Positions 1 through 64,000 of a stretch of 64,000 bases of DNA are shown piece by piece (the stretch's first letter is position 1; each line of letters starts with the position of its first letter). Under the pieces are notes generated by a model. It was not told the DNA's origin. It saw only the letters and a list, made by a program, of their open reading frames with translations, and ran no database searches. The DNA lies in NCBI RefSeq assembly GCF_949628265.1, contig NC_088788.1, positions 5,580,001-5,644,000 of the forward strand, given 5' to 3'. This DNA comes from Cloeon dipterum. Taxonomy: Eukaryota > Arthropoda > Insecta > Ephemeroptera > Baetidae. The translations under genes were made by a program, and so were the position numbers.

Positions 1-62
1 TGTAACTTCAACAAATTTCCCAGATGAGTCCCCAAGACTTATCTTTTATTATTTGTTTTCAG

Positions 63-2454
63 TTTGAAGCAAGGTGCCCTGCTGAGGTGAAAGCGAAATT
101 TGATCAACTCAATTCGTTTAGTGGAAAGGAACACACAACCCAACTGGAGCGGATTGTCAAGCAGCACACCCCTGTATACGAAAAATTCAATTTCAACGTT
201 CTGCGTAATGCTCTCGGACATGTAAATTTTTTTAAAAACTTGTTCACAAAATATTTGGTGCAATTTAAAATTTTTAGCTCCCAGATGCTTCTCGGAGTCA
301 ATACTTCGACAGAATCTTTCCTGGGATCGTGTCCTTGGCCAAGGATCTGCCTGGAAAATTAAGCCATCGTCCTCTCGTATTCCTCACACCTGGCGTTACC
401 CTCGAGCTGAGGAGAGACGAAATCGCGTGTCTGTTGGCCAACGCGTACCTCTGCACCTTTCCATACAGGGATTTGTTCACGTCGACGTTGCCGACTGTCA
501 ATTTCATCACGTAATGAATTAATTTTGCTTTTTTAAACATTAAAATCAAGCAATTAATTGTTTATTTCAGGTTGTTCAGTGGCCAGCCTGGCAAGGACAA
601 GCGTGAGAGTGCTAAAGTGGAGAAACTGAAGTGCCTGTTTGCCTATTTTAGCAAGGCGATGGAGTTTGGTAGAAGAAATTTTGTTTATGATGATCTAAAA
701 ACTTACATCTTATTATTCTGGCAGGTCCTGAGGGTGAAGAAAAGGTGTCTTTCTCCAAAGTGGCTTTGAGTGTAAAGCCTGACTGGGAGAATTCACACAA
801 GCCAATGAAAAACTTCAACGTTGAAGAGTTGCATGGGAAAATTGAGGATTTTGAGGGAATTCAAGTTGACTTTGCTAACAAGTAATAGCCTACCAATTTC
901 AATTTATTACGTTATTTATAAATCTTTATGCTAGGTTGATCGGTGGAGGAGTGATTGGTCGTGGCTGCCTGCAGGAAGAAATCCGGTTCATTACATGTCC
1001 GGAACTGATCACTGCTCGACTCTTCACGGAACAGCTAGGAAATGACGAGGCCCTGGTCATCACTAACTTTTGGCAATACGCTGATCACTCAGGCTACCAG
1101 GACGAATTCAAATACGAGGGGCCTTTCACAGGGTCAAATGAAGTGAAAAGAACGCTGGTCGCAATTGACGCGTCCGACTTTTCCGACTTCACGAATGACT
1201 CTAAACTTGAAGGATTGGTAAGACTGATTTTTGCTGCAGTTGAATTATTTGAGGAAGAAATTCATTATTATTTTAAATACATAAATTGTCCTGTTTGTCT
1301 GAAAATTAGAGTGTTTATATTTTTGAACAGGATGTGGTGATAATTACTGTAGTAATTGTTAAAGGAAATTAAATTTTCGTCATTTGAGCATTTCCAGCTG
1401 ATATAAATGGTTTTTCGATGAAACTATTTTTGGGAAATATAATAACAGCAATTGATGCAACAACGAAAATCTAGATTATGCTTAATTCTTCAAAAATTTA
1501 CGTAGCTTTATCACGTTTTGTTGTCTTTTTCAGTTCAGGAAAATAAATCCCATTTTTATTGAAGCTTTATATGCTTCTAGAAAATCGTAATTGCTCAAAA
1601 AATTTAGCGATTTAAAAAATTGTCAATTTAAATTTGTGGAAATTAACTTCGTGTAGTTTCAAGATATTTTTTATTTTCAAAACTGGAAAAAGCGAAAATT
1701 TTTAAAATTTGTTATTTTTATACCTCCAAATCTTGGGTTGCAACCATCAGAATTTAAAAAAAAATGCCCACCGTTTGATTCGTATCGACATTGACCTACC
1801 ATGACCAACTGTTAAGGAGTGGAAAATCTAAAAAATACAAAATTTAAGTAATATTCAGCCTTATTTTTATCTGAGGGGCTTTTTATATTATTATTTTAAA
1901 AAGGAACAACCTGAAAAAAATCTTTTGGTATATTGAAAATCTGTCCTTTGTTCTGGTTCCGTGTGAAAAACCGAAAAAGGACCGGATTCCGGTTTCAAGT
2001 CTCTATTTCAAGTGCCTAATTCCTATCAATTATTTCAGTGGCTGAGTTCCGAGGACCACACCAGTAGGCAGTATTTGAAACAAGTCATCGACAGGGATCT
2101 GAACAAAGCCTACACTGGCTTCCTGTGCCAAGAGTTGGACAAAAGTCACCACATTGCCACTGGAAACTGGGGAGGAGGCAACTTCAATGTACCAAATAAT
2201 CATAAAATCATTAATTTATTTTATTAATAAATTTTCCTTTGCAGGGTGATCCCCTTTTGAAGGCAATGATTCAGCACGTGGCCGCTTCGGAGGCTGAGCG
2301 GGAGCTCCATTACTTCCCCTACCACGACCTTTCCCTCAAGGAAATGCTGGAGGGCAGTGCATTGGCCACCAGGGGCAAAGGAACAGTTGGAGAAGCATAT
2401 CATGAGCTTCTCAACTATGCCAAGGAGAAAAATCCCTATCCTAGCGCTTTTTAA
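63..2454 (+). CDS. Parg: Poly(ADP-ribose) glycohydrolase, copy 1 (5' end outside window)
   Basis: Seven exons are visible: 63-221, 278-510, 571-668, 725-881, 935-1217, 2039-2188 and 2245-2454 (TAA). All junctions are GT-AG and phase-compatible, giving 429 residues without a stop. The first coding exon lies before the window. The catalytic signature GGGVIGRGCLQEE is encoded at the start of exon 935-1217. Other PARG landmarks follow in the usual order: VDFAN before the signature, RLFTEQL, AIDA, LNKAY, ATGNWGGG and the final TVGEAYHELL. PARG hydrolyses ribose-ribose bonds in poly(ADP-ribose) and reverses PARP signalling in nucleus and cytosol. A second intact copy follows in tandem. The 820 bp intron 1218-2038 is much longer than the others and I see nothing recognisable in it. 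Family assignment is firm; activity is inferred from intact catalytic residues. Confidence 0.93.
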
Positions 2455-3109
2455 AAAATTAATTGTCTCAAAGAATTAAAATGTTTGTAATGCAAGAGTG
2501 ACTCTGTCCTAATACTCTGCTAACGGTAAGGTTATGTTATTAAAATGTGCTTCTAATCCATTCCAAAGCTTACAAATAATGTAATCAAAACTAGTTTGTG
2601 GCCTGCTTTAATAATAGAACAGCACCCAGCAATTTTCGATAATTGCGAATTGTCCATCTGCTTTTAGGGCCTGGAAGTGAATTTTAAGATTGTGCCAGGA
2701 GATCGATAAGAATGAAATGGAAGACTGGTTTATATTGCAATATTGGCTAATCCTAAGCCTCGTCAGAAAATTGAAATAACCACCAGTCGCCTGTAAACCC
2801 TTATTTTATCGACCCCTAAAAATGTCCTCAGAAAATAATTCCATTCAACTATATTATTTTTTAATTATCTGTTCTATTGTTATTATTTTTTTATCTCTTG
2901 GCAATTATTAGATATCTGTAAAGCAAAAAGGTTGATGAAATGTAGTTAGCGCTTATTTCATTGGGTCTCAAATTCTTCGCACAATAAATTTAGCATGTAT
3001 CTCCATGCTCGCAACCGCAGTATCCGTTTGTAATTTTCAGTCGCACCCTGTAATTTTCGTAATTTTAACTTCGTGTGGCAGCCTCTGCCATTTATCAAAC
3101 CGAAATTCT
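2455..3109. other. Intergenic, no gene seen
   Basis: This is the 3' flank of PARG copy 1. The AT-rich sequence shares the tract 'gtgactctgtcctaatact' (about 2497-2515) with the 3' flank of PARG copy 2, so the tandem duplication included the 3' UTR. I see no supported exon or RNA gene. Confidence 0.5.
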
Positions 3110-3340
3110 CTTTCCAGCCTCTTTATTAGTCGCCAAAGGTTTCATACGCTTTTGGGCAGATCTTGACGAGAGGAGTCGAAATCTGCCAAGAAAATGTGGT
3201 CAATAAAAGCAATGTAAATTTTGGGGAAATTTTATTTATTGATCAACTTCACTGCTATAATTGCACCCAACAATTCAAAATATTTTCAATTATTGTAGCC
3301 ATATGTATCCATCCATTTTTAGGAGAGTTGAATGCCAACT
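3110..3340 (+). repeat. Dispersed repeat R1, copy 1 (partial)
   Basis: The core, gcagatcttgacgagaggag followed by a gaaatctgccaagaaaatgtggtc-like tract, recurs at 52345-52570 (+), in reverse at 48086-48560 and at 63755-63995 (+). This copy keeps only the 3' half of the roughly 0.4 kb consensus. It overlaps a spurious 74-codon reading frame. No transposase-like coding is visible, so it is probably a non-autonomous element. Confidence 0.7.
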
Positions 3341-3828
3341 TTTTCATAAATAAACTTCCCGAACTTCTTGGCGCCGAATTTTTCTGATCGTTGAGTGTGT
3401 TGTGATTGAAGGTCGACTCTAATTGGTCAGACGAAAAAGGACTGAAATACGGTTGATTGGTGCAGGGCTAGATGACGTTAGCGTCGCCCACATGCACGTG
3501 CCGCTTTTATTCCGCCAGTGCGTCACAACAAAGTCTGCCAGGTGTAAAGTCTAAGACATAACATTGCCGACTGCTTCTTTTCAAGACGGTGTCACGACAC
3601 TTCGCAATAGTTGGTCAACAAACAGACTGAATTCAACCTGTGCCATCATAGAAAGTTTGTGTAGGTCCAAAGATTTTCTTTCAATTTGTAAAATTAGATT
3701 TCTGTTTTAAAATAGATCATACTGCATGATTTTTAGATATATTATACATACTTGCACTTACCTCACTTTTACGTTGTAAATTTTTCGAACCATGAAGGAT
3801 AATAAGTTATTAGTGATTGTTTTACAGG
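3341..3828 (+). promoter_or_regulatory. Upstream region of PARG copy 2
   Basis: Between the R1 copy and the PARG copy 2 start lies a less AT-rich stretch (about 3460-3620) with CACGTG at about 3495. The ATG at 3829 sits two bases after a good 3' splice site (tttacag, AG at 3826-3827), so an untranslated exon and promoter should lie in this interval. I could not fix a TATA box or start site. Confidence 0.3.
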
Positions 3829-6517
3829 ATGGACTTGACGGTAAAACATGTCAGAAAACGAATGGGACAGTACCAAGAATCCCTTTCAGGAATTTTTAAT
3901 AACAATGAAGCCGCCAGTAGCAGTCACAGCTCAAGCAGTCCTTCGGTCGGTGCCTCACAATCAGGGCAGCACAAAAGATTTGTCGCCATGCCCTATCCAA
4001 CGAACCACGATGGCTCTTACAATGTAATTTTCCAACATTCAAACGAGTCTTTGACAATGAGTTTATTTTAATTGGTTTTCAGCGTGAAGCAAAGTGCTCT
4101 GCTGAGGTGAAAGCGAAATTCGACCAGCTTAATTCGTTCAGTGGAAAGGAACACACAGCCCAACTGGAACTGATTGTCAAGAAGCACACTCCTGAATATG
4201 ATAAATTCAATTTCGACGTTCTGCGAGTGGCTCTTGGACAGGTAATTTTTTAAATCATACAAAAATTCTACATCGGAAAAATTTGAAAATTTTTTGGAAA
4301 AAATCTATAGAGAAATTTTTACAAGCAATTTTATTTTGTGCAATGAGACATGGCTTGTAGTTTCCTGAAACCAGCTCAGTTGACATGAAAGTCAATTCAA
4401 ATCCAAAAATGTTCCAAAAGTTGCTCTATTTTCTAGCATGATTTTTTGGAAGAAAAAAAAATCGCACCTAAGTAATTTTCATGAGTTTTTAGGTATTTAA
4501 ACTAGTTTTTTAGTGTCTATTCGCACCAGTAAATTTTAAACACAAAAATTTTGGATAAATATTTTGTCTAAAGGCTAATTTAATTTTATTCTAATTTATT
4601 TTCGGTCGTGCATTTCCATAAACACATCGGTAATTTAACTGGAAAAGGCATTTTTTCGGGCTTGAAATATTTTTAATTTAATCTCAACTATTGTTTTGAA
4701 ATGCAGTGTTTTAACTAAAATTTCATTCTTTTTTTTAGCGAGTTTTAGAATTGAACAGAGCCAGAGAAAAATTGCTAATGAGATGTAAAGTTTCCTTAAT
4801 CTTATCTCACTGTTAAAATATTAAAATTCATAGGGAAAACCTTTTTCGTCGTCGGGAAATCATCAAAAATCTCAAACCAAATCATTCTAAAAAAAAAATT
4901 TGATCCTTTTCTAGCTCCAAAGTGATTATCGGACTGAATACTTCAACAGCATCTTTCCTGGGATTGTATCGATGGCCAAGAAACTGCCAGACAAATTCGG
5001 CAATCGCCCTCTTGTATTCCTCACAGCTGGTCGTTGTCTTGAGCTGAAGAGAAAGGAAATCGCGTGTCTGTTGGCCAACGCTTACCTCTGCACCTTTCCA
5101 AACCGGGACTCGAGGGCGTCCAAGTTGCCAACTGTCAATTTCATCACGTAAATGACTAATTTTTAATTCCGATATGAGATTTAAACAGTTCATTTCAGGT
5201 TGTTCAGTGGTCAGCTGGGCAGGGACAAGCGTGAGAGTGCCAAAGTGGAGAAACTAAAGTGCCTGTTCGCCTATTTTCACAAGGCCAAGGAATTTGAGAA
5301 AAGTAATTGATCTGCAAACTTGACTCGTTGATTTTAATTTTAAATTTTACTATTCTCGCAGGTCCGGAAGGTGAGGAAATAGTGTCGTTCACCAAAGTGG
5401 CTTCGGATGTAAGGCCTGACTGGAAGAATTCGCGGAAAACGATGAAGAACTTCTTTGTTGAAGCGTTGGACAAGAAAATCGAGGATTCTATAGGAATCCA
5501 AGTAGACTTTGCCAACAAGTAATTAAATATAATGCCTAAATCAATCTGCAATTTTTAAACTTTGATAGGTTGATTGGTGGAGGAGTGATTGGCCGTGGCT
5601 GCCTGCAGGAAGAAATCCGGTTCATCACGTGTCCGGAGCTGATCGTCGCTCGACTCTTCACGGAGCAGCTCAAGGACAACGAGGCCCTGGTCATCACCAA
5701 CTTTTGGCAATACGCTGATCACTCAGGCTACCAGGATGACTTCAAATGTTTGAGGCCTTTCTCAGGGTCGAACAACGTGAAAAGAACGCTGGTCGCAATC
5801 GACGCGACTGACTTTTCCAACTCGAGTGGTTCCAAAACAGGAGGATGGGTGAGAATGGTAATTGATTACAGCTGTTATTAACGAAGAAAAGTTATTTTAA
5901 AAATAGAATATCAAGAAAATGTTATTAAATTTTCTGTCTGGTCTTTTTGCAGAAATATTTCCCATTTTTTCATCCTTAGCAGAGACAATAATTTGAAAAC
6001 TAAATTTTATAACCTTAAATACGACATTTTGTTTTATTATTAAGTTAAGAAATCAATTTGCATTAAAAATACTGTAAATAATCTCTTCTCTGTTATTTCT
6101 TTAATTAATGCAGCAGTCGGAGGACAACACCAGCCGGCAGTACTCGAAACCAGCCATCGACAGGGAGCTGAACAAAGCATACGCTGGCTTCTTGTGTCAG
6201 GAGTTGAGCCCAAACTTCCACATTGCCACTGGAAACTGGGGAGGAGGCAGTTTCAAGGTATCAGAAAATCATAAAATCATTAATTTTTTTTAAATAAATT
6301 ATTCTTGCAGGGTGATCCTCTTTTGAAGGCAATGATTCAGCATGTGGCCGCTTCGGAAGCTGAGCGGGATCTCTATTACTTCCCCTACCACGACTACTCT
6401 CTCAAGAAAATGCTGGAGAGCAGTGTGTTGGCCACCAGGGGCAAAAGCACAGTTGGAGAAGCATACCGAGAGCTTCTCAGCTATGCCAAGGAGAAAAGTT
6501 TCCGATCCAAGCACTGA
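3829..6517 (+). CDS. Parg: Poly(ADP-ribose) glycohydrolase, copy 2 (complete)
   Basis: Eight coding exons join in phase: 3829-4023, 4083-4241, 4915-5147, 5199-5302, 5362-5518, 5569-5848, 6114-6257 and 6311-6517. They give 492 residues. The catalytic signature GGG-X7-QEE is at residues 286-298 (QEE at 296-298, the family's general-acid glutamates). ATGNWGGG follows near residue 413; vertebrate PARG usually has NWGCG there. The N-terminus is short: about 65 Ser-rich residues precede the conserved region, so the long regulatory N-terminus of vertebrate PARG is absent. It has the same exon structure as copy 1, with many replacements but no stops or frameshifts, so it looks functional. Remnants of this copy's first exon and 3' flank recur at 29470-29600, 9600-9830 and 30360-30610. 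Confidence 0.94.
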
Positions 6518-7080
6518 TTAAAAGTATTTAAATTTTAGTGCAAGTGACTTTGTCCTAATACTACTAATGGTTAAGGTTATAGTTTTATATAAAGCTCTGT
6601 TAATACATTCACAAGCAAAACACAAAAAGTTCCAGAGCTAACAAATACAATCCAAACTAGTCTTTCATCGACTGTATTAATTTATTGTAAAGTGATTAAT
6701 GAAATTCGCAATTTTGGTTAATAAACTATTTATTTAAGGAATAAAAATGATTCAGAAATTATCCAAGTTTCTACTGAGTAGGCCAGACCTTATATACCTG
6801 AGAAAATGATCTAAAAGTTTTTAATTTTGTTAAAAAAGATTTTGAAAATTAGTTATCACTCTAAATATATTTTTGAAAGGAGTTAAAATTTTGTAAGTAA
6901 ATTTAATTAATTTATGGCAGCTATCAACTAAAGAAATAACGGTTAATTTAGAATAAGTTGACTGCGTTGTAAACGCAGACCATACAGAAATTCAAATAAT
7001 CCACCATCATGACTCAAAGATGACTTCGTTTCCCGGCTGACAAAAGTCTAGCTCTATTAGCTCTTTCACGCCTGGTGGCA
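6518..7080. other. 3' flank of PARG copy 2 and spacer, no gene seen
   Basis: The first roughly 220 bases (to about 6740) are the PARG 3' UTR type, which recurs as detached fragments at 9600-9830 and 30360-30610. An AATAAA-type signal (ggaataaaaatg) lies near 6738. The rest is AT-rich with no supported gene. Confidence 0.5.
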
Positions 7081-7087
7081 CTAGCAT

Positions 7088-7241
7088 ATTTATACTGAAT
7101 AGTGGGTCTCACTTGGACAGCTGCGGGAGAATCAGAAGCACTGACGACCGAGACAGTCAGAGAGGAAGCACGCACACCTTATGGGTCGCATTATTGTGAT
7201 TTCGACCCTGAGGAGAGAGAAAAAAATAAAACTGCTCTAAA
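7088..7241 (+). promoter_or_regulatory. TATA promoter and untranslated leader exon of GTPase unit 0
   Basis: TATTTATA at 7088-7095 is followed by an initiator-like TCACTT at 7110-7115 and a leader ending in the donor gtaagt at 7242. The same arrangement, with related sequence, starts GTPase A (12347-12511) and B (22455-22620). No ATG opens the leader frame, so it is best read as 5' UTR. Here the downstream GTPase body is missing. Confidence 0.6.
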
Positions 7242-7259
7242 GTAAGTTGATAAGTTTTT

Positions 7260-7832
7260 CAATTACTTTTTCAATTTGCATGGTAGTTGAATAATAACTA
7301 TGAACATTATATTTCCAATGTTGGACTTTACTGCGAGCGATATTGCTCGAAAAATAATCGAAAAGAGGGCATTAAAATTTTCAAATTTGCTATCTGCCAA
7401 AAAAAGATACAGGAGGGAGATACTCCAGGACTGGTAAATCAAGTAATCAATGGCGTGTCTCAAGTAGCAACGGCCGGGACTGCCGCCGCAGCCACTTCAC
7501 CGTTGTTCAAAGTGGCAGCAATTGCAGCTGGGGCTGTAGTAGGACCAGCAATTTCATTGACTACCTCATATCTGTTTAGTTCTAAGAAAATTCCATGGTT
7601 AGTAGATATATTAAACATTGGGGAGTCAGGGAAATGCAGCTGTGAGCTATTCAAATCCTACGATGGGGATGATGGGCAACCCGCCCCTGGCAATTCAGAT
7701 CAACGAATGAAGTTTACTGACCAACTCCTCGCCTATAAAGATATTAAGCAAGATTATACTGCTTTTTCCGCCGAATATGGATATGACGATGAGGAAGATT
7801 ATCAAGAGCTAATGCGATTCTGGAAATTATAA
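7260..7832 (+). pseudogene. GTPase unit 0: tail-only remnant, GTPase domain deleted
   Basis: From about 7405 to the stop at 7832 the frame matches the last-exon C-terminus of GTPase A, B and C: a hydrophobic Ala/Gly-rich segment (AAIAAGAVVGPAISLTTSYL), then GESGKCSC, PAPGNS and a Glu/Asp-rich end. The sequence before it, about 7260-7400, resembles the start of intron 1 in unit A. One deletion therefore appears to run from intron 1 into the last exon, removing P-loop, helical and Gly-rich parts. The open frame (181 codons from an upstream TTG) has no suitable ATG. It could be a pseudogene, or be translated after splicing from an unseen exon. Confidence 0.7.
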
Positions 7833-8344
7833 TTTTTAAATTTTAATCTCGTGTTTCTTTCTATGAATTGAATTTTAATCTGGATGTTAAATTGTTATTT
7901 GATGATTTTTTGTGGTAATTTTTATTTCATCGTACTTTTAACAGGACTCACTTAGTCGTTTTTTTCTAATTTTAATAATAATTACCGTTAATTTAAGATG
8001 ACTTATAGTAATTCACATTTAGTAAACTCAATTTGATTAACCTGTCCATACCATGTATCAATGCAGCATTGTGCAAGTTTTTGAGACTGCAATGTTACAA
8101 CATTTTGTAAACATTGGTAACAGCAAATTCGCCACAGTTTAATGAGATTTGTTATTAAAATATCTTTATTTTACGAGTTTAATCAAACTGTAAAAACATT
8201 ACATATGATAAAGTCAATTAACAAAAATTTAATACATTATATAGTCATAAATAAATTATATAATACTTCTGGTGTTGGGAATGAAAATGAATAAAGTTCG
8301 ATTAAAATATTTTGGCAGATGCATTTTTCAAATTTTAATATCTT
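7833..8344. other. Spacer between GTPase tail and protease pseudogene
   Basis: The AT-rich sequence resembles 17300-17780 and 32225-32730, which hold the same position in units 1 and 3 (shared tract 'tttgattaacctg...'). No gene seen. Confidence 0.5.
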
Positions 8345-9345
8345 AACTCTAGTCTGATTGTGATCCAATGAAGATATAGCAAGACAAATGGGAAAAGACG
8401 CTGGGAACGTCTGAGGGTCCGCATTTGGACACTCCAAAACCTACCACACCGACCAGCGACGTCTGTTCAATTGCGTTTGCCAGTTAGAAAAAAATTTAAA
8501 GTCTTTTATTATTATTAAATTAAATTAAATCAGACCTGCAGGAGAAGTGGTCCACCGCTGTCACCCATGCAAGCGCTTCCGTTCCTCGATCCGGCGCATT
8601 TCTGGCAGGTGTCCCGCACCATCACTCTGTGCTCATCTCTGCAAATATGCCGAGGCACCCGTTTCACTGGCATCTGCCTCAGCTCGTTGCTCTTTGGACC
8701 CTCTGAAATCCCAACAAATTTATCATTCAAATCAATATATAACAATTGATTAGTAACATTTTCTCTATTTTATTCTAAATAAATAGAATAAATTATTTAT
8801 TTCGTTTTTTAAGAAATTATGTAAACACCAGGTGTTCCAAATTCATTTAAAATTTTCAATTGTAAAATAGTATTTAGGAATATTATTGAATATTTTAATA
8901 AGAAAATTATGAATTCGAAACTAAATAATTCAATCAAGTCTGTATTAGCACATCAGACGCATTATAACGAATTCAAAATATTTTTATTTCCAATCCTTAC
9001 GCTCCATTTCTGTCATGCCCAATCCAGCCACCTTGACGGTGCCCTGCTGTTCCTGCTCGGTGCCGTGACTGCCTGCAGTCCACGCAAGCAGATGGGCCTG
9101 ACGAACATGGAGGATTTCACCTTCTCCTTCAGCCTGATTAGGGCTACGTCGTTGGGAAACCCTTCCACGAAGTCGTACTTGTACTCAGGGTGCACAATCA
9201 CCTCTTCCACGTCCACATCCAATGGTTCGGCGGCGCATTTCGGTCTCAGGGGGCCATAAATTATGTTTATTAGGTCATCTGGCGCAGCCACCTCGTCGCA
9301 GTTGCTCGACAGGTTCAACTCGCCTAGACGCAACCTCCCTTAAAA
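8345..9345 (-). pseudogene. CLIP/S1 serine protease pseudogene 1 (exons 4-6 only)
   Basis: The equivalents of exons 4, 5 and 6 of the intact protease are present in reverse order (about 9345-9005, 8705-8534 and 8457-8345). Exon 5 keeps the catalytic GDSGGP. Exon 4 has an insertion after PICLRGLQ that shifts the frame. Exon 6 lacks one base in the tract read as ATGACG in the intact gene, and has lost the stop codon. Exons 1-3 (signal peptide, CLIP domain, catalytic His) are absent. It cannot encode a working protease. Confidence 0.85.
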
Positions 9346-9599
9346 TAAATCCAAAATGTTAAAAAGAAAGGAATAGTATATACATGCGGATGAAAAAAGA
9401 AGGCTGGCAAACAAATTTATTCAAAACAGAATTCCAACATTCTCATTAAAATCAGTTGATGTACGCGATACGCTTGGTTTATCATTTTTTGTGCTGATCT
9501 TTTGCTAGTTTTTTTGTCATTTTTAAATTTTTTATGCAATTTTAACTATATGAGACTCTTTCCTAACAGACGTTTTGAGCACACAGTTTCCTAGTTAGT

Positions 9600-9830
9600 T
9601 TTTATAAAAATTTCCGATCAAAGCACTGATTTTAAACTAAAAAGTACTAGACATAGCTTTAATGCAATTGTGACATTGTCCTATTACTACTAATGGTATA
9701 ATCTAAGGTTAACGTTTAATTAATTCAAACTTGTCTTTAATCAACCATATTATTAATTGTAAGATGGCTAATAAAATCCGCAATTTTGGTTAAAAATCTG
9801 TTTATTTATTGAATGAGGGAAAAAGAAGAT
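9600..9830 (+). pseudogene. Detached PARG 3'-end remnant
   Basis: Similarity to the last codons and 3' UTR of PARG copy 2 begins with 'aaaaatttccgatcaaagca' and runs through the 'gtcctattactactaatggt' tract. No upstream PARG coding sequence is attached. It shows that a PARG gene once preceded GTPase unit 1, as in units 0 and 3. Confidence 0.7.
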
Positions 9831-9834
9831 CACG

Positions 9835-11590
9835 TTTATGCAGTCGCGTGTCATAAATGTAAAACCAAAACAATTTTTAAAGGGGGATGCAAGCTAATCA
9901 TAATTTCTGATGTGATTATTTGTTAGCATAAATTTTGTATTGTTTTTAAAAGATGAAGATAATGAATTAGCACTTCGTAGTTTTCAAAGTAATTACTTAA
10001 CCAGGCGCCATGACCAGACGCCCGAAGGAGGCTACATTTGGGCTGCTTCTCAGAAGGTTTTCCGACCTCTGTCGAGCAGCAACCCCTATGCGCGCCAGCC
10101 AGTCCGTAATACGAAACCAACAACATTCCCAACTTAATAGTTTTCCTAATTGTGGCTGAAATAAATTCAACGCTGCTTAAATATGAAAAAAGGTAAAAAT
10201 ACGGAATTTCCAGGCTTGATCGTCACGTGTGTGCAAAAAACGCTTTTCTTCCAAGGCCCGCGCGGATTGAAAATGTCACGTGTAGGTGCAATGTTATCAG
10301 TGAGACTTTAATAATCACTTTTCCTGTCTTTGAGATAAAATTTGGGAGCGCGAGATGTTACACATTCACAGGAAACCGTAGAGAAAGTATAAAAGTGGCA
10401 AACATTAAATAAATAATAAATGTATTAATGTGTGAGCAGATATACGCGAATTTTAACAGGTCTTTTGGACGGGATTTTTTGGCGTTTAAATTTTTAGGTG
10501 ACGGTTATGTTTTATATAGTTGCTTAAAGTACTCGTTATTAGAAGTGAAATTTCGGGTTTGAAGCCACTAGAAAAACCTAATTAATAATTGTCGTTCCCA
10601 ATTTTTCCGTTAACCAGAAAATCCCCGAATACCTCGAATTCTATGAATGAAATGTGGACAGCAACTCTTGACCGAGTTTAGGTATCACGTACCTTCAAAT
10701 TGAAATTTAAAAACCGGCTCGTGGCCACTCGACCGCGCATTCCCTTTGTGCAGCGAGTTCTCCACTCGATCCGTTCGTCAATATGTATTTTTTCGCATTT
10801 GCTTAGATACAAAAAGAGGGCCTAGGGTTGATCTAGGAAGGTCATAATTGACCTTCAGTTTCTGCCACTGACGTGACCCTGAGATAAAATTTCCTAAATT
10901 TCCGATTTCATCGAACTTGGTGTCTTTCACAGGGATTCTCGCCAATGCAAAGCTCAAATGTAACGGCAAAACTGCCGAATGACAAACCACGTTGGTCTTG
11001 AAATAATTTTGGTAACCATTAATCATGACATGATATTAAAAACGGTCAAAATTTGAAATCTTTAATTTAAGAAAATATCCTTATGTTTTGATTTTTTCAG
11101 CACATGAAATTCAGATTGAGAGTGTAATAAAGAACGATTTTATTCTTACATTGAACACAAAGGTGCTATTAAATTAACAATATAAAGGTTTTTCAAATTT
11201 GTTAAGTATTAGAATTTTAAATAAATAAATGTAATACGCAAAGTGTTGCAATCAAAGCTAGATCGAGTTAGACTTTTTCTTGATAAGTCGGAGATAAGGT
11301 TTCGTCTGTCGTCAAATTGGTTCGATCAAAGATCATAACTGAAAGAATAACAATTACTAAGTCACTAAAAGATTTAACAAATAAATTTGTTAATGCATAT
11401 CTTCATATATCGAACGGGTAAAAATCACGATTCATGGATTTTAAATTAATTTATTTCAGCTGTCAATGAAAGAGTTGAATAAATTAAAAAGGTTGATTAA
11501 GTTGTAAGTTAAATGTAGATTGATGATTGATTGATTGCAAAAGATAATCACTGGTAGTTTTTAGTTAAATTGAACAGTTTCATTACAAAA
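9835..11590. repeat. Duplicated spacer block, copy 1
   Basis: The block is nearly identical to 18893-20668 over most of its length, including the tract around 10190-10800. A diverged third copy covers about 30672-31080. It contains no supported gene; reading frames here are short and differ between copies by indels. It lies upstream of the GTPase promoters and moved with the module. Confidence 0.8.
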
Positions 11591-12340
11591 TAATGGTCGA
11601 TTTGGACGAAATTTTAAGCATTGAAAATTTCAGGTGATTTTATTTAATAAATTTTATTTAGGTACTGGTTAGGAAATGAAATTCCAGATTTTGAGGCCCA
11701 GGAGAGGATGCGTACGATATTGTTCATAATTCCAAAAATATAGAAAAATACTCGATTCGTTTTCCCGAGCATGACCTTTAATTAGAAAATGTGCCCGTCA
11801 TTTAAAAAAATCTAGTTTTCTGTGTCCTGTTTACTTCAACGCACTGTGACGATCAAAATAGAACCACTAAACCAACCTTCAGGTTCTTACCCTGAAATGG
11901 CCCTGAGGGTCAGATTGCGAAAAATGTCCAAAATTTTCAAGTTTGGTGTCGTTTTTAAACTGAGTTTTGAACCACCAGAGTTCAAATTTTGCTCTGAATA
12001 TTTCTCACGGCTTAGGAAAAATATGTTTTTGGAAATTTTGCATGCCAACCATAACGATTTATATGGTTTTAGACGATTTAAAGTGTGGTTATAGCTTAAA
12101 TTTGCATGATTCGTGCTCATTTAGTAGTCCTGCGATGATCTGCAGCTTAGAAAAAATGGTCAATCGTCTAAAATTCACAGCCCTAGAAATAACCTCGTTT
12201 TCGGGCCCCATGTCAGCAGAGAGCAATGCGGAAAAAAGAGGGCGATTTCATGGAATGAGTAATGGCATGTGATAAAAAGTCTAATTTGAATCTCATTCCT
12301 TTTTTAATCGTTTTCTCTGAAAGAAAGTCTAAAGGTCATG
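11591..12340. other. Upstream flank of GTPase A
   Basis: Bases 11591-11892 are missing from unit 2, where the GC-rich insertion 20670-21969 occupies the corresponding place. From 11893 ('aaatggccctgagggtcaga') the duplication with 21969 onward resumes. Short reading frames at 11822-12272 are not conserved in frame between the copies, so I do not call genes. Confidence 0.5.
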
Positions 12341-12346
12341 CTGTAC

Positions 12347-12511
12347 TATAAAAAAGCGGTGGACTGATTAGTGGGTATCACTTCAACACCTGCGGGAGAG
12401 GGAAGCACTCGCGATCGAGACGAACAGACGGAGGCAACGCGAACACCTTGCGGGTCATATTATTTTGATTTCAATCCTGACGGGAGAGAAAAAACCTGAA
12501 CTTTGATCCGT
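12347..12511 (+). promoter_or_regulatory. TATA promoter and untranslated leader exon of GTPase A
   Basis: TATAAAAA at 12347-12354 is followed 31 bases later by an initiator-like TCACTT (12378-12383). The leader ends at 12511 before the donor gtaagt. It contains no ATG-initiated frame, and compared with unit B it has an indel that puts a stop in the otherwise open frame. It should splice to 14021. Confidence 0.6.
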
Positions 12512-14057
12512 GTAAGTAAATTACAGTTTTTCAATTATTTATTCACTCTGTTTATATGTATTATTATATTTCCTAATGTTAGAATTTTCTCGAGTGATTT
12601 CCTGTGACAGAATAATAATTGAAATGAATTAAAATCATTCTCATTATCAATATATTTGATTGACTTAATATTTTATAGCATTGCTAATTTTGTTAGATTA
12701 AAATTATGAAAGCAAAATCTTGAAATATACAGGCGTGAGACTTGAGCAAAAGTCTAGCCCCAGTTTGAATTGCATCAGTACTATTTTAGAAACGTTAAAC
12801 AAAAGATTTTAGTCTAGATTTACACGAATTGTTCGTAACAAACTTTGATAGTTTGCCAAAATTCTTGAAAAATCTGAAAAACTATTTCTTTTGCAATGGC
12901 TTAGAAATTTCTTGGGGCATCTCAGGCATTTTAATTTAGCTTTTAAAATAATGCATAGTCCGATCATTTAACTAGAGAAACTGTAATCTCGAATTGGAGC
13001 CTTAATAAGTACATTCATTTCCCCTGATAGCCGATAAAGTTTAAGTGTTCTTGGTTGTTTCGATATATACATACGTAATGAAAATTTCCTCTTTCTTATC
13101 AGAGTGAGCTCTTATGATGCAAACATATCTGGATGACTTTTTTCTGATTGTTAGCAACAAAATACAGACAGATTTATTTTTATTGTCAAAGAAAAACAAC
13201 GTTGAAAAAATATACTGGATCATATTAAATTAATAAAGGGATTTTTTTTATTTTGTCTTAATGAAAACTAGTTTTCAGCTCTGTTCAAAATATTTTTTGT
13301 TTGAAAATTTCAAAACAACTTTTTTGTTTATTCTTTTAACTAATTATTCCCCAAATTAAAGTGCGGAGTTTTATTTAATGAGATATTAGAGCTGATTTCG
13401 CTTATAAAATAAGTAACTTCACAGTAATAATAAATATCCCTGTGGCATTTCTCTGTTCACTATCACTATCACTAAGGCATGAGAGGAAATGAAATGTCTC
13501 CTTGCATGTGCTGGTGCGTTAATAGTTTTTGCGATGTAGATGTAGAGATTGTAGAGGTGATTGATTATAACGCACGGTCTGGGTTTGTTCTCAGATTCGA
13601 AGGCAGCGGGAGAGGTCCACACAAGCGGACGCACTTGCAAGGCTGCATCTGATTTTGGACCGCCATTGTGTTGGCTATAGTACGTATACTATCGATAATA
13701 TTTTTGCATCAATATTCACTGCGTAGATGCAAAAAATAAAAACAAAATTAAATAAGTTTTATGGTTATTGGAAGAAATACTGTTATATTTGAAATAGTGG
13801 AGTAATGAGCGAAGATTTGGTGCTCCTCGCATAAAACCAAATCTTGCGCGTGGCAAGCAACACACGTGTGCACGTGATTTTTTCCATGAGACGCTTAAGT
13901 AAATCTAATTTCGAGATTAAAAAAATATTATACAAGAAATATTTAATTTTAAATATGAACATACATGAATTCGTCCAATATTCATTAAAAGTGTCCAAAA
14001 ATGCTTTGTTTTTGTTGCAGATTTTTGACTAGGAAAATTTTAGCTGAGCAATACTTT

Positions 14058-14069
14058 ATGGAAAATTAG
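14058..14069 (+). promoter_or_regulatory. Minimal upstream ORF before GTPase A start
   Basis: In exon 14021-14119 an ATG-GAA-AAT-TAG micro-ORF lies 11 bases before the main ATG at 14081. It is conserved at 24454-24465 in copy B. It could lower translation of the main frame; that is inference. Confidence 0.4.
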
Positions 14070-14080
14070 CCCTATCAAAC

Positions 14081-17000
14081 ATGCAAGACGATAAACTCGA
14101 TCTGGATAAGGTTTTAAAAGTAAGATGAAAAAGTATTGTTTATCAAATTCACAATAAAAATTAACCTTCCAGAAAAGCCACAAATTGATACCTGCTGCTT
14201 CAAGAGAAGCAAATGAGATAATCGCACTAATTGGAAACACAGGATGCGGAAAAAGTACCCTGCTCAAGTTTTTAACCAAGGATAAATCACTGAAAATCAT
14301 AAAAAACGCTCAAGAACAATGCATCTATGTAGACTCACAAAAAACCATCGGTGGCGTCGGGTCTGAGAGCTTTGAATCGAAAACTCTTCTGCCCAACGTT
14401 GTTAAAGATGAAGAAAGTGGATGCACGATCGTCGACTGCGCCGGCTTCAATGATACTAGGAGCAGCGAAATGGACTTTATTGCCTCCTTCATGAATAACG
14501 AGTATCTAAAGATGGCCAAGAGGATCAAAATCGTCATCGTCGAGAATGGCGTGAATTTCGACCTGAACTTGAACAGGGACGCGTTCGTGAAAAACCTGAT
14601 GCAAATTTCTCTGCTTCTCAAATTCAATTTCTCACTCTTAAAATCTTCCATTTGCATCATTGCAAATAAGGTGGATTCCAAGTTTTCGGATGAAAAACAA
14701 ATAGAATTTATTCAAAAATTCTTGGAGGAACTGAAGAATTTCATCACCAAAAAGTGTGGCAAAGATGCCGACTTTGAGGACGACAACTGCCAGAGAGCTT
14801 TGCAAATCCTCAGTTACTTGCAGGACGGTTGCATTGGTATCCTTCGGAGGCCATCAGAAGTCACAGATGACCCGTTGGAATTGGACGATTTGAAACAAAA
14901 CCACATCGACCTGAGGAAACTCATTTTTGAAAAATTGCAGTATGCTGACAATGCTTGTGACAAATTCAATATCACCGTGGCTCCAACGACGCGTATTTGG
15001 ATAAACAGGTCGCTGATTGATGATTCATATGTCGCGTTAAAATCGTCACTGAAACCTATTGTCGAAGGTTTGAAAAACACCGTTAATGAAAAACTGCACA
15101 ACGTAAGTGGAGAACTGAAGGAGAAAATATCAAGCGTGATATCAGTCGGAAGAGAGATCCTCGAAAAGCTTGAAAATATCAAGTCTGAAGAAGACGTCAT
15201 TTCTTTGAGCCGCACTTACTCTCAACCGGAGGAAGCCGAAGAGCTCAATTTTTGTTTGAGGAAATTGAAATTCATCTACGGAGTGGTTGGCAATGAAGAA
15301 AATGAGATAAAAGAATTCATTGTGGGATTAATAGACCACCGCAAAATCTTGATTGAGGAAACCGCTAACATCGTGGAATTCTATGAGATGATGACTGACT
15401 TTGTTAAAGAAACTAGTCGGTATGACGTTCTTTTGAAAAAAGACGAAATCCTGGATCGCATCAATTCCATGAGTGAAACCAATTTCCAAACGGAACTTTT
15501 GTCTCTTTCTGCTGGGGCCATTAACCTAAACGAGAAAACTGCAAACCGAGTGCTAAACATGAAGAAGATCAGTCGCGCTCATTTGGATAGTTTCAAATGC
15601 TATTTGAGAAACAGTTTAATTGATAATTTTTCCATCTCCCTACAAAACAGCTGTTGCATCATCCGTGGTAAATATATCATTCTAAGCCAGCAGCAGGAAT
15701 ACCTGCAGAAGAATCGTCAACAGACACGCCAAATCGTGATGGAAGCCACTCAAGTTTTCTTTATTGACTGTGACCTAACTTTGGAAAATACACATCTGAT
15801 TTTGGTAGCACCACTGATTGAAATCGTCAAAGAGAAAAGGGTGATCAAGTTCTTAGGAGAAAGCGGCGCTCAGCATGAAGAAATGAAAGCTAGACCATCA
15901 AAAAATGACACCCCAGGAGCTAATGGTCTCCATGGAAATCCAGGATTCAGTTCTGGAAATTTCAAATTGATTGCTCTGGATGTACGCAATCCCGAACTCC
16001 TGGAAATTCTCTCGCAAGGAGGCGACGGCAGTGACGGCCAGGATGGAGGAGATGGCTATAGCATTTCAAGCGCTATTCCCGTTTTGAAAAGATACCAAGT
16101 AGAGGCGAAAACCTTTAAGATGGATGAATATCTTAGGTGGGTCTACTTAATACTAAGTAAATCTATATTTTTGATTGCCCTAGAAAAAGAAATAAAAATT
16201 TCCATTGCACAAATTCAAAACTAGTGCAGTTTGAAAATATAGAGTTATTCTGTAAAATTCAAACGGAGTTTAAAATTTAATGATCATCAGACGGTGAGAA
16301 TGAATTCAACATATAGACGCCCTTTAATATGAGCCATTTATTTCTGAAAACTATACTTACATTCTAAAAATAAATAAGCAGCAATTAATATATAGCACAA
16401 TATTTTAAATGCATAATTCATTTAGAAAATGTATATATAAATAAGCCTTAATAAAAACTTTGGCAGGAGCGGCGGAAGCTTAAAGAAAAATTCCACGTAG
16501 CGGCAAATTTAAACACAGATTGTCAAAAAAATTTTTTAACTTTAATATTTCAGGAAAATCCGGGCGGATTACCACGACGTTGAAATTGAAGGTGCTACAA
16601 AGTCAACGTATAAGGCAGGCAAAGAGCTTCCAGTTTTTGACATACGCCTCGAAAATCACCCCGAACTTGAAAAGGAGCCCTCAGATGGCGGACGAGGTGG
16701 TGATGCTGGACCTTCAGCCGCGGCTGGAGATGTGGAGGTGTGGGTAAAAAACACATCAGCCAAAAATCAAGTGGCTATATTTCGCCAAGACGGAAAAAAT
16801 GGAAATGCTGGGAAGGGAGGTGTAGGCGGAGAAGCAAGAGGAATGTTTCGATTATTTAAATGCACAATCGTCCCTTGCTCGACGACAAAGCAGGAAGAGG
16901 AAGCGGATCCAGAAGCTGTAAATAATGCATTGAACACCATATCTCAAGTAGCCGGGACCGCCCTCGCAGTAACTCTACCGACGTACAAATTGGCAGCAAT

Positions 17001-17295
17001 TGCAGCAGGGACTCTAGTTTCTTCATTTTTTACCTTATCTAAGTCTAAGACTTTCTTATGGAAAGTACTAATATTAAACGAAGGGGAATCAGGAAAATGC
17101 AGCTGTGTGCTACCCAATTCCTACGATGGGACAGAAGGGCATCCCGCCCCTGGTAATTCAGAACAACGATTCAAGTTCATGGACCGACTCCTCGACGCTG
17201 AAGATATCAAGCGAGATTTTGCTGCCTTTTCCACAGAAAATGGTAATGACAACGAGGAAGATTGTCAGCAGCTAATACAATCCTGGAATTCTTAA
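14081..17295 (+). CDS. Large P-loop GTPase with collagen-like stretch and hydrophobic tail, copy A
   Basis: Coding exons 14081-14119, 14173-16136 and 16554-17295 join in phase to 914 residues. The G1 motif GNTGCGKST is at residues 34-42, G3 DCAGF at 101-105 and G4 NKVD at 178-181. A Lys/Glu-rich helical middle follows. Next come a Gly-rich, collagen-like stretch near residues 605-655 (GxxG repeats such as GSDGQDGGDG), a second Gly-rich block in the last exon (GGRGGDAG, GKGGVGGEARG), a hydrophobic segment (KLAAIAAGTLVSSFF) and a conserved acidic end. It is not a classical GIMAP or IRG by motif; I recognise only a G-domain NTPase. The untranslated leader is 12378-12511 and exon 14021 carries the start. 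No signal peptide, so it is probably cytosolic or membrane-associated through the tail. Confidence 0.85.
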
Positions 17296-17785
17296 ATTTT
17301 CAAATTTTACCCTTATTAAATATCAACTATATCAGAGCTATAACGAAGATAACGTAATTGTTTATGATTATATTGTAGATTTAGTATTAATTTTACTGCA
17401 CTTTAAACATGGCTTAGTTGTAATTTATAATTTTCACAATAATTAATGTTGAATATTTTAAAACGACTATATAATAATAGTAATTCTTACTTTGCAAAAT
17501 TAATTTGATTAACCTGCCAGTATACCAATTATTATCAATGCAGCTTTGAGCTTTGTGCATAGGCAAGTTTTTGAGGCCACAAAGTTACAACATTTTGCAG
17601 TAACTGAACTTTGCGGCTGTTTAATTAGATTTATTACAAGAGTATTTAAAATTTTCGAATAAAAACAATCTATTATAGAAAAAACTGGACAGTATTTTGG
17701 TGATGGGAATGAATGAATAAATGGAATTCTAATAAAATAATTTAGCTGATACATACGAATTTTCATTTATAAACTAAATCACTCC
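17296..17785. other. Spacer between GTPase A and protease pseudogene 2
   Basis: The sequence is closely related to 32225-32735 ('cgaagataacgtaattgttt' shared), the same interval in unit 3. No gene seen. Confidence 0.5.
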
Positions 17786-18807
17786 AGTCTAATTGTGTCG
17801 ATGATCCAGTCGAGGTAGCAAGACAAGTCGGAAAAGACGCTGGGAACGTCCGAGGTGCCGCACTCAACCGCTCCGAAACTGACCACTCCGACGAGCGACG
17901 TCATGTTCAATTGCGTCTGCCAGTTAGAAATCAAAAATTAAAAAAACTTATTTTATTATTATTAAATTAAATCAGACCTGCAGGAGAAGTGGTCCGCCGC
18001 TGTCACCCCCATGCAAGCGCTTCCGTTCCTCGATCCGGCGCATTTCTGGCAGGTGTCCCGCACCATCACTCTGTGCTCATCTCTGCAAATATGCCGAGGC
18101 ACCCGTTTCACTGGCACCTGCCTCAGCTCGTTGCTCTTTGGACCCTCTGAAACCACAATTTTTTTTTCAATTTACACCAATTTAACAATTGAAAAGTGAC
18201 ATTTTCTCGATTTTATTTGAAATTAAATTTCTAATTATTTTTATTTTGTGATTTTTGAGAAATTATCTGAACAGGTACGTCAACCAAATTTACTAAAAAT
18301 TTTACAATGAAATGATATTCCTTTTGGCAATTAAATCTATGCAATAACATTATTGAATATTTGAATGATCTCACTTCAAAACTGAATAATTGAAGCAAGT
18401 CATGTAACACATTCTACGTCGCCTGTTAAATTCAAAAGTTTTTTCAAATCCTTACGCTCCATTTCTGTCATGCCGCATCCGGCCACCTTGACGGTGCCCT
18501 GCTGCTCCTGCTCGGTGCCGAGACTCTGCAGTCCGCGCAAGCAGATGGGTCTCACGAACATGGAGGATTTCACCTTTTCCTTCAGCCTGATCAGGGCCAC
18601 GTCGTTGGGAAACCCTTCCACGAAGTCGTACTTGTACTCCGGGTGCACGATCACCTCTTCCACGTCCACATCCAATGGTTCGGCGGCGCATTTCGGTCTC
18701 AGGGGGCCATAAATTGAGTTTATTATGTCCTGATCTTCGTCGTCTGGTGCGGCCACTTCGTCGCAGTTGCTCGACAGGTTCAACTCACCTAGACGCGCAC
18801 TCACCCT
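17786..18807 (-). pseudogene. CLIP/S1 serine protease pseudogene 2 (exons 4-6 only)
   Basis: Exon equivalents 18807-18465, 18146-17979 and about 17922-17786 are very similar to the intact gene. Exon 5 has two extra bases (a run of five C on the + strand near 18004-18009 where the other copies have three), shifting the frame just before the catalytic serine, so GDSGGP is lost. In exon 4 the conserved GWG reads GCG. Exons 1-3, including the catalytic His, are missing. Its high similarity to the intact copy indicates a young duplicate. Confidence 0.88.
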
Positions 18808-18892
18808 TAAATTTAATCCAAAGTGTTAAAAAGAAAATCCGCAATTTTGGTTAAAAATCTGTTTATTTATTGAATGAGGGAAAAAGAAGATC

Positions 18893-20668
18893 AAGTTTAT
18901 GCAGTCGCGTGTCATAATGTAAAACCAAAACAATTTTTAAAGGGGGATGCAAACTAATCATAATTTCTGATGTGATTCTTTATAAGCATACATTTTTAAA
19001 AGATAAAGATAATGAATTAGCACTTCGTAGTTTTTAAAGTAATTACTTAAAGTATTGAAGAGAATATTATCTTTGGCCCGCTACTGATCCTAGAGGCGCC
19101 ATGACCAGACGCCCGGGAGGAGGCTACATTTGGGCTGCTTCTCAGAAGGTTTTCGCAACCTCTATGAGCGCCAGGCAGTCCGTAATGCGAAATAAACAAC
19201 ATTCCCAACTTAACAGTTTTCCTAATTGTGGCTGAAATAATTTCAGTGATGCTTAAATATGAAAAAAGGTAAAAATACGGAATTTCCAGGCTTGATCGTC
19301 ACGTGTGTGCAAAAAACGCTTTTGTTCCAAGGCCCGCGCGGATTGAAAATGTCACGTGTAGGTGCAATATTATCAGTAAAACTTTAATTATCACTTTTCC
19401 TGTCTTTGAGATAAAATTTGGGAGCGCGATATGTTACACATTCACAGGAAATCCGTAGAGAAAGTATAAAAGTGGCAAACATTAAATAAATAATAAATGT
19501 ATTAATGTGTGAGCAGATATACGCGAATTTTAACAGGTCGTTTGGATGGGATTTTTTGGCGTTTAAATTTTTAGGTGACGGTTATGTTTCATATAGTTGC
19601 TTAAAGTACTCGTTATTAGATGGTGAAATTTCGGGTTTGAAGCCACTAGAAAAACCTAATTAATAATTGTCGTTCCCAATTTTTCCGTTAACCAGAAAAT
19701 CCCCGAATACCTCGAATTCTATGAATGAAATGTGGACAGCAACTCTTGACCGAGTTTAGGTATCACGTACCTTCAAATTGAAATTTAAAAACCGGCTCGT
19801 GGCCACTCGACCGCGCATTCCCTTTGTGCAGCGAGTTCGCCACTCGATCCGTTCGTCAATATGTATTTTTTCGCATTTGCTTAGATACAAAAAGAGGGCC
19901 TAGGGTTGATCTAGGAAGGTCATAATTGACCTTCAGGTTCTGCCACTGACGTGACCCTGAGATAAAATTTTTGTAAATTTCCGATTTCATCGAACTTGGT
20001 GTCTTTCACAGGGATTCTCGCCAATGCAAAGCTCAAATGTAACGGCAAAAATGCCGAATGACAAACCACGTTGGTCTTGAAATAATTTTGGTGACCATTA
20101 ATCATGACATGATATTAAAAAACGGTCAAAATTTGAAATCTTTAATTTAAGAAAATATCCTTATGTTTTGATTTTTTCAGCACATGAAATTTAGATTGAG
20201 AGTGTAATAAAGAACGATTTTATTCTTACATTGGACACAAAGGTGCTAGTAAATTAACAATATAAAGGTTTTTCATATTTGTTGAGAAAAAGAATGTTTG
20301 ATAAATATAATGTAATACGCAAAGTGTTGCAATCAAAGCTAGATCGAGTTAGACTTTTTCTTGATAAGTCGGAGATAAGGTTTCGTCTGTCGTCAAATTG
20401 GTTCGATCAAAGATCATAACTGAAAGAATAACAATTACTAAGTCACTAAAAGATTTAACAAATAAATTTGTTAATGCATATCTTCATATATCGAACGGGT
20501 AAAAATTACGATTCATGGAATTTTAAATTCATTTATTTCAGCTGTCAATGAAAGAGTTGAATAAATTGAAAAGGTTGATTAAGTTGTAAGTTAAATGTAG
20601 ATTGATGGTTAATTGAAAAAGATAATCACTGGTAGTTTTTAGTTAAATTAAACAGTTTCATCACAAAA
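18893..20668. repeat. Duplicated spacer block, copy 2
   Basis: Near-identical partner of 9835-11590. It ends abruptly at 'tcacaaaat', where the GC-rich insertion begins. No supported gene. Confidence 0.8.
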
Positions 20669-20669
20669 T

Positions 20670-21969
20670 TGTAGCGACTACCTTACCCCCCCACTAGCAC
20701 CTGTATAAGGCAACCCCTCTGTGCGCTAGCGAGCGGGGAGGAGGTCATTGTAAACTAGGCCGTCGCAAGCGGCGGTCGTCGTATCTGATAATAAAGAATG
20801 CTCAAGTGTTCAAATTATAAGGGAGTCGTATAATTGTTTGAGACCGTCCTGAATAATAGTAAGTTTGGCTTAAAGCAATTCATTTATTACGTAATCATCC
20901 GCATTTGAGCACTGTCCGTCTGACAGTGACGGAGTTCGAGGACACCGCCTGTCGACTGTTGCAAGAAAAAGGAAAGAGCAAAAATTTACGGACTGCTAGA
21001 AATCTGAAAACAATCCCAAAATCTCGGCGCTCCTGCTCCGCTTCCTCTCTCGCTAGTGGGTTCTCCGAATTGCCAAAGGGAAAAATCCTAACAACGTCCG
21101 AGCTTAAATTCCTTAGACGATCTCGATCAAATGCTGGGCAAATAAATCAAACCCCACAATTAACCAAAGAACAATTTATTACACTTAACAAGCGCCTTCA
21201 AGGGAAAATTACACAAGAATCAAATCACACCAATTTACACGTCTTGCCAAAATACCACGGAACCGCGCCGCTCCGCCAACGCCCCAACTCCGGCACGTAC
21301 TGGCAGCAGCCTGACCACCAATTCGCGGAATCCCCTGAAAGGAAATCCTAAATGACTGGCCCTTTGACAACTGCCAAACCAAATACCTAGAGACTCCTAG
21401 CGTGGCCCTGCGACGGAATGTCCTCGGCGTGCCCACGAGCCCTCCAAAAGTAGACTCCTACCTTGTCTTATTCTCGCTGTCCGAATCCGGCCTGCCCTCA
21501 CAAACACAGAATCAGTTCAGGGAATTAACGTGGCACCAGAGATCTTACTTATCTGACTCGTGGACTGCGCTTCTCCTCGTTCCGTCCTTGTTCGCGGCTT
21601 TTATACCGTGGCCCCTTCCGGCTAAGATTGGCTCCTCCTCATCTCACGTACTTCACCCCTTCCGGCACTCGCCTTGGTCATAAGGGTAGCTCCTCTCACC
21701 CCTATAGCAATACAGAGTTAGCCCCCCCTTATACCCTCGCCCCCCAGTATCGACGCTCTCGCAGGCCTCCTTCTAAAATACCGGCTCCTCTCTCTCTGAC
21801 AAGCCTCTCCTTCCAGCGCCCGCGCCCTTGTTCCTCATCACGACCACGAGATCGACCAAGGCGATTGCCCGGCTCTGGGTGCCGATGACCGGCCGAAAGA
21901 GTCCGAATTCAGTTTAATCGCGGGAACTCCCACGAGAGAGTTCCCGCAGCCCAAAGCAGAACAGGCTAG
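20670..21969 (+). mobile_element. GC-rich, LTR-retroelement-like insertion (fragment)
   Basis: This 1.3 kb block interrupts the duplicated spacer and replaces about 300 bases present in unit 1 (11591-11892). Its base composition is far richer in GC than its surroundings. It begins TGTAGCGACTACC and has a TATA-like tataagg (about 20704) and an AATAAA (about 20793), as an LTR would. An open frame of about 148 codons runs from about 20905 to 21351 (basic, Ser-rich, possibly the start of a gag). Near the end is a perfect 10 bp inverted repeat (21920-21929 and 21938-21947). I find no second LTR, reverse transcriptase or clear target-site duplication, so the class is uncertain. Confidence 0.4.
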
Positions 21970-23855
21970 AAATGGCCCTGAGGGTCAGATTGCGAAAAAT
22001 ATCCAAATTTTTCAAGTTTGGTGTCGTTTTTAAACTGAGTTTTGAGCCACCAGAGTTCAAATTTTGCTATGAATATTTCTCATTGCTTAAGCAAATTTTG
22101 TTTTTGGAAATTTTGCATGCCAAACATAACGATTTAGATGGTTTTTGTCGGTTTTAGACGTTCTTTTCATATTTAGACGGTTTCAGACGGTTTAAAGTGT
22201 GGTTATAAGAGCTTGAAATTGCATGATTCGTGCTCATTTAGCGATGATCCGAAGCTTAGAAAAAATGGTCAATCGTCTAAAATTCACAGCCCTAGATATA
22301 AACCTCGTTTTCGGGCCCCATGCCAGCAGAGAGCAATGCGGAAAAAAGAGGGCGATTTCATGCAATGAGAAATGGCGTGTGATAAAAAGTCTAATTTGAA
22401 TCTCTTTACTTTTAATCTTTTTCTCTGAAAGAAAGTCTAAAGGTCATGCTGTACTATAAAAAAGCGGTGGACTGATTAGTGGGTATCACTTCAACACCTG
22501 CGGGAGAGGGAAGCACTCGCGATCGAGACGAACAGACGGAGGCAACGCGAACACCTTGCGGGTCATATTATTTTGATTTCAATCCTGACGGGAGAGAAGA
22601 AAACCTGAACTTTGATCCGAGTAAGCAAATTACAGTTTTTCAATTATTTATTCACTCTGTATATTATGTATACATTAATATTTCCTAATGTTAGAATTTT
22701 CTCGAGTGATTTCCTGTGGCAGAATAATAATTGAAATGAATTAAAATGATTCTCATCATCAATATATTTGATTAACTTAATATTTTCTAGCGCTGCACTG
22801 TAAAATTTTGTTAGATTAAAATTATGAAAGCAAAATCTTGAAATATACATAGGCGTGAGACTTGAGCAAAAGTCTAGCCCCAGTTTGAATTGCATCAGTA
22901 CTATTTTAGAAACCTTAAACAAAAGATTTTAGTCCAGATTTACACGAATTGTTCGTAACGATATTTGATCTTTGATAGTTTGCCAAAATTCGTTAAAAAT
23001 CTGAAAAAATATGACTTTTGCAATGGCTCAGAAATTTCTTGGGGCATCTCAGGCATTTTAATTTAGCTTTTAAAATAATGCATAGTCCGATCATTTAAAT
23101 AGCAAAACTGTAATCTCCAATTGGAGCCATAATAAGTACATTAATTTCCCCTGATAGCCGAAAAAGTCTAAGTGTTCTTGGTTGTTTCGATATTACGTAA
23201 TGAAAATTTCCTCTTTCTTATTAGAGTGAGCTCTTATGATGCAACTATATCATGGATGACTTTTTTCTGATTGTTAGCAACAAAATACAGACAGATTTAT
23301 TTTTATTGTCAAACGTTTTAATAAAAAACAACCTTGAAAAAATATACTAGTTCATATTAAATAAATAAAGAGATTTTTTAAATTTTATCTTAATGAAAAA
23401 CTAGTTACCAGCTCTGTTGAAAATATTTTTGTTTGAAATTTTAAAAACAACTTTTTCGTTTATTCTTTTAACTAATTATTCCCCAAATTAAACCGCGGAG
23501 TTTTATTTAATGAGATATTAGAGCTGATTCGATTTAGAGCTGAAGTAAGTTCACAGAAATAATAATTATCCCTGTGGCATTTCTCTGTTCACTATCACTA
23601 AGGCATGAGAGGAAATGAAAAGTGGTCTTGCATGTGGTGCGTTAATAGTCGAAGCGATGTAGAGATTGTAGAGGTGATTGATTGTAACGCACGGTCTGGG
23701 TTTGTTCTCAGATTCGCAGGCAGCGGGAGTAGTCCACACAAGCGGACGCTCTTGCGAGGCTGCATCTGATTTTGGACCGCCATTGTGTTGGCTATAGTAC
23801 GTATACTATCGATAATAATTTTGGCATCAATATTCGCTGCGTAGATGCAAAAAAA
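21969..23855. repeat. Duplicated GTPase upstream/intron block, unit 2 copy
   Basis: It matches 11893-13733 (GTPase A flank, leader and intron 1) with scattered substitutions and indels. Bases from about 23855 to 24135 have no counterpart in unit A, so intron 1 of B carries roughly 280 extra bases (or A lost them). Confidence 0.75.
22455..22620 (+). promoter_or_regulatory. TATA promoter and untranslated leader exon of GTPase B
   Basis: TATAAAAAA at 22455 is followed by an initiator-like TCACTT about 31 bases downstream. The leader ends at 22620 before gtaagc. The leader frame is open here but has no ATG and is broken in unit A, so it is called 5' UTR. Confidence 0.6.
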
Positions 23856-24476
23856 ATCGGGTGGTCTCTTTCTCTCCACCTTTTTTGAGTGGGGGAGATG
23901 TGAGAAAATTTAGAATTTATCATTTAAGTTCGATTAAAAGACGTGCCTAATATTCATCGAAATGACACGCAGTAGAAGACACTGATTAATTTAACTTTGG
24001 TCGAGGTAAATTGCATTCAGTACTTTGTATGTTCGTGACTGATATATTGGCATGAAAATGCCATTTAATTTTGCAACGCATGCACGCAGTCACGAAATTT
24101 GTAATAATTAAATTTAAATTTCAGCGATTATCTTACGCAGTATAATAAATAAGTTTTATGGTTATTGGAAGAAATATTATTATAATTGAAATAGTGGAGT
24201 AATTTTCGAAGATTTGGTGTTCCTCGCATACAACTAAATCTTGCGCGTGTCAAGCAACACACGTGTGCACGTGATTTTTTCCATGAGACGCTTAAGTAAA
24301 TCTAATTTCGAGATTAAAAAAATATGTACAAGAAATATTTAATTTTAAATATAAACATACATGAATTCGTCCAAAATTCATTAAAAGTGTCCAAAAATGC
24401 TTTGTTTTTGTTGCAGATTTTTGACTAGGAAAATTTTAGCTGAGCAATACTTTATGGAAAATTAGCCCTATCAAAG

Positions 24477-27400
24477 ATGCAAGACGATAAACTCGATCTG
24501 GATAAGGTTTTAAAAGTAAGATGAAAAAGTATTGTTTATCAAATTCACAATAAAAATTAACCTTCCAGAAAAGCCACAAATTGATACCTGCTGCTTCAAG
24601 AGAAGCAAATGAGATAATCGCACTAATTGGAAACACAGGATGCGGAAAAAGTACCCTGCTCAAGTTTTTAACCAAGGATAAATCACTGAAAATCATAAAA
24701 AACGCTCAAGAACAATGCATCTATGTAGACTCACAAAAAACCATCGGTGGCGTCGGGTCTGAGAGCTTTGAATCGAAAACTCTTCTGCCCAACGTTGTTA
24801 AAGATGAAGAAAGTGGATGCACGATCGTCGACTGCGCCGGCTTCAATGATACTAGGAGCAGCGAAATGGACTTTATTGCCTCCTTCATGAATAACGAGTA
24901 TCTGCAGATGGCCAAGAGGATCAAAATCGTCATCGTCGAGAATGGCGTGAATTTCGACCTGAACTTGAACAGGGACGCGTTCGTGAAAAACCTGATGCAA
25001 ATTTCTCTGCTTCTCAAATTCAATTTCTCACTCTTAAAATCTTCAATTTGCATCATTGCAAATAAGGTGAATTCCAAGTTTTCGGATGAAAAACAAATAG
25101 AATTTATTCAAAAATTCTTGGAGGAACTGAAGAATTTCATCACCAAAAAGTGTGGCAAAGATGCCGACTTTGAGGACGACAACTGCCAGAGAGCTTTGCA
25201 AATCCTCAGTTACTTGCAGGACGGTTGCATTGGTATCCTTCGGAGGCCATCAGAAGTCACAGATGACCCGTTGGAATTGGACGATTTGAAACAAAACCAC
25301 ATCGACCTGAGGAAACTCATTTTTGAAAAATTACAGTATGCTGACAATGCTTGTGACAAATTCAATATCACCGTGGCTCCAACGACACGCCTTTGGATAA
25401 ACGGGTCGCTGATTGATGAATCATATATCGCGTTAAAATCGTCAATGAATGCCATTATAGAAGGTTTGAAGAAACGGGTTAAAGAAAAACTGCACAACGC
25501 ACAAGGAAAACTGAAGGAGAAAATATCAAACATTATCTTAGACGGACGAGAGATCATCGCAACGCTTGAAAACATCAAGTCTGAAGAAGACGTCATTTCT
25601 TTGAGCCGCACTTACTCTCAACCAGAGGAAGCCGAAGAGCTCAATTTTTGTTTGAGGAAACTGAAATTCACCTACGGAGTGGTTGGCAAGGAAGAAAATG
25701 AGATAAAAGAATTCATTGTGGGATTAATAGACCACCGCAAAATCTTGATTGAGGAAACCGCTAACATCGTGGAATTCTATGAGATGATGACTGACTTTGT
25801 CAAAGAAACTAGTCGGTATGACGTTCTTTTGAAAAAAGACGAAATCCTGGATCGCATCAATTCCATGAGTGAAACCAATTTCCAAACGGAACTTTTGACT
25901 ATTTCTGGGGCCATTAACGTTAACGAGAAAACTGCAAACCGAGTGCTAAACATGAAGAAGATCAGCTCCGCTCATTTGGAAAATTTGAAATGGTATTTGA
26001 GAAATAGTTTCAATGATAACTTGTCTATCTCCCTAGAAAACAGCAGCTGCACCATCCGTGGTAAATATATCATTCTAAGCCAGCAGCAGGAATTCCTGCA
26101 GAAGAATCGTTCACGGAGACGCCAAATCGTGTTGGAAGCCACTCAAGTTGTCTTCATTGACTGTGACTTAACTTTGGAGAGTACTCATCTGGTTTTGGTA
26201 GCACCACTGATTGAAATCGTCAACGAAAAAAAGGCGATCAAGCTCTTGGGAGAAAATGGTGCTCAGCATGCAGAGACGAAAGCTAAATCGTCCAAAAACG
26301 ACACTTCAGGAGAAAATGGTCTCCATGGAAATCCAGGATTCAGTTCTGGAAATTGCAAAATAATTGCTCTGAATATAATCAATCCTCAACTCCTGGAAAT
26401 TCACTCGGAAGGAGGAAACGGCAGCGACGGCCAGGACGGAGGTGATGGCAACAGCATTTCATGCGCTATTCCTGTTTTCCAAGGATACCAAGTCAAATCT
26501 AAGATCTTTGAGACGGATGAATTTCTAAGGTGGGTCTACTTAATTTTGAGTACATTTTTTGAGTGCATTGAGTGCATTAAGAAATATAAATTAAAGGTTG
26601 AAAATTTCCTCCTCAGCACAATTTCAAATTTAGTGCAGTTTGATGAGGGTTACGTTTTTCTATAAAATTAAATTGAAGGATAAAATTTTCTAATCATTAT
26701 AAGACATTGAGATTGTTGCATTCTCTAAATGTAAGCTATATTAGAAAACATAACATATGGCATACATATATGGACTAATAATAAATAAAGAGCCATCTTA
26801 CATAGCACTTAACTTTAAATGAAATGTATTTCTTTTAGAAAATTTTCATTCTTACAGGAATAATCGGGAGAATTTTGACAACGTTGAAATTGAAGGTGTT
26901 TCAAAGTCAACGTACAAGGCAAGTGAAGAACCTCCAATTTTTGACATACGCTTCGAAAATCACCCTGATCTTGATGAAGTGGAGCCCTCAGAAGGTGGAA
27001 GAGGTGGTGATGCCGGACAGTCAGCCGCGGCTGGAGATGTGGAGGTGTGTGTTAAAAACAGATCAGCCAAAAATCAAGTGGCTATATTTCGCCAAGACGG
27101 AAAAAATGGAAATGCTGGGAAGGGAGGTGTAGGCGGAGAAGCCAGAGGAACGTATCAAATATACAAATGTTCAGTCTCCAATAACCAGAGACAGCAGGAA
27201 GAGGAAGTGAATCCAGCAGCAGCGCGAAATAAGTTATTATCTGAAATAGCGTCGACGGGGACCATCGTCGCAATATCAGCTATTAACCCGTTTATTGGTG
27301 TGGCAGCACTTACAGCAAGGGCTCTATCATCATTGACTCCCTCATCTGTGCCTAGTTCTAAGATTATCTCATGGAAAGTAAAAATATTATTCAAAGGGGA

Positions 27401-27608
27401 ATCAGGACACTACAGCTGTGAGCTATTGAAATCCTACGATGGGGCAGATGGTCATCCCGCCGCTGGAAATTCAGAACAACGGCTTAAGTTTATGGACCAT
27501 CTCCTCACCTCTGAAGATATTAAGCAAGATTTTGCTGTTTTTTCCGCCGTACATGGACATGACGACGAGGAAGATTGTCAGCAGCTAATACACTTCTGGA
27601 AATTTTAA
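24477..27608 (+). CDS. Large P-loop GTPase with collagen-like stretch and hydrophobic tail, copy B
   Basis: Coding exons 24477-24515, 24569-26529 and 26858-27608 join in phase to 916 residues. The layout matches copy A: G1 GNTGCGKST, G3 DCAGF, helical middle, Gly-rich stretch and hydrophobic tail. The G4 motif reads NKVN instead of NKVD (codon 25070-25072), losing the aspartate that normally contacts the guanine base, so nucleotide specificity or activity may be changed. The first roughly 270 residues are almost identical to copy A. Residues encoded at 25388-25579 and the hydrophobic tail segment are strongly diverged. Leader and micro-ORF are conserved, so the copy is probably expressed. Confidence 0.85.
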
Positions 27609-27825
27609 TTTTTTATAATTTGTCTCACGTGTTTCTCTTCGTAAACCGTATTTTTTATCTAGATGATAAAATTAATGAATATCAGGATGATTACTTTTCT
27701 GTGGAGTTTCAAAGAAAGCTTAAATCATTTGTGTATATTCAAACAAATTTTATAACTAGGTACTAGGTACCACATTTACAGATAATAATAAATGTGGAAA
27801 TATATGTTTTACACATTAGATTTGG

Positions 27826-28938
27826 AAGGATCCATATTAAATGAACCACTGTTTGGCAAGTGGACTTCAGATCTTGATGAAATTCGGCGGAGATGTTGCC
27901 CTAGAGACCTAAGTTGAACCCTAAAATATTTACACTTTATGTGTAACCATCATTATACAGTATGGTGCATATTGTGTGCAATTTCAAATATTAGAATTTG
28001 TTGCATTTATTTATAATAATAAAAGAACAGTGTAAAACATTAAATTTATTTTTAAAATATTAATAAATGAATATTATTCAAGTTATTTTAAATAAACTAA
28101 AACCAGATATAATGCTATTTTAAAATAAACCTACATTATTTATTTAATATCTTCATATTAGCAATTTTATTTTTTGAAGGTTTCCTCTACAAAGAAAATA
28201 ATAATATTTATTATTGCAACTATTTTGGGTCATACTTGATTGGTGTCACGCTTAATTTATCGAGATAGAGATTAAAAATATGAAAAAATAATTTTTTACG
28301 GATTTCCAAGGGGGTGGTTAAGGGTTCGAAGGGGGTGGGCACCCTTATGATCACTTGCATTACCTAGGGGAGGTCATTACGTATCAAACGGTCGGTGTGC
28401 GGCTTTTGTAAATCAGACCCATAGAAGCTGAGATTAAGCGGAAAACGTGTTTTTATTTATGATCAGAAGACCCGGAAAACATCGATTTCAAACACTTAAT
28501 TCAAAATATCTCGAAAACGAAAAAAAACGTGTCGCCAATTTTTTATATGTTGTTACCATGGGTATGAGGCACATTTTGACTATTTTGAATTTCCCAAATT
28601 TTATGTACTTGGGTATGTGGGATTTTTTTTTTAAAGTTTGACCCCAATTTAGTGACCTTGACCTTTGACCTACGAAGTTGGTCATCGTGGAAAAGTTGTT
28701 TGGCATCAAACGTAGAATATTTTGGATACCAAATTTTTGTGTTTACCACAAACAAAAACCAAGTTACAAATTGCCGAAAACATCACCTTTTTCAAAAATC
28801 TCAAATTTTGAACCCCTGTAAAATGGGCAATTTTTGGAATTTTAACCTAATATTTTAGGGCAACATCTCCACCGAATTTCATCAAGATCTAAAGACCACT
28901 TGCCAAACAGTGGTTCATTTAATATGGATCCTTCCATT
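27826..28938. mobile_element. Non-autonomous DNA-transposon-like element with terminal inverted repeats
   Basis: The left end (about 27826-27905, 'ggaaggatccatattaaatg...') is the reverse complement of the right end (about 28858-28938), with a few mismatches over about 80 bases. The roughly 1.1 kb between them contains only short frames and no transposase motif I recognise. I could not assign a target-site duplication or superfamily with confidence. Confidence 0.7.
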
Positions 28939-29285
28939 TAATATATGTATTTGTACCAGTGTTTGGGTAGGATAGGCGATACTGCATCGTTGTACCAAAG
29001 ATATACACACAAATAATGTTGTTTAGTGCTCTTTAATATATGTATACTACATTAATACACAGTACAATCATGTTTAGTAAAATTAATATGATTAACCTGC
29101 CAAAATTGTCCAGGCAGCTTAAGGAGAAAGTTTTTGAGGCCGCAAAGTTATTAATACTAATATTTTAATCTAAAATATGGTAAAAAAAACTTTTGATACT
29201 TCTTGTGTTGAAAATGAATAAATGAAATTCTAAACTAAAATAATTCATTGTTAGCTGATGCATATAAAAATTTTCATTTTTCAAC
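28939..29285. other. Spacer, no gene seen
   Basis: The AT-rich sequence includes a diverged copy of the GTPase-to-protease spacer ('attaatatgattaacctgcc' near 29081). No gene supported. Confidence 0.4.
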
Positions 29286-29289
29286 TATA

Positions 29290-29465
29290 CATCACACTAG
29301 TCTAATCTTGTCGATGATCCAGTTGAGGTAGCAAGACAAGTCGGAAAATACGCTGGGATTTATGAAGTCCGAGGTGCCGCATTTGGACGCTCCAAAACTA
29401 ACCACTCCGACCAACGACGTCATGTTCAATTGCGACTTCCAAAGTCTACCATAGCCCTGCTGCTT
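29290..29465 (-). pseudogene. CLIP/S1 protease remnant (exon 6 plus a scrap of exon 4)
   Basis: Bases 29300-29440 match exon 6 of the intact protease with an inserted tract and no frame. They are joined to about 22 bases resembling exon 4 ('gccctgctgcttctgctcgg', about 29454-29475). Directly after that comes PARG exon 1 sequence on the opposite strand. This is debris from rearrangement. Confidence 0.75.
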
Positions 29466-29469
29466 CTGC

Positions 29470-30390
29470 TCGGTGGGACAGAAGAGCCGGGAATCCTATC
29501 CAGGAATTTTCAACAAGTAACAATGAAAGCATGAATGGCAGTCATAGCATAAGTCCTTCGGTAGACGTTTCAGGGCAGCACAAAATCGATTTATACAAAT
29601 AAAATAGCGGAAATATGAACCCTTCTCTTTAATTTATTTTTTTATTTTTTTAATGACATTGGTATCATATATATTGTGTTTCATACTGGCAGCAGTCTGA
29701 GGACAATATATCAGCCGGCAGTACTCGAAACCATTCATCGTCAAAGAAAAGAGCGAGTGATGGTGATAAGTGGTTTGGAGGCGTCGAAGGCGGAATTCCG
29801 GGGGATCCGCGTATACTTCCATTTTGTGTGCTGTTTAGTGAACGATAATATGATGATAAAATAAAATGTCTTGATAAGACGCGGCTTTCAATTTTTCTAT
29901 ATACTTTTTTGGGAATCGAGATTATTAAGAATAGTTTGCTTAAGGAATTTCTGGAATTGCTGCAGCTGGCTGTCGTAGAACCCACAGCGAGAAGAAAGGC
30001 TTTGGTTTAATTATAAGGACTATCGGCCTGAGGATTCAAAACCATAAATTTAGAGAATTTTTTCCCTCTTTCTCGCAAGCATATGCCAGGAGTTGAGCTA
30101 AAGTCACACCACATTGCTACTGCAAACTGGGGAGAAAAAAAACATTTTTTTAGTAAATTAGTCTTGCAGGGTGATCCCCTTTTGAGGGCCAATATTCAGC
30201 ATGTGGTCGCTTCAGAAGCTGAGCGCGAGCTCTATTACTTCGCTTACCACGACTAATCCCTCAAGAATACACGCTGGAGAGCAGTGCGATGACCACCAAG
30301 GGCAAAAGCACAGTTTGATAAGCATATCGAGAGCTTCTCAGGTATGCTAATGCTAACTAAGGAGAAAAATTTCCGAATGAAGCACTGATT
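29470..30390 (+). pseudogene. Parg: PARG remnant, rearranged and interrupted
   Basis: Three parts match PARG copy 2 in order: first-exon sequence (29470-29600, ending around GQHK), part of exon 6114-6257 (29694-29750 and 30085-30125), and the last exon (30170-30390). Exons in between are gone. About 330 unrelated bases (29750-30085) interrupt the seventh exon. The last exon has an in-frame TAA where the intact copy reads YHDYS, and frameshifts. The 3' flank of PARG type continues to about 30610. Confidence 0.8.
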
Positions 30391-30671
30391 AAAATTCTTT
30401 AAAATTTAAAGCAAGTGACATTGTTATATTACTAATATTATGTCAAGATTAATACATAGCTAATTAAAAGTTATGTTGATCCATTCCAAAGCAAAATATA
30501 AAATATTCCAGAGCTAACGGATACAATGCAAACTAGTATTTGATCGACAGTATGAATTGTAAGATTAATAAAATGCACAATTTAGGGTAAAAAACTGTTT
30601 ATTTATTTAAGGAGGGGAACACAAGCTCAAGTTGATGCAGTCAATTCATATATATTAAGACTAAAAAAACC

Positions 30672-31080
30672 TAGGAAGGTCATAATTGACCTTCAGGTTC
30701 TGTTCCAGATGGGACCCTGAGATAATTATTACGTAAATTTCCGATTTTATTGAACTTGGTGTATTTCACAGGGTTTCTCTCCAGTTTAAAGCTCTAATAT
30801 AGCGGCAAAAGTGCCGAATGACAATCCTGAAACCGGTCCTTGAAATAATTTTGGTAGCCATTAATCCTGACGTGATATTGTTAAAAACGGTCTAAATTTG
30901 AAATCTTTAATTTACGAAAGTATTCCTCATGATTCGATTTTTTTAACACATGAAGTTCACATTGAGTGTTGAATAAAGGACGATTTAATTCTTACACTGA
31001 AAACAAAGGTATTATTAAATAAATAAATAAAAAATTATAAACATGTTTTTTTCCTATTTTTTAAGTACATAATTTTTTAA
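30672..31080. repeat. Duplicated spacer block, diverged copy 3
   Basis: It resembles 10840-11230 and 19910-20300 ('aggaaggtcataattgacct' shared), with many substitutions. It marks the position of a third module unit. Confidence 0.7.
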
Positions 31081-31236
31081 TTTGATATAATACGCTAAGT
31101 GGTGCAATCAAAGATAGATAGTTAAAATTGTTCTGATCATTTTGTATTTAATTTGATATAATACGCTAAGTGGTGCAATCAAAGATAGATAGTTAAAATT
31201 GTTCTGATCATTTTGTATTTAATTTGATATAATACG
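31081..31236. repeat. 71 bp tandem duplication
   Basis: A 71-base unit starting tttgatataatacgctaagt begins at 31081, again at 31152, and partially at 31223. The first two units are identical as read. Confidence 0.9.
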
Positions 31237-31452
31237 TTCAAATCGTTCAAAACTGATTTAAAATTTCATCATTATGCATCTTATTCGGTTTAATATTGTG
31301 TTTAAATTCATTCTTATCTGGTTGGTATTTCCATAAATTAAATAATGACACAATGTTTTTGAGGCATGGCCATCTCTTGCAATCTTAACTATGAGTTTGT
31401 GATATTTTTGATATCATACGATTGCCACAATTTTATTACATTAATATTTCAG

Positions 31453-32224
31453 GAACATCCGGGAGAATTTCCACGACGTTAAAATTGAAGGTTCTAATAC
31501 AAAGTCGACGTACAAAGTAGGCGAAGATCTTCCAGTTTTTGACATACGCTTCGAAAATCACCCCGAACTTGATGAAGTGGAGCCTTCAGATGGCGGGAGG
31601 GGTGGTGATGCTGGACCGTCAGCCGCGGCTGGAGAAGTGGAGGTGTGTGTTAAAAACACATCTGCCAAAAATCAAGTTGCTGTATTCCACGGAGACGGAA
31701 AAACTGGAAATGCTGGGAAGGGAGGTGTAGGCGGAGAAGCCAGAGGAATGTACCAAACTTACAAATGCGCAGTCCTCCCTTACCAGAGACAGCAGGAAGA
31801 GGAAGTGAATCCAGGAACACTTAATCAAGTAATCAATGGCATATCTCAAGTAGCATCGGCCGGGACCGCCATCGTGGCCACTGTACCGATGTACAAAGTG
31901 GCAGCAATTGCAGCTGGGGCTATAGCAGCACCAGTAATTTCTTGGATCACCTCATCTGTGTCTGGTTCTAACAATAAGAATATTTCATGGAAAGTAGAAA
32001 TATTAAACCCCGGGGAGTCAGGAAAATGCAGCTGTGAGCTATTAAAATCCTGCGATGGATCAGACGGACATCCCGCCCATGGAAATTCAGAAAAACGATT
32101 GAAGTTCATGGACCAGCTTCTTGCATCTGAAGATATCAAGCGAGATTTTGCTGCCTTTTCCGCCGAACATGGATATGACGACCATGAAGATTATCAACAG
32201 CTAATACAATTTTGGCCATTTTAA
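31453..32224 (+). CDS. GTPase last exon only, copy C (GTPase domain absent)
   Basis: A full last exon with the conserved acceptor (atatttcag) is open for 256 residues to TAA. It contains the Gly-rich block, the hydrophobic segment (KVAAIAAGAIAAPVISWITS), GESGKCSC and the acidic end. No G-domain exon, leader or TATA promoter of this gene lies upstream within the duplicated spacer. The frame has stayed intact, which suggests recent loss of the 5' part or continued use, for example as an alternative last exon of copy B. Status as gene or pseudogene is open. Confidence 0.6.
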
Positions 32225-32735
32225 CTTTTCAAATTTTACTCTTATAAATTTTAGTTATATCATAGCTTTAACGAAGATAACGTAATTGTTTATGATTATA
32301 TTGCAGATTTAGTATTAATTTTATTGTACTTAAAACATGGCTTAGTCATACGTAATTTAAAATTTTCACAATAATTGATGTCGGATTTTTTTTAAAATGA
32401 TTATATAATAATTACTGTAATTCACATTTTGCATAATTAATTTGATTAACCTGCCAGTACACCAATTATCAATGCAGCTTTGAGCTTTGTGCATAGGCAA
32501 GTTTTTGAGACCACAAAGTCACAACATTTTGTAGTAACTAAAAAATTGCGACAGTTGTATTTGTTTTATTACCAAATTATTTAAATTTTGCGAATGGTAA
32601 CAAACTATAAATAAAAATAATCTATTATAGTAACAATAAGCTAGACAATAATTTTGGTGTTGGGAATGAATGAATAAATAAAATTCTAATAAAATAATTT
32701 AGCTATTACATACGAATTTTCATTTATGAACAAAA
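32225..32735. other. Spacer between GTPase tail C and intact protease
   Basis: It corresponds to 17296-17785. No gene seen. Confidence 0.5.
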
Positions 32736-35510
32736 TCACTCCAGTCTAATTGTGTCGATGATCCAGTCGAGGTAGCAAGACAAGTCGGAAAAGACGCTGG
32801 GAACGTCCGAGGTGCCGCAGTCAACCGCTCCGAAACTGACCACTCCGACCAGCGACGTCATGTTCAATTGCGTCTGCCAGTTAGAAATCAAAAGGTTAAA
32901 AATCTTCTTTTGTTTTTATTAAATCTGACCTGCAGGAGAAGTGGTCCACCGCTGTCACCCATGCAAGCGCTTCCGTTCCTCGATCCGGCGCATTTCTGGC
33001 AGGTGTCCCGCACCATCACTCTGTGCTCATCTCTGCAAATATGCCGAGGCACCCGTTTTACTGGCACCTGCCTCAGCTCGTTGCTCTTTGGACCCTCTGA
33101 AATCACATTTTTTTCATTTTACACCAATTTAACAATTGAAAAGTGACATTTTCTCAATTTTATTTTAAATAAATTTTTATTTTTTGATTTTTAAGAAATT
33201 ATCTGAACAGGTACGTCAACCAAATTTACTAAAAATTTAAAATGAAATAATATTCCTTTTGGAAATTAAATCTATGCAATAAAATTATTGAATATTTGAA
33301 TGAGAAAAATCTCACTTCAAAACTGAATAATTGAATCAAGTCATAGAACACATTTTAAGTCGCCTGTTAAATTCAAAAGATTTTTTCAAATCCTTACGCT
33401 CCATTTCTGTCATGCCCCATCCGGCCACCTTGACGGTGCCCTGCTGTTCCTGCTCGGCGCCGAGACTCTGCAGTCCGCGCAGGCAGATGGGCCTGACGAA
33501 CATGGAGGATTTCACCTTCTCCTTCAGCCGGATCAGGGCCACGTCGTTGGGAAACCCTTCCACGAAGTCGTACTTGTACTCAGGGTGCACGATCACCTCT
33601 TCCACGTCCACATCCAATGGTTCGGCGGCGCATTTCGGTCTCAGGGGGCCATAAATTATGTTTATTAGGTCATCTGGCGCAGCCACCTCGTCGCAGTTGC
33701 TCGACAGGTTCAACTCGCCTAGACGCGCACTCACCCTGAAATTTAAGAAAAAAATAAATAATTAAGGTAATAAAAATTATTTTCATTAAAATTAGTTGAA
33801 ATGCGTGATCTGCTTGTTTTATAATTTTTTATGAGGTGCGTTTTTAGCACAAAAACTTAAGTTATATATACAAATAAATGTGGCTATAATTTTCAATATA
33901 AAATAAGTTTAATTTCGTGAGCAAAAAAAAAATTTATATTAAATTTAGACTACAGCGTTGTGTTTTCTGTAAATTACTCACAGTGTCATACTCTTCTTCC
34001 TTGGTTTGGCACAATGAGCCGCGGTTAGCACGTATCTGTCTGATATCAATGTGCCGCCGCAGCTGAACCTCAGAGCTCCATTATCTGTCTCATACAAATA
34101 AATTAATCCAAGGAAAAATGTGTCTGGGGTAAGGAAATTCCATTTTTTATTAGAAATTAGAACAGAAAAACTGTCTGAAATTCTTATTCTAGAATTAATC
34201 TAAAAAAATAATTTAAACCTTTGTCTAATTTTTAGGGAATTTTCATTGAAATAACATTCGATCCAGACTCACCAGCAAATCTGAGCATGGCCAGCCAGGG
34301 CAGTTCTCCAGCCTTGACGATTTCTCCGAACGAGGCCCTGACTGTCAGCGGCTGGGCACAGTTTTCCTGGAGCATCTTCCGCACGGCCTGCCTCCGCGAT
34401 TTCTCATCTGCGACCTGCGTGTCGTTTTCATTGCCGACCCGGTTCTCCGTTCCTTTGCCGTCAGTAATGGCGGCGTGGGTGCTATTATTCTTCCACACGT
34501 AGGAAGTTACAATTTTGTAAAAGGCCGGACAGCAGACTCTTTTGTGTCCACGACACGGATGGCGGAGGAGGTGCTTGGACGTCGTGGCTGGGGAGAAATG
34601 ATTGCCGATGCTGTACTTCCGGCGCAGCGCCGAGCTCGTTTTCGACTGGGCCTGCCCGTGGACGGCGTAGCCGATGTAACGCAGGCAGTTCTGGAAACCC
34701 ATGCACCTCAGCCCTGAAGAGCACTCGACACTTTTGGGTTCATATTGATCTGTTTAAATAAATATTTTTATGATAAAAAATTTATTCTGATGTCAGATAC
34801 AGATTTTCTTGAAGTAGGAATGGGGAATTTGTGTTTTAGTGAGGTTATAATATTCTGTAGGATTATTGTTTTTATATTTATGTGTATTACGATTTTCATG
34901 ATGAAATAGAGCGATACTGTTACTTATCAGAAGAGGAAAGAAGCCAGTTTTTAAGCAATGACTAACCGTTTTTTTAAATTTCTAATTATTTTAAGAACCA
35001 AACGAGCAAATTTTGTTTTTCCCAAATATTGTTAAAAAAAATAGTTGATGAGAGGAAGTGCACTGTCTCGTCCCTTAAAATTAGGAAAATTTATACTGTT
35101 TAGGGCAGAAAAGAGGGATAAAAGATAAATTGAGTACATGTTTGGAAAGATATATAAAGATGAAACATACATCTCCCGCAAAATCCAAAATAAAAGCACT
35201 TTGTTCTCGAATTTTGGCTCGTAATTGCAAATATTGCAAACCTTTAGACAGTTTAGACAGTCTTTCGTCTTGCCTTAAAAAATAATTTAATAGAGTTATT
35301 TAACTACAGCTTTCTGTATATTTCTCCTTTGGAAAAATCGAGCCAAATAAATTAATTAGCTCATAACAAATAATTTAATTTTGTCACAAAAGAATTTCAA
35401 GCAGAAGGTATATTTAAATATTACTTACTCCATTCCAAAATGACTTTTTGCGTGAACGCTTGCTGAACGGCAAAAACAGTAAACAAAAATGCAATCTCGG
35501 CAACTTTCAT
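32736..35510 (-). CDS. Secreted CLIP-domain chymotrypsin-like serine protease (intact)
   Basis: Six exons join in phase: 35510-35429, 34749-34273, 34084-33982, 33735-33398, 33096-32930 and 32873-32736. They give 434 residues. Residues 1-20 are a signal peptide (MKVAEIAFLFTVFAVQQAFT). Six CLIP cysteines are at 37, 43, 49, 93, 100 and 101; the 43-residue gap between the third and fourth is long. The protease domain has His210 (TAAHC), Asp285 (NDVALIRL) and Ser382 (GDSGGP), all intact. Residue 376, in the S1 position, is Ser, predicting chymotrypsin-like preference. Where IVGG normally follows the activating Arg, the sequence after Arg165 is ASFG. CLIP proteases act in haemolymph cascades (melanisation, Toll activation). 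This is the only complete protease of the cluster and the likely source of the three degraded copies. Confidence 0.9.
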
Positions 35511-35589
35511 GTTTTTCCCTTTCACTGAATTCAAATATTTTAGCCTAACTAAGAAACAGATGATGTGTGACTCTACTTGCTTGAGGAAA

Positions 35590-35630
35590 ACTGCTGAAGT
35601 GCTAGATAGTCAAATTAAGTTATAAAGCCT
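35590..35630 (-). promoter_or_regulatory. TATA promoter of the intact protease
   Basis: Read on the minus strand, TTTATAAC (35626-35619) lies about 30 bases upstream of a TTCAGC initiator-like site (35598-35593). This gives a roughly 85-base 5' UTR before the ATG at 35510. Confidence 0.45.
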
Positions 35631-36006
35631 CGATCGTTTGTTTTCTAGCGGAAACCGCAAACCAACTTAGCATTGAACTTGTTTTTAAATGCGTGAGATT
35701 ACCGGGTCTAGACTTCCCCACTCGCATAATATATTAATTTGAGTTTCACATTTTCTTTATAATTCCGTTTGAAGAAATGTAGACAGTGACTAAAAAATTA
35801 TATTTATTTTTATTCAATAAATATAGCTTGTAGAATAAATAGGTATGCAACTAGCGCAGCCAACATGACAAACACGTTGCATACCTTTATATGCCTGTTT
35901 TAATAGTTCGAGTACAAGGAATTCGAGTTTTCTTTTTATTAACATATTAAAATGGGGCTAACATCCCTATGAATTAAAACAAAATATTTAAAATGAATAT
36001 ATTAGT
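35631..36006. other. Intergenic, no gene seen
   Basis: AT-rich sequence between the protease promoter and the PRDM13 3' end. An AATAAA on the minus strand (36007-36012) lies about 66 bases beyond the PRDM13 stop. Confidence 0.5.
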
Positions 36007-36077
36007 TTTATTAATTTCTATTGATCACTCTTGTATGTACAAAATTCCCTATTTTTAAGAACTATGTTATGACTTTT

Positions 36078-37682
36078 TTACAAGGACTCGTCTGTGTCGG
36101 CGCCACAGAGCGTCTGCTGGGGGCTGCCAGTGTGCCTGGCCTTGAGGTGGCGCTCCAGGTCACGCCGCCGCACCAGCACCTTCCCGCACTCGTCGCATTT
36201 GTATGGCGTCTCGCCCTCCGCGTGCAGCCGCACGTGCTTGTTCAGGTTGCTAGGGTCACCAAAGGGACGCAGGCAGAACTTGCAGCTCAAAGGCTTATAC
36301 CCCGTGTGCGTCCTAAAAAATATCAAAGATAATTTACATTACGAAAAAATGTTCAATTAGCATTTTTATGAATACTTTTTCTGTCAAAACGAGGCCGAAA
36401 CTTCTTTTTAAAATGAAATTTTATAAATTAAAGACAGTGGAAAAATTATTTGAATGCTTAAAAGTGTAACGGAAAATAGTATTTTTATTGGATACCTTAA
36501 TTTTAAGTTTTGGCATCCATAAAAAATTATTTTTCCTTATTTTAGGCTAAATAATAAATAATTTTAAATTATCAAATTTATTTACCTAATGTGAATTTTG
36601 AGTCCGTACTTCCTCGAGTAGATTTTTCCGCAGTAGAGGCAGACGTGTCCCTTCTTGGATTTGCCGAGGCTGGACACGAGCGTCTCCATGCGTGCGTGGT
36701 GCGCGGACAGGTCGGCCGGCACGAGTCGCAGGGTGGAGGGCGGTGGCGGCGCCGCTGGCCGCGGCCAGGGAGTGAAGGCCGACGGAAACGCGTCCGTCGC
36801 CACTGCCGGACACGAGAGCGACGCCACTAATCGTGACCAAAGCGCCTCCTCGCGCCCGTCGGCGCCGCAGTTCAGCGCCAGGTGCACCTTCAGCGGGTTC
36901 GGCGCCTCGAATTGACTGCTACACCGGTGACACACGTAACGACACTCACCTAAAATGAGGATTTCAAAGTTTTTGTAGATTTAAAAAGGAAATATGCAAA
37001 ATATTATTTGCAAAAATAATTTTTTATCATCGAAATAAATTTTTTTAATGTCAGGAAGCTCTATCAAAGTAGTCAAAAGGTCTTCAAAACATAATTGAAA
37101 AGATTAATTTGTATAAATTTATTTTTAATTAAAGCCAATCTAATTATTTTTTATTTTTTTAGGAATGAAATTAATTAGAATATTTTTCACTCGAATTTCA
37201 AGCCAAACTTTTCTGATGCGCGTATGGAATTTTAATGTGCTTAAATTCGGTGTAGTGAAGAAATATGAAAAAACCTCCCCCTGAAAAGAAACACCCAGAA
37301 AAATGTTAAAATATCATAATTTTTCCATAATATGTACTAATTTAAATTAATTAAATAAATCCTATTTTTTGCTCCATGGCGCAAATATACGTTTAAAAAC
37401 ATTTTTAAAAAAAATAATTATCGTATTGTTACCTTGAATGTTTGCCGGATTGAGGTAGGGGATGCGGAGGGCGGCGAGCAGCTCCTCTGAAAACCAGAGC
37501 TGCAGTTCGTCGCCGGCGGAGATGGGCCGCACGGCCCTGAGCGCGACGCAGCCCTTGCGCCGGCCCCGTTGGATGCGCACGTTTCCCATGTGGCAGTCGG
37601 GGGCGAGCCGCGCCGCTCGGATCCACCCCTTCGTCGCGTCCGCAGGCTCGAATCGACCTGAGCCGCTCAACTTCACGAAAAT
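36078..37682 (-). CDS. Prdm13: PRDM13 transcription factor, three 3' exons
   Basis: Exons 37682-37433, 36949-36586 and 36312-36078 (TAA) join in phase. The first encodes the second half of the PR/SET domain (WIRAARLAPDCH, then GDELQLWFSEEL). The second opens with a C2H2 finger (YVCHRCSSQF), a Pro-rich linker and the start of finger 2 (CLYCGKIYSRKYGLKIHIR). The third holds fingers 3 and 4 (GYKPLSCKFCLRPFGDPSNL and CGKVLVRRRDLERHLKARH). The finger sequences match PRDM13 specifically. PRDM13 represses transcription in neural progenitors, partly with bHLH factors. The N-terminal half of the PR domain must lie in exons further upstream. Exons are GC-rich and introns AT-rich. Confidence 0.92.
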
Positions 37683-39140
37683 CTGCAACACAAATTTTAT
37701 GGAATGTTAATTTTTGTATTTTATTTCAGTTGTCTGTAGATTACAAATTACAATTTATCTAAATATATTCCCTTCAAATTAAAAATAATACAGAGTTGTA
37801 TCTAAAATAAGATAATTATTAACAAAAGACCGTCATTATAACTTCTGATATTTCGCTATGAAAAAATTAACATTATATCTATTTAATTTGATTTCTTATA
37901 TTTGGAAGTTTTTTGTATAAATGGTAATTATTATTTCTAAATTTTTAATAGAAAAAAATTATCAGAAATTAACTTGAATGAATTAAAAAACGGTTTAAAG
38001 GTAAAAAATCACTTTACAGAGAAACTAAGTAAAATGAGTTTTTTTTTAAACCAAATCTTTTTTACTTAATTTAATATAAATATTATTATTTTCTCTTTCT
38101 TCAAGGAATTAAAATCTACTATCCGAGTTTAATGAGATTTTAACCACAATAAAACTAACCGAATGCATTTATAAGCAGCGCTAAATTCAATTGAGGACCT
38201 TTTCTAGCGGAAAAATTTGGTTTTTGATGATAATATTTTGTAGTTTTCAGTGCCTGACCACGCTTTGATATTCAATTTAAATTCCTCTTATCGAGATATA
38301 ATCAACGGTATGATTGTGTCACTTTTTAATGAAGCTCCTTGTTTTTAAGTAAAATATAATTTCAAATTAGAGACTGTACTGTCAAATGAACACACAAACT
38401 GTTTTTAGTTTTAGAGGGCGGATAATTAATAATAATTATTGACTTAATACTTTTCATAATATTAAATTTAAACAGCCGAGATATAAGTGTTTGAAGATTG
38501 AAATTTCTCCCATTGAAAGCGAAAAATTGAATGAGAGGTTCTAACGCGAGCAGAACGAAAGAGATTTTCCTTCTTGGCTTCTGCGTTTTAGTCATCTCTC
38601 TCGGGGTGAAAACGATTGCTTAATTTGAATCAAAATTTAAGACTGATTTTTTATCGATCGTGTTTTGAATAATCCCATAAAAATCCAATTCATACAAAAT
38701 ATATTTTTTTAAATATTTAATACTCAAAACATTATTAGATGGTCTAGTTTTTTCTTTCTTAATTGCCAATATCGTTGCAGGAACATCGAATGAGCACAAA
38801 TAATGCAATTTTAAGTATATAAAACCACGCATTTATAAATCACCTAACACACTGATTTCTGTGGATCCCTTATGGTACCAACAACAGTAGAAATTTAAAA
38901 CGACTTTATTTTCAATTATATTTTTCGCTTAACAATAACTGATTCCTAATTGAACCACAAGTGATTACAATTAAATTGTCAAACACTCTAGAATTATATT
39001 ATTTTAAATACAAAGTTATCTCATTGAGGAACAAAACATATAATTTATTCTCGTAAGTCCTTAACGTCCTTTGAATCAATAATATTTTCAATAGAGGATA
39101 TTTTTGTTCGATAACACTCAGCCATGTTTCCCAATGGGCG
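37683..39140. other. PRDM13 intron, start of zinc-finger duplicate unit 1
   Basis: AT-rich. From about 38575 the sequence is duplicated at about 41345 ('gtctcggggtgaaaacgatt' shared), marking the 5' limit of the tandem zinc-finger gene duplication. No exon supported. Confidence 0.5.
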
Positions 39141-39147
39141 AAACCCC

Positions 39148-39190
39148 AGCTATATAACCGTGGACCAAATGACACTCGCGTTACTTAACA
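39148..39190 (+). promoter_or_regulatory. Candidate TATA promoter of zinc-finger-like gene 1
   Basis: TATATAA at about 39151-39158 is followed some 30 bases later by 'cactcgcgttact'. The equivalent segment is missing from the second copy, which therefore may rely on another promoter. Confidence 0.35.
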
Positions 39191-39761
39191 GTTAATTTTC
39201 CACGCGTTACAACGAGCTAGTGTGGGAGACGTCCGCAGATATTCTTCTTTAATTGGCAGAGTGAGTGACGAGAAACTAATAGTTAACTGGGCTTATTAAT
39301 TCCTCTTTTCAATTTCAATTTTGTAAAGTTTAATTCATTTAATATTCAGTTCCTGATTGTGATTCGGTTATTTCAATAGTGTTCTTAATTGAGTCAATAT
39401 CAAGGGGAAATATAATCAATAATTAATTAACCCGATTTAAATTTTGCTGTATCGTCAAAAGTACCAGCTTAAATAATAATGTAACTTGTCTACCAGTCTC
39501 TTTCATGGTTTTACCCTAGTAATTAAAGAAACTACGCGATCTTGACCTTTTTAATATCTTCTTGATACCTTTTGGATATCCTAAATTTCTTGCTGGGATA
39601 TTTAAGAAGTTCCGACTGGCTGGAACACCAAAAATCCCCAAAAAATTACCAGGCGAGCCAAGCTGCCAGATAAACTCCAGACAGAGCAAAAGTTCAAGCT
39701 ATTTTAAAATCCATTATTCTTTTAATACCTTTCAATTTTCAGTCAACGAAAAGATTCCACG

Positions 39762-40719
39762 ATGCGACGGTGTGTATGTGGTTCTTCCTTTATTAGCCCA
39801 ACAAGTTTTTTGTGCTCCAACATAAATTGCATCAAGTATAAATGATTCATGTTGAAAATTTTGAAACAAATATAATCATAATCATTTGCTATTCACAGTT
39901 CTGTGTGGCTATCGAATCCTCTTGAGGAGATATCAGGAAACCTAGTGCTTGAATCACAAGAATCAGGTGATGAAGAACTGTGCGAAATTCGGTCAGAGGG
40001 GTCAGAGCAACAACGAAATATGGAATTGAAAGAAAGAGGTGCAGCAATGAGGCATGTGGTCGGAGGAGATGTTCCGAGATTCTCAGGTATAAAAGTTTCG
40101 AAAAGTTTGAAATACGGCTTGAAAAAATTTCGAAAACTATTTTTCAGACGCCCCTGGAAGATTCCAAAGATCAGAAATCCCAAGACCAGTTGCTAATGCT
40201 CAAGAGGCTAATCCGTCTGCATCTAAAATCGACAGCAAAAGCGGCTTTTGCGTCATGTGTGAGAAACTATACCCTGACATTGAGACACACAGAGAGACCG
40301 AGCTGCACATAAACAAGACTAAAATCATCAGATCAGGCATCAATAAAACTCTCGTACCTGCAAGTTCACTTGAATGTGAATTTAGGAAATGTCGTAGCTG
40401 CGAATTTTATGTTTACACTTCGCGACTTCTTTCCCACAATAACTGTAACACAGAATTAGCATGCAAACAGTTTGGAAATGGTGAATTTTATTGTTTGATG
40501 TGCCAGGATCGGTTTGAAACATTTGAAGGGCTAGAAAAACATTGGAAATATGACCACTTTCATAATAACTCATACAGCATAGTGTTAATTAGAGGGCTTT
40601 ACACCCTCATACCTGGAAACATCGACATAACTCTGGCATTGCAGTTTTGCTGCCCGTTTTGCCAGGTTTTCACGTTTACAAACCGGCTAGAATGTTTGTG
40701 TTCAAGAAGAGAGCCTTGA
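39762..40719 (+). CDS. Cysteine-rich zinc-finger-like protein, copy 1
   Basis: Exons 39762-39835, 39899-40086 and 40148-40719 join in phase to 277 residues. An upstream untranslated exon is implied by the acceptor at 39741-39742. The N-terminus is a small Cys cluster (MRRCVCGSS, then LCSNINC). An acidic low-complexity middle follows. The C-terminal 150 residues have four Cys/His pairs resembling degenerate C2H2 fingers (CVMCEKLYPDIETH, CRSCEFYVYTSRLLSH, CLMCQDRFETFEGLEKH, CCPFCQVF). I do not recognise the family. A polyadenylation signal AATAAA is at 40810-40815. Confidence 0.75.
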
Positions 40720-40815
40720 ATGAAGTTTTATTGCATAATTAATGGATTTACTACACGTGCAGAAATTAGTCGCTAGCTGTAAAATTTTAGATGTGACTAA
40801 AATCGTAGGAATAAA

Positions 40816-42026
40816 ATAACTAAAAATAGAAAAGTTGTGATTTGATTTATTGATTGAGACCTCTTAAATCTTGTATTGCTTAACATGCACAATTGATTTA
40901 AAAAATTTTAGTATTAATGAAAATATACAAATCTAGAATGTTCTTGGAATATCTGGAAACTGTTAATCGTTGGACAAGTTATGTATTGAGTATGACCATA
41001 AACATTTTCCTTGCTGCTCCAAAAATCGAAAAAAACAACAATGAAAAAAATATCCTTCTGAACACCAGCAGCTTTAAAACTGATGACTGATGACACTCTT
41101 TTGTCTAATATTAAACGGTTATCGAGGAAGCAGCTTCAAAAAATTTAAATGGTGCTTTGTAATGTAGGTTTTGTAACGGAATAATATTTATTTATCTACA
41201 GTGAAATTTCTGTCAGCTGAGAAGTACACTCTTTGCATAATATCCACGGTAATCATTGAATACTCAGACGTAAAAGTTAAGAAGTGGAATTCTCACTACG
41301 CAGGAAATTTTTAAAAATGCTCTAAAATTAGACTTCAAACACATTGGCTTTTGCGTTTTAGTCATCTGTCTCGGGGTGAAAACGATTGATTAATTTGAAT
41401 CAAAATTTAAGATTCATTGTCGATCGTGTTTTGAATAGTCCCACAAAAATCCAAATCATACACAAAATATATTTTTTTTTATTCAAGACTCAAAATATTA
41501 TTAGATGGTCAAATTTTTTCTTTCTTAATTGCCAATATCGTTGCAGCAACATCTAATGAGTACGAACCACGCATTTATAAATCGCCTAAACTGCTTTCTT
41601 TATAGCATCTAAAATGCGCCTTGGAAAACGTTCCTTTGCAGTACTCTATTATTTAAAAAATGCTGATTACTCGAGAAACACGTCTGCATTTTGCTCTATA
41701 TTTTTCTTTATCCGCACATGCACGAATTTGTCGGATTGTATCCAACATTCAAGAGATATTTAAGAAGTTGCGAGTGGCTTTAATACAAGGAATTCCCCAA
41801 AAAATTTAACAGCCGAGCTTTTCTACAGCCAAGCTGCCAGATAAACTCCAGACAGAGCAAAAGAAGGGTATAGCTCATCACTCTCCTGAGAAAACTTCAA
41901 TAGCAGTAGCAGGTAATTTTCGTGTTCTAAAATTCACTGTACAATATTATACTTGAGTTTAAGGTATTTTAAAATCCATTATTCTTCTAATACCTTTCAA
42001 TTTTCAGTCAACGAAAAAATTCCACG
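40816..42026. other. Between the two zinc-finger-like genes
   Basis: Holds the 3' flank of copy 1, duplicated at 43300-43620, then the duplicated upstream flank of copy 2. A probable untranslated exon of copy 2 ends near 41910 ('agcagtagcag' before gtaatt). No other gene seen. Confidence 0.5.
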
Positions 42027-43094
42027 ATGCGACGGTGTGATACATGTGGTTGTTCCTTTATGGGCCCTAGAAGTCTTTTGTGCTCCAACATAGATTGTCC
42101 CAGGTAAATAATTTATACTGAAAAAATTTCGAAACAAAAAGAGTCATAATCATTATTTGCTGTTCACAGTTCTACTGTTGAGTTGTCAGCGAATCCCATT
42201 GAGGAGATAGAAAGCCTATCAATTGAATCACAAGAATCAGGTTGTGAAGGACAGAGCGAAATTCGGTCAGAGAAACAACGAAATGTGGAGTTGAAAGAAG
42301 AAGGTGAAGCAAAACATGCGGACGAGGTTCCCACAAGTATGTGATTCCCTTTCAAAAAGTTTGGAACGGTTTGAAACAAAATCGAAAACTATTTTTCAGT
42401 CGCTCCTAAAAGCTTCCTAGGACCAGGCTCGATCCACATCCCACAACTATTAATTATTGGTGCCGTTGGTTACGTTCCGAAGAGTGATCGGTCATCTATT
42501 CTGTCATCTGTTCTGTCAATTATTCAGTCTCGTCGGTCATCTCTTCGGTCATCTCTTCAGCCATCTCTTCGGTCATCTCTTCGGTCATCCATTCGGTCAT
42601 CTGCATCTGAACTCGCCGGCTTTTGCGTGATGTGTGAGAAACAATACCCTAACATCGAGGAACACAGAGAGACCGAGCTGCACATAAACAAGACTAAATT
42701 CATTAGATCAGGTATCAAAAAAACTCTCGTACCTGCAGGTTCACTTGTACGTGAATTTAGGGAATGTCTGAGATGCAAATTTTATGTTTACAATGGGCGA
42801 CTTCTTTCCCACAATAACTGTAATACAGAATTAGCACGCAAACAGTTTGGACATGGTAAATTTTATTGTTTGATGTGCCAGGATCGGTTTGAAACATTTG
42901 AAGGACTAGAAACACATTGGGAACATAAACACTTTCATAATAACACGTACATGATAGTCTTAATTAGAGGGATTTACACCCTCCTACCAGGAAACATCAA
43001 CATAACTCTGGCATTGCAGTTTTGCTGCCCGTTTTGCCAGGTTTTCACGTTTACAAACCGGCTAGAATGTTTGTGTGCAAGAAGAGAGCCTTGA
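42027..43094 (+). CDS. Cysteine-rich zinc-finger-like protein, copy 2 with Arg-Ser-Ser-Leu repeat
   Basis: Exons 42027-42103, 42170-42336 and 42400-43094 join in phase to 312 residues. The N-terminal Cys cluster keeps a clearer CxxC pattern than copy 1 (MRRCDTCGCSF). The C-terminal finger-like region is about 85% identical to copy 1 by eye. At the start of exon 3 an in-frame 12-base repeat (about 42495-42605) encodes RSSL-type repeats that copy 1 lacks. AATAAA at 43348-43353 is conserved with copy 1. Function unknown. Confidence 0.75.
42495..42605 (+). repeat. 12 bp coding minisatellite (cggtcatctctt type)
   Basis: Around nine imperfect copies of cggtcatctctt (variants with ctg, cag, att) run in frame inside zinc-finger-like copy 2. 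Confidence 0.85.
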
Positions 43095-43353
43095 TAGCAA
43101 TTTTATTGTATAATTCAAGGATTTACATAATCTAAAAACTTTTATTCCGGCCACTGAAAGGTTTTTCTTTCAGGTTCATAATATTTTTGTAATACCAAAC
43201 TGCATAATGAAATCTCTTAACCGGCACGAATCTAAATTTTGCTGATATTTTAGTTTTTAATATTTCTATACGTAGTAGCAACTAAAAACTACACGCACAG
43301 AAATTAGTCGCTTGCTGTAAAATTTTAGATGTGACTACAATCGTAGGAATAAA

Positions 43354-45190
43354 ACAGCTAAAATAGAAAATTTGTGATTTTATTTATTAATTGAGACCTC
43401 TTAAATCTTGTATTGCTTAACATGCACAATTGATTTAAAAAAAATTAGTATTAATGAAATTATAAAAATCTAGAATGTTCTTTGAATGTCTGAAAACTAT
43501 CAATCGCTGGACAAGATATTGAGTATAACCATAGAAATTTTCCTTGCTGCGCCAAATCGAAAAAAACAACAAAGAAAAACATTCAGGATTTGCGTATCCT
43601 TCTGAACACCAGCAGCTTTAAAAAATTGAAATGGTGCTTTGTACTGTAGGTCTTGTAACATAATTTTATTTATTTATCTATAACGAAATAATAAAATCCA
43701 CGCCGTTTATTAATTAATCGTTGAATACTCAGACGAAGAAATTGAAAACTGGAATTCACTACGCGTGAAAATTTAAAAAATCTGTAATATGCTGAGCAAT
43801 TCCAAGAAGCATTGTTTTTCCTCACTTTTGCTGCATACATCAAAGTGATAAATTCCAGCGCCGGTGTGGCCACATTTTCATTCACTCGTGTTTCTCTTTT
43901 GTGCTTATCGACAGCGGAGAAGGTTTTTGCAAAATTCGGTGCAAATTTTTCCCTGATGAAACAAATAAAATGGAAATTAAAACTTGCAATAAGCGTTCAT
44001 AATTCTATAGATGACATATTAATTTCAATGATGGCACGTGGTTATTAAAAATTCGCTGTTTTCACAGGAACAAAGCTCGGCTTTTTGACGCTGCTAAATT
44101 TTTACTTAAATGTCACAGTATGATATTTGTTGATAGTCCCAGTTGAACTAAAATTAATCCGAGATTTAGGTGCCAGAAATGAATCTAAGCCTTCCTCTGA
44201 GAAAACCTCCAACAGTGAACACCCGACTTGAAGTTCTCGTTTATTTTTACCTGCTCAGGGTTCGTTTCTCACTTCTAAATTTTATTAGCACCTGATTTTA
44301 TAATAATTAGCAGTGCTAATTTTTTGTCTTTAACAGAATTATATGCGATTTAGAATTCAAAAACTACTTAAATATTTTTAGTATTCATTTTCACACAATT
44401 TTAATTATTCTGTGTACACTGAACTCATGAAACGAACTATTTCAAGTTTAATATTCCATTGACAAAAATGTTTCTTTGCTTAAGCAATAGAATTTGTTTG
44501 TGTGAGAGGAAAAATGGGATTACCTAACAAAATCAACAATTTTTTATCATTTAATTCTAGTTTAAAATTTTAAACTATTTGCAAAGTATCTATGTGACTC
44601 CATTTATAAAAAATTATTAGAATCTGTATTTTCTATGGTGATTTTACTTTTTTTTGCTCGCTCTTTTATTGAACACAAAGATAAAATAATTGTTATACAT
44701 AAAACTGAACTAGTGGACAGTACTATTAATTCTTATCACAAATATTAATTCAATTCATGGATGAGAAGCAATTATTATTCATTTTCTACGGTTGTTAGTT
44801 TGAAAGTTTGAATATAAATCTTTGCTGATCAAGAGCAATGAAAGGTTGAATTTCAGATTTTTCTTAATTTCTGGAAAATGATTATTTTTTACTTTATTCC
44901 GATTCCCTCGTCGTGATCTATTCAACGGCGTTCAAATAACGAGTTTAATTTCCCTATTAGCCAGATTATCCTAATTTTCACCGTTTGATTATCTTGCAAT
45001 CTTGGGTGGAAATTTTCTCTTAATTAGAAAACGACACCCTAGGAAAATGCACATCCCAATTTTTATAAATATAATTCAGGCTAACAAAAAGTATTTTTTT
45101 TTGTTGCAAATTTTATTAAAAAAAGTGCCTACCTCAATTCAAAATTAATTTTCTGCGATCGATAAATAAAAAATCTAAAAATAAACTCAC
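43354..45190. other. Putative PRDM13 intron, no gene seen
   Basis: Bases to about 43640 are the duplicated 3' flank of the zinc-finger-like gene. The rest is AT-rich. Open frames at 43812-44048 and 43670-43885 are short, overlap in opposite directions and show no family features. Confidence 0.45.
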
Positions 45191-45322
45191 GGTTTTGTCG
45201 AGGGGTGTCTTGAGTTCGTGGACGTCGACGTCGGTGGAGAAGATGTCCATGGGGATGGCGGAGTGGGCGAGCAGGCGGCCGTGGTGCTGCTGCATGTCGC
45301 GGATGCTGTTCCACGCGCTCAT
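45191..45322 (-). CDS. Candidate first coding exon, possibly of PRDM13
   Basis: A minus-strand frame starts at ATG 45322-45320 in a good context (agagagATGagc). It encodes 44 residues ending LKTPLDKT, then a perfect donor (GTGAGT at 45190-45185), phase 0. The PRDM13 exon at 37682 also begins in phase 0. The region is GC-rich, with a promoter-like upstream segment (45323-45660). I find no sequence here typical of the N-terminal half of the PR domain, so at least one more exon would be needed. Confidence 0.4.
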
Positions 45323-45660
45323 CTCTCTTTCGCTCTCGGCGGCTGGATGAGCGAGCGACAAGTCGACGTCCGGCCACCCTGTCCGGCCCTTTAAACGGCG
45401 GCCCGGCTCCACCCAGCCCAGGGGGTGGCTGCACCCAGCGAGGGGGTGGTGGCCAAAACACACGTGGCGCAGAGGCAGCAGGGGCAAGTGCGCGGCCGCC
45501 GCGCGCGATTTATTATTTTGTATTATTATTATTGTGTGTTGTGCGGATGACAAGTGCAGCCGAATCGCTATTAGCCGCACTGAAAGGTGTCCTCGGGGGG
45601 TGGTTTTTTACTGCGGAGAGGGGGATGCGAGGGCGAGCGAGCGGCACTTAATTTCCTATT
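45323..45660. promoter_or_regulatory. GC-rich island, putative promoter
   Basis: The GC-rich, CpG-containing stretch includes CACGTG near 45460 and TTTAAA upstream of the candidate exon. It would be the promoter of the minus-strand gene starting at 45322. Confidence 0.35.
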
Positions 45661-46117
45661 AGCGGGGGGACTCTGCCTTTTTGATTACAGCTGCATGCCA
45701 TGTCTGATCTTCTCTTTATTAATTTTGCAAGCAGTTTCAAGAGGGTTGCGTCTTGTATTTCTTAATTGTTAATTAATTTTTAATTGTTTCTCTGAATCAT
45801 ATAACTTGAATATTATATTTGAATGGATGGGAATAATTTGATTTTTTTTTAATTTCATGAAATGCAACATTTAAACCTGACTAAAATATTTAAACGTCTA
45901 AAACAATACAATCTTCAGCATTTTCGGCACTTTATCAGTGAGTGTACGATAAAATGAGTGAAAAAATAGCTTCGTATTATTCTATACATATTTTCTTCTT
46001 ACGTTCGTTGTGGAGTTAAAAGCAAAAATAAAAATTGCTATTGTGAAAAATCGCTATGAAAAATAAATTCTAAATTAAAAACTATTTCAAAAGGTCGATT
46101 ACACCAGTCGTATTAGC

Positions 46118-46515
46118 CCTTTGTTAGTGTTCGAAGCCTCCAACAGATGGCGCCACCGTATAATTTTTGTAATAAATTTAATTTTATGACACTTCCACTG
46201 CAATTTACGACTCAATCCAGCCACTGTGCATTCTTCATTTAATATGCTTTCTTTTGAGACACTGAAAACTAAAATCGGCTAAGCCAATCGCCGTAGATTC
46301 GTGAAACACTATTTTTTGAAACATAAAATCTTTTACAGCGCTTCTACGGCGAATAACTGGACTGATTTTGGTTTTCAGCACGTCAAAAGAAAGCATATTA
46401 AGTGAAGAATGCACAGCGTAGCAGGATTGAGCGTGAAATCGCAACGGAAATGTCTTAAAATGAAATTTATTACGAAATTATACTGTGGCGCCATCTGTTG
46501 GTCGCTTCAAACACT
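46118..46515. repeat. Foldback palindrome FB, copy 1
   Basis: The left half (from gttagtgttcgaagcctcca) is the approximate reverse complement of the right half (ending in gcttcaaacactaat), over nearly the full length. Two further copies are at 60202-60642 and 62290-62700. Open frames here are by-products of the palindrome. The AGATGGCGC motif is at 46145-46153 and inverted at 46488-46496. Confidence 0.9.
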
Positions 46516-48085
46516 AATGGCTTATTGTATATAAAACATAATATATAAGAATAAAACCTAAAATATTCCGGGTGATGTGCCTGACGAATAATAAGCTCTC
46601 TGATGTTTTCCTCTTTAAGTTTTAAATTTTAAAAAATTACTAAAAATTTCCTTCATTCGATTAATAATTGTTGTAAGCTTTCACTGGAGTGCTCTACGCA
46701 ATAATCAATTTGCAATCAAGAAAAACTAAATAGCATTATTCGATTAGGTCACGGGGGGCGTCTGCAACAATCTGATGAGCAGATTAGAGCGCCGGGCTGA
46801 TTGTGAGTGCACTGCGTTTTTATCCCTGCTGCGAGGTGCATTATTTACTGCATTTGCGCGAGCCGCAGAGATCGGATCGAAACAAATAATAAATAAAAAC
46901 CGCAAACACACGTCTTTTGCGAGTATGATGGATCGATTCATTAGCTATTATCGCGATAACAGTGCGTTGCACCCCTCTCGTCGGCGGAGGAAAATTATCA
47001 TAAGACCATGTTGTCGTGGTCGAGGGCAGCTGACTCGGCGCTGATTGGTCACACAGACGCATTTATTCGACACGCCGCGGCCCAGTCGTATCGAATGTCA
47101 CCTGCTTAATGTACCAAAATGGAAATGAATGAAACAAGCGGGATGAATACAGCGCAGATTTAATATGCTTATCACGTCATGGTCGGATTTATTTCGGAAA
47201 CGCAGGATATTTTATTTATGTACAAAGCCAATAATGGTTCTTTCTTTCTTTCGCAAGTTGACATCACTTTGGTTGCTTCCTTTCCGTGCAAGGTTAGGTA
47301 GGATTACGATTTTCGATTTATTTGAAAGTAAAAATAATTTTTAAACATGTTGGTGCTCATGCTCAAAATTACTTAGAAGGTTACAAATGTTTCCAAGCAG
47401 TGTTTGAATGAGACGAAATTTCAGGCAGGAAGATTCTAAACAGTCTAAACAGAGTGGTTTTCCTGATTCGTAATTAGGTCGGTCAAATTTCATTCAAGCT
47501 GTAGTTTTTCAAATTAGGCATTGATTTTTGTACAAGTGAAATTGGGTTCAGTTTAATTTTGTCCTCAGAGAAAATAATGCGATAAAATATTCAAAATAGA
47601 AAATGATTTTTAGGTTTGATTGCAACATAAAATTAATTTCATATATTTAATTAAATTATCTCAAATTAATCGCACTATATGGCACGATTTTCATTTCAAA
47701 ACCTCAAATTGTAACGATTTCATTGAAGAATAACAATTAATATCAATTAAAACAATGCCCAATTTGGGAATTGAACTAAAGTTCAATTACAAAAATACTA
47801 CTTCAAATTTTAATTTTGGCATCTTAAAAGCTTTGCGTCAAACGTAGCCCAGTAACCAAATTGTGGGAAATAATTTGAATATAATTGAATCTAATCTGAA
47901 GAAAAAAAAAGGGAAATATATTGACAGTGAAATTGATATTAACAAAATAATCAATCCATTCCAAAAGTAAAAATGTGACAGTTCAAAAATCTTATATCAT
48001 TAACAATAGGAAATTTCACAACACATGTGTTACAAATTTACATTCTTGTCTGTATCATTGTATGTAGATAATATAAACAAAACAA
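46516..48085. other. Gene-free interval with a GC-rich island
   Basis: Bases 46790-47100 are GC-rich compared with their surroundings and include CAGCTG (about 47026). The rest is AT-rich. No exon or RNA gene supported. Confidence 0.4.
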
Positions 48086-48560
48086 TTAAGCAGCAATCTC
48101 CATTTGTGATTGGCTCTCAACAATTTTAAGTGGAATGATACAGGGCATCAATTGAACATTATTTGAATTGTTGGATGCCACAAACAATTGATCGATAAAC
48201 AATTTGTTCAGCAATTTGCAATAATAAAAAATGACCTCCCTACAGTAAAAATTCAAATTTTGCCAATTTTCTCCAAAATTTACGGTGCCTGAACTTATTT
48301 TCTTGGCATATTCCGATTCCTCTCGTCGAGATCTGTCCAATTGTGTTTGCCACTTATTGGGGAAACTCTTGCTTTTGAAATAAAATCGGATTCCAAGTAA
48401 GGAGACAGCCATTACTATTTGAACAGCACGGCAACTTTCCAGCCAATTTTCTCAAAAAAATACAGCGCTCCTTAGGAAAATTTAGGCTTTAACTGAATCC
48501 TAAGGGACGAGTTTATGCATTGCTTTCCAGGCTTTTGCAGTATCATTCCTGTTTAAAACA
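48086..48560 (-). repeat. Dispersed repeat R1, copy 2 (reverse)
   Basis: Reverse-complement copy of the repeat at 52150-52570, covering the full consensus. A 108-codon minus-strand open frame (48412-48086) lies wholly inside it. It is not kept open in the other copies, so I do not call a gene. Confidence 0.75.
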
Positions 48561-51500
48561 AATTCCCCATGCTAAAAAATTTCCAGACATAGACGAACTG
48601 TTTTTTTTGCAGGTTTGTAATAGGCTAAACAGACCAACCTAAGTTCAATCTTGTGTTCCTAAAAATTTATTTAAATTACAAAAAATGAACATATCATTAA
48701 ACTCTTAAATAAATTCACCCTAAAATTTGGTATTAATTTCAGCTATTACTTATTGTTTTAAATGAATCAGGAAAGACACCCCATTAATTTCTAAACAATA
48801 TGATTGGCCAAAAAATATTTAAACACTGCAAAATCTATAAAAATACACGGTGTATTATATTAATGAGAACGATCGAGACAGTTTTTCCATCTAATAATCG
48901 AGAGAAGAATGAGAGAGTAAGATTTATTTGAACTTGCGGAGCTAATTAAAATTCTGCAGATAGATATGGTGCTTCTGAATAAGAGATTTGGTCCGAGAAG
49001 TTGTACTCTGAGCTGTCCGTCTAAACAGTAAGTGAGAAAGAGAGAGAGAGTTTAATAGAGATGTCACCGGATGAAAGGAACACCTGAAACAGAATGATTG
49101 AAAAGAAGTAAGTCATCGGCACTCATTAGGGACTCATTGTTTGGTAAACTGAGACCGAGTGACCCTCATAGCAAAAGGCAGGGATATCAATGAACGGGAG
49201 CGCCGAGGGAAAGTGCAGCCGGTGGGCCACCCCTACCACTGCCACTGCCGAGCCGCCCCCCGTCGTCAGCTGACGCGTTCCCATATACACCGCAAATTGA
49301 TTCAAGTGTACGACTGGCTGACATACATAATATATTCCGTCTGATGGCTCAAATCATCAGGTTCTAAATTTTTAAAACACAAAATAAATTCTCGACAAAA
49401 TTAATTTTAGGAAAACTAGTTTAAAAGAAATTACTCCATAGAAATAGCTGAAAAATCTTAATATAAAATGAAAATATAGAATTACTAAAAAATTTGACTT
49501 TTTTGCCCTCTATCAGCAATTTAAACGAAGTTATCCTATTTTGGGGTGAGATTTGGTAAATTTAAAATGTTTCCTTCATATCAAGTGCAGCAAAGCCGAC
49601 CTGATCTTATAGAATTTGTATCGAATAAATTAACAGATTTATTTATATATTTTGAAATCTGAGGAAGATACCACCTTTTTTGGCTCTGCTATTTCCATCC
49701 AATCCTTTTTCTAGTACTTTCTGGTAATTAAAGCTCATATTTTTATAAAAAAATTAATTCAGTGAGATATTACAACATTTAAAGTAACGCACAAATTTGG
49801 GCAGATTTGGTCATGTTGGAATTGCTTTTAATTTTAAAACAAATGAGGTTAAAAATTAATCGAATTTTATGTAAATGAATATAATTGATCACGATTACAA
49901 ATACTACCGTCAAATTATATCATCAATTAAAAATGACAAAATTCTGCATAGACGCGCGGAACAAAAGATTGTGTTGATGTTGCCTAGCAGAGTTTTGTCA
50001 AAATGTACAGCGTAAATTATTCAATGTGTATTTAAAACTAATATGCTTTGTCAAAATATTTAAGAATGCTTTCATTTCATTTAAAAATTAAATTCAATAA
50101 GAGACAATTACCTATATTCCAAGGGATCTTATTGCGGATCAGCAGAGTAACTATGCAAGTTTTTAAATTTATATTTTAATTTATTGCCATTTTTTAAACG
50201 TGTTTGAAATTAAAAATTGTTTTTAAATATATGTGTAATTTTTTATACAAATTTTTCAAAAATAAATTCTTATCTTTTATATTAATTTAAAATTTAACTT
50301 GTTTAATATTTTAAATTATTTATTGTATAAATATATGTAGGCAACAATATATTGTCATTAAATTAATACACCATTAGCTTATGAGTCTATAATTTTTGAA
50401 CTATGTTTAATATTGCCTAAATCATGATATGCATATATGATTTTAGAAATTGAAATAATAAAATTGAAAATAAAAATGAACCATCACCTTAATCTTTTGA
50501 ATTCTTCCGGGTTTTTCCTCACATTTCCACGAATTTATTTTAATCTCCTTCACCATTTTCTGGGACCGGAAAAAGTGCAACAAAGTGTCTGCGTAAAAGA
50601 GCGAGGGTCTGCTGTGTGGCGAAGCCATTAAATCAATGCGCCGCAACACTTGCGCGCGCGAAATGCAATTCATCCGCAATAGGATAACAATGAAAGGAAA
50701 GTGAGTCAGCGCGCGAGCCGCACCACACCGCGACGAATCTCGAGGTGAAATCAGCGCACTGGCGGCGAAAGCAGGGGATTAAAAGTCGGTCGTGTTGCAT
50801 ACCCACTGTTCGGCAGGCATGCAGGGGTCGTTCGCTCGCTTTTGGTACGCAATGCGCCGCAGCTGCGTTTGCTTTTTGTTTCTCCGCGCGAACGGCACAG
50901 ACAGAGAGAGAGAGAGCACGGCGAATTATCATAATCATAATTCGACGCCGGCTTACCATCAGACTCGATTAGATTTGGTTTTCAAAAGTGCACGGACGCA
51001 ACAGCGAGCGGCCCTCCTCGTGTCAATCATCCGACAAATTTTAATCTCGCGCGCACTCGCTCCTGGCTCACTTCATACATACGACCACCCAAACCTTTTC
51101 ATTGCAATTTACATATTTTATTTTTTAAATTTGTTTCTACAATATTTGTAGCTAGTGCTCCCGCACACGATTTTTTTTCTTTTCCTCAGATTTAAAAAAT
51201 ATTGTTAGAAAGGTCAATGAAAATGATTAAATAAATTGTTCTCTGAAATTATCCCTCTCGTCGACAATCTTGATGCGAGGCTATGACAGCCAACATGATG
51301 ATAAATTGCCAGCTCAGCGCAGAAGGGTAAATTAGAATTAATTAGAGTAATTTGAATTCATTTTACATTTCAAAAGAAATAATCGTTCCACGGCTTGTTT
51401 TTGTTTTAAATTGTGCTTATTGTTTACTGAAAAAAATGATGATATTATTTTTTCACTGGGCGGCATTTACGGCCTTCAGTTTCCTAAGTGTATTTTCGTT

Positions 51501-52149
51501 AAAAAATGAATCAGATTTTCAGTCTTCAAAATTTCTTTAAATAACAAACTAGAATTTTGGAGCATCTTGAATGTTTGCAGGGTCAAAACTTCGAGGTTAG
51601 TTGTTTAATTTTTGTTTCTTTATTTTTTTAATGAACGCCTGCACTTTAAGCATAGCTCATGTTTTCAAATTTAAAGTTCGTTTGATAAATTGTTTAAAAT
51701 TCTAGAAGGGTTTGGGTAATATTAAAAATAGACAATTTTTAAATGACTTTATGAAAATGTTAAATGCTTTTAACCGTTTTTTTTTGGCCAATTGAGTCAT
51801 AGTTTAAAAAGTTTTAATTTTTTCCCATGGTCTCTTCTAGTTAAAAGAGCGTTTGGGTTCAAATTAAATGGCTATAACGGTGATTATCAATAATTTAATA
51901 TTTAAATTTAATTGATTAATTTTAAATTTAAGAAAATATATCGCAATTGTAAATGATTGCAATAATTTATTAGATGAAATCAACATACAACTTATGCGCG
52001 ACCAAAAAACGAGGAAATCGCTATTTGTAAATATCCAGATACGACCAAACCAAATCTTTTCTGAAAAGCATTTTTTAGTTTATTATTAAATGAACTTCTG
52101 ACAATGTAGACCATTTATGAAGTCGTTTTCAGAAGCGATTTAGAAGCTT
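48561..52149. other. Gene-free interval with GC-rich islands
   Basis: GC-rich patches at about 49190-49330 and 50560-51090 contrast with AT-rich surroundings. They contain GAGA tracts (about 49031-49050 and 50899-50917). Within the second are an AACAATG Sox-like site (about 50687), GGATTA (about 50777) and an E-box CAGCTG (about 50858). These look like regulatory elements. No gene supported. Confidence 0.35.
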
Positions 52150-52575
52150 TTTAGCCTCAATTTCGTGAATACTGCATAATCCTGGAAAATCCATGTTGCC
52201 AATGCATCAATTCATTCTTAAGGATTCAGTTGAAGCCAAAATTAACCTAGGTAGCAATTAAGTGGCTGAAAAGTTAGTATGCTTTTCAAATGGAAAGGAC
52301 TGTCTCCATCCTTACTAGAAATCTGATTTTATTTCAGGTTTTAAACGCTGTTGGACAGATCTCGACGAGAGGGATTGAAATCTGCCAGGAAAATGTGGTC
52401 AAGCGCGGAAATTTTGGAGAAAATTTGAACATTTTAAATTTTTACAGTAGCAAGTTCCCTTTTTGATTGTTGCAAATTGATCATCGATGAACTGCTTATT
52501 GCATCAAACAATTCAAATAATTTTCAATTGTTGCCCTGTATCAATCCAATAGAGGTTTACAGTTAAGCGAATCCT
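52150..52575 (+). repeat. Dispersed repeat R1, copy 3
   Basis: Shares the 5' part ('aaggattcagttgaagccaa', 'cctaggtagca') and the 3' part ('acagatctcgacgagaggga') with the copies at 48086-48560 and 63600-63995. Confidence 0.8.
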
Positions 52576-55290
52576 GCCTTTTTTGCGAAAAAAAGCCAAA
52601 AAATCGTCATATTAGTCGTTTATCTTGATATATTTTCTACAGACTCTATATATCATTTTATTGAAATGATCCACACATAGAATGGTCTTGGAAGGAGTTA
52701 AAAAAATTTGTTTTAATTAAGAGACTCCACGATAATTTCCAACGCGATTTAAAAATTAAAAGCACGAGTTTGAATATATACATACTGAATATTAAATTTA
52801 AATTATTTTGAAATCGAAGCAACTTCAATATGCTCTTTTCAATTCATTGAATGAATGAACAAAGGATTTTTCCGTCCGAATGACAGCGAGTGCATGGTCG
52901 AGCTTGCCGAAAAAGTGGTCCCCACTCACTCCACTCCAGGGGGACGAGCCTGCACCCTCGTGGCTCAAATAACCCTTGAATGGCTCTTTTAATCGCTCAT
53001 TGCAAAGCAAAACACACGCGGCACGCCCTCCCCTCCGCGAACGCCGCGCACCCCCAGACCGGTGGTTTTGCGGGCCGCGATGATCGCATAATCAGGTGTT
53101 TGAGCTATCCACACAACACAACACGCAAATTATAATCAAACGGCCCGAGATGAAAGGACACTCGAGTGCGTAATTCGGCCTTTGTTGCAGCCGCCGCCGC
53201 CGCCGCGAGATTTCAATGCTGGATGCGATACGAGAGCAGTCCGTCCGTCGAGATGAGGCAATCGAGAGAGTGATAGCTTTGTCATTGCAGATCACGCCTC
53301 ACTTCACCCACGAGGACCAAGCGCGCGCATCATTCGGCATGAATTACAACATCTGCCTGTTGATGCCTTTAATTAAAATTCTATGATTCGAATATGGTTT
53401 TATTACCAAACAAAATTGAAATAGAAATTTGAATGAAAAGTTTATTAAAAATTGGAAAATTTTATAATTTGGAAGACGAAATTTTCTGTTTGCTTGTACA
53501 GTGAGCAGGGTTCGCAAAAACCAGCATTTTTCCGGAAGAAACTCACTGCATTGCAAAAAACTGTATTTTCCGCTAATTTGCGCATTTTTTTTAGAAACGC
53601 ATGCATGACAAAAAAATCTCATGATGGATGAACAAAAATAGGGATCAAGAAAAATGCTACGGGTTTCCCCAAAAGACCAAAAATTCTAACAGCAATCGTA
53701 ATTTTCCAAAATTTAGGACTATGACCTTTTATGGCCTTTTTGGGGTAAATAAAAAAATTCCAAAACTGGTGGGGTTTTCCAGCTGTTTTTTCTATTTTTT
53801 TAACAGCATTTTAGTATATTGCAAAATTGGCGAACACTGACAGTAAGAGAGAGAAATTAAGAAACTGGGCATGAAGATTCCAGCCAACGTGGCTCATTTC
53901 ACACCCCCTACCGATTGACTCTGTTTTCATCCTCTATCTGGAGCAATTTATAAACCTTAAATCTTTTTGACAGCGATCCAACTATCTTTCGATTTGTTGA
54001 CTTTCAGCGGCTTTTCGCTTGTACAACCGTATTTGTGAGTTTTGTCATTAAAATTATTTTATCAGCATAAATAAAATTAAATTTCAAAGAACGATATTAT
54101 TATCTTTTTTAAATCTACAATTAACAATTAATTATAATACTTCCCCATACATTTGGTGAGATGAAAGCAAGTTGTGAATATTTAATTTAACTTAAAATTT
54201 TTAAATATATTTAGAATTAAATTATGTTTTAAATACGAATCATTTTGATAAAATAACTAACCAATTGTTGATAAGTAAGAATAAACTTGAATTTTGAATT
54301 AAGATTATTTTCCGCATTGAATATAAATGAGGTCCTAAGAAATTATGATCTAATATTTTTGATTGAAGAAACGTGCGATTCTTAATTCTGGAGAGTCATT
54401 TTTATCATATATTTTTCAAACCACGCTTCCTTTATTCTTACTAATAAAAGTTTATAATTCATCGAACTTTTTACAATAGGGTTAGACGATTTCTGGCTCT
54501 ACTCTGATAGCAATTAAAGTTAAAAAAGCTCTCAAAGAACGCGGAAATCGGGATTTGAAGCTAATTTGACAGAAATGGTCTACCAAAACATTAAAAATTC
54601 AAATGAAAGCGTTTGCGATGTGATTTTTTTTTTTAAATTGCCTATCCTGAAAATATCAATAAATTTGTTCTTCTGTGGTGTTATTATATTCGTTCAATGG
54701 AGTGGCGGGCAAGAAGCGTGTCACGCATTTGCACTGGCTGCGCGCCGGTTTTCGGTCCATTAGCATCACGTGCTACGATTCTCAGGGGGCGGGTGCGCCT
54801 TTTCTCATTATTTCATCCGGGCAGCACCTGTTTGCGAGCCTGCTGCGGCTCATCCTCCTTTGCTTACATATTTGCTGCCACCCCCTGAATTGGTGAATTG
54901 GCAGCTGTTGAAAATTAAATCTGAGCCGCAAGCAAAGCCAGCGCTCCACCGCATTGTGTCGCGCCCCTCACCAATGTGCGTGCATAATTGAAAACGAATA
55001 CGCTCGTCGCAATTGATTTTACTTTTCAGAATTTGCCACAGTTTATTAAGAAGATCAGTCAGAGGATTTTTTTAACAAAAAGATTTATTGAAAAAAATTG
55101 CAATTTATATTTGTTTTGGACAAATCTTTGACTCTCAATCTCTTTCTTAATATAATATCGTGTTTAAAAATTTTATCCTGAATATATTTTTAGTATAAAT
55201 TCTTAAATTAAAATATTTTAAAAATTTCCAGCTTGTAAAATTCGTAAATTTGTCACAAAGGGATTTTCATCATTTTTCATTGCTTCAATT
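52576..55290. other. Gene-free interval with GC-rich islands
   Basis: GC-rich patches lie at about 52860-53330 (with a CCG trinucleotide run near 53192) and 54690-54980. The frames inside them overlap in several phases and lack splice context. The remainder is AT-rich. Confidence 0.4.
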
Positions 55291-55296
55291 TTTATT
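55291..55296 (-). terminator. Polyadenylation signal of RSPH3
   Basis: AATAAA on the minus strand lies only 14 bases after the RSPH3 stop codon, giving a very short 3' UTR. Confidence 0.6.
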
Positions 55297-55309
55297 CTTG
55301 CTTACTTTT

Positions 55310-58300
55310 CTAGCTGTTTTGCTCTGGCTCGTCCTCTGCGGACTTTTGCTGATCTTCGTTCTCCTCTTCAATTTCATCTTCGCCGCAAGCCTGGCGCAGC
55401 TCTGCTCTCGTTTCTAGCACCTCCCGCACGATGTCTGCAAGGATTTTAATTAAACACTTTATTTTACACGTATTTTACACGTATTTTACTTATTTTGTGC
55501 TAACAAAGAACAAGAGTATTAATTTTGTTTACACAAGGTTAACAATCGTTGTTACCATGGGGTGAGCAGGGTAAATTTAGTTATTTAATGAACTAAAGAA
55601 ATTTTTAATTGAATTTATTAAGAAATTCAAAAATAATTAATCCATTAAAATTAAAGCTACGCAAAAACTGAAAATGTTGATAGGCGTTTCTTTGTATAGA
55701 ACTTAAATTATTTAATTAAAAAACCCAACAGTAAATTGTTCAAAGAATATGCACATAAAGTTAAAAATTTCTAGCTCTTATACTTTAATTATTCTTTAAG
55801 TTTAACAAAGTTTACCGTGAGATCTTGTTTAAAGGAAAACAGCATAAAAATGATATGAATATAGGATTTTACACGATCGGCAGATTAAACTGCTGAATAT
55901 AAATTAATAAATATAAAAAATAAGAAATTTATTGCAAAACTCTCTAAAAAACTAAAAATGTTTAAGGAAAAAACTGTTGGTTTTAATTGAGAATATTCCC
56001 CTAAAATCTAAAATTTGAAATTTTAGAAATTATCTCCCTATCTGGCTGTTTAACCAATAGAAAACATTTTTTGAACTTGCCCCCGTTTGCACCAATTTTA
56101 CAGTTATTTTTTTAAGATTACATGTTTGTTCTTAAAAACACGTGCCCTTTTTATGATAGTGATCAGCTGATAAGCCGCAAACAGGCCGAATATGTATGGG
56201 GATGGGGGTCGTGTGCGTGTGTGCTGCACGCACGTGTCCGTGCGCTTGACTTTGGTCGAGGGCGGACGCGTGCCGCAGCCACGCGCGCCCCGTTCCAAAA
56301 CAAATCACTGCGCGCTCACGCTTCATTGATTTCCGAATGACGACGCATGGTTTTGAAAAATGCAGGAAGCCTATATGTGGTTTACTTATTCATTGCAGAC
56401 GAGACTCACCTGAAATCACGTGCCGGCTGGTGATCATCGTCTTCATTTCCTGAGCCACCTCCTCGATCAGCCACGGCATCACACCGGTTCCAGTCTCAAC
56501 TTCTGCAAAAAATTTAGTTATTTGTTTTAAATTTTTTAAAAACAGAGTAATAATTATACCAGACAATATTTTTTAAATTTCATAAATATGAGAAAGAGTA
56601 AAAATAAAATAGAAATTCCCCAATTCTCTCCCGAAAGACGAAGTTTTTTTTTTAACATTTTCACTTTCTTTGAGAAATTGTTGGCTAAGGAAGGATTTAA
56701 AGCGATGATGAAGTAAAATTTATTGCCAATCACTTTTCTAATTAAATGAAAAATGATCTGTTCAAAATTTCCAGAGGCTTTCTTAATATAACTTCTAAAT
56801 GAAGTTTAGTTAAGGGATCGCAAAACCCGTTTTTTTCCAACAAAATCTTGAAGAATTGGATATCTCAAATATCCTAATATTGAAAAACCGTGAATTTAAC
56901 CCAATAATATTATAAAATAATTAAATTTGGATGATATAAATTATATTTAAAAATAATAATTAATTGAAACAAATTATTGGATATTTTAGCATTCAATGGA
57001 ATTTAACAGACTTTCTGTATTATTTGGTGCAAAAATTAAATCTTTTGGAACTTTTTAATTTTGAAAAACAAAGGAAAATATTGAAAACCTAAACTCCAGT
57101 GGAGCATTTTTACGTATTGCAAAACTATATGGCGAATTATGGTTTTTACTCAACGTTCACAGCCCAAATAAATTCGATTGCTCTCAAACGGTTTAAATTG
57201 GGTCAAAGTTAATTACAATCGCACGATTAGTGCTTTTTATGATCCAATCCAAGACGATTGGATGATAAGAAAATAAGGCTGATTGAGTGATCGTCCAAAT
57301 TTAATTTCCCTTTTATCAATGAAATTTTTTTGTGTGAAACTACGTGTCAAAATCAATATTCTTTGGTAAAAAGAAACCATGATTGGGCTGTTATTATTAA
57401 TTTTGATATATTAAATTTAGAAAACTCTTGTTTGCAACGATCCTTGATTATTTATCTCAAATGTTTAACATCAAACTAACGCATTGAAGGTAGGCTTTCA
57501 AAATTATGTAAAATATTTTTGAAACATGATTCTGGGTAGAAAGTTATAATATAAAAAAATTACTTGAAAAAACGTGATATATTAAAATAAATTTAAAAAA
57601 ATAAATTAATACAGTTTCGTATAAATCATACTAAGTATTGGCATGTACTTCTACATACACACCCGTTCATAGAAACGCGAAATTTAATTAGAATATTTTA
57701 CAGAGACTTTTTTAAATTTTACCACTCCATTACAAACCAAAGCGTTTCGAGTCAAATTAAAAATTTCATAGAAATCAATTTCCTGACTGCTTTAATAAAA
57801 TTTTAGGATTCTAGCGTCCATTTATATTTTTCAAAGATCAACGGGGTCCAGGTGTGCGATAATATTGGTTCGCACTGCGCATATCCAAGATGGCGTCTGA
57901 ATGTGGGAAACGAAAAGCTCTTTGTATTCCTTACGAGAGTCAAGAGTTTGTTTTTACGATCCAAAAGACACAATTAGATAAGAGTAAAGCAAATAATGTC
58001 ACAATATTGACCAAAACTTGGTTCTTTTCGCGCATTTTCACGTGACCGTTTCTTCGCACCATACTCCACCGGACGCCATATCTGCGCGTCGCACGAATCT
58101 GGTCCCCGCTGGGGTAGATGATCTTGGAAAATTTAATTTTTCCATATTATGAAAATGCAACCCCGATTGAAATCCATATCAAATTTGTAAACAACGATTC
58201 ATCCTTTTAAAATGCATAAATAAACAGAATTTTCGTCACCTTTCTGCACGGGTGCAGGGATTTGTCCAGCCTTGGCGAGTCCCTCGAGCACGGAGGGCAG

Positions 58301-61300
58301 CAGCTCCTCGAGCATGGCCTGGCTGAGGGCGAGGGCGGCGGCGCGCTCCTCGGCCCTCTTCTGCTCCTGGTAGGCGGCCTCCTGCTCGCGCGTCCGCACC
58401 TCCTGCCCCGTCCCGACCGCCAATTAATTCACCGTTCCGAATTTTAAAATTGCAGCGTCACGTACCTTTTCTTTCTGCAGGCGGAACTCGCGCTCCTGCA
58501 CGCGGCGCGCCTCGGCCCACTCGGCCAGCCGCAGTTCGTGGAGGCGGCGCTGCTGCGCCCTGAGCGCCGCCACCTCCTCCTCCTGCAGCACCTCGGACAG
58601 CGCCTGCTCCAGCGCCCGACCCACCACGCCGCCCACCACGGGCTGGCTGTCGTTCTCGAAGTCAAACAGCTGGTAGAAATCGAAATTTTGAAAATAAATA
58701 TTTAAAAATAATCTTGAAGCAATATATGTTTTAATTGGGCTGAAATGTGTTTTTTTTAAAGAAAAATTGGTTTATTTTAAAATTCATATACAAAAATTTA
58801 TCTGAGAAATTGACCACTGTTGGCCCACTACCCCTCACTGGAAGATGCGACGTTTCAATATATTTTAGACGGTCTTAATGGCATAAGCGGACCAACTCTT
58901 TTGCTTATTTGGAATTAGATACATGTACACATGAAACAAATGGAATAAAAGTTGTTTGAAAATTAAATAAAATATGTGTCTTTTAATATTATTTCTTCTT
59001 CAAGACCTATAAAAATGTTTAAATTACTTTTTAGACTCTAAAAACACACACTTGAGCCATTTTAACTGCTGCAATTACAATGTTGGTGCATCAATGGATG
59101 CAGGTGATGTTAAAAGCTTAAATTACACTAAAATATATTTTTTTATTTTTCAGACACGGGTTCCTTTAATATCGCATTGGAATTTTGTTTATCCTTAAAT
59201 TAAATTAAATTCGGTCTACTGAATAATTTTTATAATTTCACAACCAGGAAAAAAATTGAAACATGTCAAAAAATCAAGATTGGATAAAATCCGTAATTCC
59301 AGGCTGTTAATATTTTTAAAAGGAGATTCCGTCCCAAATACGAGCACTGCGTGGAAGGTGCGTTAATCTATCCTAGTTGCATACCAGTCTAATACAAATT
59401 TGGACTGTTGTTTGGTCTGGAATGTGCTCGAGTCACCTGAGCGTGACGTATTAGTGAAAAGGCCTGCACTCTTTCATTAATTTGTAAGACGCTTTAATTC
59501 GGTGACTCACTAAGGCACTAATCATGCGACCAATCAACTTTTTAAAAAAATTTCAACTGCGTGTATCAATTAAAAAATTATAATAGATTAATGGATCCTT
59601 AATTTTGATGATTTTCGAAGCCATTTTCGCTGTTATATCACTTTCAACTCACCTCGCCGGGCCAAACTTGCGTGTGCTGGTCGGTGCCGTGCTTGATTGG
59701 CACGCAGGGCGGCGACCGGGGTCTCTCCCAGCCCGCGTCCGTTTGGCAAGAAGCCTCGAGCTCCCTCGGCCTCTCGGTAATCTGCAGCATATTCAATCCA
59801 GTTTTTTTTAACCAGTTTATTAAAATGAAGGGGATAAAGTCACCTCTTCTAAGTTAATGTCAGTCTGTACGTTGGTGTGGTGTCTGCCGTCAACGGGGGG
59901 CGGCGTGCCCAACTTGCGGAAGGCCTTCGAGGGCCGCACCCTTCTCCGGGCCGCCGCGCGCCGTCGGGACTCCTCCAGCCGCTCAGCAGGCTGCGGAAAT
60001 TAAACACACAATTGCAGATGCTGGCATTACTCCACTTATCCAAGCAAAGCGGAATTTATGTATATATAAAATCTATTCTTTAGTAAATTTCTAATTTTTG
60101 TTTATAAATGGAGGATTTTAGCTAGAGATGGGGAATTCATCGAATTTCATCGAGATTTACCAAAAAAATTCCTATTGAAGAGTTGCACAATATATGTTGT
60201 GAATTGACCAGTTGCATAAACTCTTAGTTATTGAAGCCGCAAACAGATGGCGCCACCGTAGACTTTCGATTTTAAGGCACTTCCGCTGCGATTTCAGACT
60301 CAATCTAGCTACTGTGCATTCTTCAATTAATTTGCTAATTTTTGACGTGCTGAAAACCAAAATCGGTTCAGCCAATCGCCGTAGAATCGTGAAAAACTAT
60401 TTTTTGAAATAAAAAAATCTTTTCCAACGTTTCTACGGCGAATGGCTGAACCGATTTTGGTTTTCAGCACGTCAAAAAATAGCAAATTAATTAAAAAAAG
60501 CAAAACAGCTAGATTGAGTCTGAAATCGCAGCGAAAATGCCTTAAAACCGATTAAAACAAAATTTTTTAAGAAAGTCTGTGGTTGCGCCATCTGTTGGCG
60601 GCTTCAATAACTAAGGGCTTATGCAACTGGTCAATTGATTGAATTTTAAATTTGTTATTCTCTTTAAAAAATAAACCCTATACGTCAAAAATCAATTCTA
60701 CCTTTCGCAAAAGCAAATTTACTCTATTTTTAAAGAAAGATCGAATGGATTTTGCAAAACATTTGCTCAAAATAAGAAATCCTTGGAATCTGGCGATCTA
60801 AAATGAAAATTTTCATATCAGACGTGTCATTAGAAAGAAATTGTGGCATATCTTAAATCAATTACCACGAAAAATGGGGTAACTTTATCGGATTATGCAT
60901 GATGAAGTGTGTCACCTAGACAAACTCTCAGCTCTCCTTGGTGCGAGGGATCGATCGGTGCTTTGTATTTTCTACATCATGATATTTTCCGATTTTTGCT
61001 CTATGTGGGGTGGATAAATAATTTAGATTAATACGTTTCACCCTTCTGTTTTAATATTATACAATATTTGAAAAGTTGATTTGAATTTCACATAATTGAA
61101 CTTATATTACTGAAGACCTCAAATTGCGTATTTATTTATTTTGAATTATGTATAACATAAAACATAATATGTATACTATATAAATTTATAAATATAGAAG
61201 TAATAACTTAAATTAATTATAAAAATTAAATGTTAAAAAATTAATATTAAAATATTTCTTTTGTTGAAAAAAAAAACGGATTTTAAAATAATTTTTGAAT

Positions 61301-61663
61301 ATTTTGTTTTTGCGTGACAATAAAAAATGCTTGAAATGTGTAAGCTAAAAATTGCATTTCAGAGCAAAACAAAACCAAGGTTTTCTTGCTATATTAACAT
61401 TTATTTATAACTTTACAAATTTTTACAATAAAATGTAAAAATCAGTTTGTTCCATTCACGACACTAAAAATTTCGATTCTGAAGCCCCCTCTCTAGTCAT
61501 ATATAGAAAAAATGCAAGTGCAAATGAAGAAGAAGAAAACCAGCGGGTGCAGGAAAAGTGAGGCTCATGCAATTTTTAATGCTTTTTATTTTACCTGCGG
61601 CTGCGACAACAATTTGGCGTACCCGAAATACGGGTTCCATTTGCGCTCTTGCTGCTGCTGCAT
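55310..61663 (-). CDS. Rsph3: Radial spoke head protein 3 (RSPH3)
   Basis: Seven exons join in phase: 61663-61595, 59990-59844, 59781-59653, 58669-58466, 58402-58240, 56502-56410 and 55434-55310 (TAG). They give 309 residues. Family landmarks appear in order: VQTDINLEE, CQTDAGWERPRSPP, the core LFDFEND then VGRALEQALSEVLQEEEVAA, a long Arg/Glu-rich helix, LEELLPSVLEGL, MPWLIEEVAQEM and IVREVLE. RSPH3 is the structural stalk protein of radial spokes in 9+2 axonemes and an A-kinase anchor. The C-terminus ends in an acidic tail. The N-terminus (MQQQQERKWNPYFGY) is short for the family, so an additional 5' exon is possible. Large introns hold a foldback element and a small inverted-repeat element. 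Confidence 0.93.
56150..56345. other. GC-rich island within RSPH3 intron 6
   Basis: A GC-rich patch with several ACGTG/CGTG motifs just after exon 6. Overlapping frames on both strands show no family features. Possibly regulatory. Confidence 0.3.
57837..58120. repeat. Small inverted-repeat element in RSPH3 intron 5 (tentative)
   Basis: The left end, cggggtccaggtgtgcga, resembles the reverse complement of the right end, cggggaccagattcgtgcga. The left arm continues into AAGATGGCGTC (57889-57899), the right arm (reverse complement) into ATATGGCGTCC. A 51-codon plus-strand frame opens at ATG 57892. Either a short TIR element or a relic of a promoter. Confidence 0.4.
60202..60642. repeat. Foldback palindrome FB, copy 2
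   Basis: This copy, in RSPH3 intron 1, is palindromic to its ends: left 'aattgaccagttgcataaac' and right 'gggcttatgcaactggtcaa'. The AGATGGCGC motif is at 60245-60253 and inverted at 60585-60593. Confidence 0.9.
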
Positions 61664-62280
61664 GAAAGAAATGACCGGGTTTGCTTTTGACCATCGTTCT
61701 TTCCCTTATTTAAATCCACGCACATTCCGGGGAGGATCATTATCCTCGCCCATTAAAGCGCGAGAATTACAACCAAATATCTAACTTATCTGGCGAACAA
61801 AATCGACGCAGTCACACAATTACAACAGCGACGAGAATATTGATCCTCCGCCGTCATGGACATGGACGGACATGATAGTAATTGCCTATCTACAAATCTA
61901 CAGGCCGGCTGGTCAGTCTGGCCGCGGAAAAGGTCGACGAACTGACCGACCGACCGGCCGGGCGTCTATGCTACAACTACTCTTTACTCGCTTATTTACT
62001 TTTTATTTTAATAGCTTATTTGCATGATCGGCCGTCTTTATGTATGCACGGCCCGACCGCAAGGGTGGATTCAGTGACTGTATGTAATTCGCTTCAAATA
62101 ACGTCACGACAGACTTGAAAAGAAAAAAAAAATAATTTTAAAAATATTAAGCGTAAAATTTATCTGGTTAGAATAAGGAAAAAATTCAATAGAATCTTTC
62201 TATTGTATTTTATTTCCCATATAACACTAAATATTGGATTCTCTGGCAAATCATGTCCCACACTAAGAAATAGCCTGCAA
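61664..62280. promoter_or_regulatory. RSPH3 upstream region
   Basis: Includes a GC-rich stretch (about 61900-61970) with a gaccgaccgaccggcc run. No TATA box placed. The promoter is inferred only from position. Confidence 0.3.
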
Positions 62281-62289
62281 GATTGTTTC

Positions 62290-62700
62290 AGTTTTTAGTG
62301 TTTGAAGCTACCAACAGGTGGCGCCACCGTGTAATTTCGTAATAAATTTAATTTTAAGGCCTTTCCGCTGCGATTTCAGACTCAATCCTGTCACTGTGCA
62401 TTCTCCACTTAATATGCTCTCTTTTAACGTTCTGAAACCCAAAATTGGTTATGCCAATCACCATGATAGAATCGTGAAAAGCTTTGTTTTTAAATATAAA
62501 ATTTTCTCCAACGTTTCTACTGCGAATGGCTGAACTGATTTTGGTTTTCAGTATGTCAAAAGAACGCATAATAAGTGAAGAATGCCCATTGGCAGGATTG
62601 AATCTGAAATCGCAGCTGTCCTTAAAATTAAATTTATTACGAAAGAATACGGTGGCGCCATCTGTTGGCCGCTTCGAACACTAAGGTGCTATACAGCTGG
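62290..62700. repeat. Foldback palindrome FB, copy 3
   Basis: The third, more diverged copy. AGGTGGCGC is at 62316-62324 and the inverted AGATGGCGC at 62655-62663. Confidence 0.88.
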
Positions 62701-63599
62701 TTTATTAGATTGAATCTTAAGATATCTAAAGGCAGTTTCATCACGTGAAGTTTTTGTTCAACTGTTTGCAAGTAGTGTCTTTCGTAGGATAATAATAATC
62801 TGATAACATAAAATGACCGAGAGCCAATCAGGAGCAAAGAAAATTTTGTTGTCTTTCATTAATGTCACGGCAAGTAGGATTGAGTAGGATCAAGAATGGG
62901 CTTTTTGTTCCATTGTAGGTGAAACACTCCATGCCAAAAGAAATTTTAAAAAAACTCTGCTTCTCAGCCAATAAAAGGCACCATGCAAATTTCTATTCAT
63001 ATTGTCTCGTTTTAATGAAACCAGATTGAATAAATAATTCTGATTAAATCTAATTATTAACAATAAAAAACAGGAAATTTAGTTGGTTTTTAGCAATCGT
63101 AAGGCGGGGTTGAGAGCTGCTGCAGCGACAAAAAATAGATCTTTGATCGCCCCAAAAAATTGTTTTTAAAGCAGAAAATTTGCCACTTGTGCAATTGCAC
63201 GAAATTATACAAAGAGTTAACAACTAAAAAAACGGGAATAAAATTTAAGTATGCCACAGCTTAAAGTAAGCGATTATAGCAACAAAATGACCCCGTCAAT
63301 TTTTTCCTGCAGGAATTAATGTTATCTGAATCGATAAATTAATGGCTGAATATTGATTTTTGTTGATTTCTCCACATGTTGAGGGCATATTGTGTGCCTA
63401 TGGAAATCATGATCTATATGATAAAAATTAATTTCATTTCAAATATGAAATCTAAATCTAAAAAAAATCGAAACCCATCTAAGAGATTTTGTAATATCTG
63501 TTTGTGATTACCAAACCTATAATTTGCCAAGCTTTGCAAACAGAAAAGAATGGGACTTTTTTAAAATGATTAGGTTTAAAAGTTCAAATCATTTTGATG
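62701..63599. other. Intergenic, no gene seen
   Basis: AT-rich sequence without supported frames, RNA genes or further repeat copies. Confidence 0.45.
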
Positions 63600-63995
63600 T
63601 TGGTAAAGAGAAAACTTTGCAATATTCTCGTTGGCAATACATAAACTTTATCCCTATCGGATTCAGCCTAAATTGGCCTAGGTAGCACTTTTGAGAATAT
63701 TGGCTGTTTTTCTACTTGAAATCCCATTTTATTTCACAAAAAAGAGTTCCCCCAAAAGTATCTCACACCGTTGAACAGATTTTGAGGAAAGGAGTAGAAA
63801 TCTGCTGATAAAATATGGTCATAAGCGCTGTAATTTTTGGAGAAAATTGGCAACGTGTGAATTGTGTATTTTGTAAAGTCCTATTTCTTATGCAGATTTC
63901 AATTATTCAATTAACTGACTAAATCGATTCCTTCATGTAGCCAATAATTTCAATTATATTCAATGATTGTTGCTCTGTATCAATCAATTTTAATC
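63600..63995 (+). repeat. Dispersed repeat R1, copy 4
   Basis: Contains 'ggattcagcctaaattggcc', 'cctaggtagcac' and 'gttgaacagattttgaggaa', corresponding to the R1 consensus. The copy reaches the window end. Confidence 0.7.
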
Positions 63996-64000
63996 TTCAA

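Follow-up and report, generated by a model that had tools for sequence, protein, structure and literature searches.

The window, a 64,000-nucleotide stretch of the Cloeon dipterum genome, carries in its first 35,510 positions genes and gene remnants of three kinds, namely poly(ADP-ribose) glycohydrolase (PARG), a large GTPase and a CLIP-type serine protease. Self-BLAST of the window resolved positions 1-35,510 into four homologous segments (E-values down to 0), called units 0 to 3 here, and found again the four units and their members as first listed in a first-pass annotation. The features are as follows.

1-2454, + strand: PARG1, intact-looking (PF05028, E=1.9e-25, exon 879-1337); first exon left of the window
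3829-6517, + strand: PARG2, intact-looking tandem duplicate at the left end of the GTPase array
7094-7273, + strand: unit 0 GTPase upstream-exon remnant (75% match to 12363-12545; alignment with A, B and C1 copies)
7374-7829, + strand: unit 0 GTPase tail fragment that lacks its 5′ part (tblastn)
8373-9345, - strand: unit 0 truncated protease, frameshifted and reduced to the Asp, Ser and last exons
9606-9845, + strand: unit 1 left edge, last PARG codons and 3′ flank, ~240 bp after the unit 0 protease piece
9770-13736, + strand: unit 1 GTPase A upstream region and probable untranslated exons (self-BLAST, alignment)
14081-17295, + strand: GTPase A (exons 14081-14119, 14173-16136, 16554-17295)
17782-18836, - strand: unit 1 truncated protease with the Asp, Ser and last exons, cut off at the exon border where the unit 0 piece also stops
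18831-20669, + strand: unit 2 GTPase B upstream region, which adjoins the protease junction and starts with PARG 3′ flank
20669-21969, no strand: multi-copy nested repeat insertion in unit 2
21969-23854, + strand: unit 2 GTPase B upstream region, remainder (self-BLAST, alignment)
24477-27608, + strand: GTPase B (exons 24477-24515, 24569-26529, 26858-27608)
29196-29441, - strand: unit 2 protease debris, last exon (self-BLAST, tblastn)
29519-30642, + strand: unit 3 PARG remnant, comprising a weak N-terminal piece, exon 5 and 6 pieces with stops, and 3′ flank
30671-31208, + strand: unit 3 GTPase upstream-region remnant, GTPase head absent
31445-32224, + strand: unit 3 GTPase tail exon, open frame without head (tblastn)
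32736-35510, - strand: live CLIP-type serine protease (signal-like, CLIP-like, His, Asp, Ser and last exons; start codon at 35510)

Unit 0 consists of PARG2, a GTPase tail fragment and a truncated, frameshifted protease piece; unit 1 of a PARG 3′ scrap, GTPase A and a truncated protease piece; unit 2 of GTPase B and the last protease exon; and unit 3 of a PARG remnant with stop codons, a GTPase tail and the live protease. The GTPase is the sole gene found whole in more than one unit, and the array ends with a whole PARG2 on the left and a whole protease on the right. PARG1 (44-2569) and PARG2 (4066-6616) match in pieces at 78-85%, 9770-16302 matches 18831-26715 in three pieces at 89-93%, and the GTPase tails with protease pieces at 7413-9369, 16530-18836 and 31429-33746 match one another at 74-86%. 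This four-fold pattern supports the recurrent duplication and loss that had been proposed. At the junction of units 1 and 2 similarity to the live protease stops at 33746, at the Asp exon border, and PARG 3′ sequence directly adjoins it. At the junction of units 0 and 1 the match ends at 33726, also at the Asp exon border, with PARG 3′ sequence ~240 bp further on; the exact breakpoint there is blurred by these ~240 bp, which have no assigned origin. The nested repeat appears as a gap of ~1.3 kb in the match between units 1 and 2, and query 20720-21940 returned at least 58 matches genome-wide. Scans of the window for tRNAs (ARAGORN, run under the bacterial code) and for Rfam families found nothing. 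A pattern of six TTAGG repeats had no match.

PARG1 is a second full-length-looking PARG beyond PARG2, and 30-56 bp outside the left edge of the window there is a 27-bp match to the first exon of PARG2. PARG2, whose exon frames are open, carries a GGGVIGRGCLQEEIRF segment, and its comparison with PARG1 gave a dS of 0.38 and a dN/dS of 0.35 over 395 codons; splicing of both genes was judged from alignment and not assembled. Membership of the PARG family is indicated by the PF05028 match and the QEE segment, with GGG...QEE aligned to a solved PARG, and glycohydrolase function is predicted for both genes from sequence. The unit 3 remnant with its stop codons spans about 29519-30385, and the weak N-terminal piece (60% over 25 aa, E=0.40) lies ahead of those of exons 5 and 6. 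No PARP gene was found beside PARG1 and PARG2 in the window and its 60-kb flanks (best profile match E=0.12). Elsewhere, PARGs at two of nine loci adjoin PARP genes.

The live protease has a trypsin domain (PF00089, E=3.5e-10) with TAAHC, NDVALIRL and GDSGGPL in order, and the best solved relative of its Asp exon is prophenoloxidase-activating enzyme I (PDB 2olg, E=4.3e-10). Its CLIP-like exon shows a six-cysteine pattern by eye and matched no Pfam family at E up to 0.1; we take the cysteine spacing as the ground for the CLIP label. All three protease duplicates are truncated; within the window, tblastn (E<=1e-3) matched the signal, CLIP and His exons to the live copy and nowhere else. The CLIP exon has a single match in the 190-Mb genome. 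Above 50% identity, the Asp exon matches just the live copy and its two truncated duplicates at this locus, and its other matches are at 40-47%. The unit 1 exons are 95.0-98.8% identical to the live ones.

GTPase A and GTPase B encode 914 and 916 aa when spliced, with GT-AG introns and without internal stops. What had been described as a spacer between PARG and GTPase is present, but belongs to the GTPase gene: the upstream blocks, which are probably untranslated, recur at three of the four same-subfamily copies on a second contig (C1). Identity between A and B is mosaic, with a near-identical tract in the G domain. The first 227 aligned codons hold two synonymous and two non-synonymous differences; of the eight later windows, three have a dS of 0.06-0.09, four of 0.18-0.37 and the last (19 codons) of 0.72, and dS in the tail is 0.28. 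Gene conversion would account for the near-identical tract. Tails of A or B, compared with each other, with the unit 3 tail and with four C1 tails, gave a dN/dS of 0.47-0.90. The hydrophobic segment that had been called membrane-type is a borderline case, the best mean hydropathy over 19 residues being 1.29-1.97 in eight tails.

The GTPase family comprises at least 31 matching stretches at at least 13 loci (merged by hand) in this genome, and one relative has an open frame of at least 1,636 codons. By eye, alignments show GxxxxGKS, DCAGF (DNPGF in L026) and NK- or TK-type motifs, which we take to be G1, G3 and G4, respectively. Pfam AIG1 (PF04548) had no match in the genome at E<=0.001, was absent from the complete Pfam list of GTPase A at E up to 10, and for 13 other members was not among the commonest 25 of the 52 Pfam families matched. 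In structural comparison of the models (pLDDT 76 and 79), VIA-align placed GIMAPs in the lead for the G domain, tied with Toc34 and SRP-receptor beta, and Foldseek gave GBP1 or Toc34 as the top match. The GTPase probably associates with membranes or serves as a scaffold; its G domain would be of GIMAP/Toc34 type, its middle helical and its C-terminal part Gly-rich with a fast-changing tail. The family is likely a separate one, and a defence role is possible given its tandem clusters and fast-evolving tails.

A bacterial or viral origin of the GTPase was considered and rejected. Ten of 263 pattern stretches in genome contigs passed, all with cyanobacterial titles (two of the matching contigs bear genus names that we take to be cyanobacterial), and their similarity was confined to residues 13-35 or 13-74 around the P-loop. 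In viral contigs none of 55 passed.

The C1 contig carries a paralogous array of four GTPases of the same subfamily. Pieces of the last two protease exons (searched for in the window, the C1 region and the flanks of the present locus) lie beside two of these four, end in another protease intron, and share 42-73% residue identity over 26-69 residues. PARG exons had no match in 120 kb around the C1 GTPases, none of which is accompanied by PARG. Genome-wide, PARG domains occur at at least nine loci, the GTPase family at at least 13 and PARP at at least 16, counts that were merged by hand from search rows and are lower bounds. PARG and GTPase are co-located only here, other loci of the two being at least 0.84 Mb apart.

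These data do not bear out the first-pass reading of three genes co-duplicating as a module whose members were later lost. The duplicates have no matches to the signal, CLIP and His exons, the protease matches of units 0 and 1 end at the same exon border, the three genes are whole together in no second unit, and one of nine PARG loci lies near a GTPase locus. The caution given at the time, that proximity alone could produce the pattern, is supported. Instead, the locus is very probably a tandem array in which one GTPase gene, lying between PARG and CLIP-type protease genes, has undergone birth-and-death turnover. The GTPase gene would originally have stood between these two, and repeated unequal crossing-over would have occurred with breakpoints inside or just beside them. 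Judging by the surviving copies, each new unit would have received the GTPase gene together with no more of the protease than its 3′ part, and with a PARG that was partial or decayed if present at all, leaving the originals at the array ends. The repeated PARG and protease pieces are, with high likelihood, mostly edge debris of the copied stretch and not a three-gene defence kit. The mechanism of unequal crossing-over is our inference from this genome, as are the sequence in which events took place and any selection acting on the number of GTPase copies.

One observation that runs against the array is that the weak N-terminal PARG piece of unit 3 may mean that one duplication took in a whole PARG. 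Another is that GTPase and protease also adjoin each other on C1, again convergently, an arrangement that would likewise be predicted if the two formed a conserved functional pair with PARG as a bystander. That alternative draws on the convergent adjacency at both loci, but is very unlikely: what is left of the protease on C1 is in both cases a fragment of the last two exons, two of the four C1 GTPases have no such remains, the only copy of the CLIP and Asp exons besides the truncated ones is at the present locus, and the adjacency is accounted for by the copying of a single ancestral segment along with the debris at its edges.

A functional three-gene defence module, in which an ADP-ribose eraser, an immune GTPase and a cascade protease turn over under pathogen pressure, would fit the recurrent shared duplication, the fast-evolving GTPase tails and the kinship of the protease to a prophenoloxidase-activating enzyme. 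However, it is very unlikely, as there is no second complete triplet, the protease duplicates are 5′-truncated and PARG is not found with the GTPase elsewhere. Moreover, by eye the protease start resembles a signal peptide and the GTPase start (MQDDKLDLDKVLK) does not, and therefore a common compartment is doubtful.

A third observation, which simple decay does not explain, concerns the unit 0 protease, in which two exons are 95.3% and 98.8% identical to the live copy and the intron between them 74.0%. Changes affect 5/71 fourfold sites against 73/281 intron sites (Fisher p=3.5e-4), and 10/73 against 77/274 between units 0 and 1 (p=0.014). Truncated exons, which lie antisense and downstream of the GTPase tails, could have been retained because they regulate the live protease, as antisense or small RNA driven by read-through from the convergent GTPase genes. 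Such a regulatory role is speculative and highly improbable, since the unit 0 last exon is only 83.2% identical, unit 1 shows no contrast with the live gene (7/74 vs 16/294, p=0.28), and gene conversion limited by diverged introns yields the same pattern. It is scarcely probable that such antisense regulation holds jointly with an undescribed GIMAP/Toc34-like GTPase family in immune-like arrays; if true, an animal genome without recognisable AIG1 domains would carry a sizeable, apparently undescribed family of this kind. Lastly, an assembly artefact from uncollapsed haplotypes, suggested by the high identity of 9770-16302 to 18831-26715, is extremely unlikely because the blocks recur without the 5′ exons of PARG and protease, the junctions fuse two different genes, identity varies as a mosaic (100% in one 100-bp step and ~70% in its neighbour) and C1 holds a separate array.

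Compared with known systems, the protease is like prophenoloxidase-activating enzyme I (PDB 2olg) in its His/Asp/Ser motif order and signal-like start, and differs from CLIP-domain serine proteases in that its CLIP-like exon has no Pfam match. PARG in this genome is spread over nine loci. Tandem arrays of AIG1/GIMAP GTPases are described for the snail Biomphalaria (PMC7053062, which names a conserved box and the IAN motif as defining) and the coral Acropora (PMC3723955, which states that no ecdysozoan genome available in 2013 had AIG1 loci). A 2019 nematode genome paper mentions AIG1 42 times (PMC6872716), which suggests that absence from ecdysozoans is not the whole picture. No literature on the present GTPase family or locus was found among the matches listed. 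The locus points to a GTPase family unseen by Pfam AIG1 despite a predicted fold resembling GIMAPs. It also illustrates in a clear case how unequal crossing-over, when repeated around a single gene, may mimic a co-evolving gene module, the two being discriminated by breakpoint positions and by gene linkage elsewhere. Ordinary tandem arrays formed by unequal crossing-over have whole originals at their ends and fused fragments at their internal junctions. From such arrays with edge-truncated neighbour genes, this locus differs in nothing essential.

The fourfold recurrence of the PARG/GTPase/protease order reported in the first-pass annotation was borne out by self-BLAST and exon-level tblastn of the window. 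In each of four homologous segments (units 0-3, left to right) PARG comes first, then the upstream region of the GTPase and the GTPase itself and, on the opposite strand, the protease. The window covers C3:5580001-5644000. Its genes contain introns, and the presence of a CLIP-type protease points to an arthropod. The GTPases are complete in unit 1 (GTPase A, 914 aa) and unit 2 (GTPase B, 916 aa), each with three coding exons, GT-AG introns and no internal stops; just tails remain in units 0 and 3. Array features are as follows (window coordinates).

3829-6517: PARG2, first gene of unit 0
7374-7829: GTPase tail of unit 0 (tblastn)
around 11346-11507, 12194-12442, 20427-20589 and 22304-22550: GTPase upstream blocks, recurring at copies on contig C1
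20669-21969: nested multi-copy repeat, whose outer ends (237 and 100 bp) recur in pairs ~3.4 kb apart at two places, terminal-repeat-like
31445-32224: GTPase tail of unit 3 (tblastn)
35510: start codon of the live protease, opposite strand, closing unit 3

The order had been read as a co-duplicating three-gene module, with a rapid copy-number turnover typical of defence loci. This reading failed, as the GTPase is the sole gene entirely within the stretch repeated as units 1 and 2. The tandem array is real and informative, yet of one gene, and it looks like a three-gene module because of the positions at which its copies were cut.

Three protease duplicates were found in the array, each with the last one to three exons alone. 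The signal, CLIP and His exons each had one match in the window (tblastn, E<=1e-3), and the CLIP exon a single match genome-wide (190 Mb, 10 contigs). The Asp exon of the live protease starts at 33736, and self-BLAST similarity to this gene stops at 33726 for the unit 0 copy and 33746 for the unit 1 copy; the two copies resemble each other a little past these limits, up to 9369 and 18836. At the unit 1/2 junction the PARG 3′ flank directly follows the protease piece, at 18831, and at the unit 0/1 junction it follows at 9606, after ~240 bp of intervening sequence. Therefore, the stretch repeated as units 1 and 2 extends from the 3′ end of PARG to mid-protease, and the breakpoints fall within the neighbour genes of the GTPase. 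Unequal crossing-over between such units would leave PARG2 and the protease intact at the two array ends. The unit 2/3 junction is unlike the others, with the last protease exon alone followed by a PARG remnant. Judged by a weak N-terminal match (60% over 25 aa, E=0.40), this remnant may start near the PARG N-terminus, so a single event may have duplicated an entire PARG, which decayed later.

The unit 0 protease copy (8240-9345) was compared with the live gene (32640-33760). Identity was 95.3% in the Asp exon and 98.8% in the Ser exon, but dropped to 74.0% across the intron that separates these two; the last exon reached 83.2% and the 3′ flank 73.0%. Changes affected 5/71 fourfold sites and 73/281 intron sites (Fisher p=3.5e-4). 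The unit 1 copy showed no such exon-intron contrast against the live gene (7/74 vs 16/294, p=0.28). The simplest cause of the exon-limited identity is gene conversion restricted by diverged introns; as a rival, selection for antisense pairing could keep the unit 0 exons near-identical.

The main exons of GTPase A and B differ by 2 synonymous and 2 non-synonymous changes in the first 227 aligned codons, while in eight later windows dS was 0.06-0.09 (three), 0.18-0.37 (four) and 0.72 (the last, 19 codons), and in the tails 0.28 (dN/dS 0.90). The low divergence over the G domain fits a conversion tract. Main-exon dN/dS was 0.31-0.44 among six same-subfamily copies and 0.25-0.40 within a second subfamily. 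Tail dN/dS ranged from 0.37 to 1.04 (28 pairs, including the broken unit 0 tail), and no GTPase pair was clearly above 1. PARG1 and PARG2 gave a dS of 0.38 and dN/dS of 0.35.

A region of C1 (41.10-41.22 Mb) contains four copies of the array's GTPase subfamily and, on the opposite strand, six of the second, 35-41% identical to the first. The upstream blocks were found again at three of the four same-subfamily copies, with the coding part 2-6 kb further on, and had no match at the fourth. The "spacer", annotated as a separate element, thus belongs to the GTPase gene. Fragments of the last two protease exons adjoin two of these four GTPases in convergent orientation, ending in another protease intron than the window's truncated copies. 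No PARG exon match was found in this C1 region. The adjacency common to both arrays suggests that the GTPase already lay next to the protease before the arrays on C1 and C3 parted.

Genome-wide, the GTPase head gave 31 matching stretches (hand-merged into 13 loci) and PARG gave 23 at 9 loci. PARG and GTPase loci lie within 5 kb only at the window locus, and elsewhere come no closer than 0.84 Mb. Under random placement the probability of at least one such neighbour is p=0.016, a figure that is not evidence because the locus was picked for this adjacency. Other elements noticed were:

L026:1593-6500 (G000:C4:20952092-20956999): GTPase-family relative whose single stop-to-stop frame spans 1,636 codons or more and includes a G domain, a Gly-rich part and a further long stretch; at E up to 1 its sequence matched no solved structure
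window 40123-40719 and 42375-43094: two similar open frames in tandem, their DNA 91% identical across 510 bp; the second, the member scanned, had weak zinc-finger matches under Pfam cut-offs
window 46103-46525, 60202-60636 and 62292-62684: related near-palindromic elements of ~400 bp, also matched in the C1 region

Lastly, PARP catalytic exons, which we take to be tankyrase-like, adjoin PARG genes at two places.

G000:C3:7555001-7569000 (stretches L037 and L038): PARP beside PARG, 3.2 kb apart
G000:C5:5906501-5914500 (stretch L039): PARP beside PARG, 1.0 kb apart when one match from a targeted look at this site is included, 3.9 kb when it is left out

A PARP match thus lies within 5 kb of PARG at two of the nine PARG loci (p=4e-5 under random placement, a post hoc figure), and these neighbours are possibly linked ADP-ribose writer/eraser pairs. 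Nine PARG-domain loci are many for an animal.
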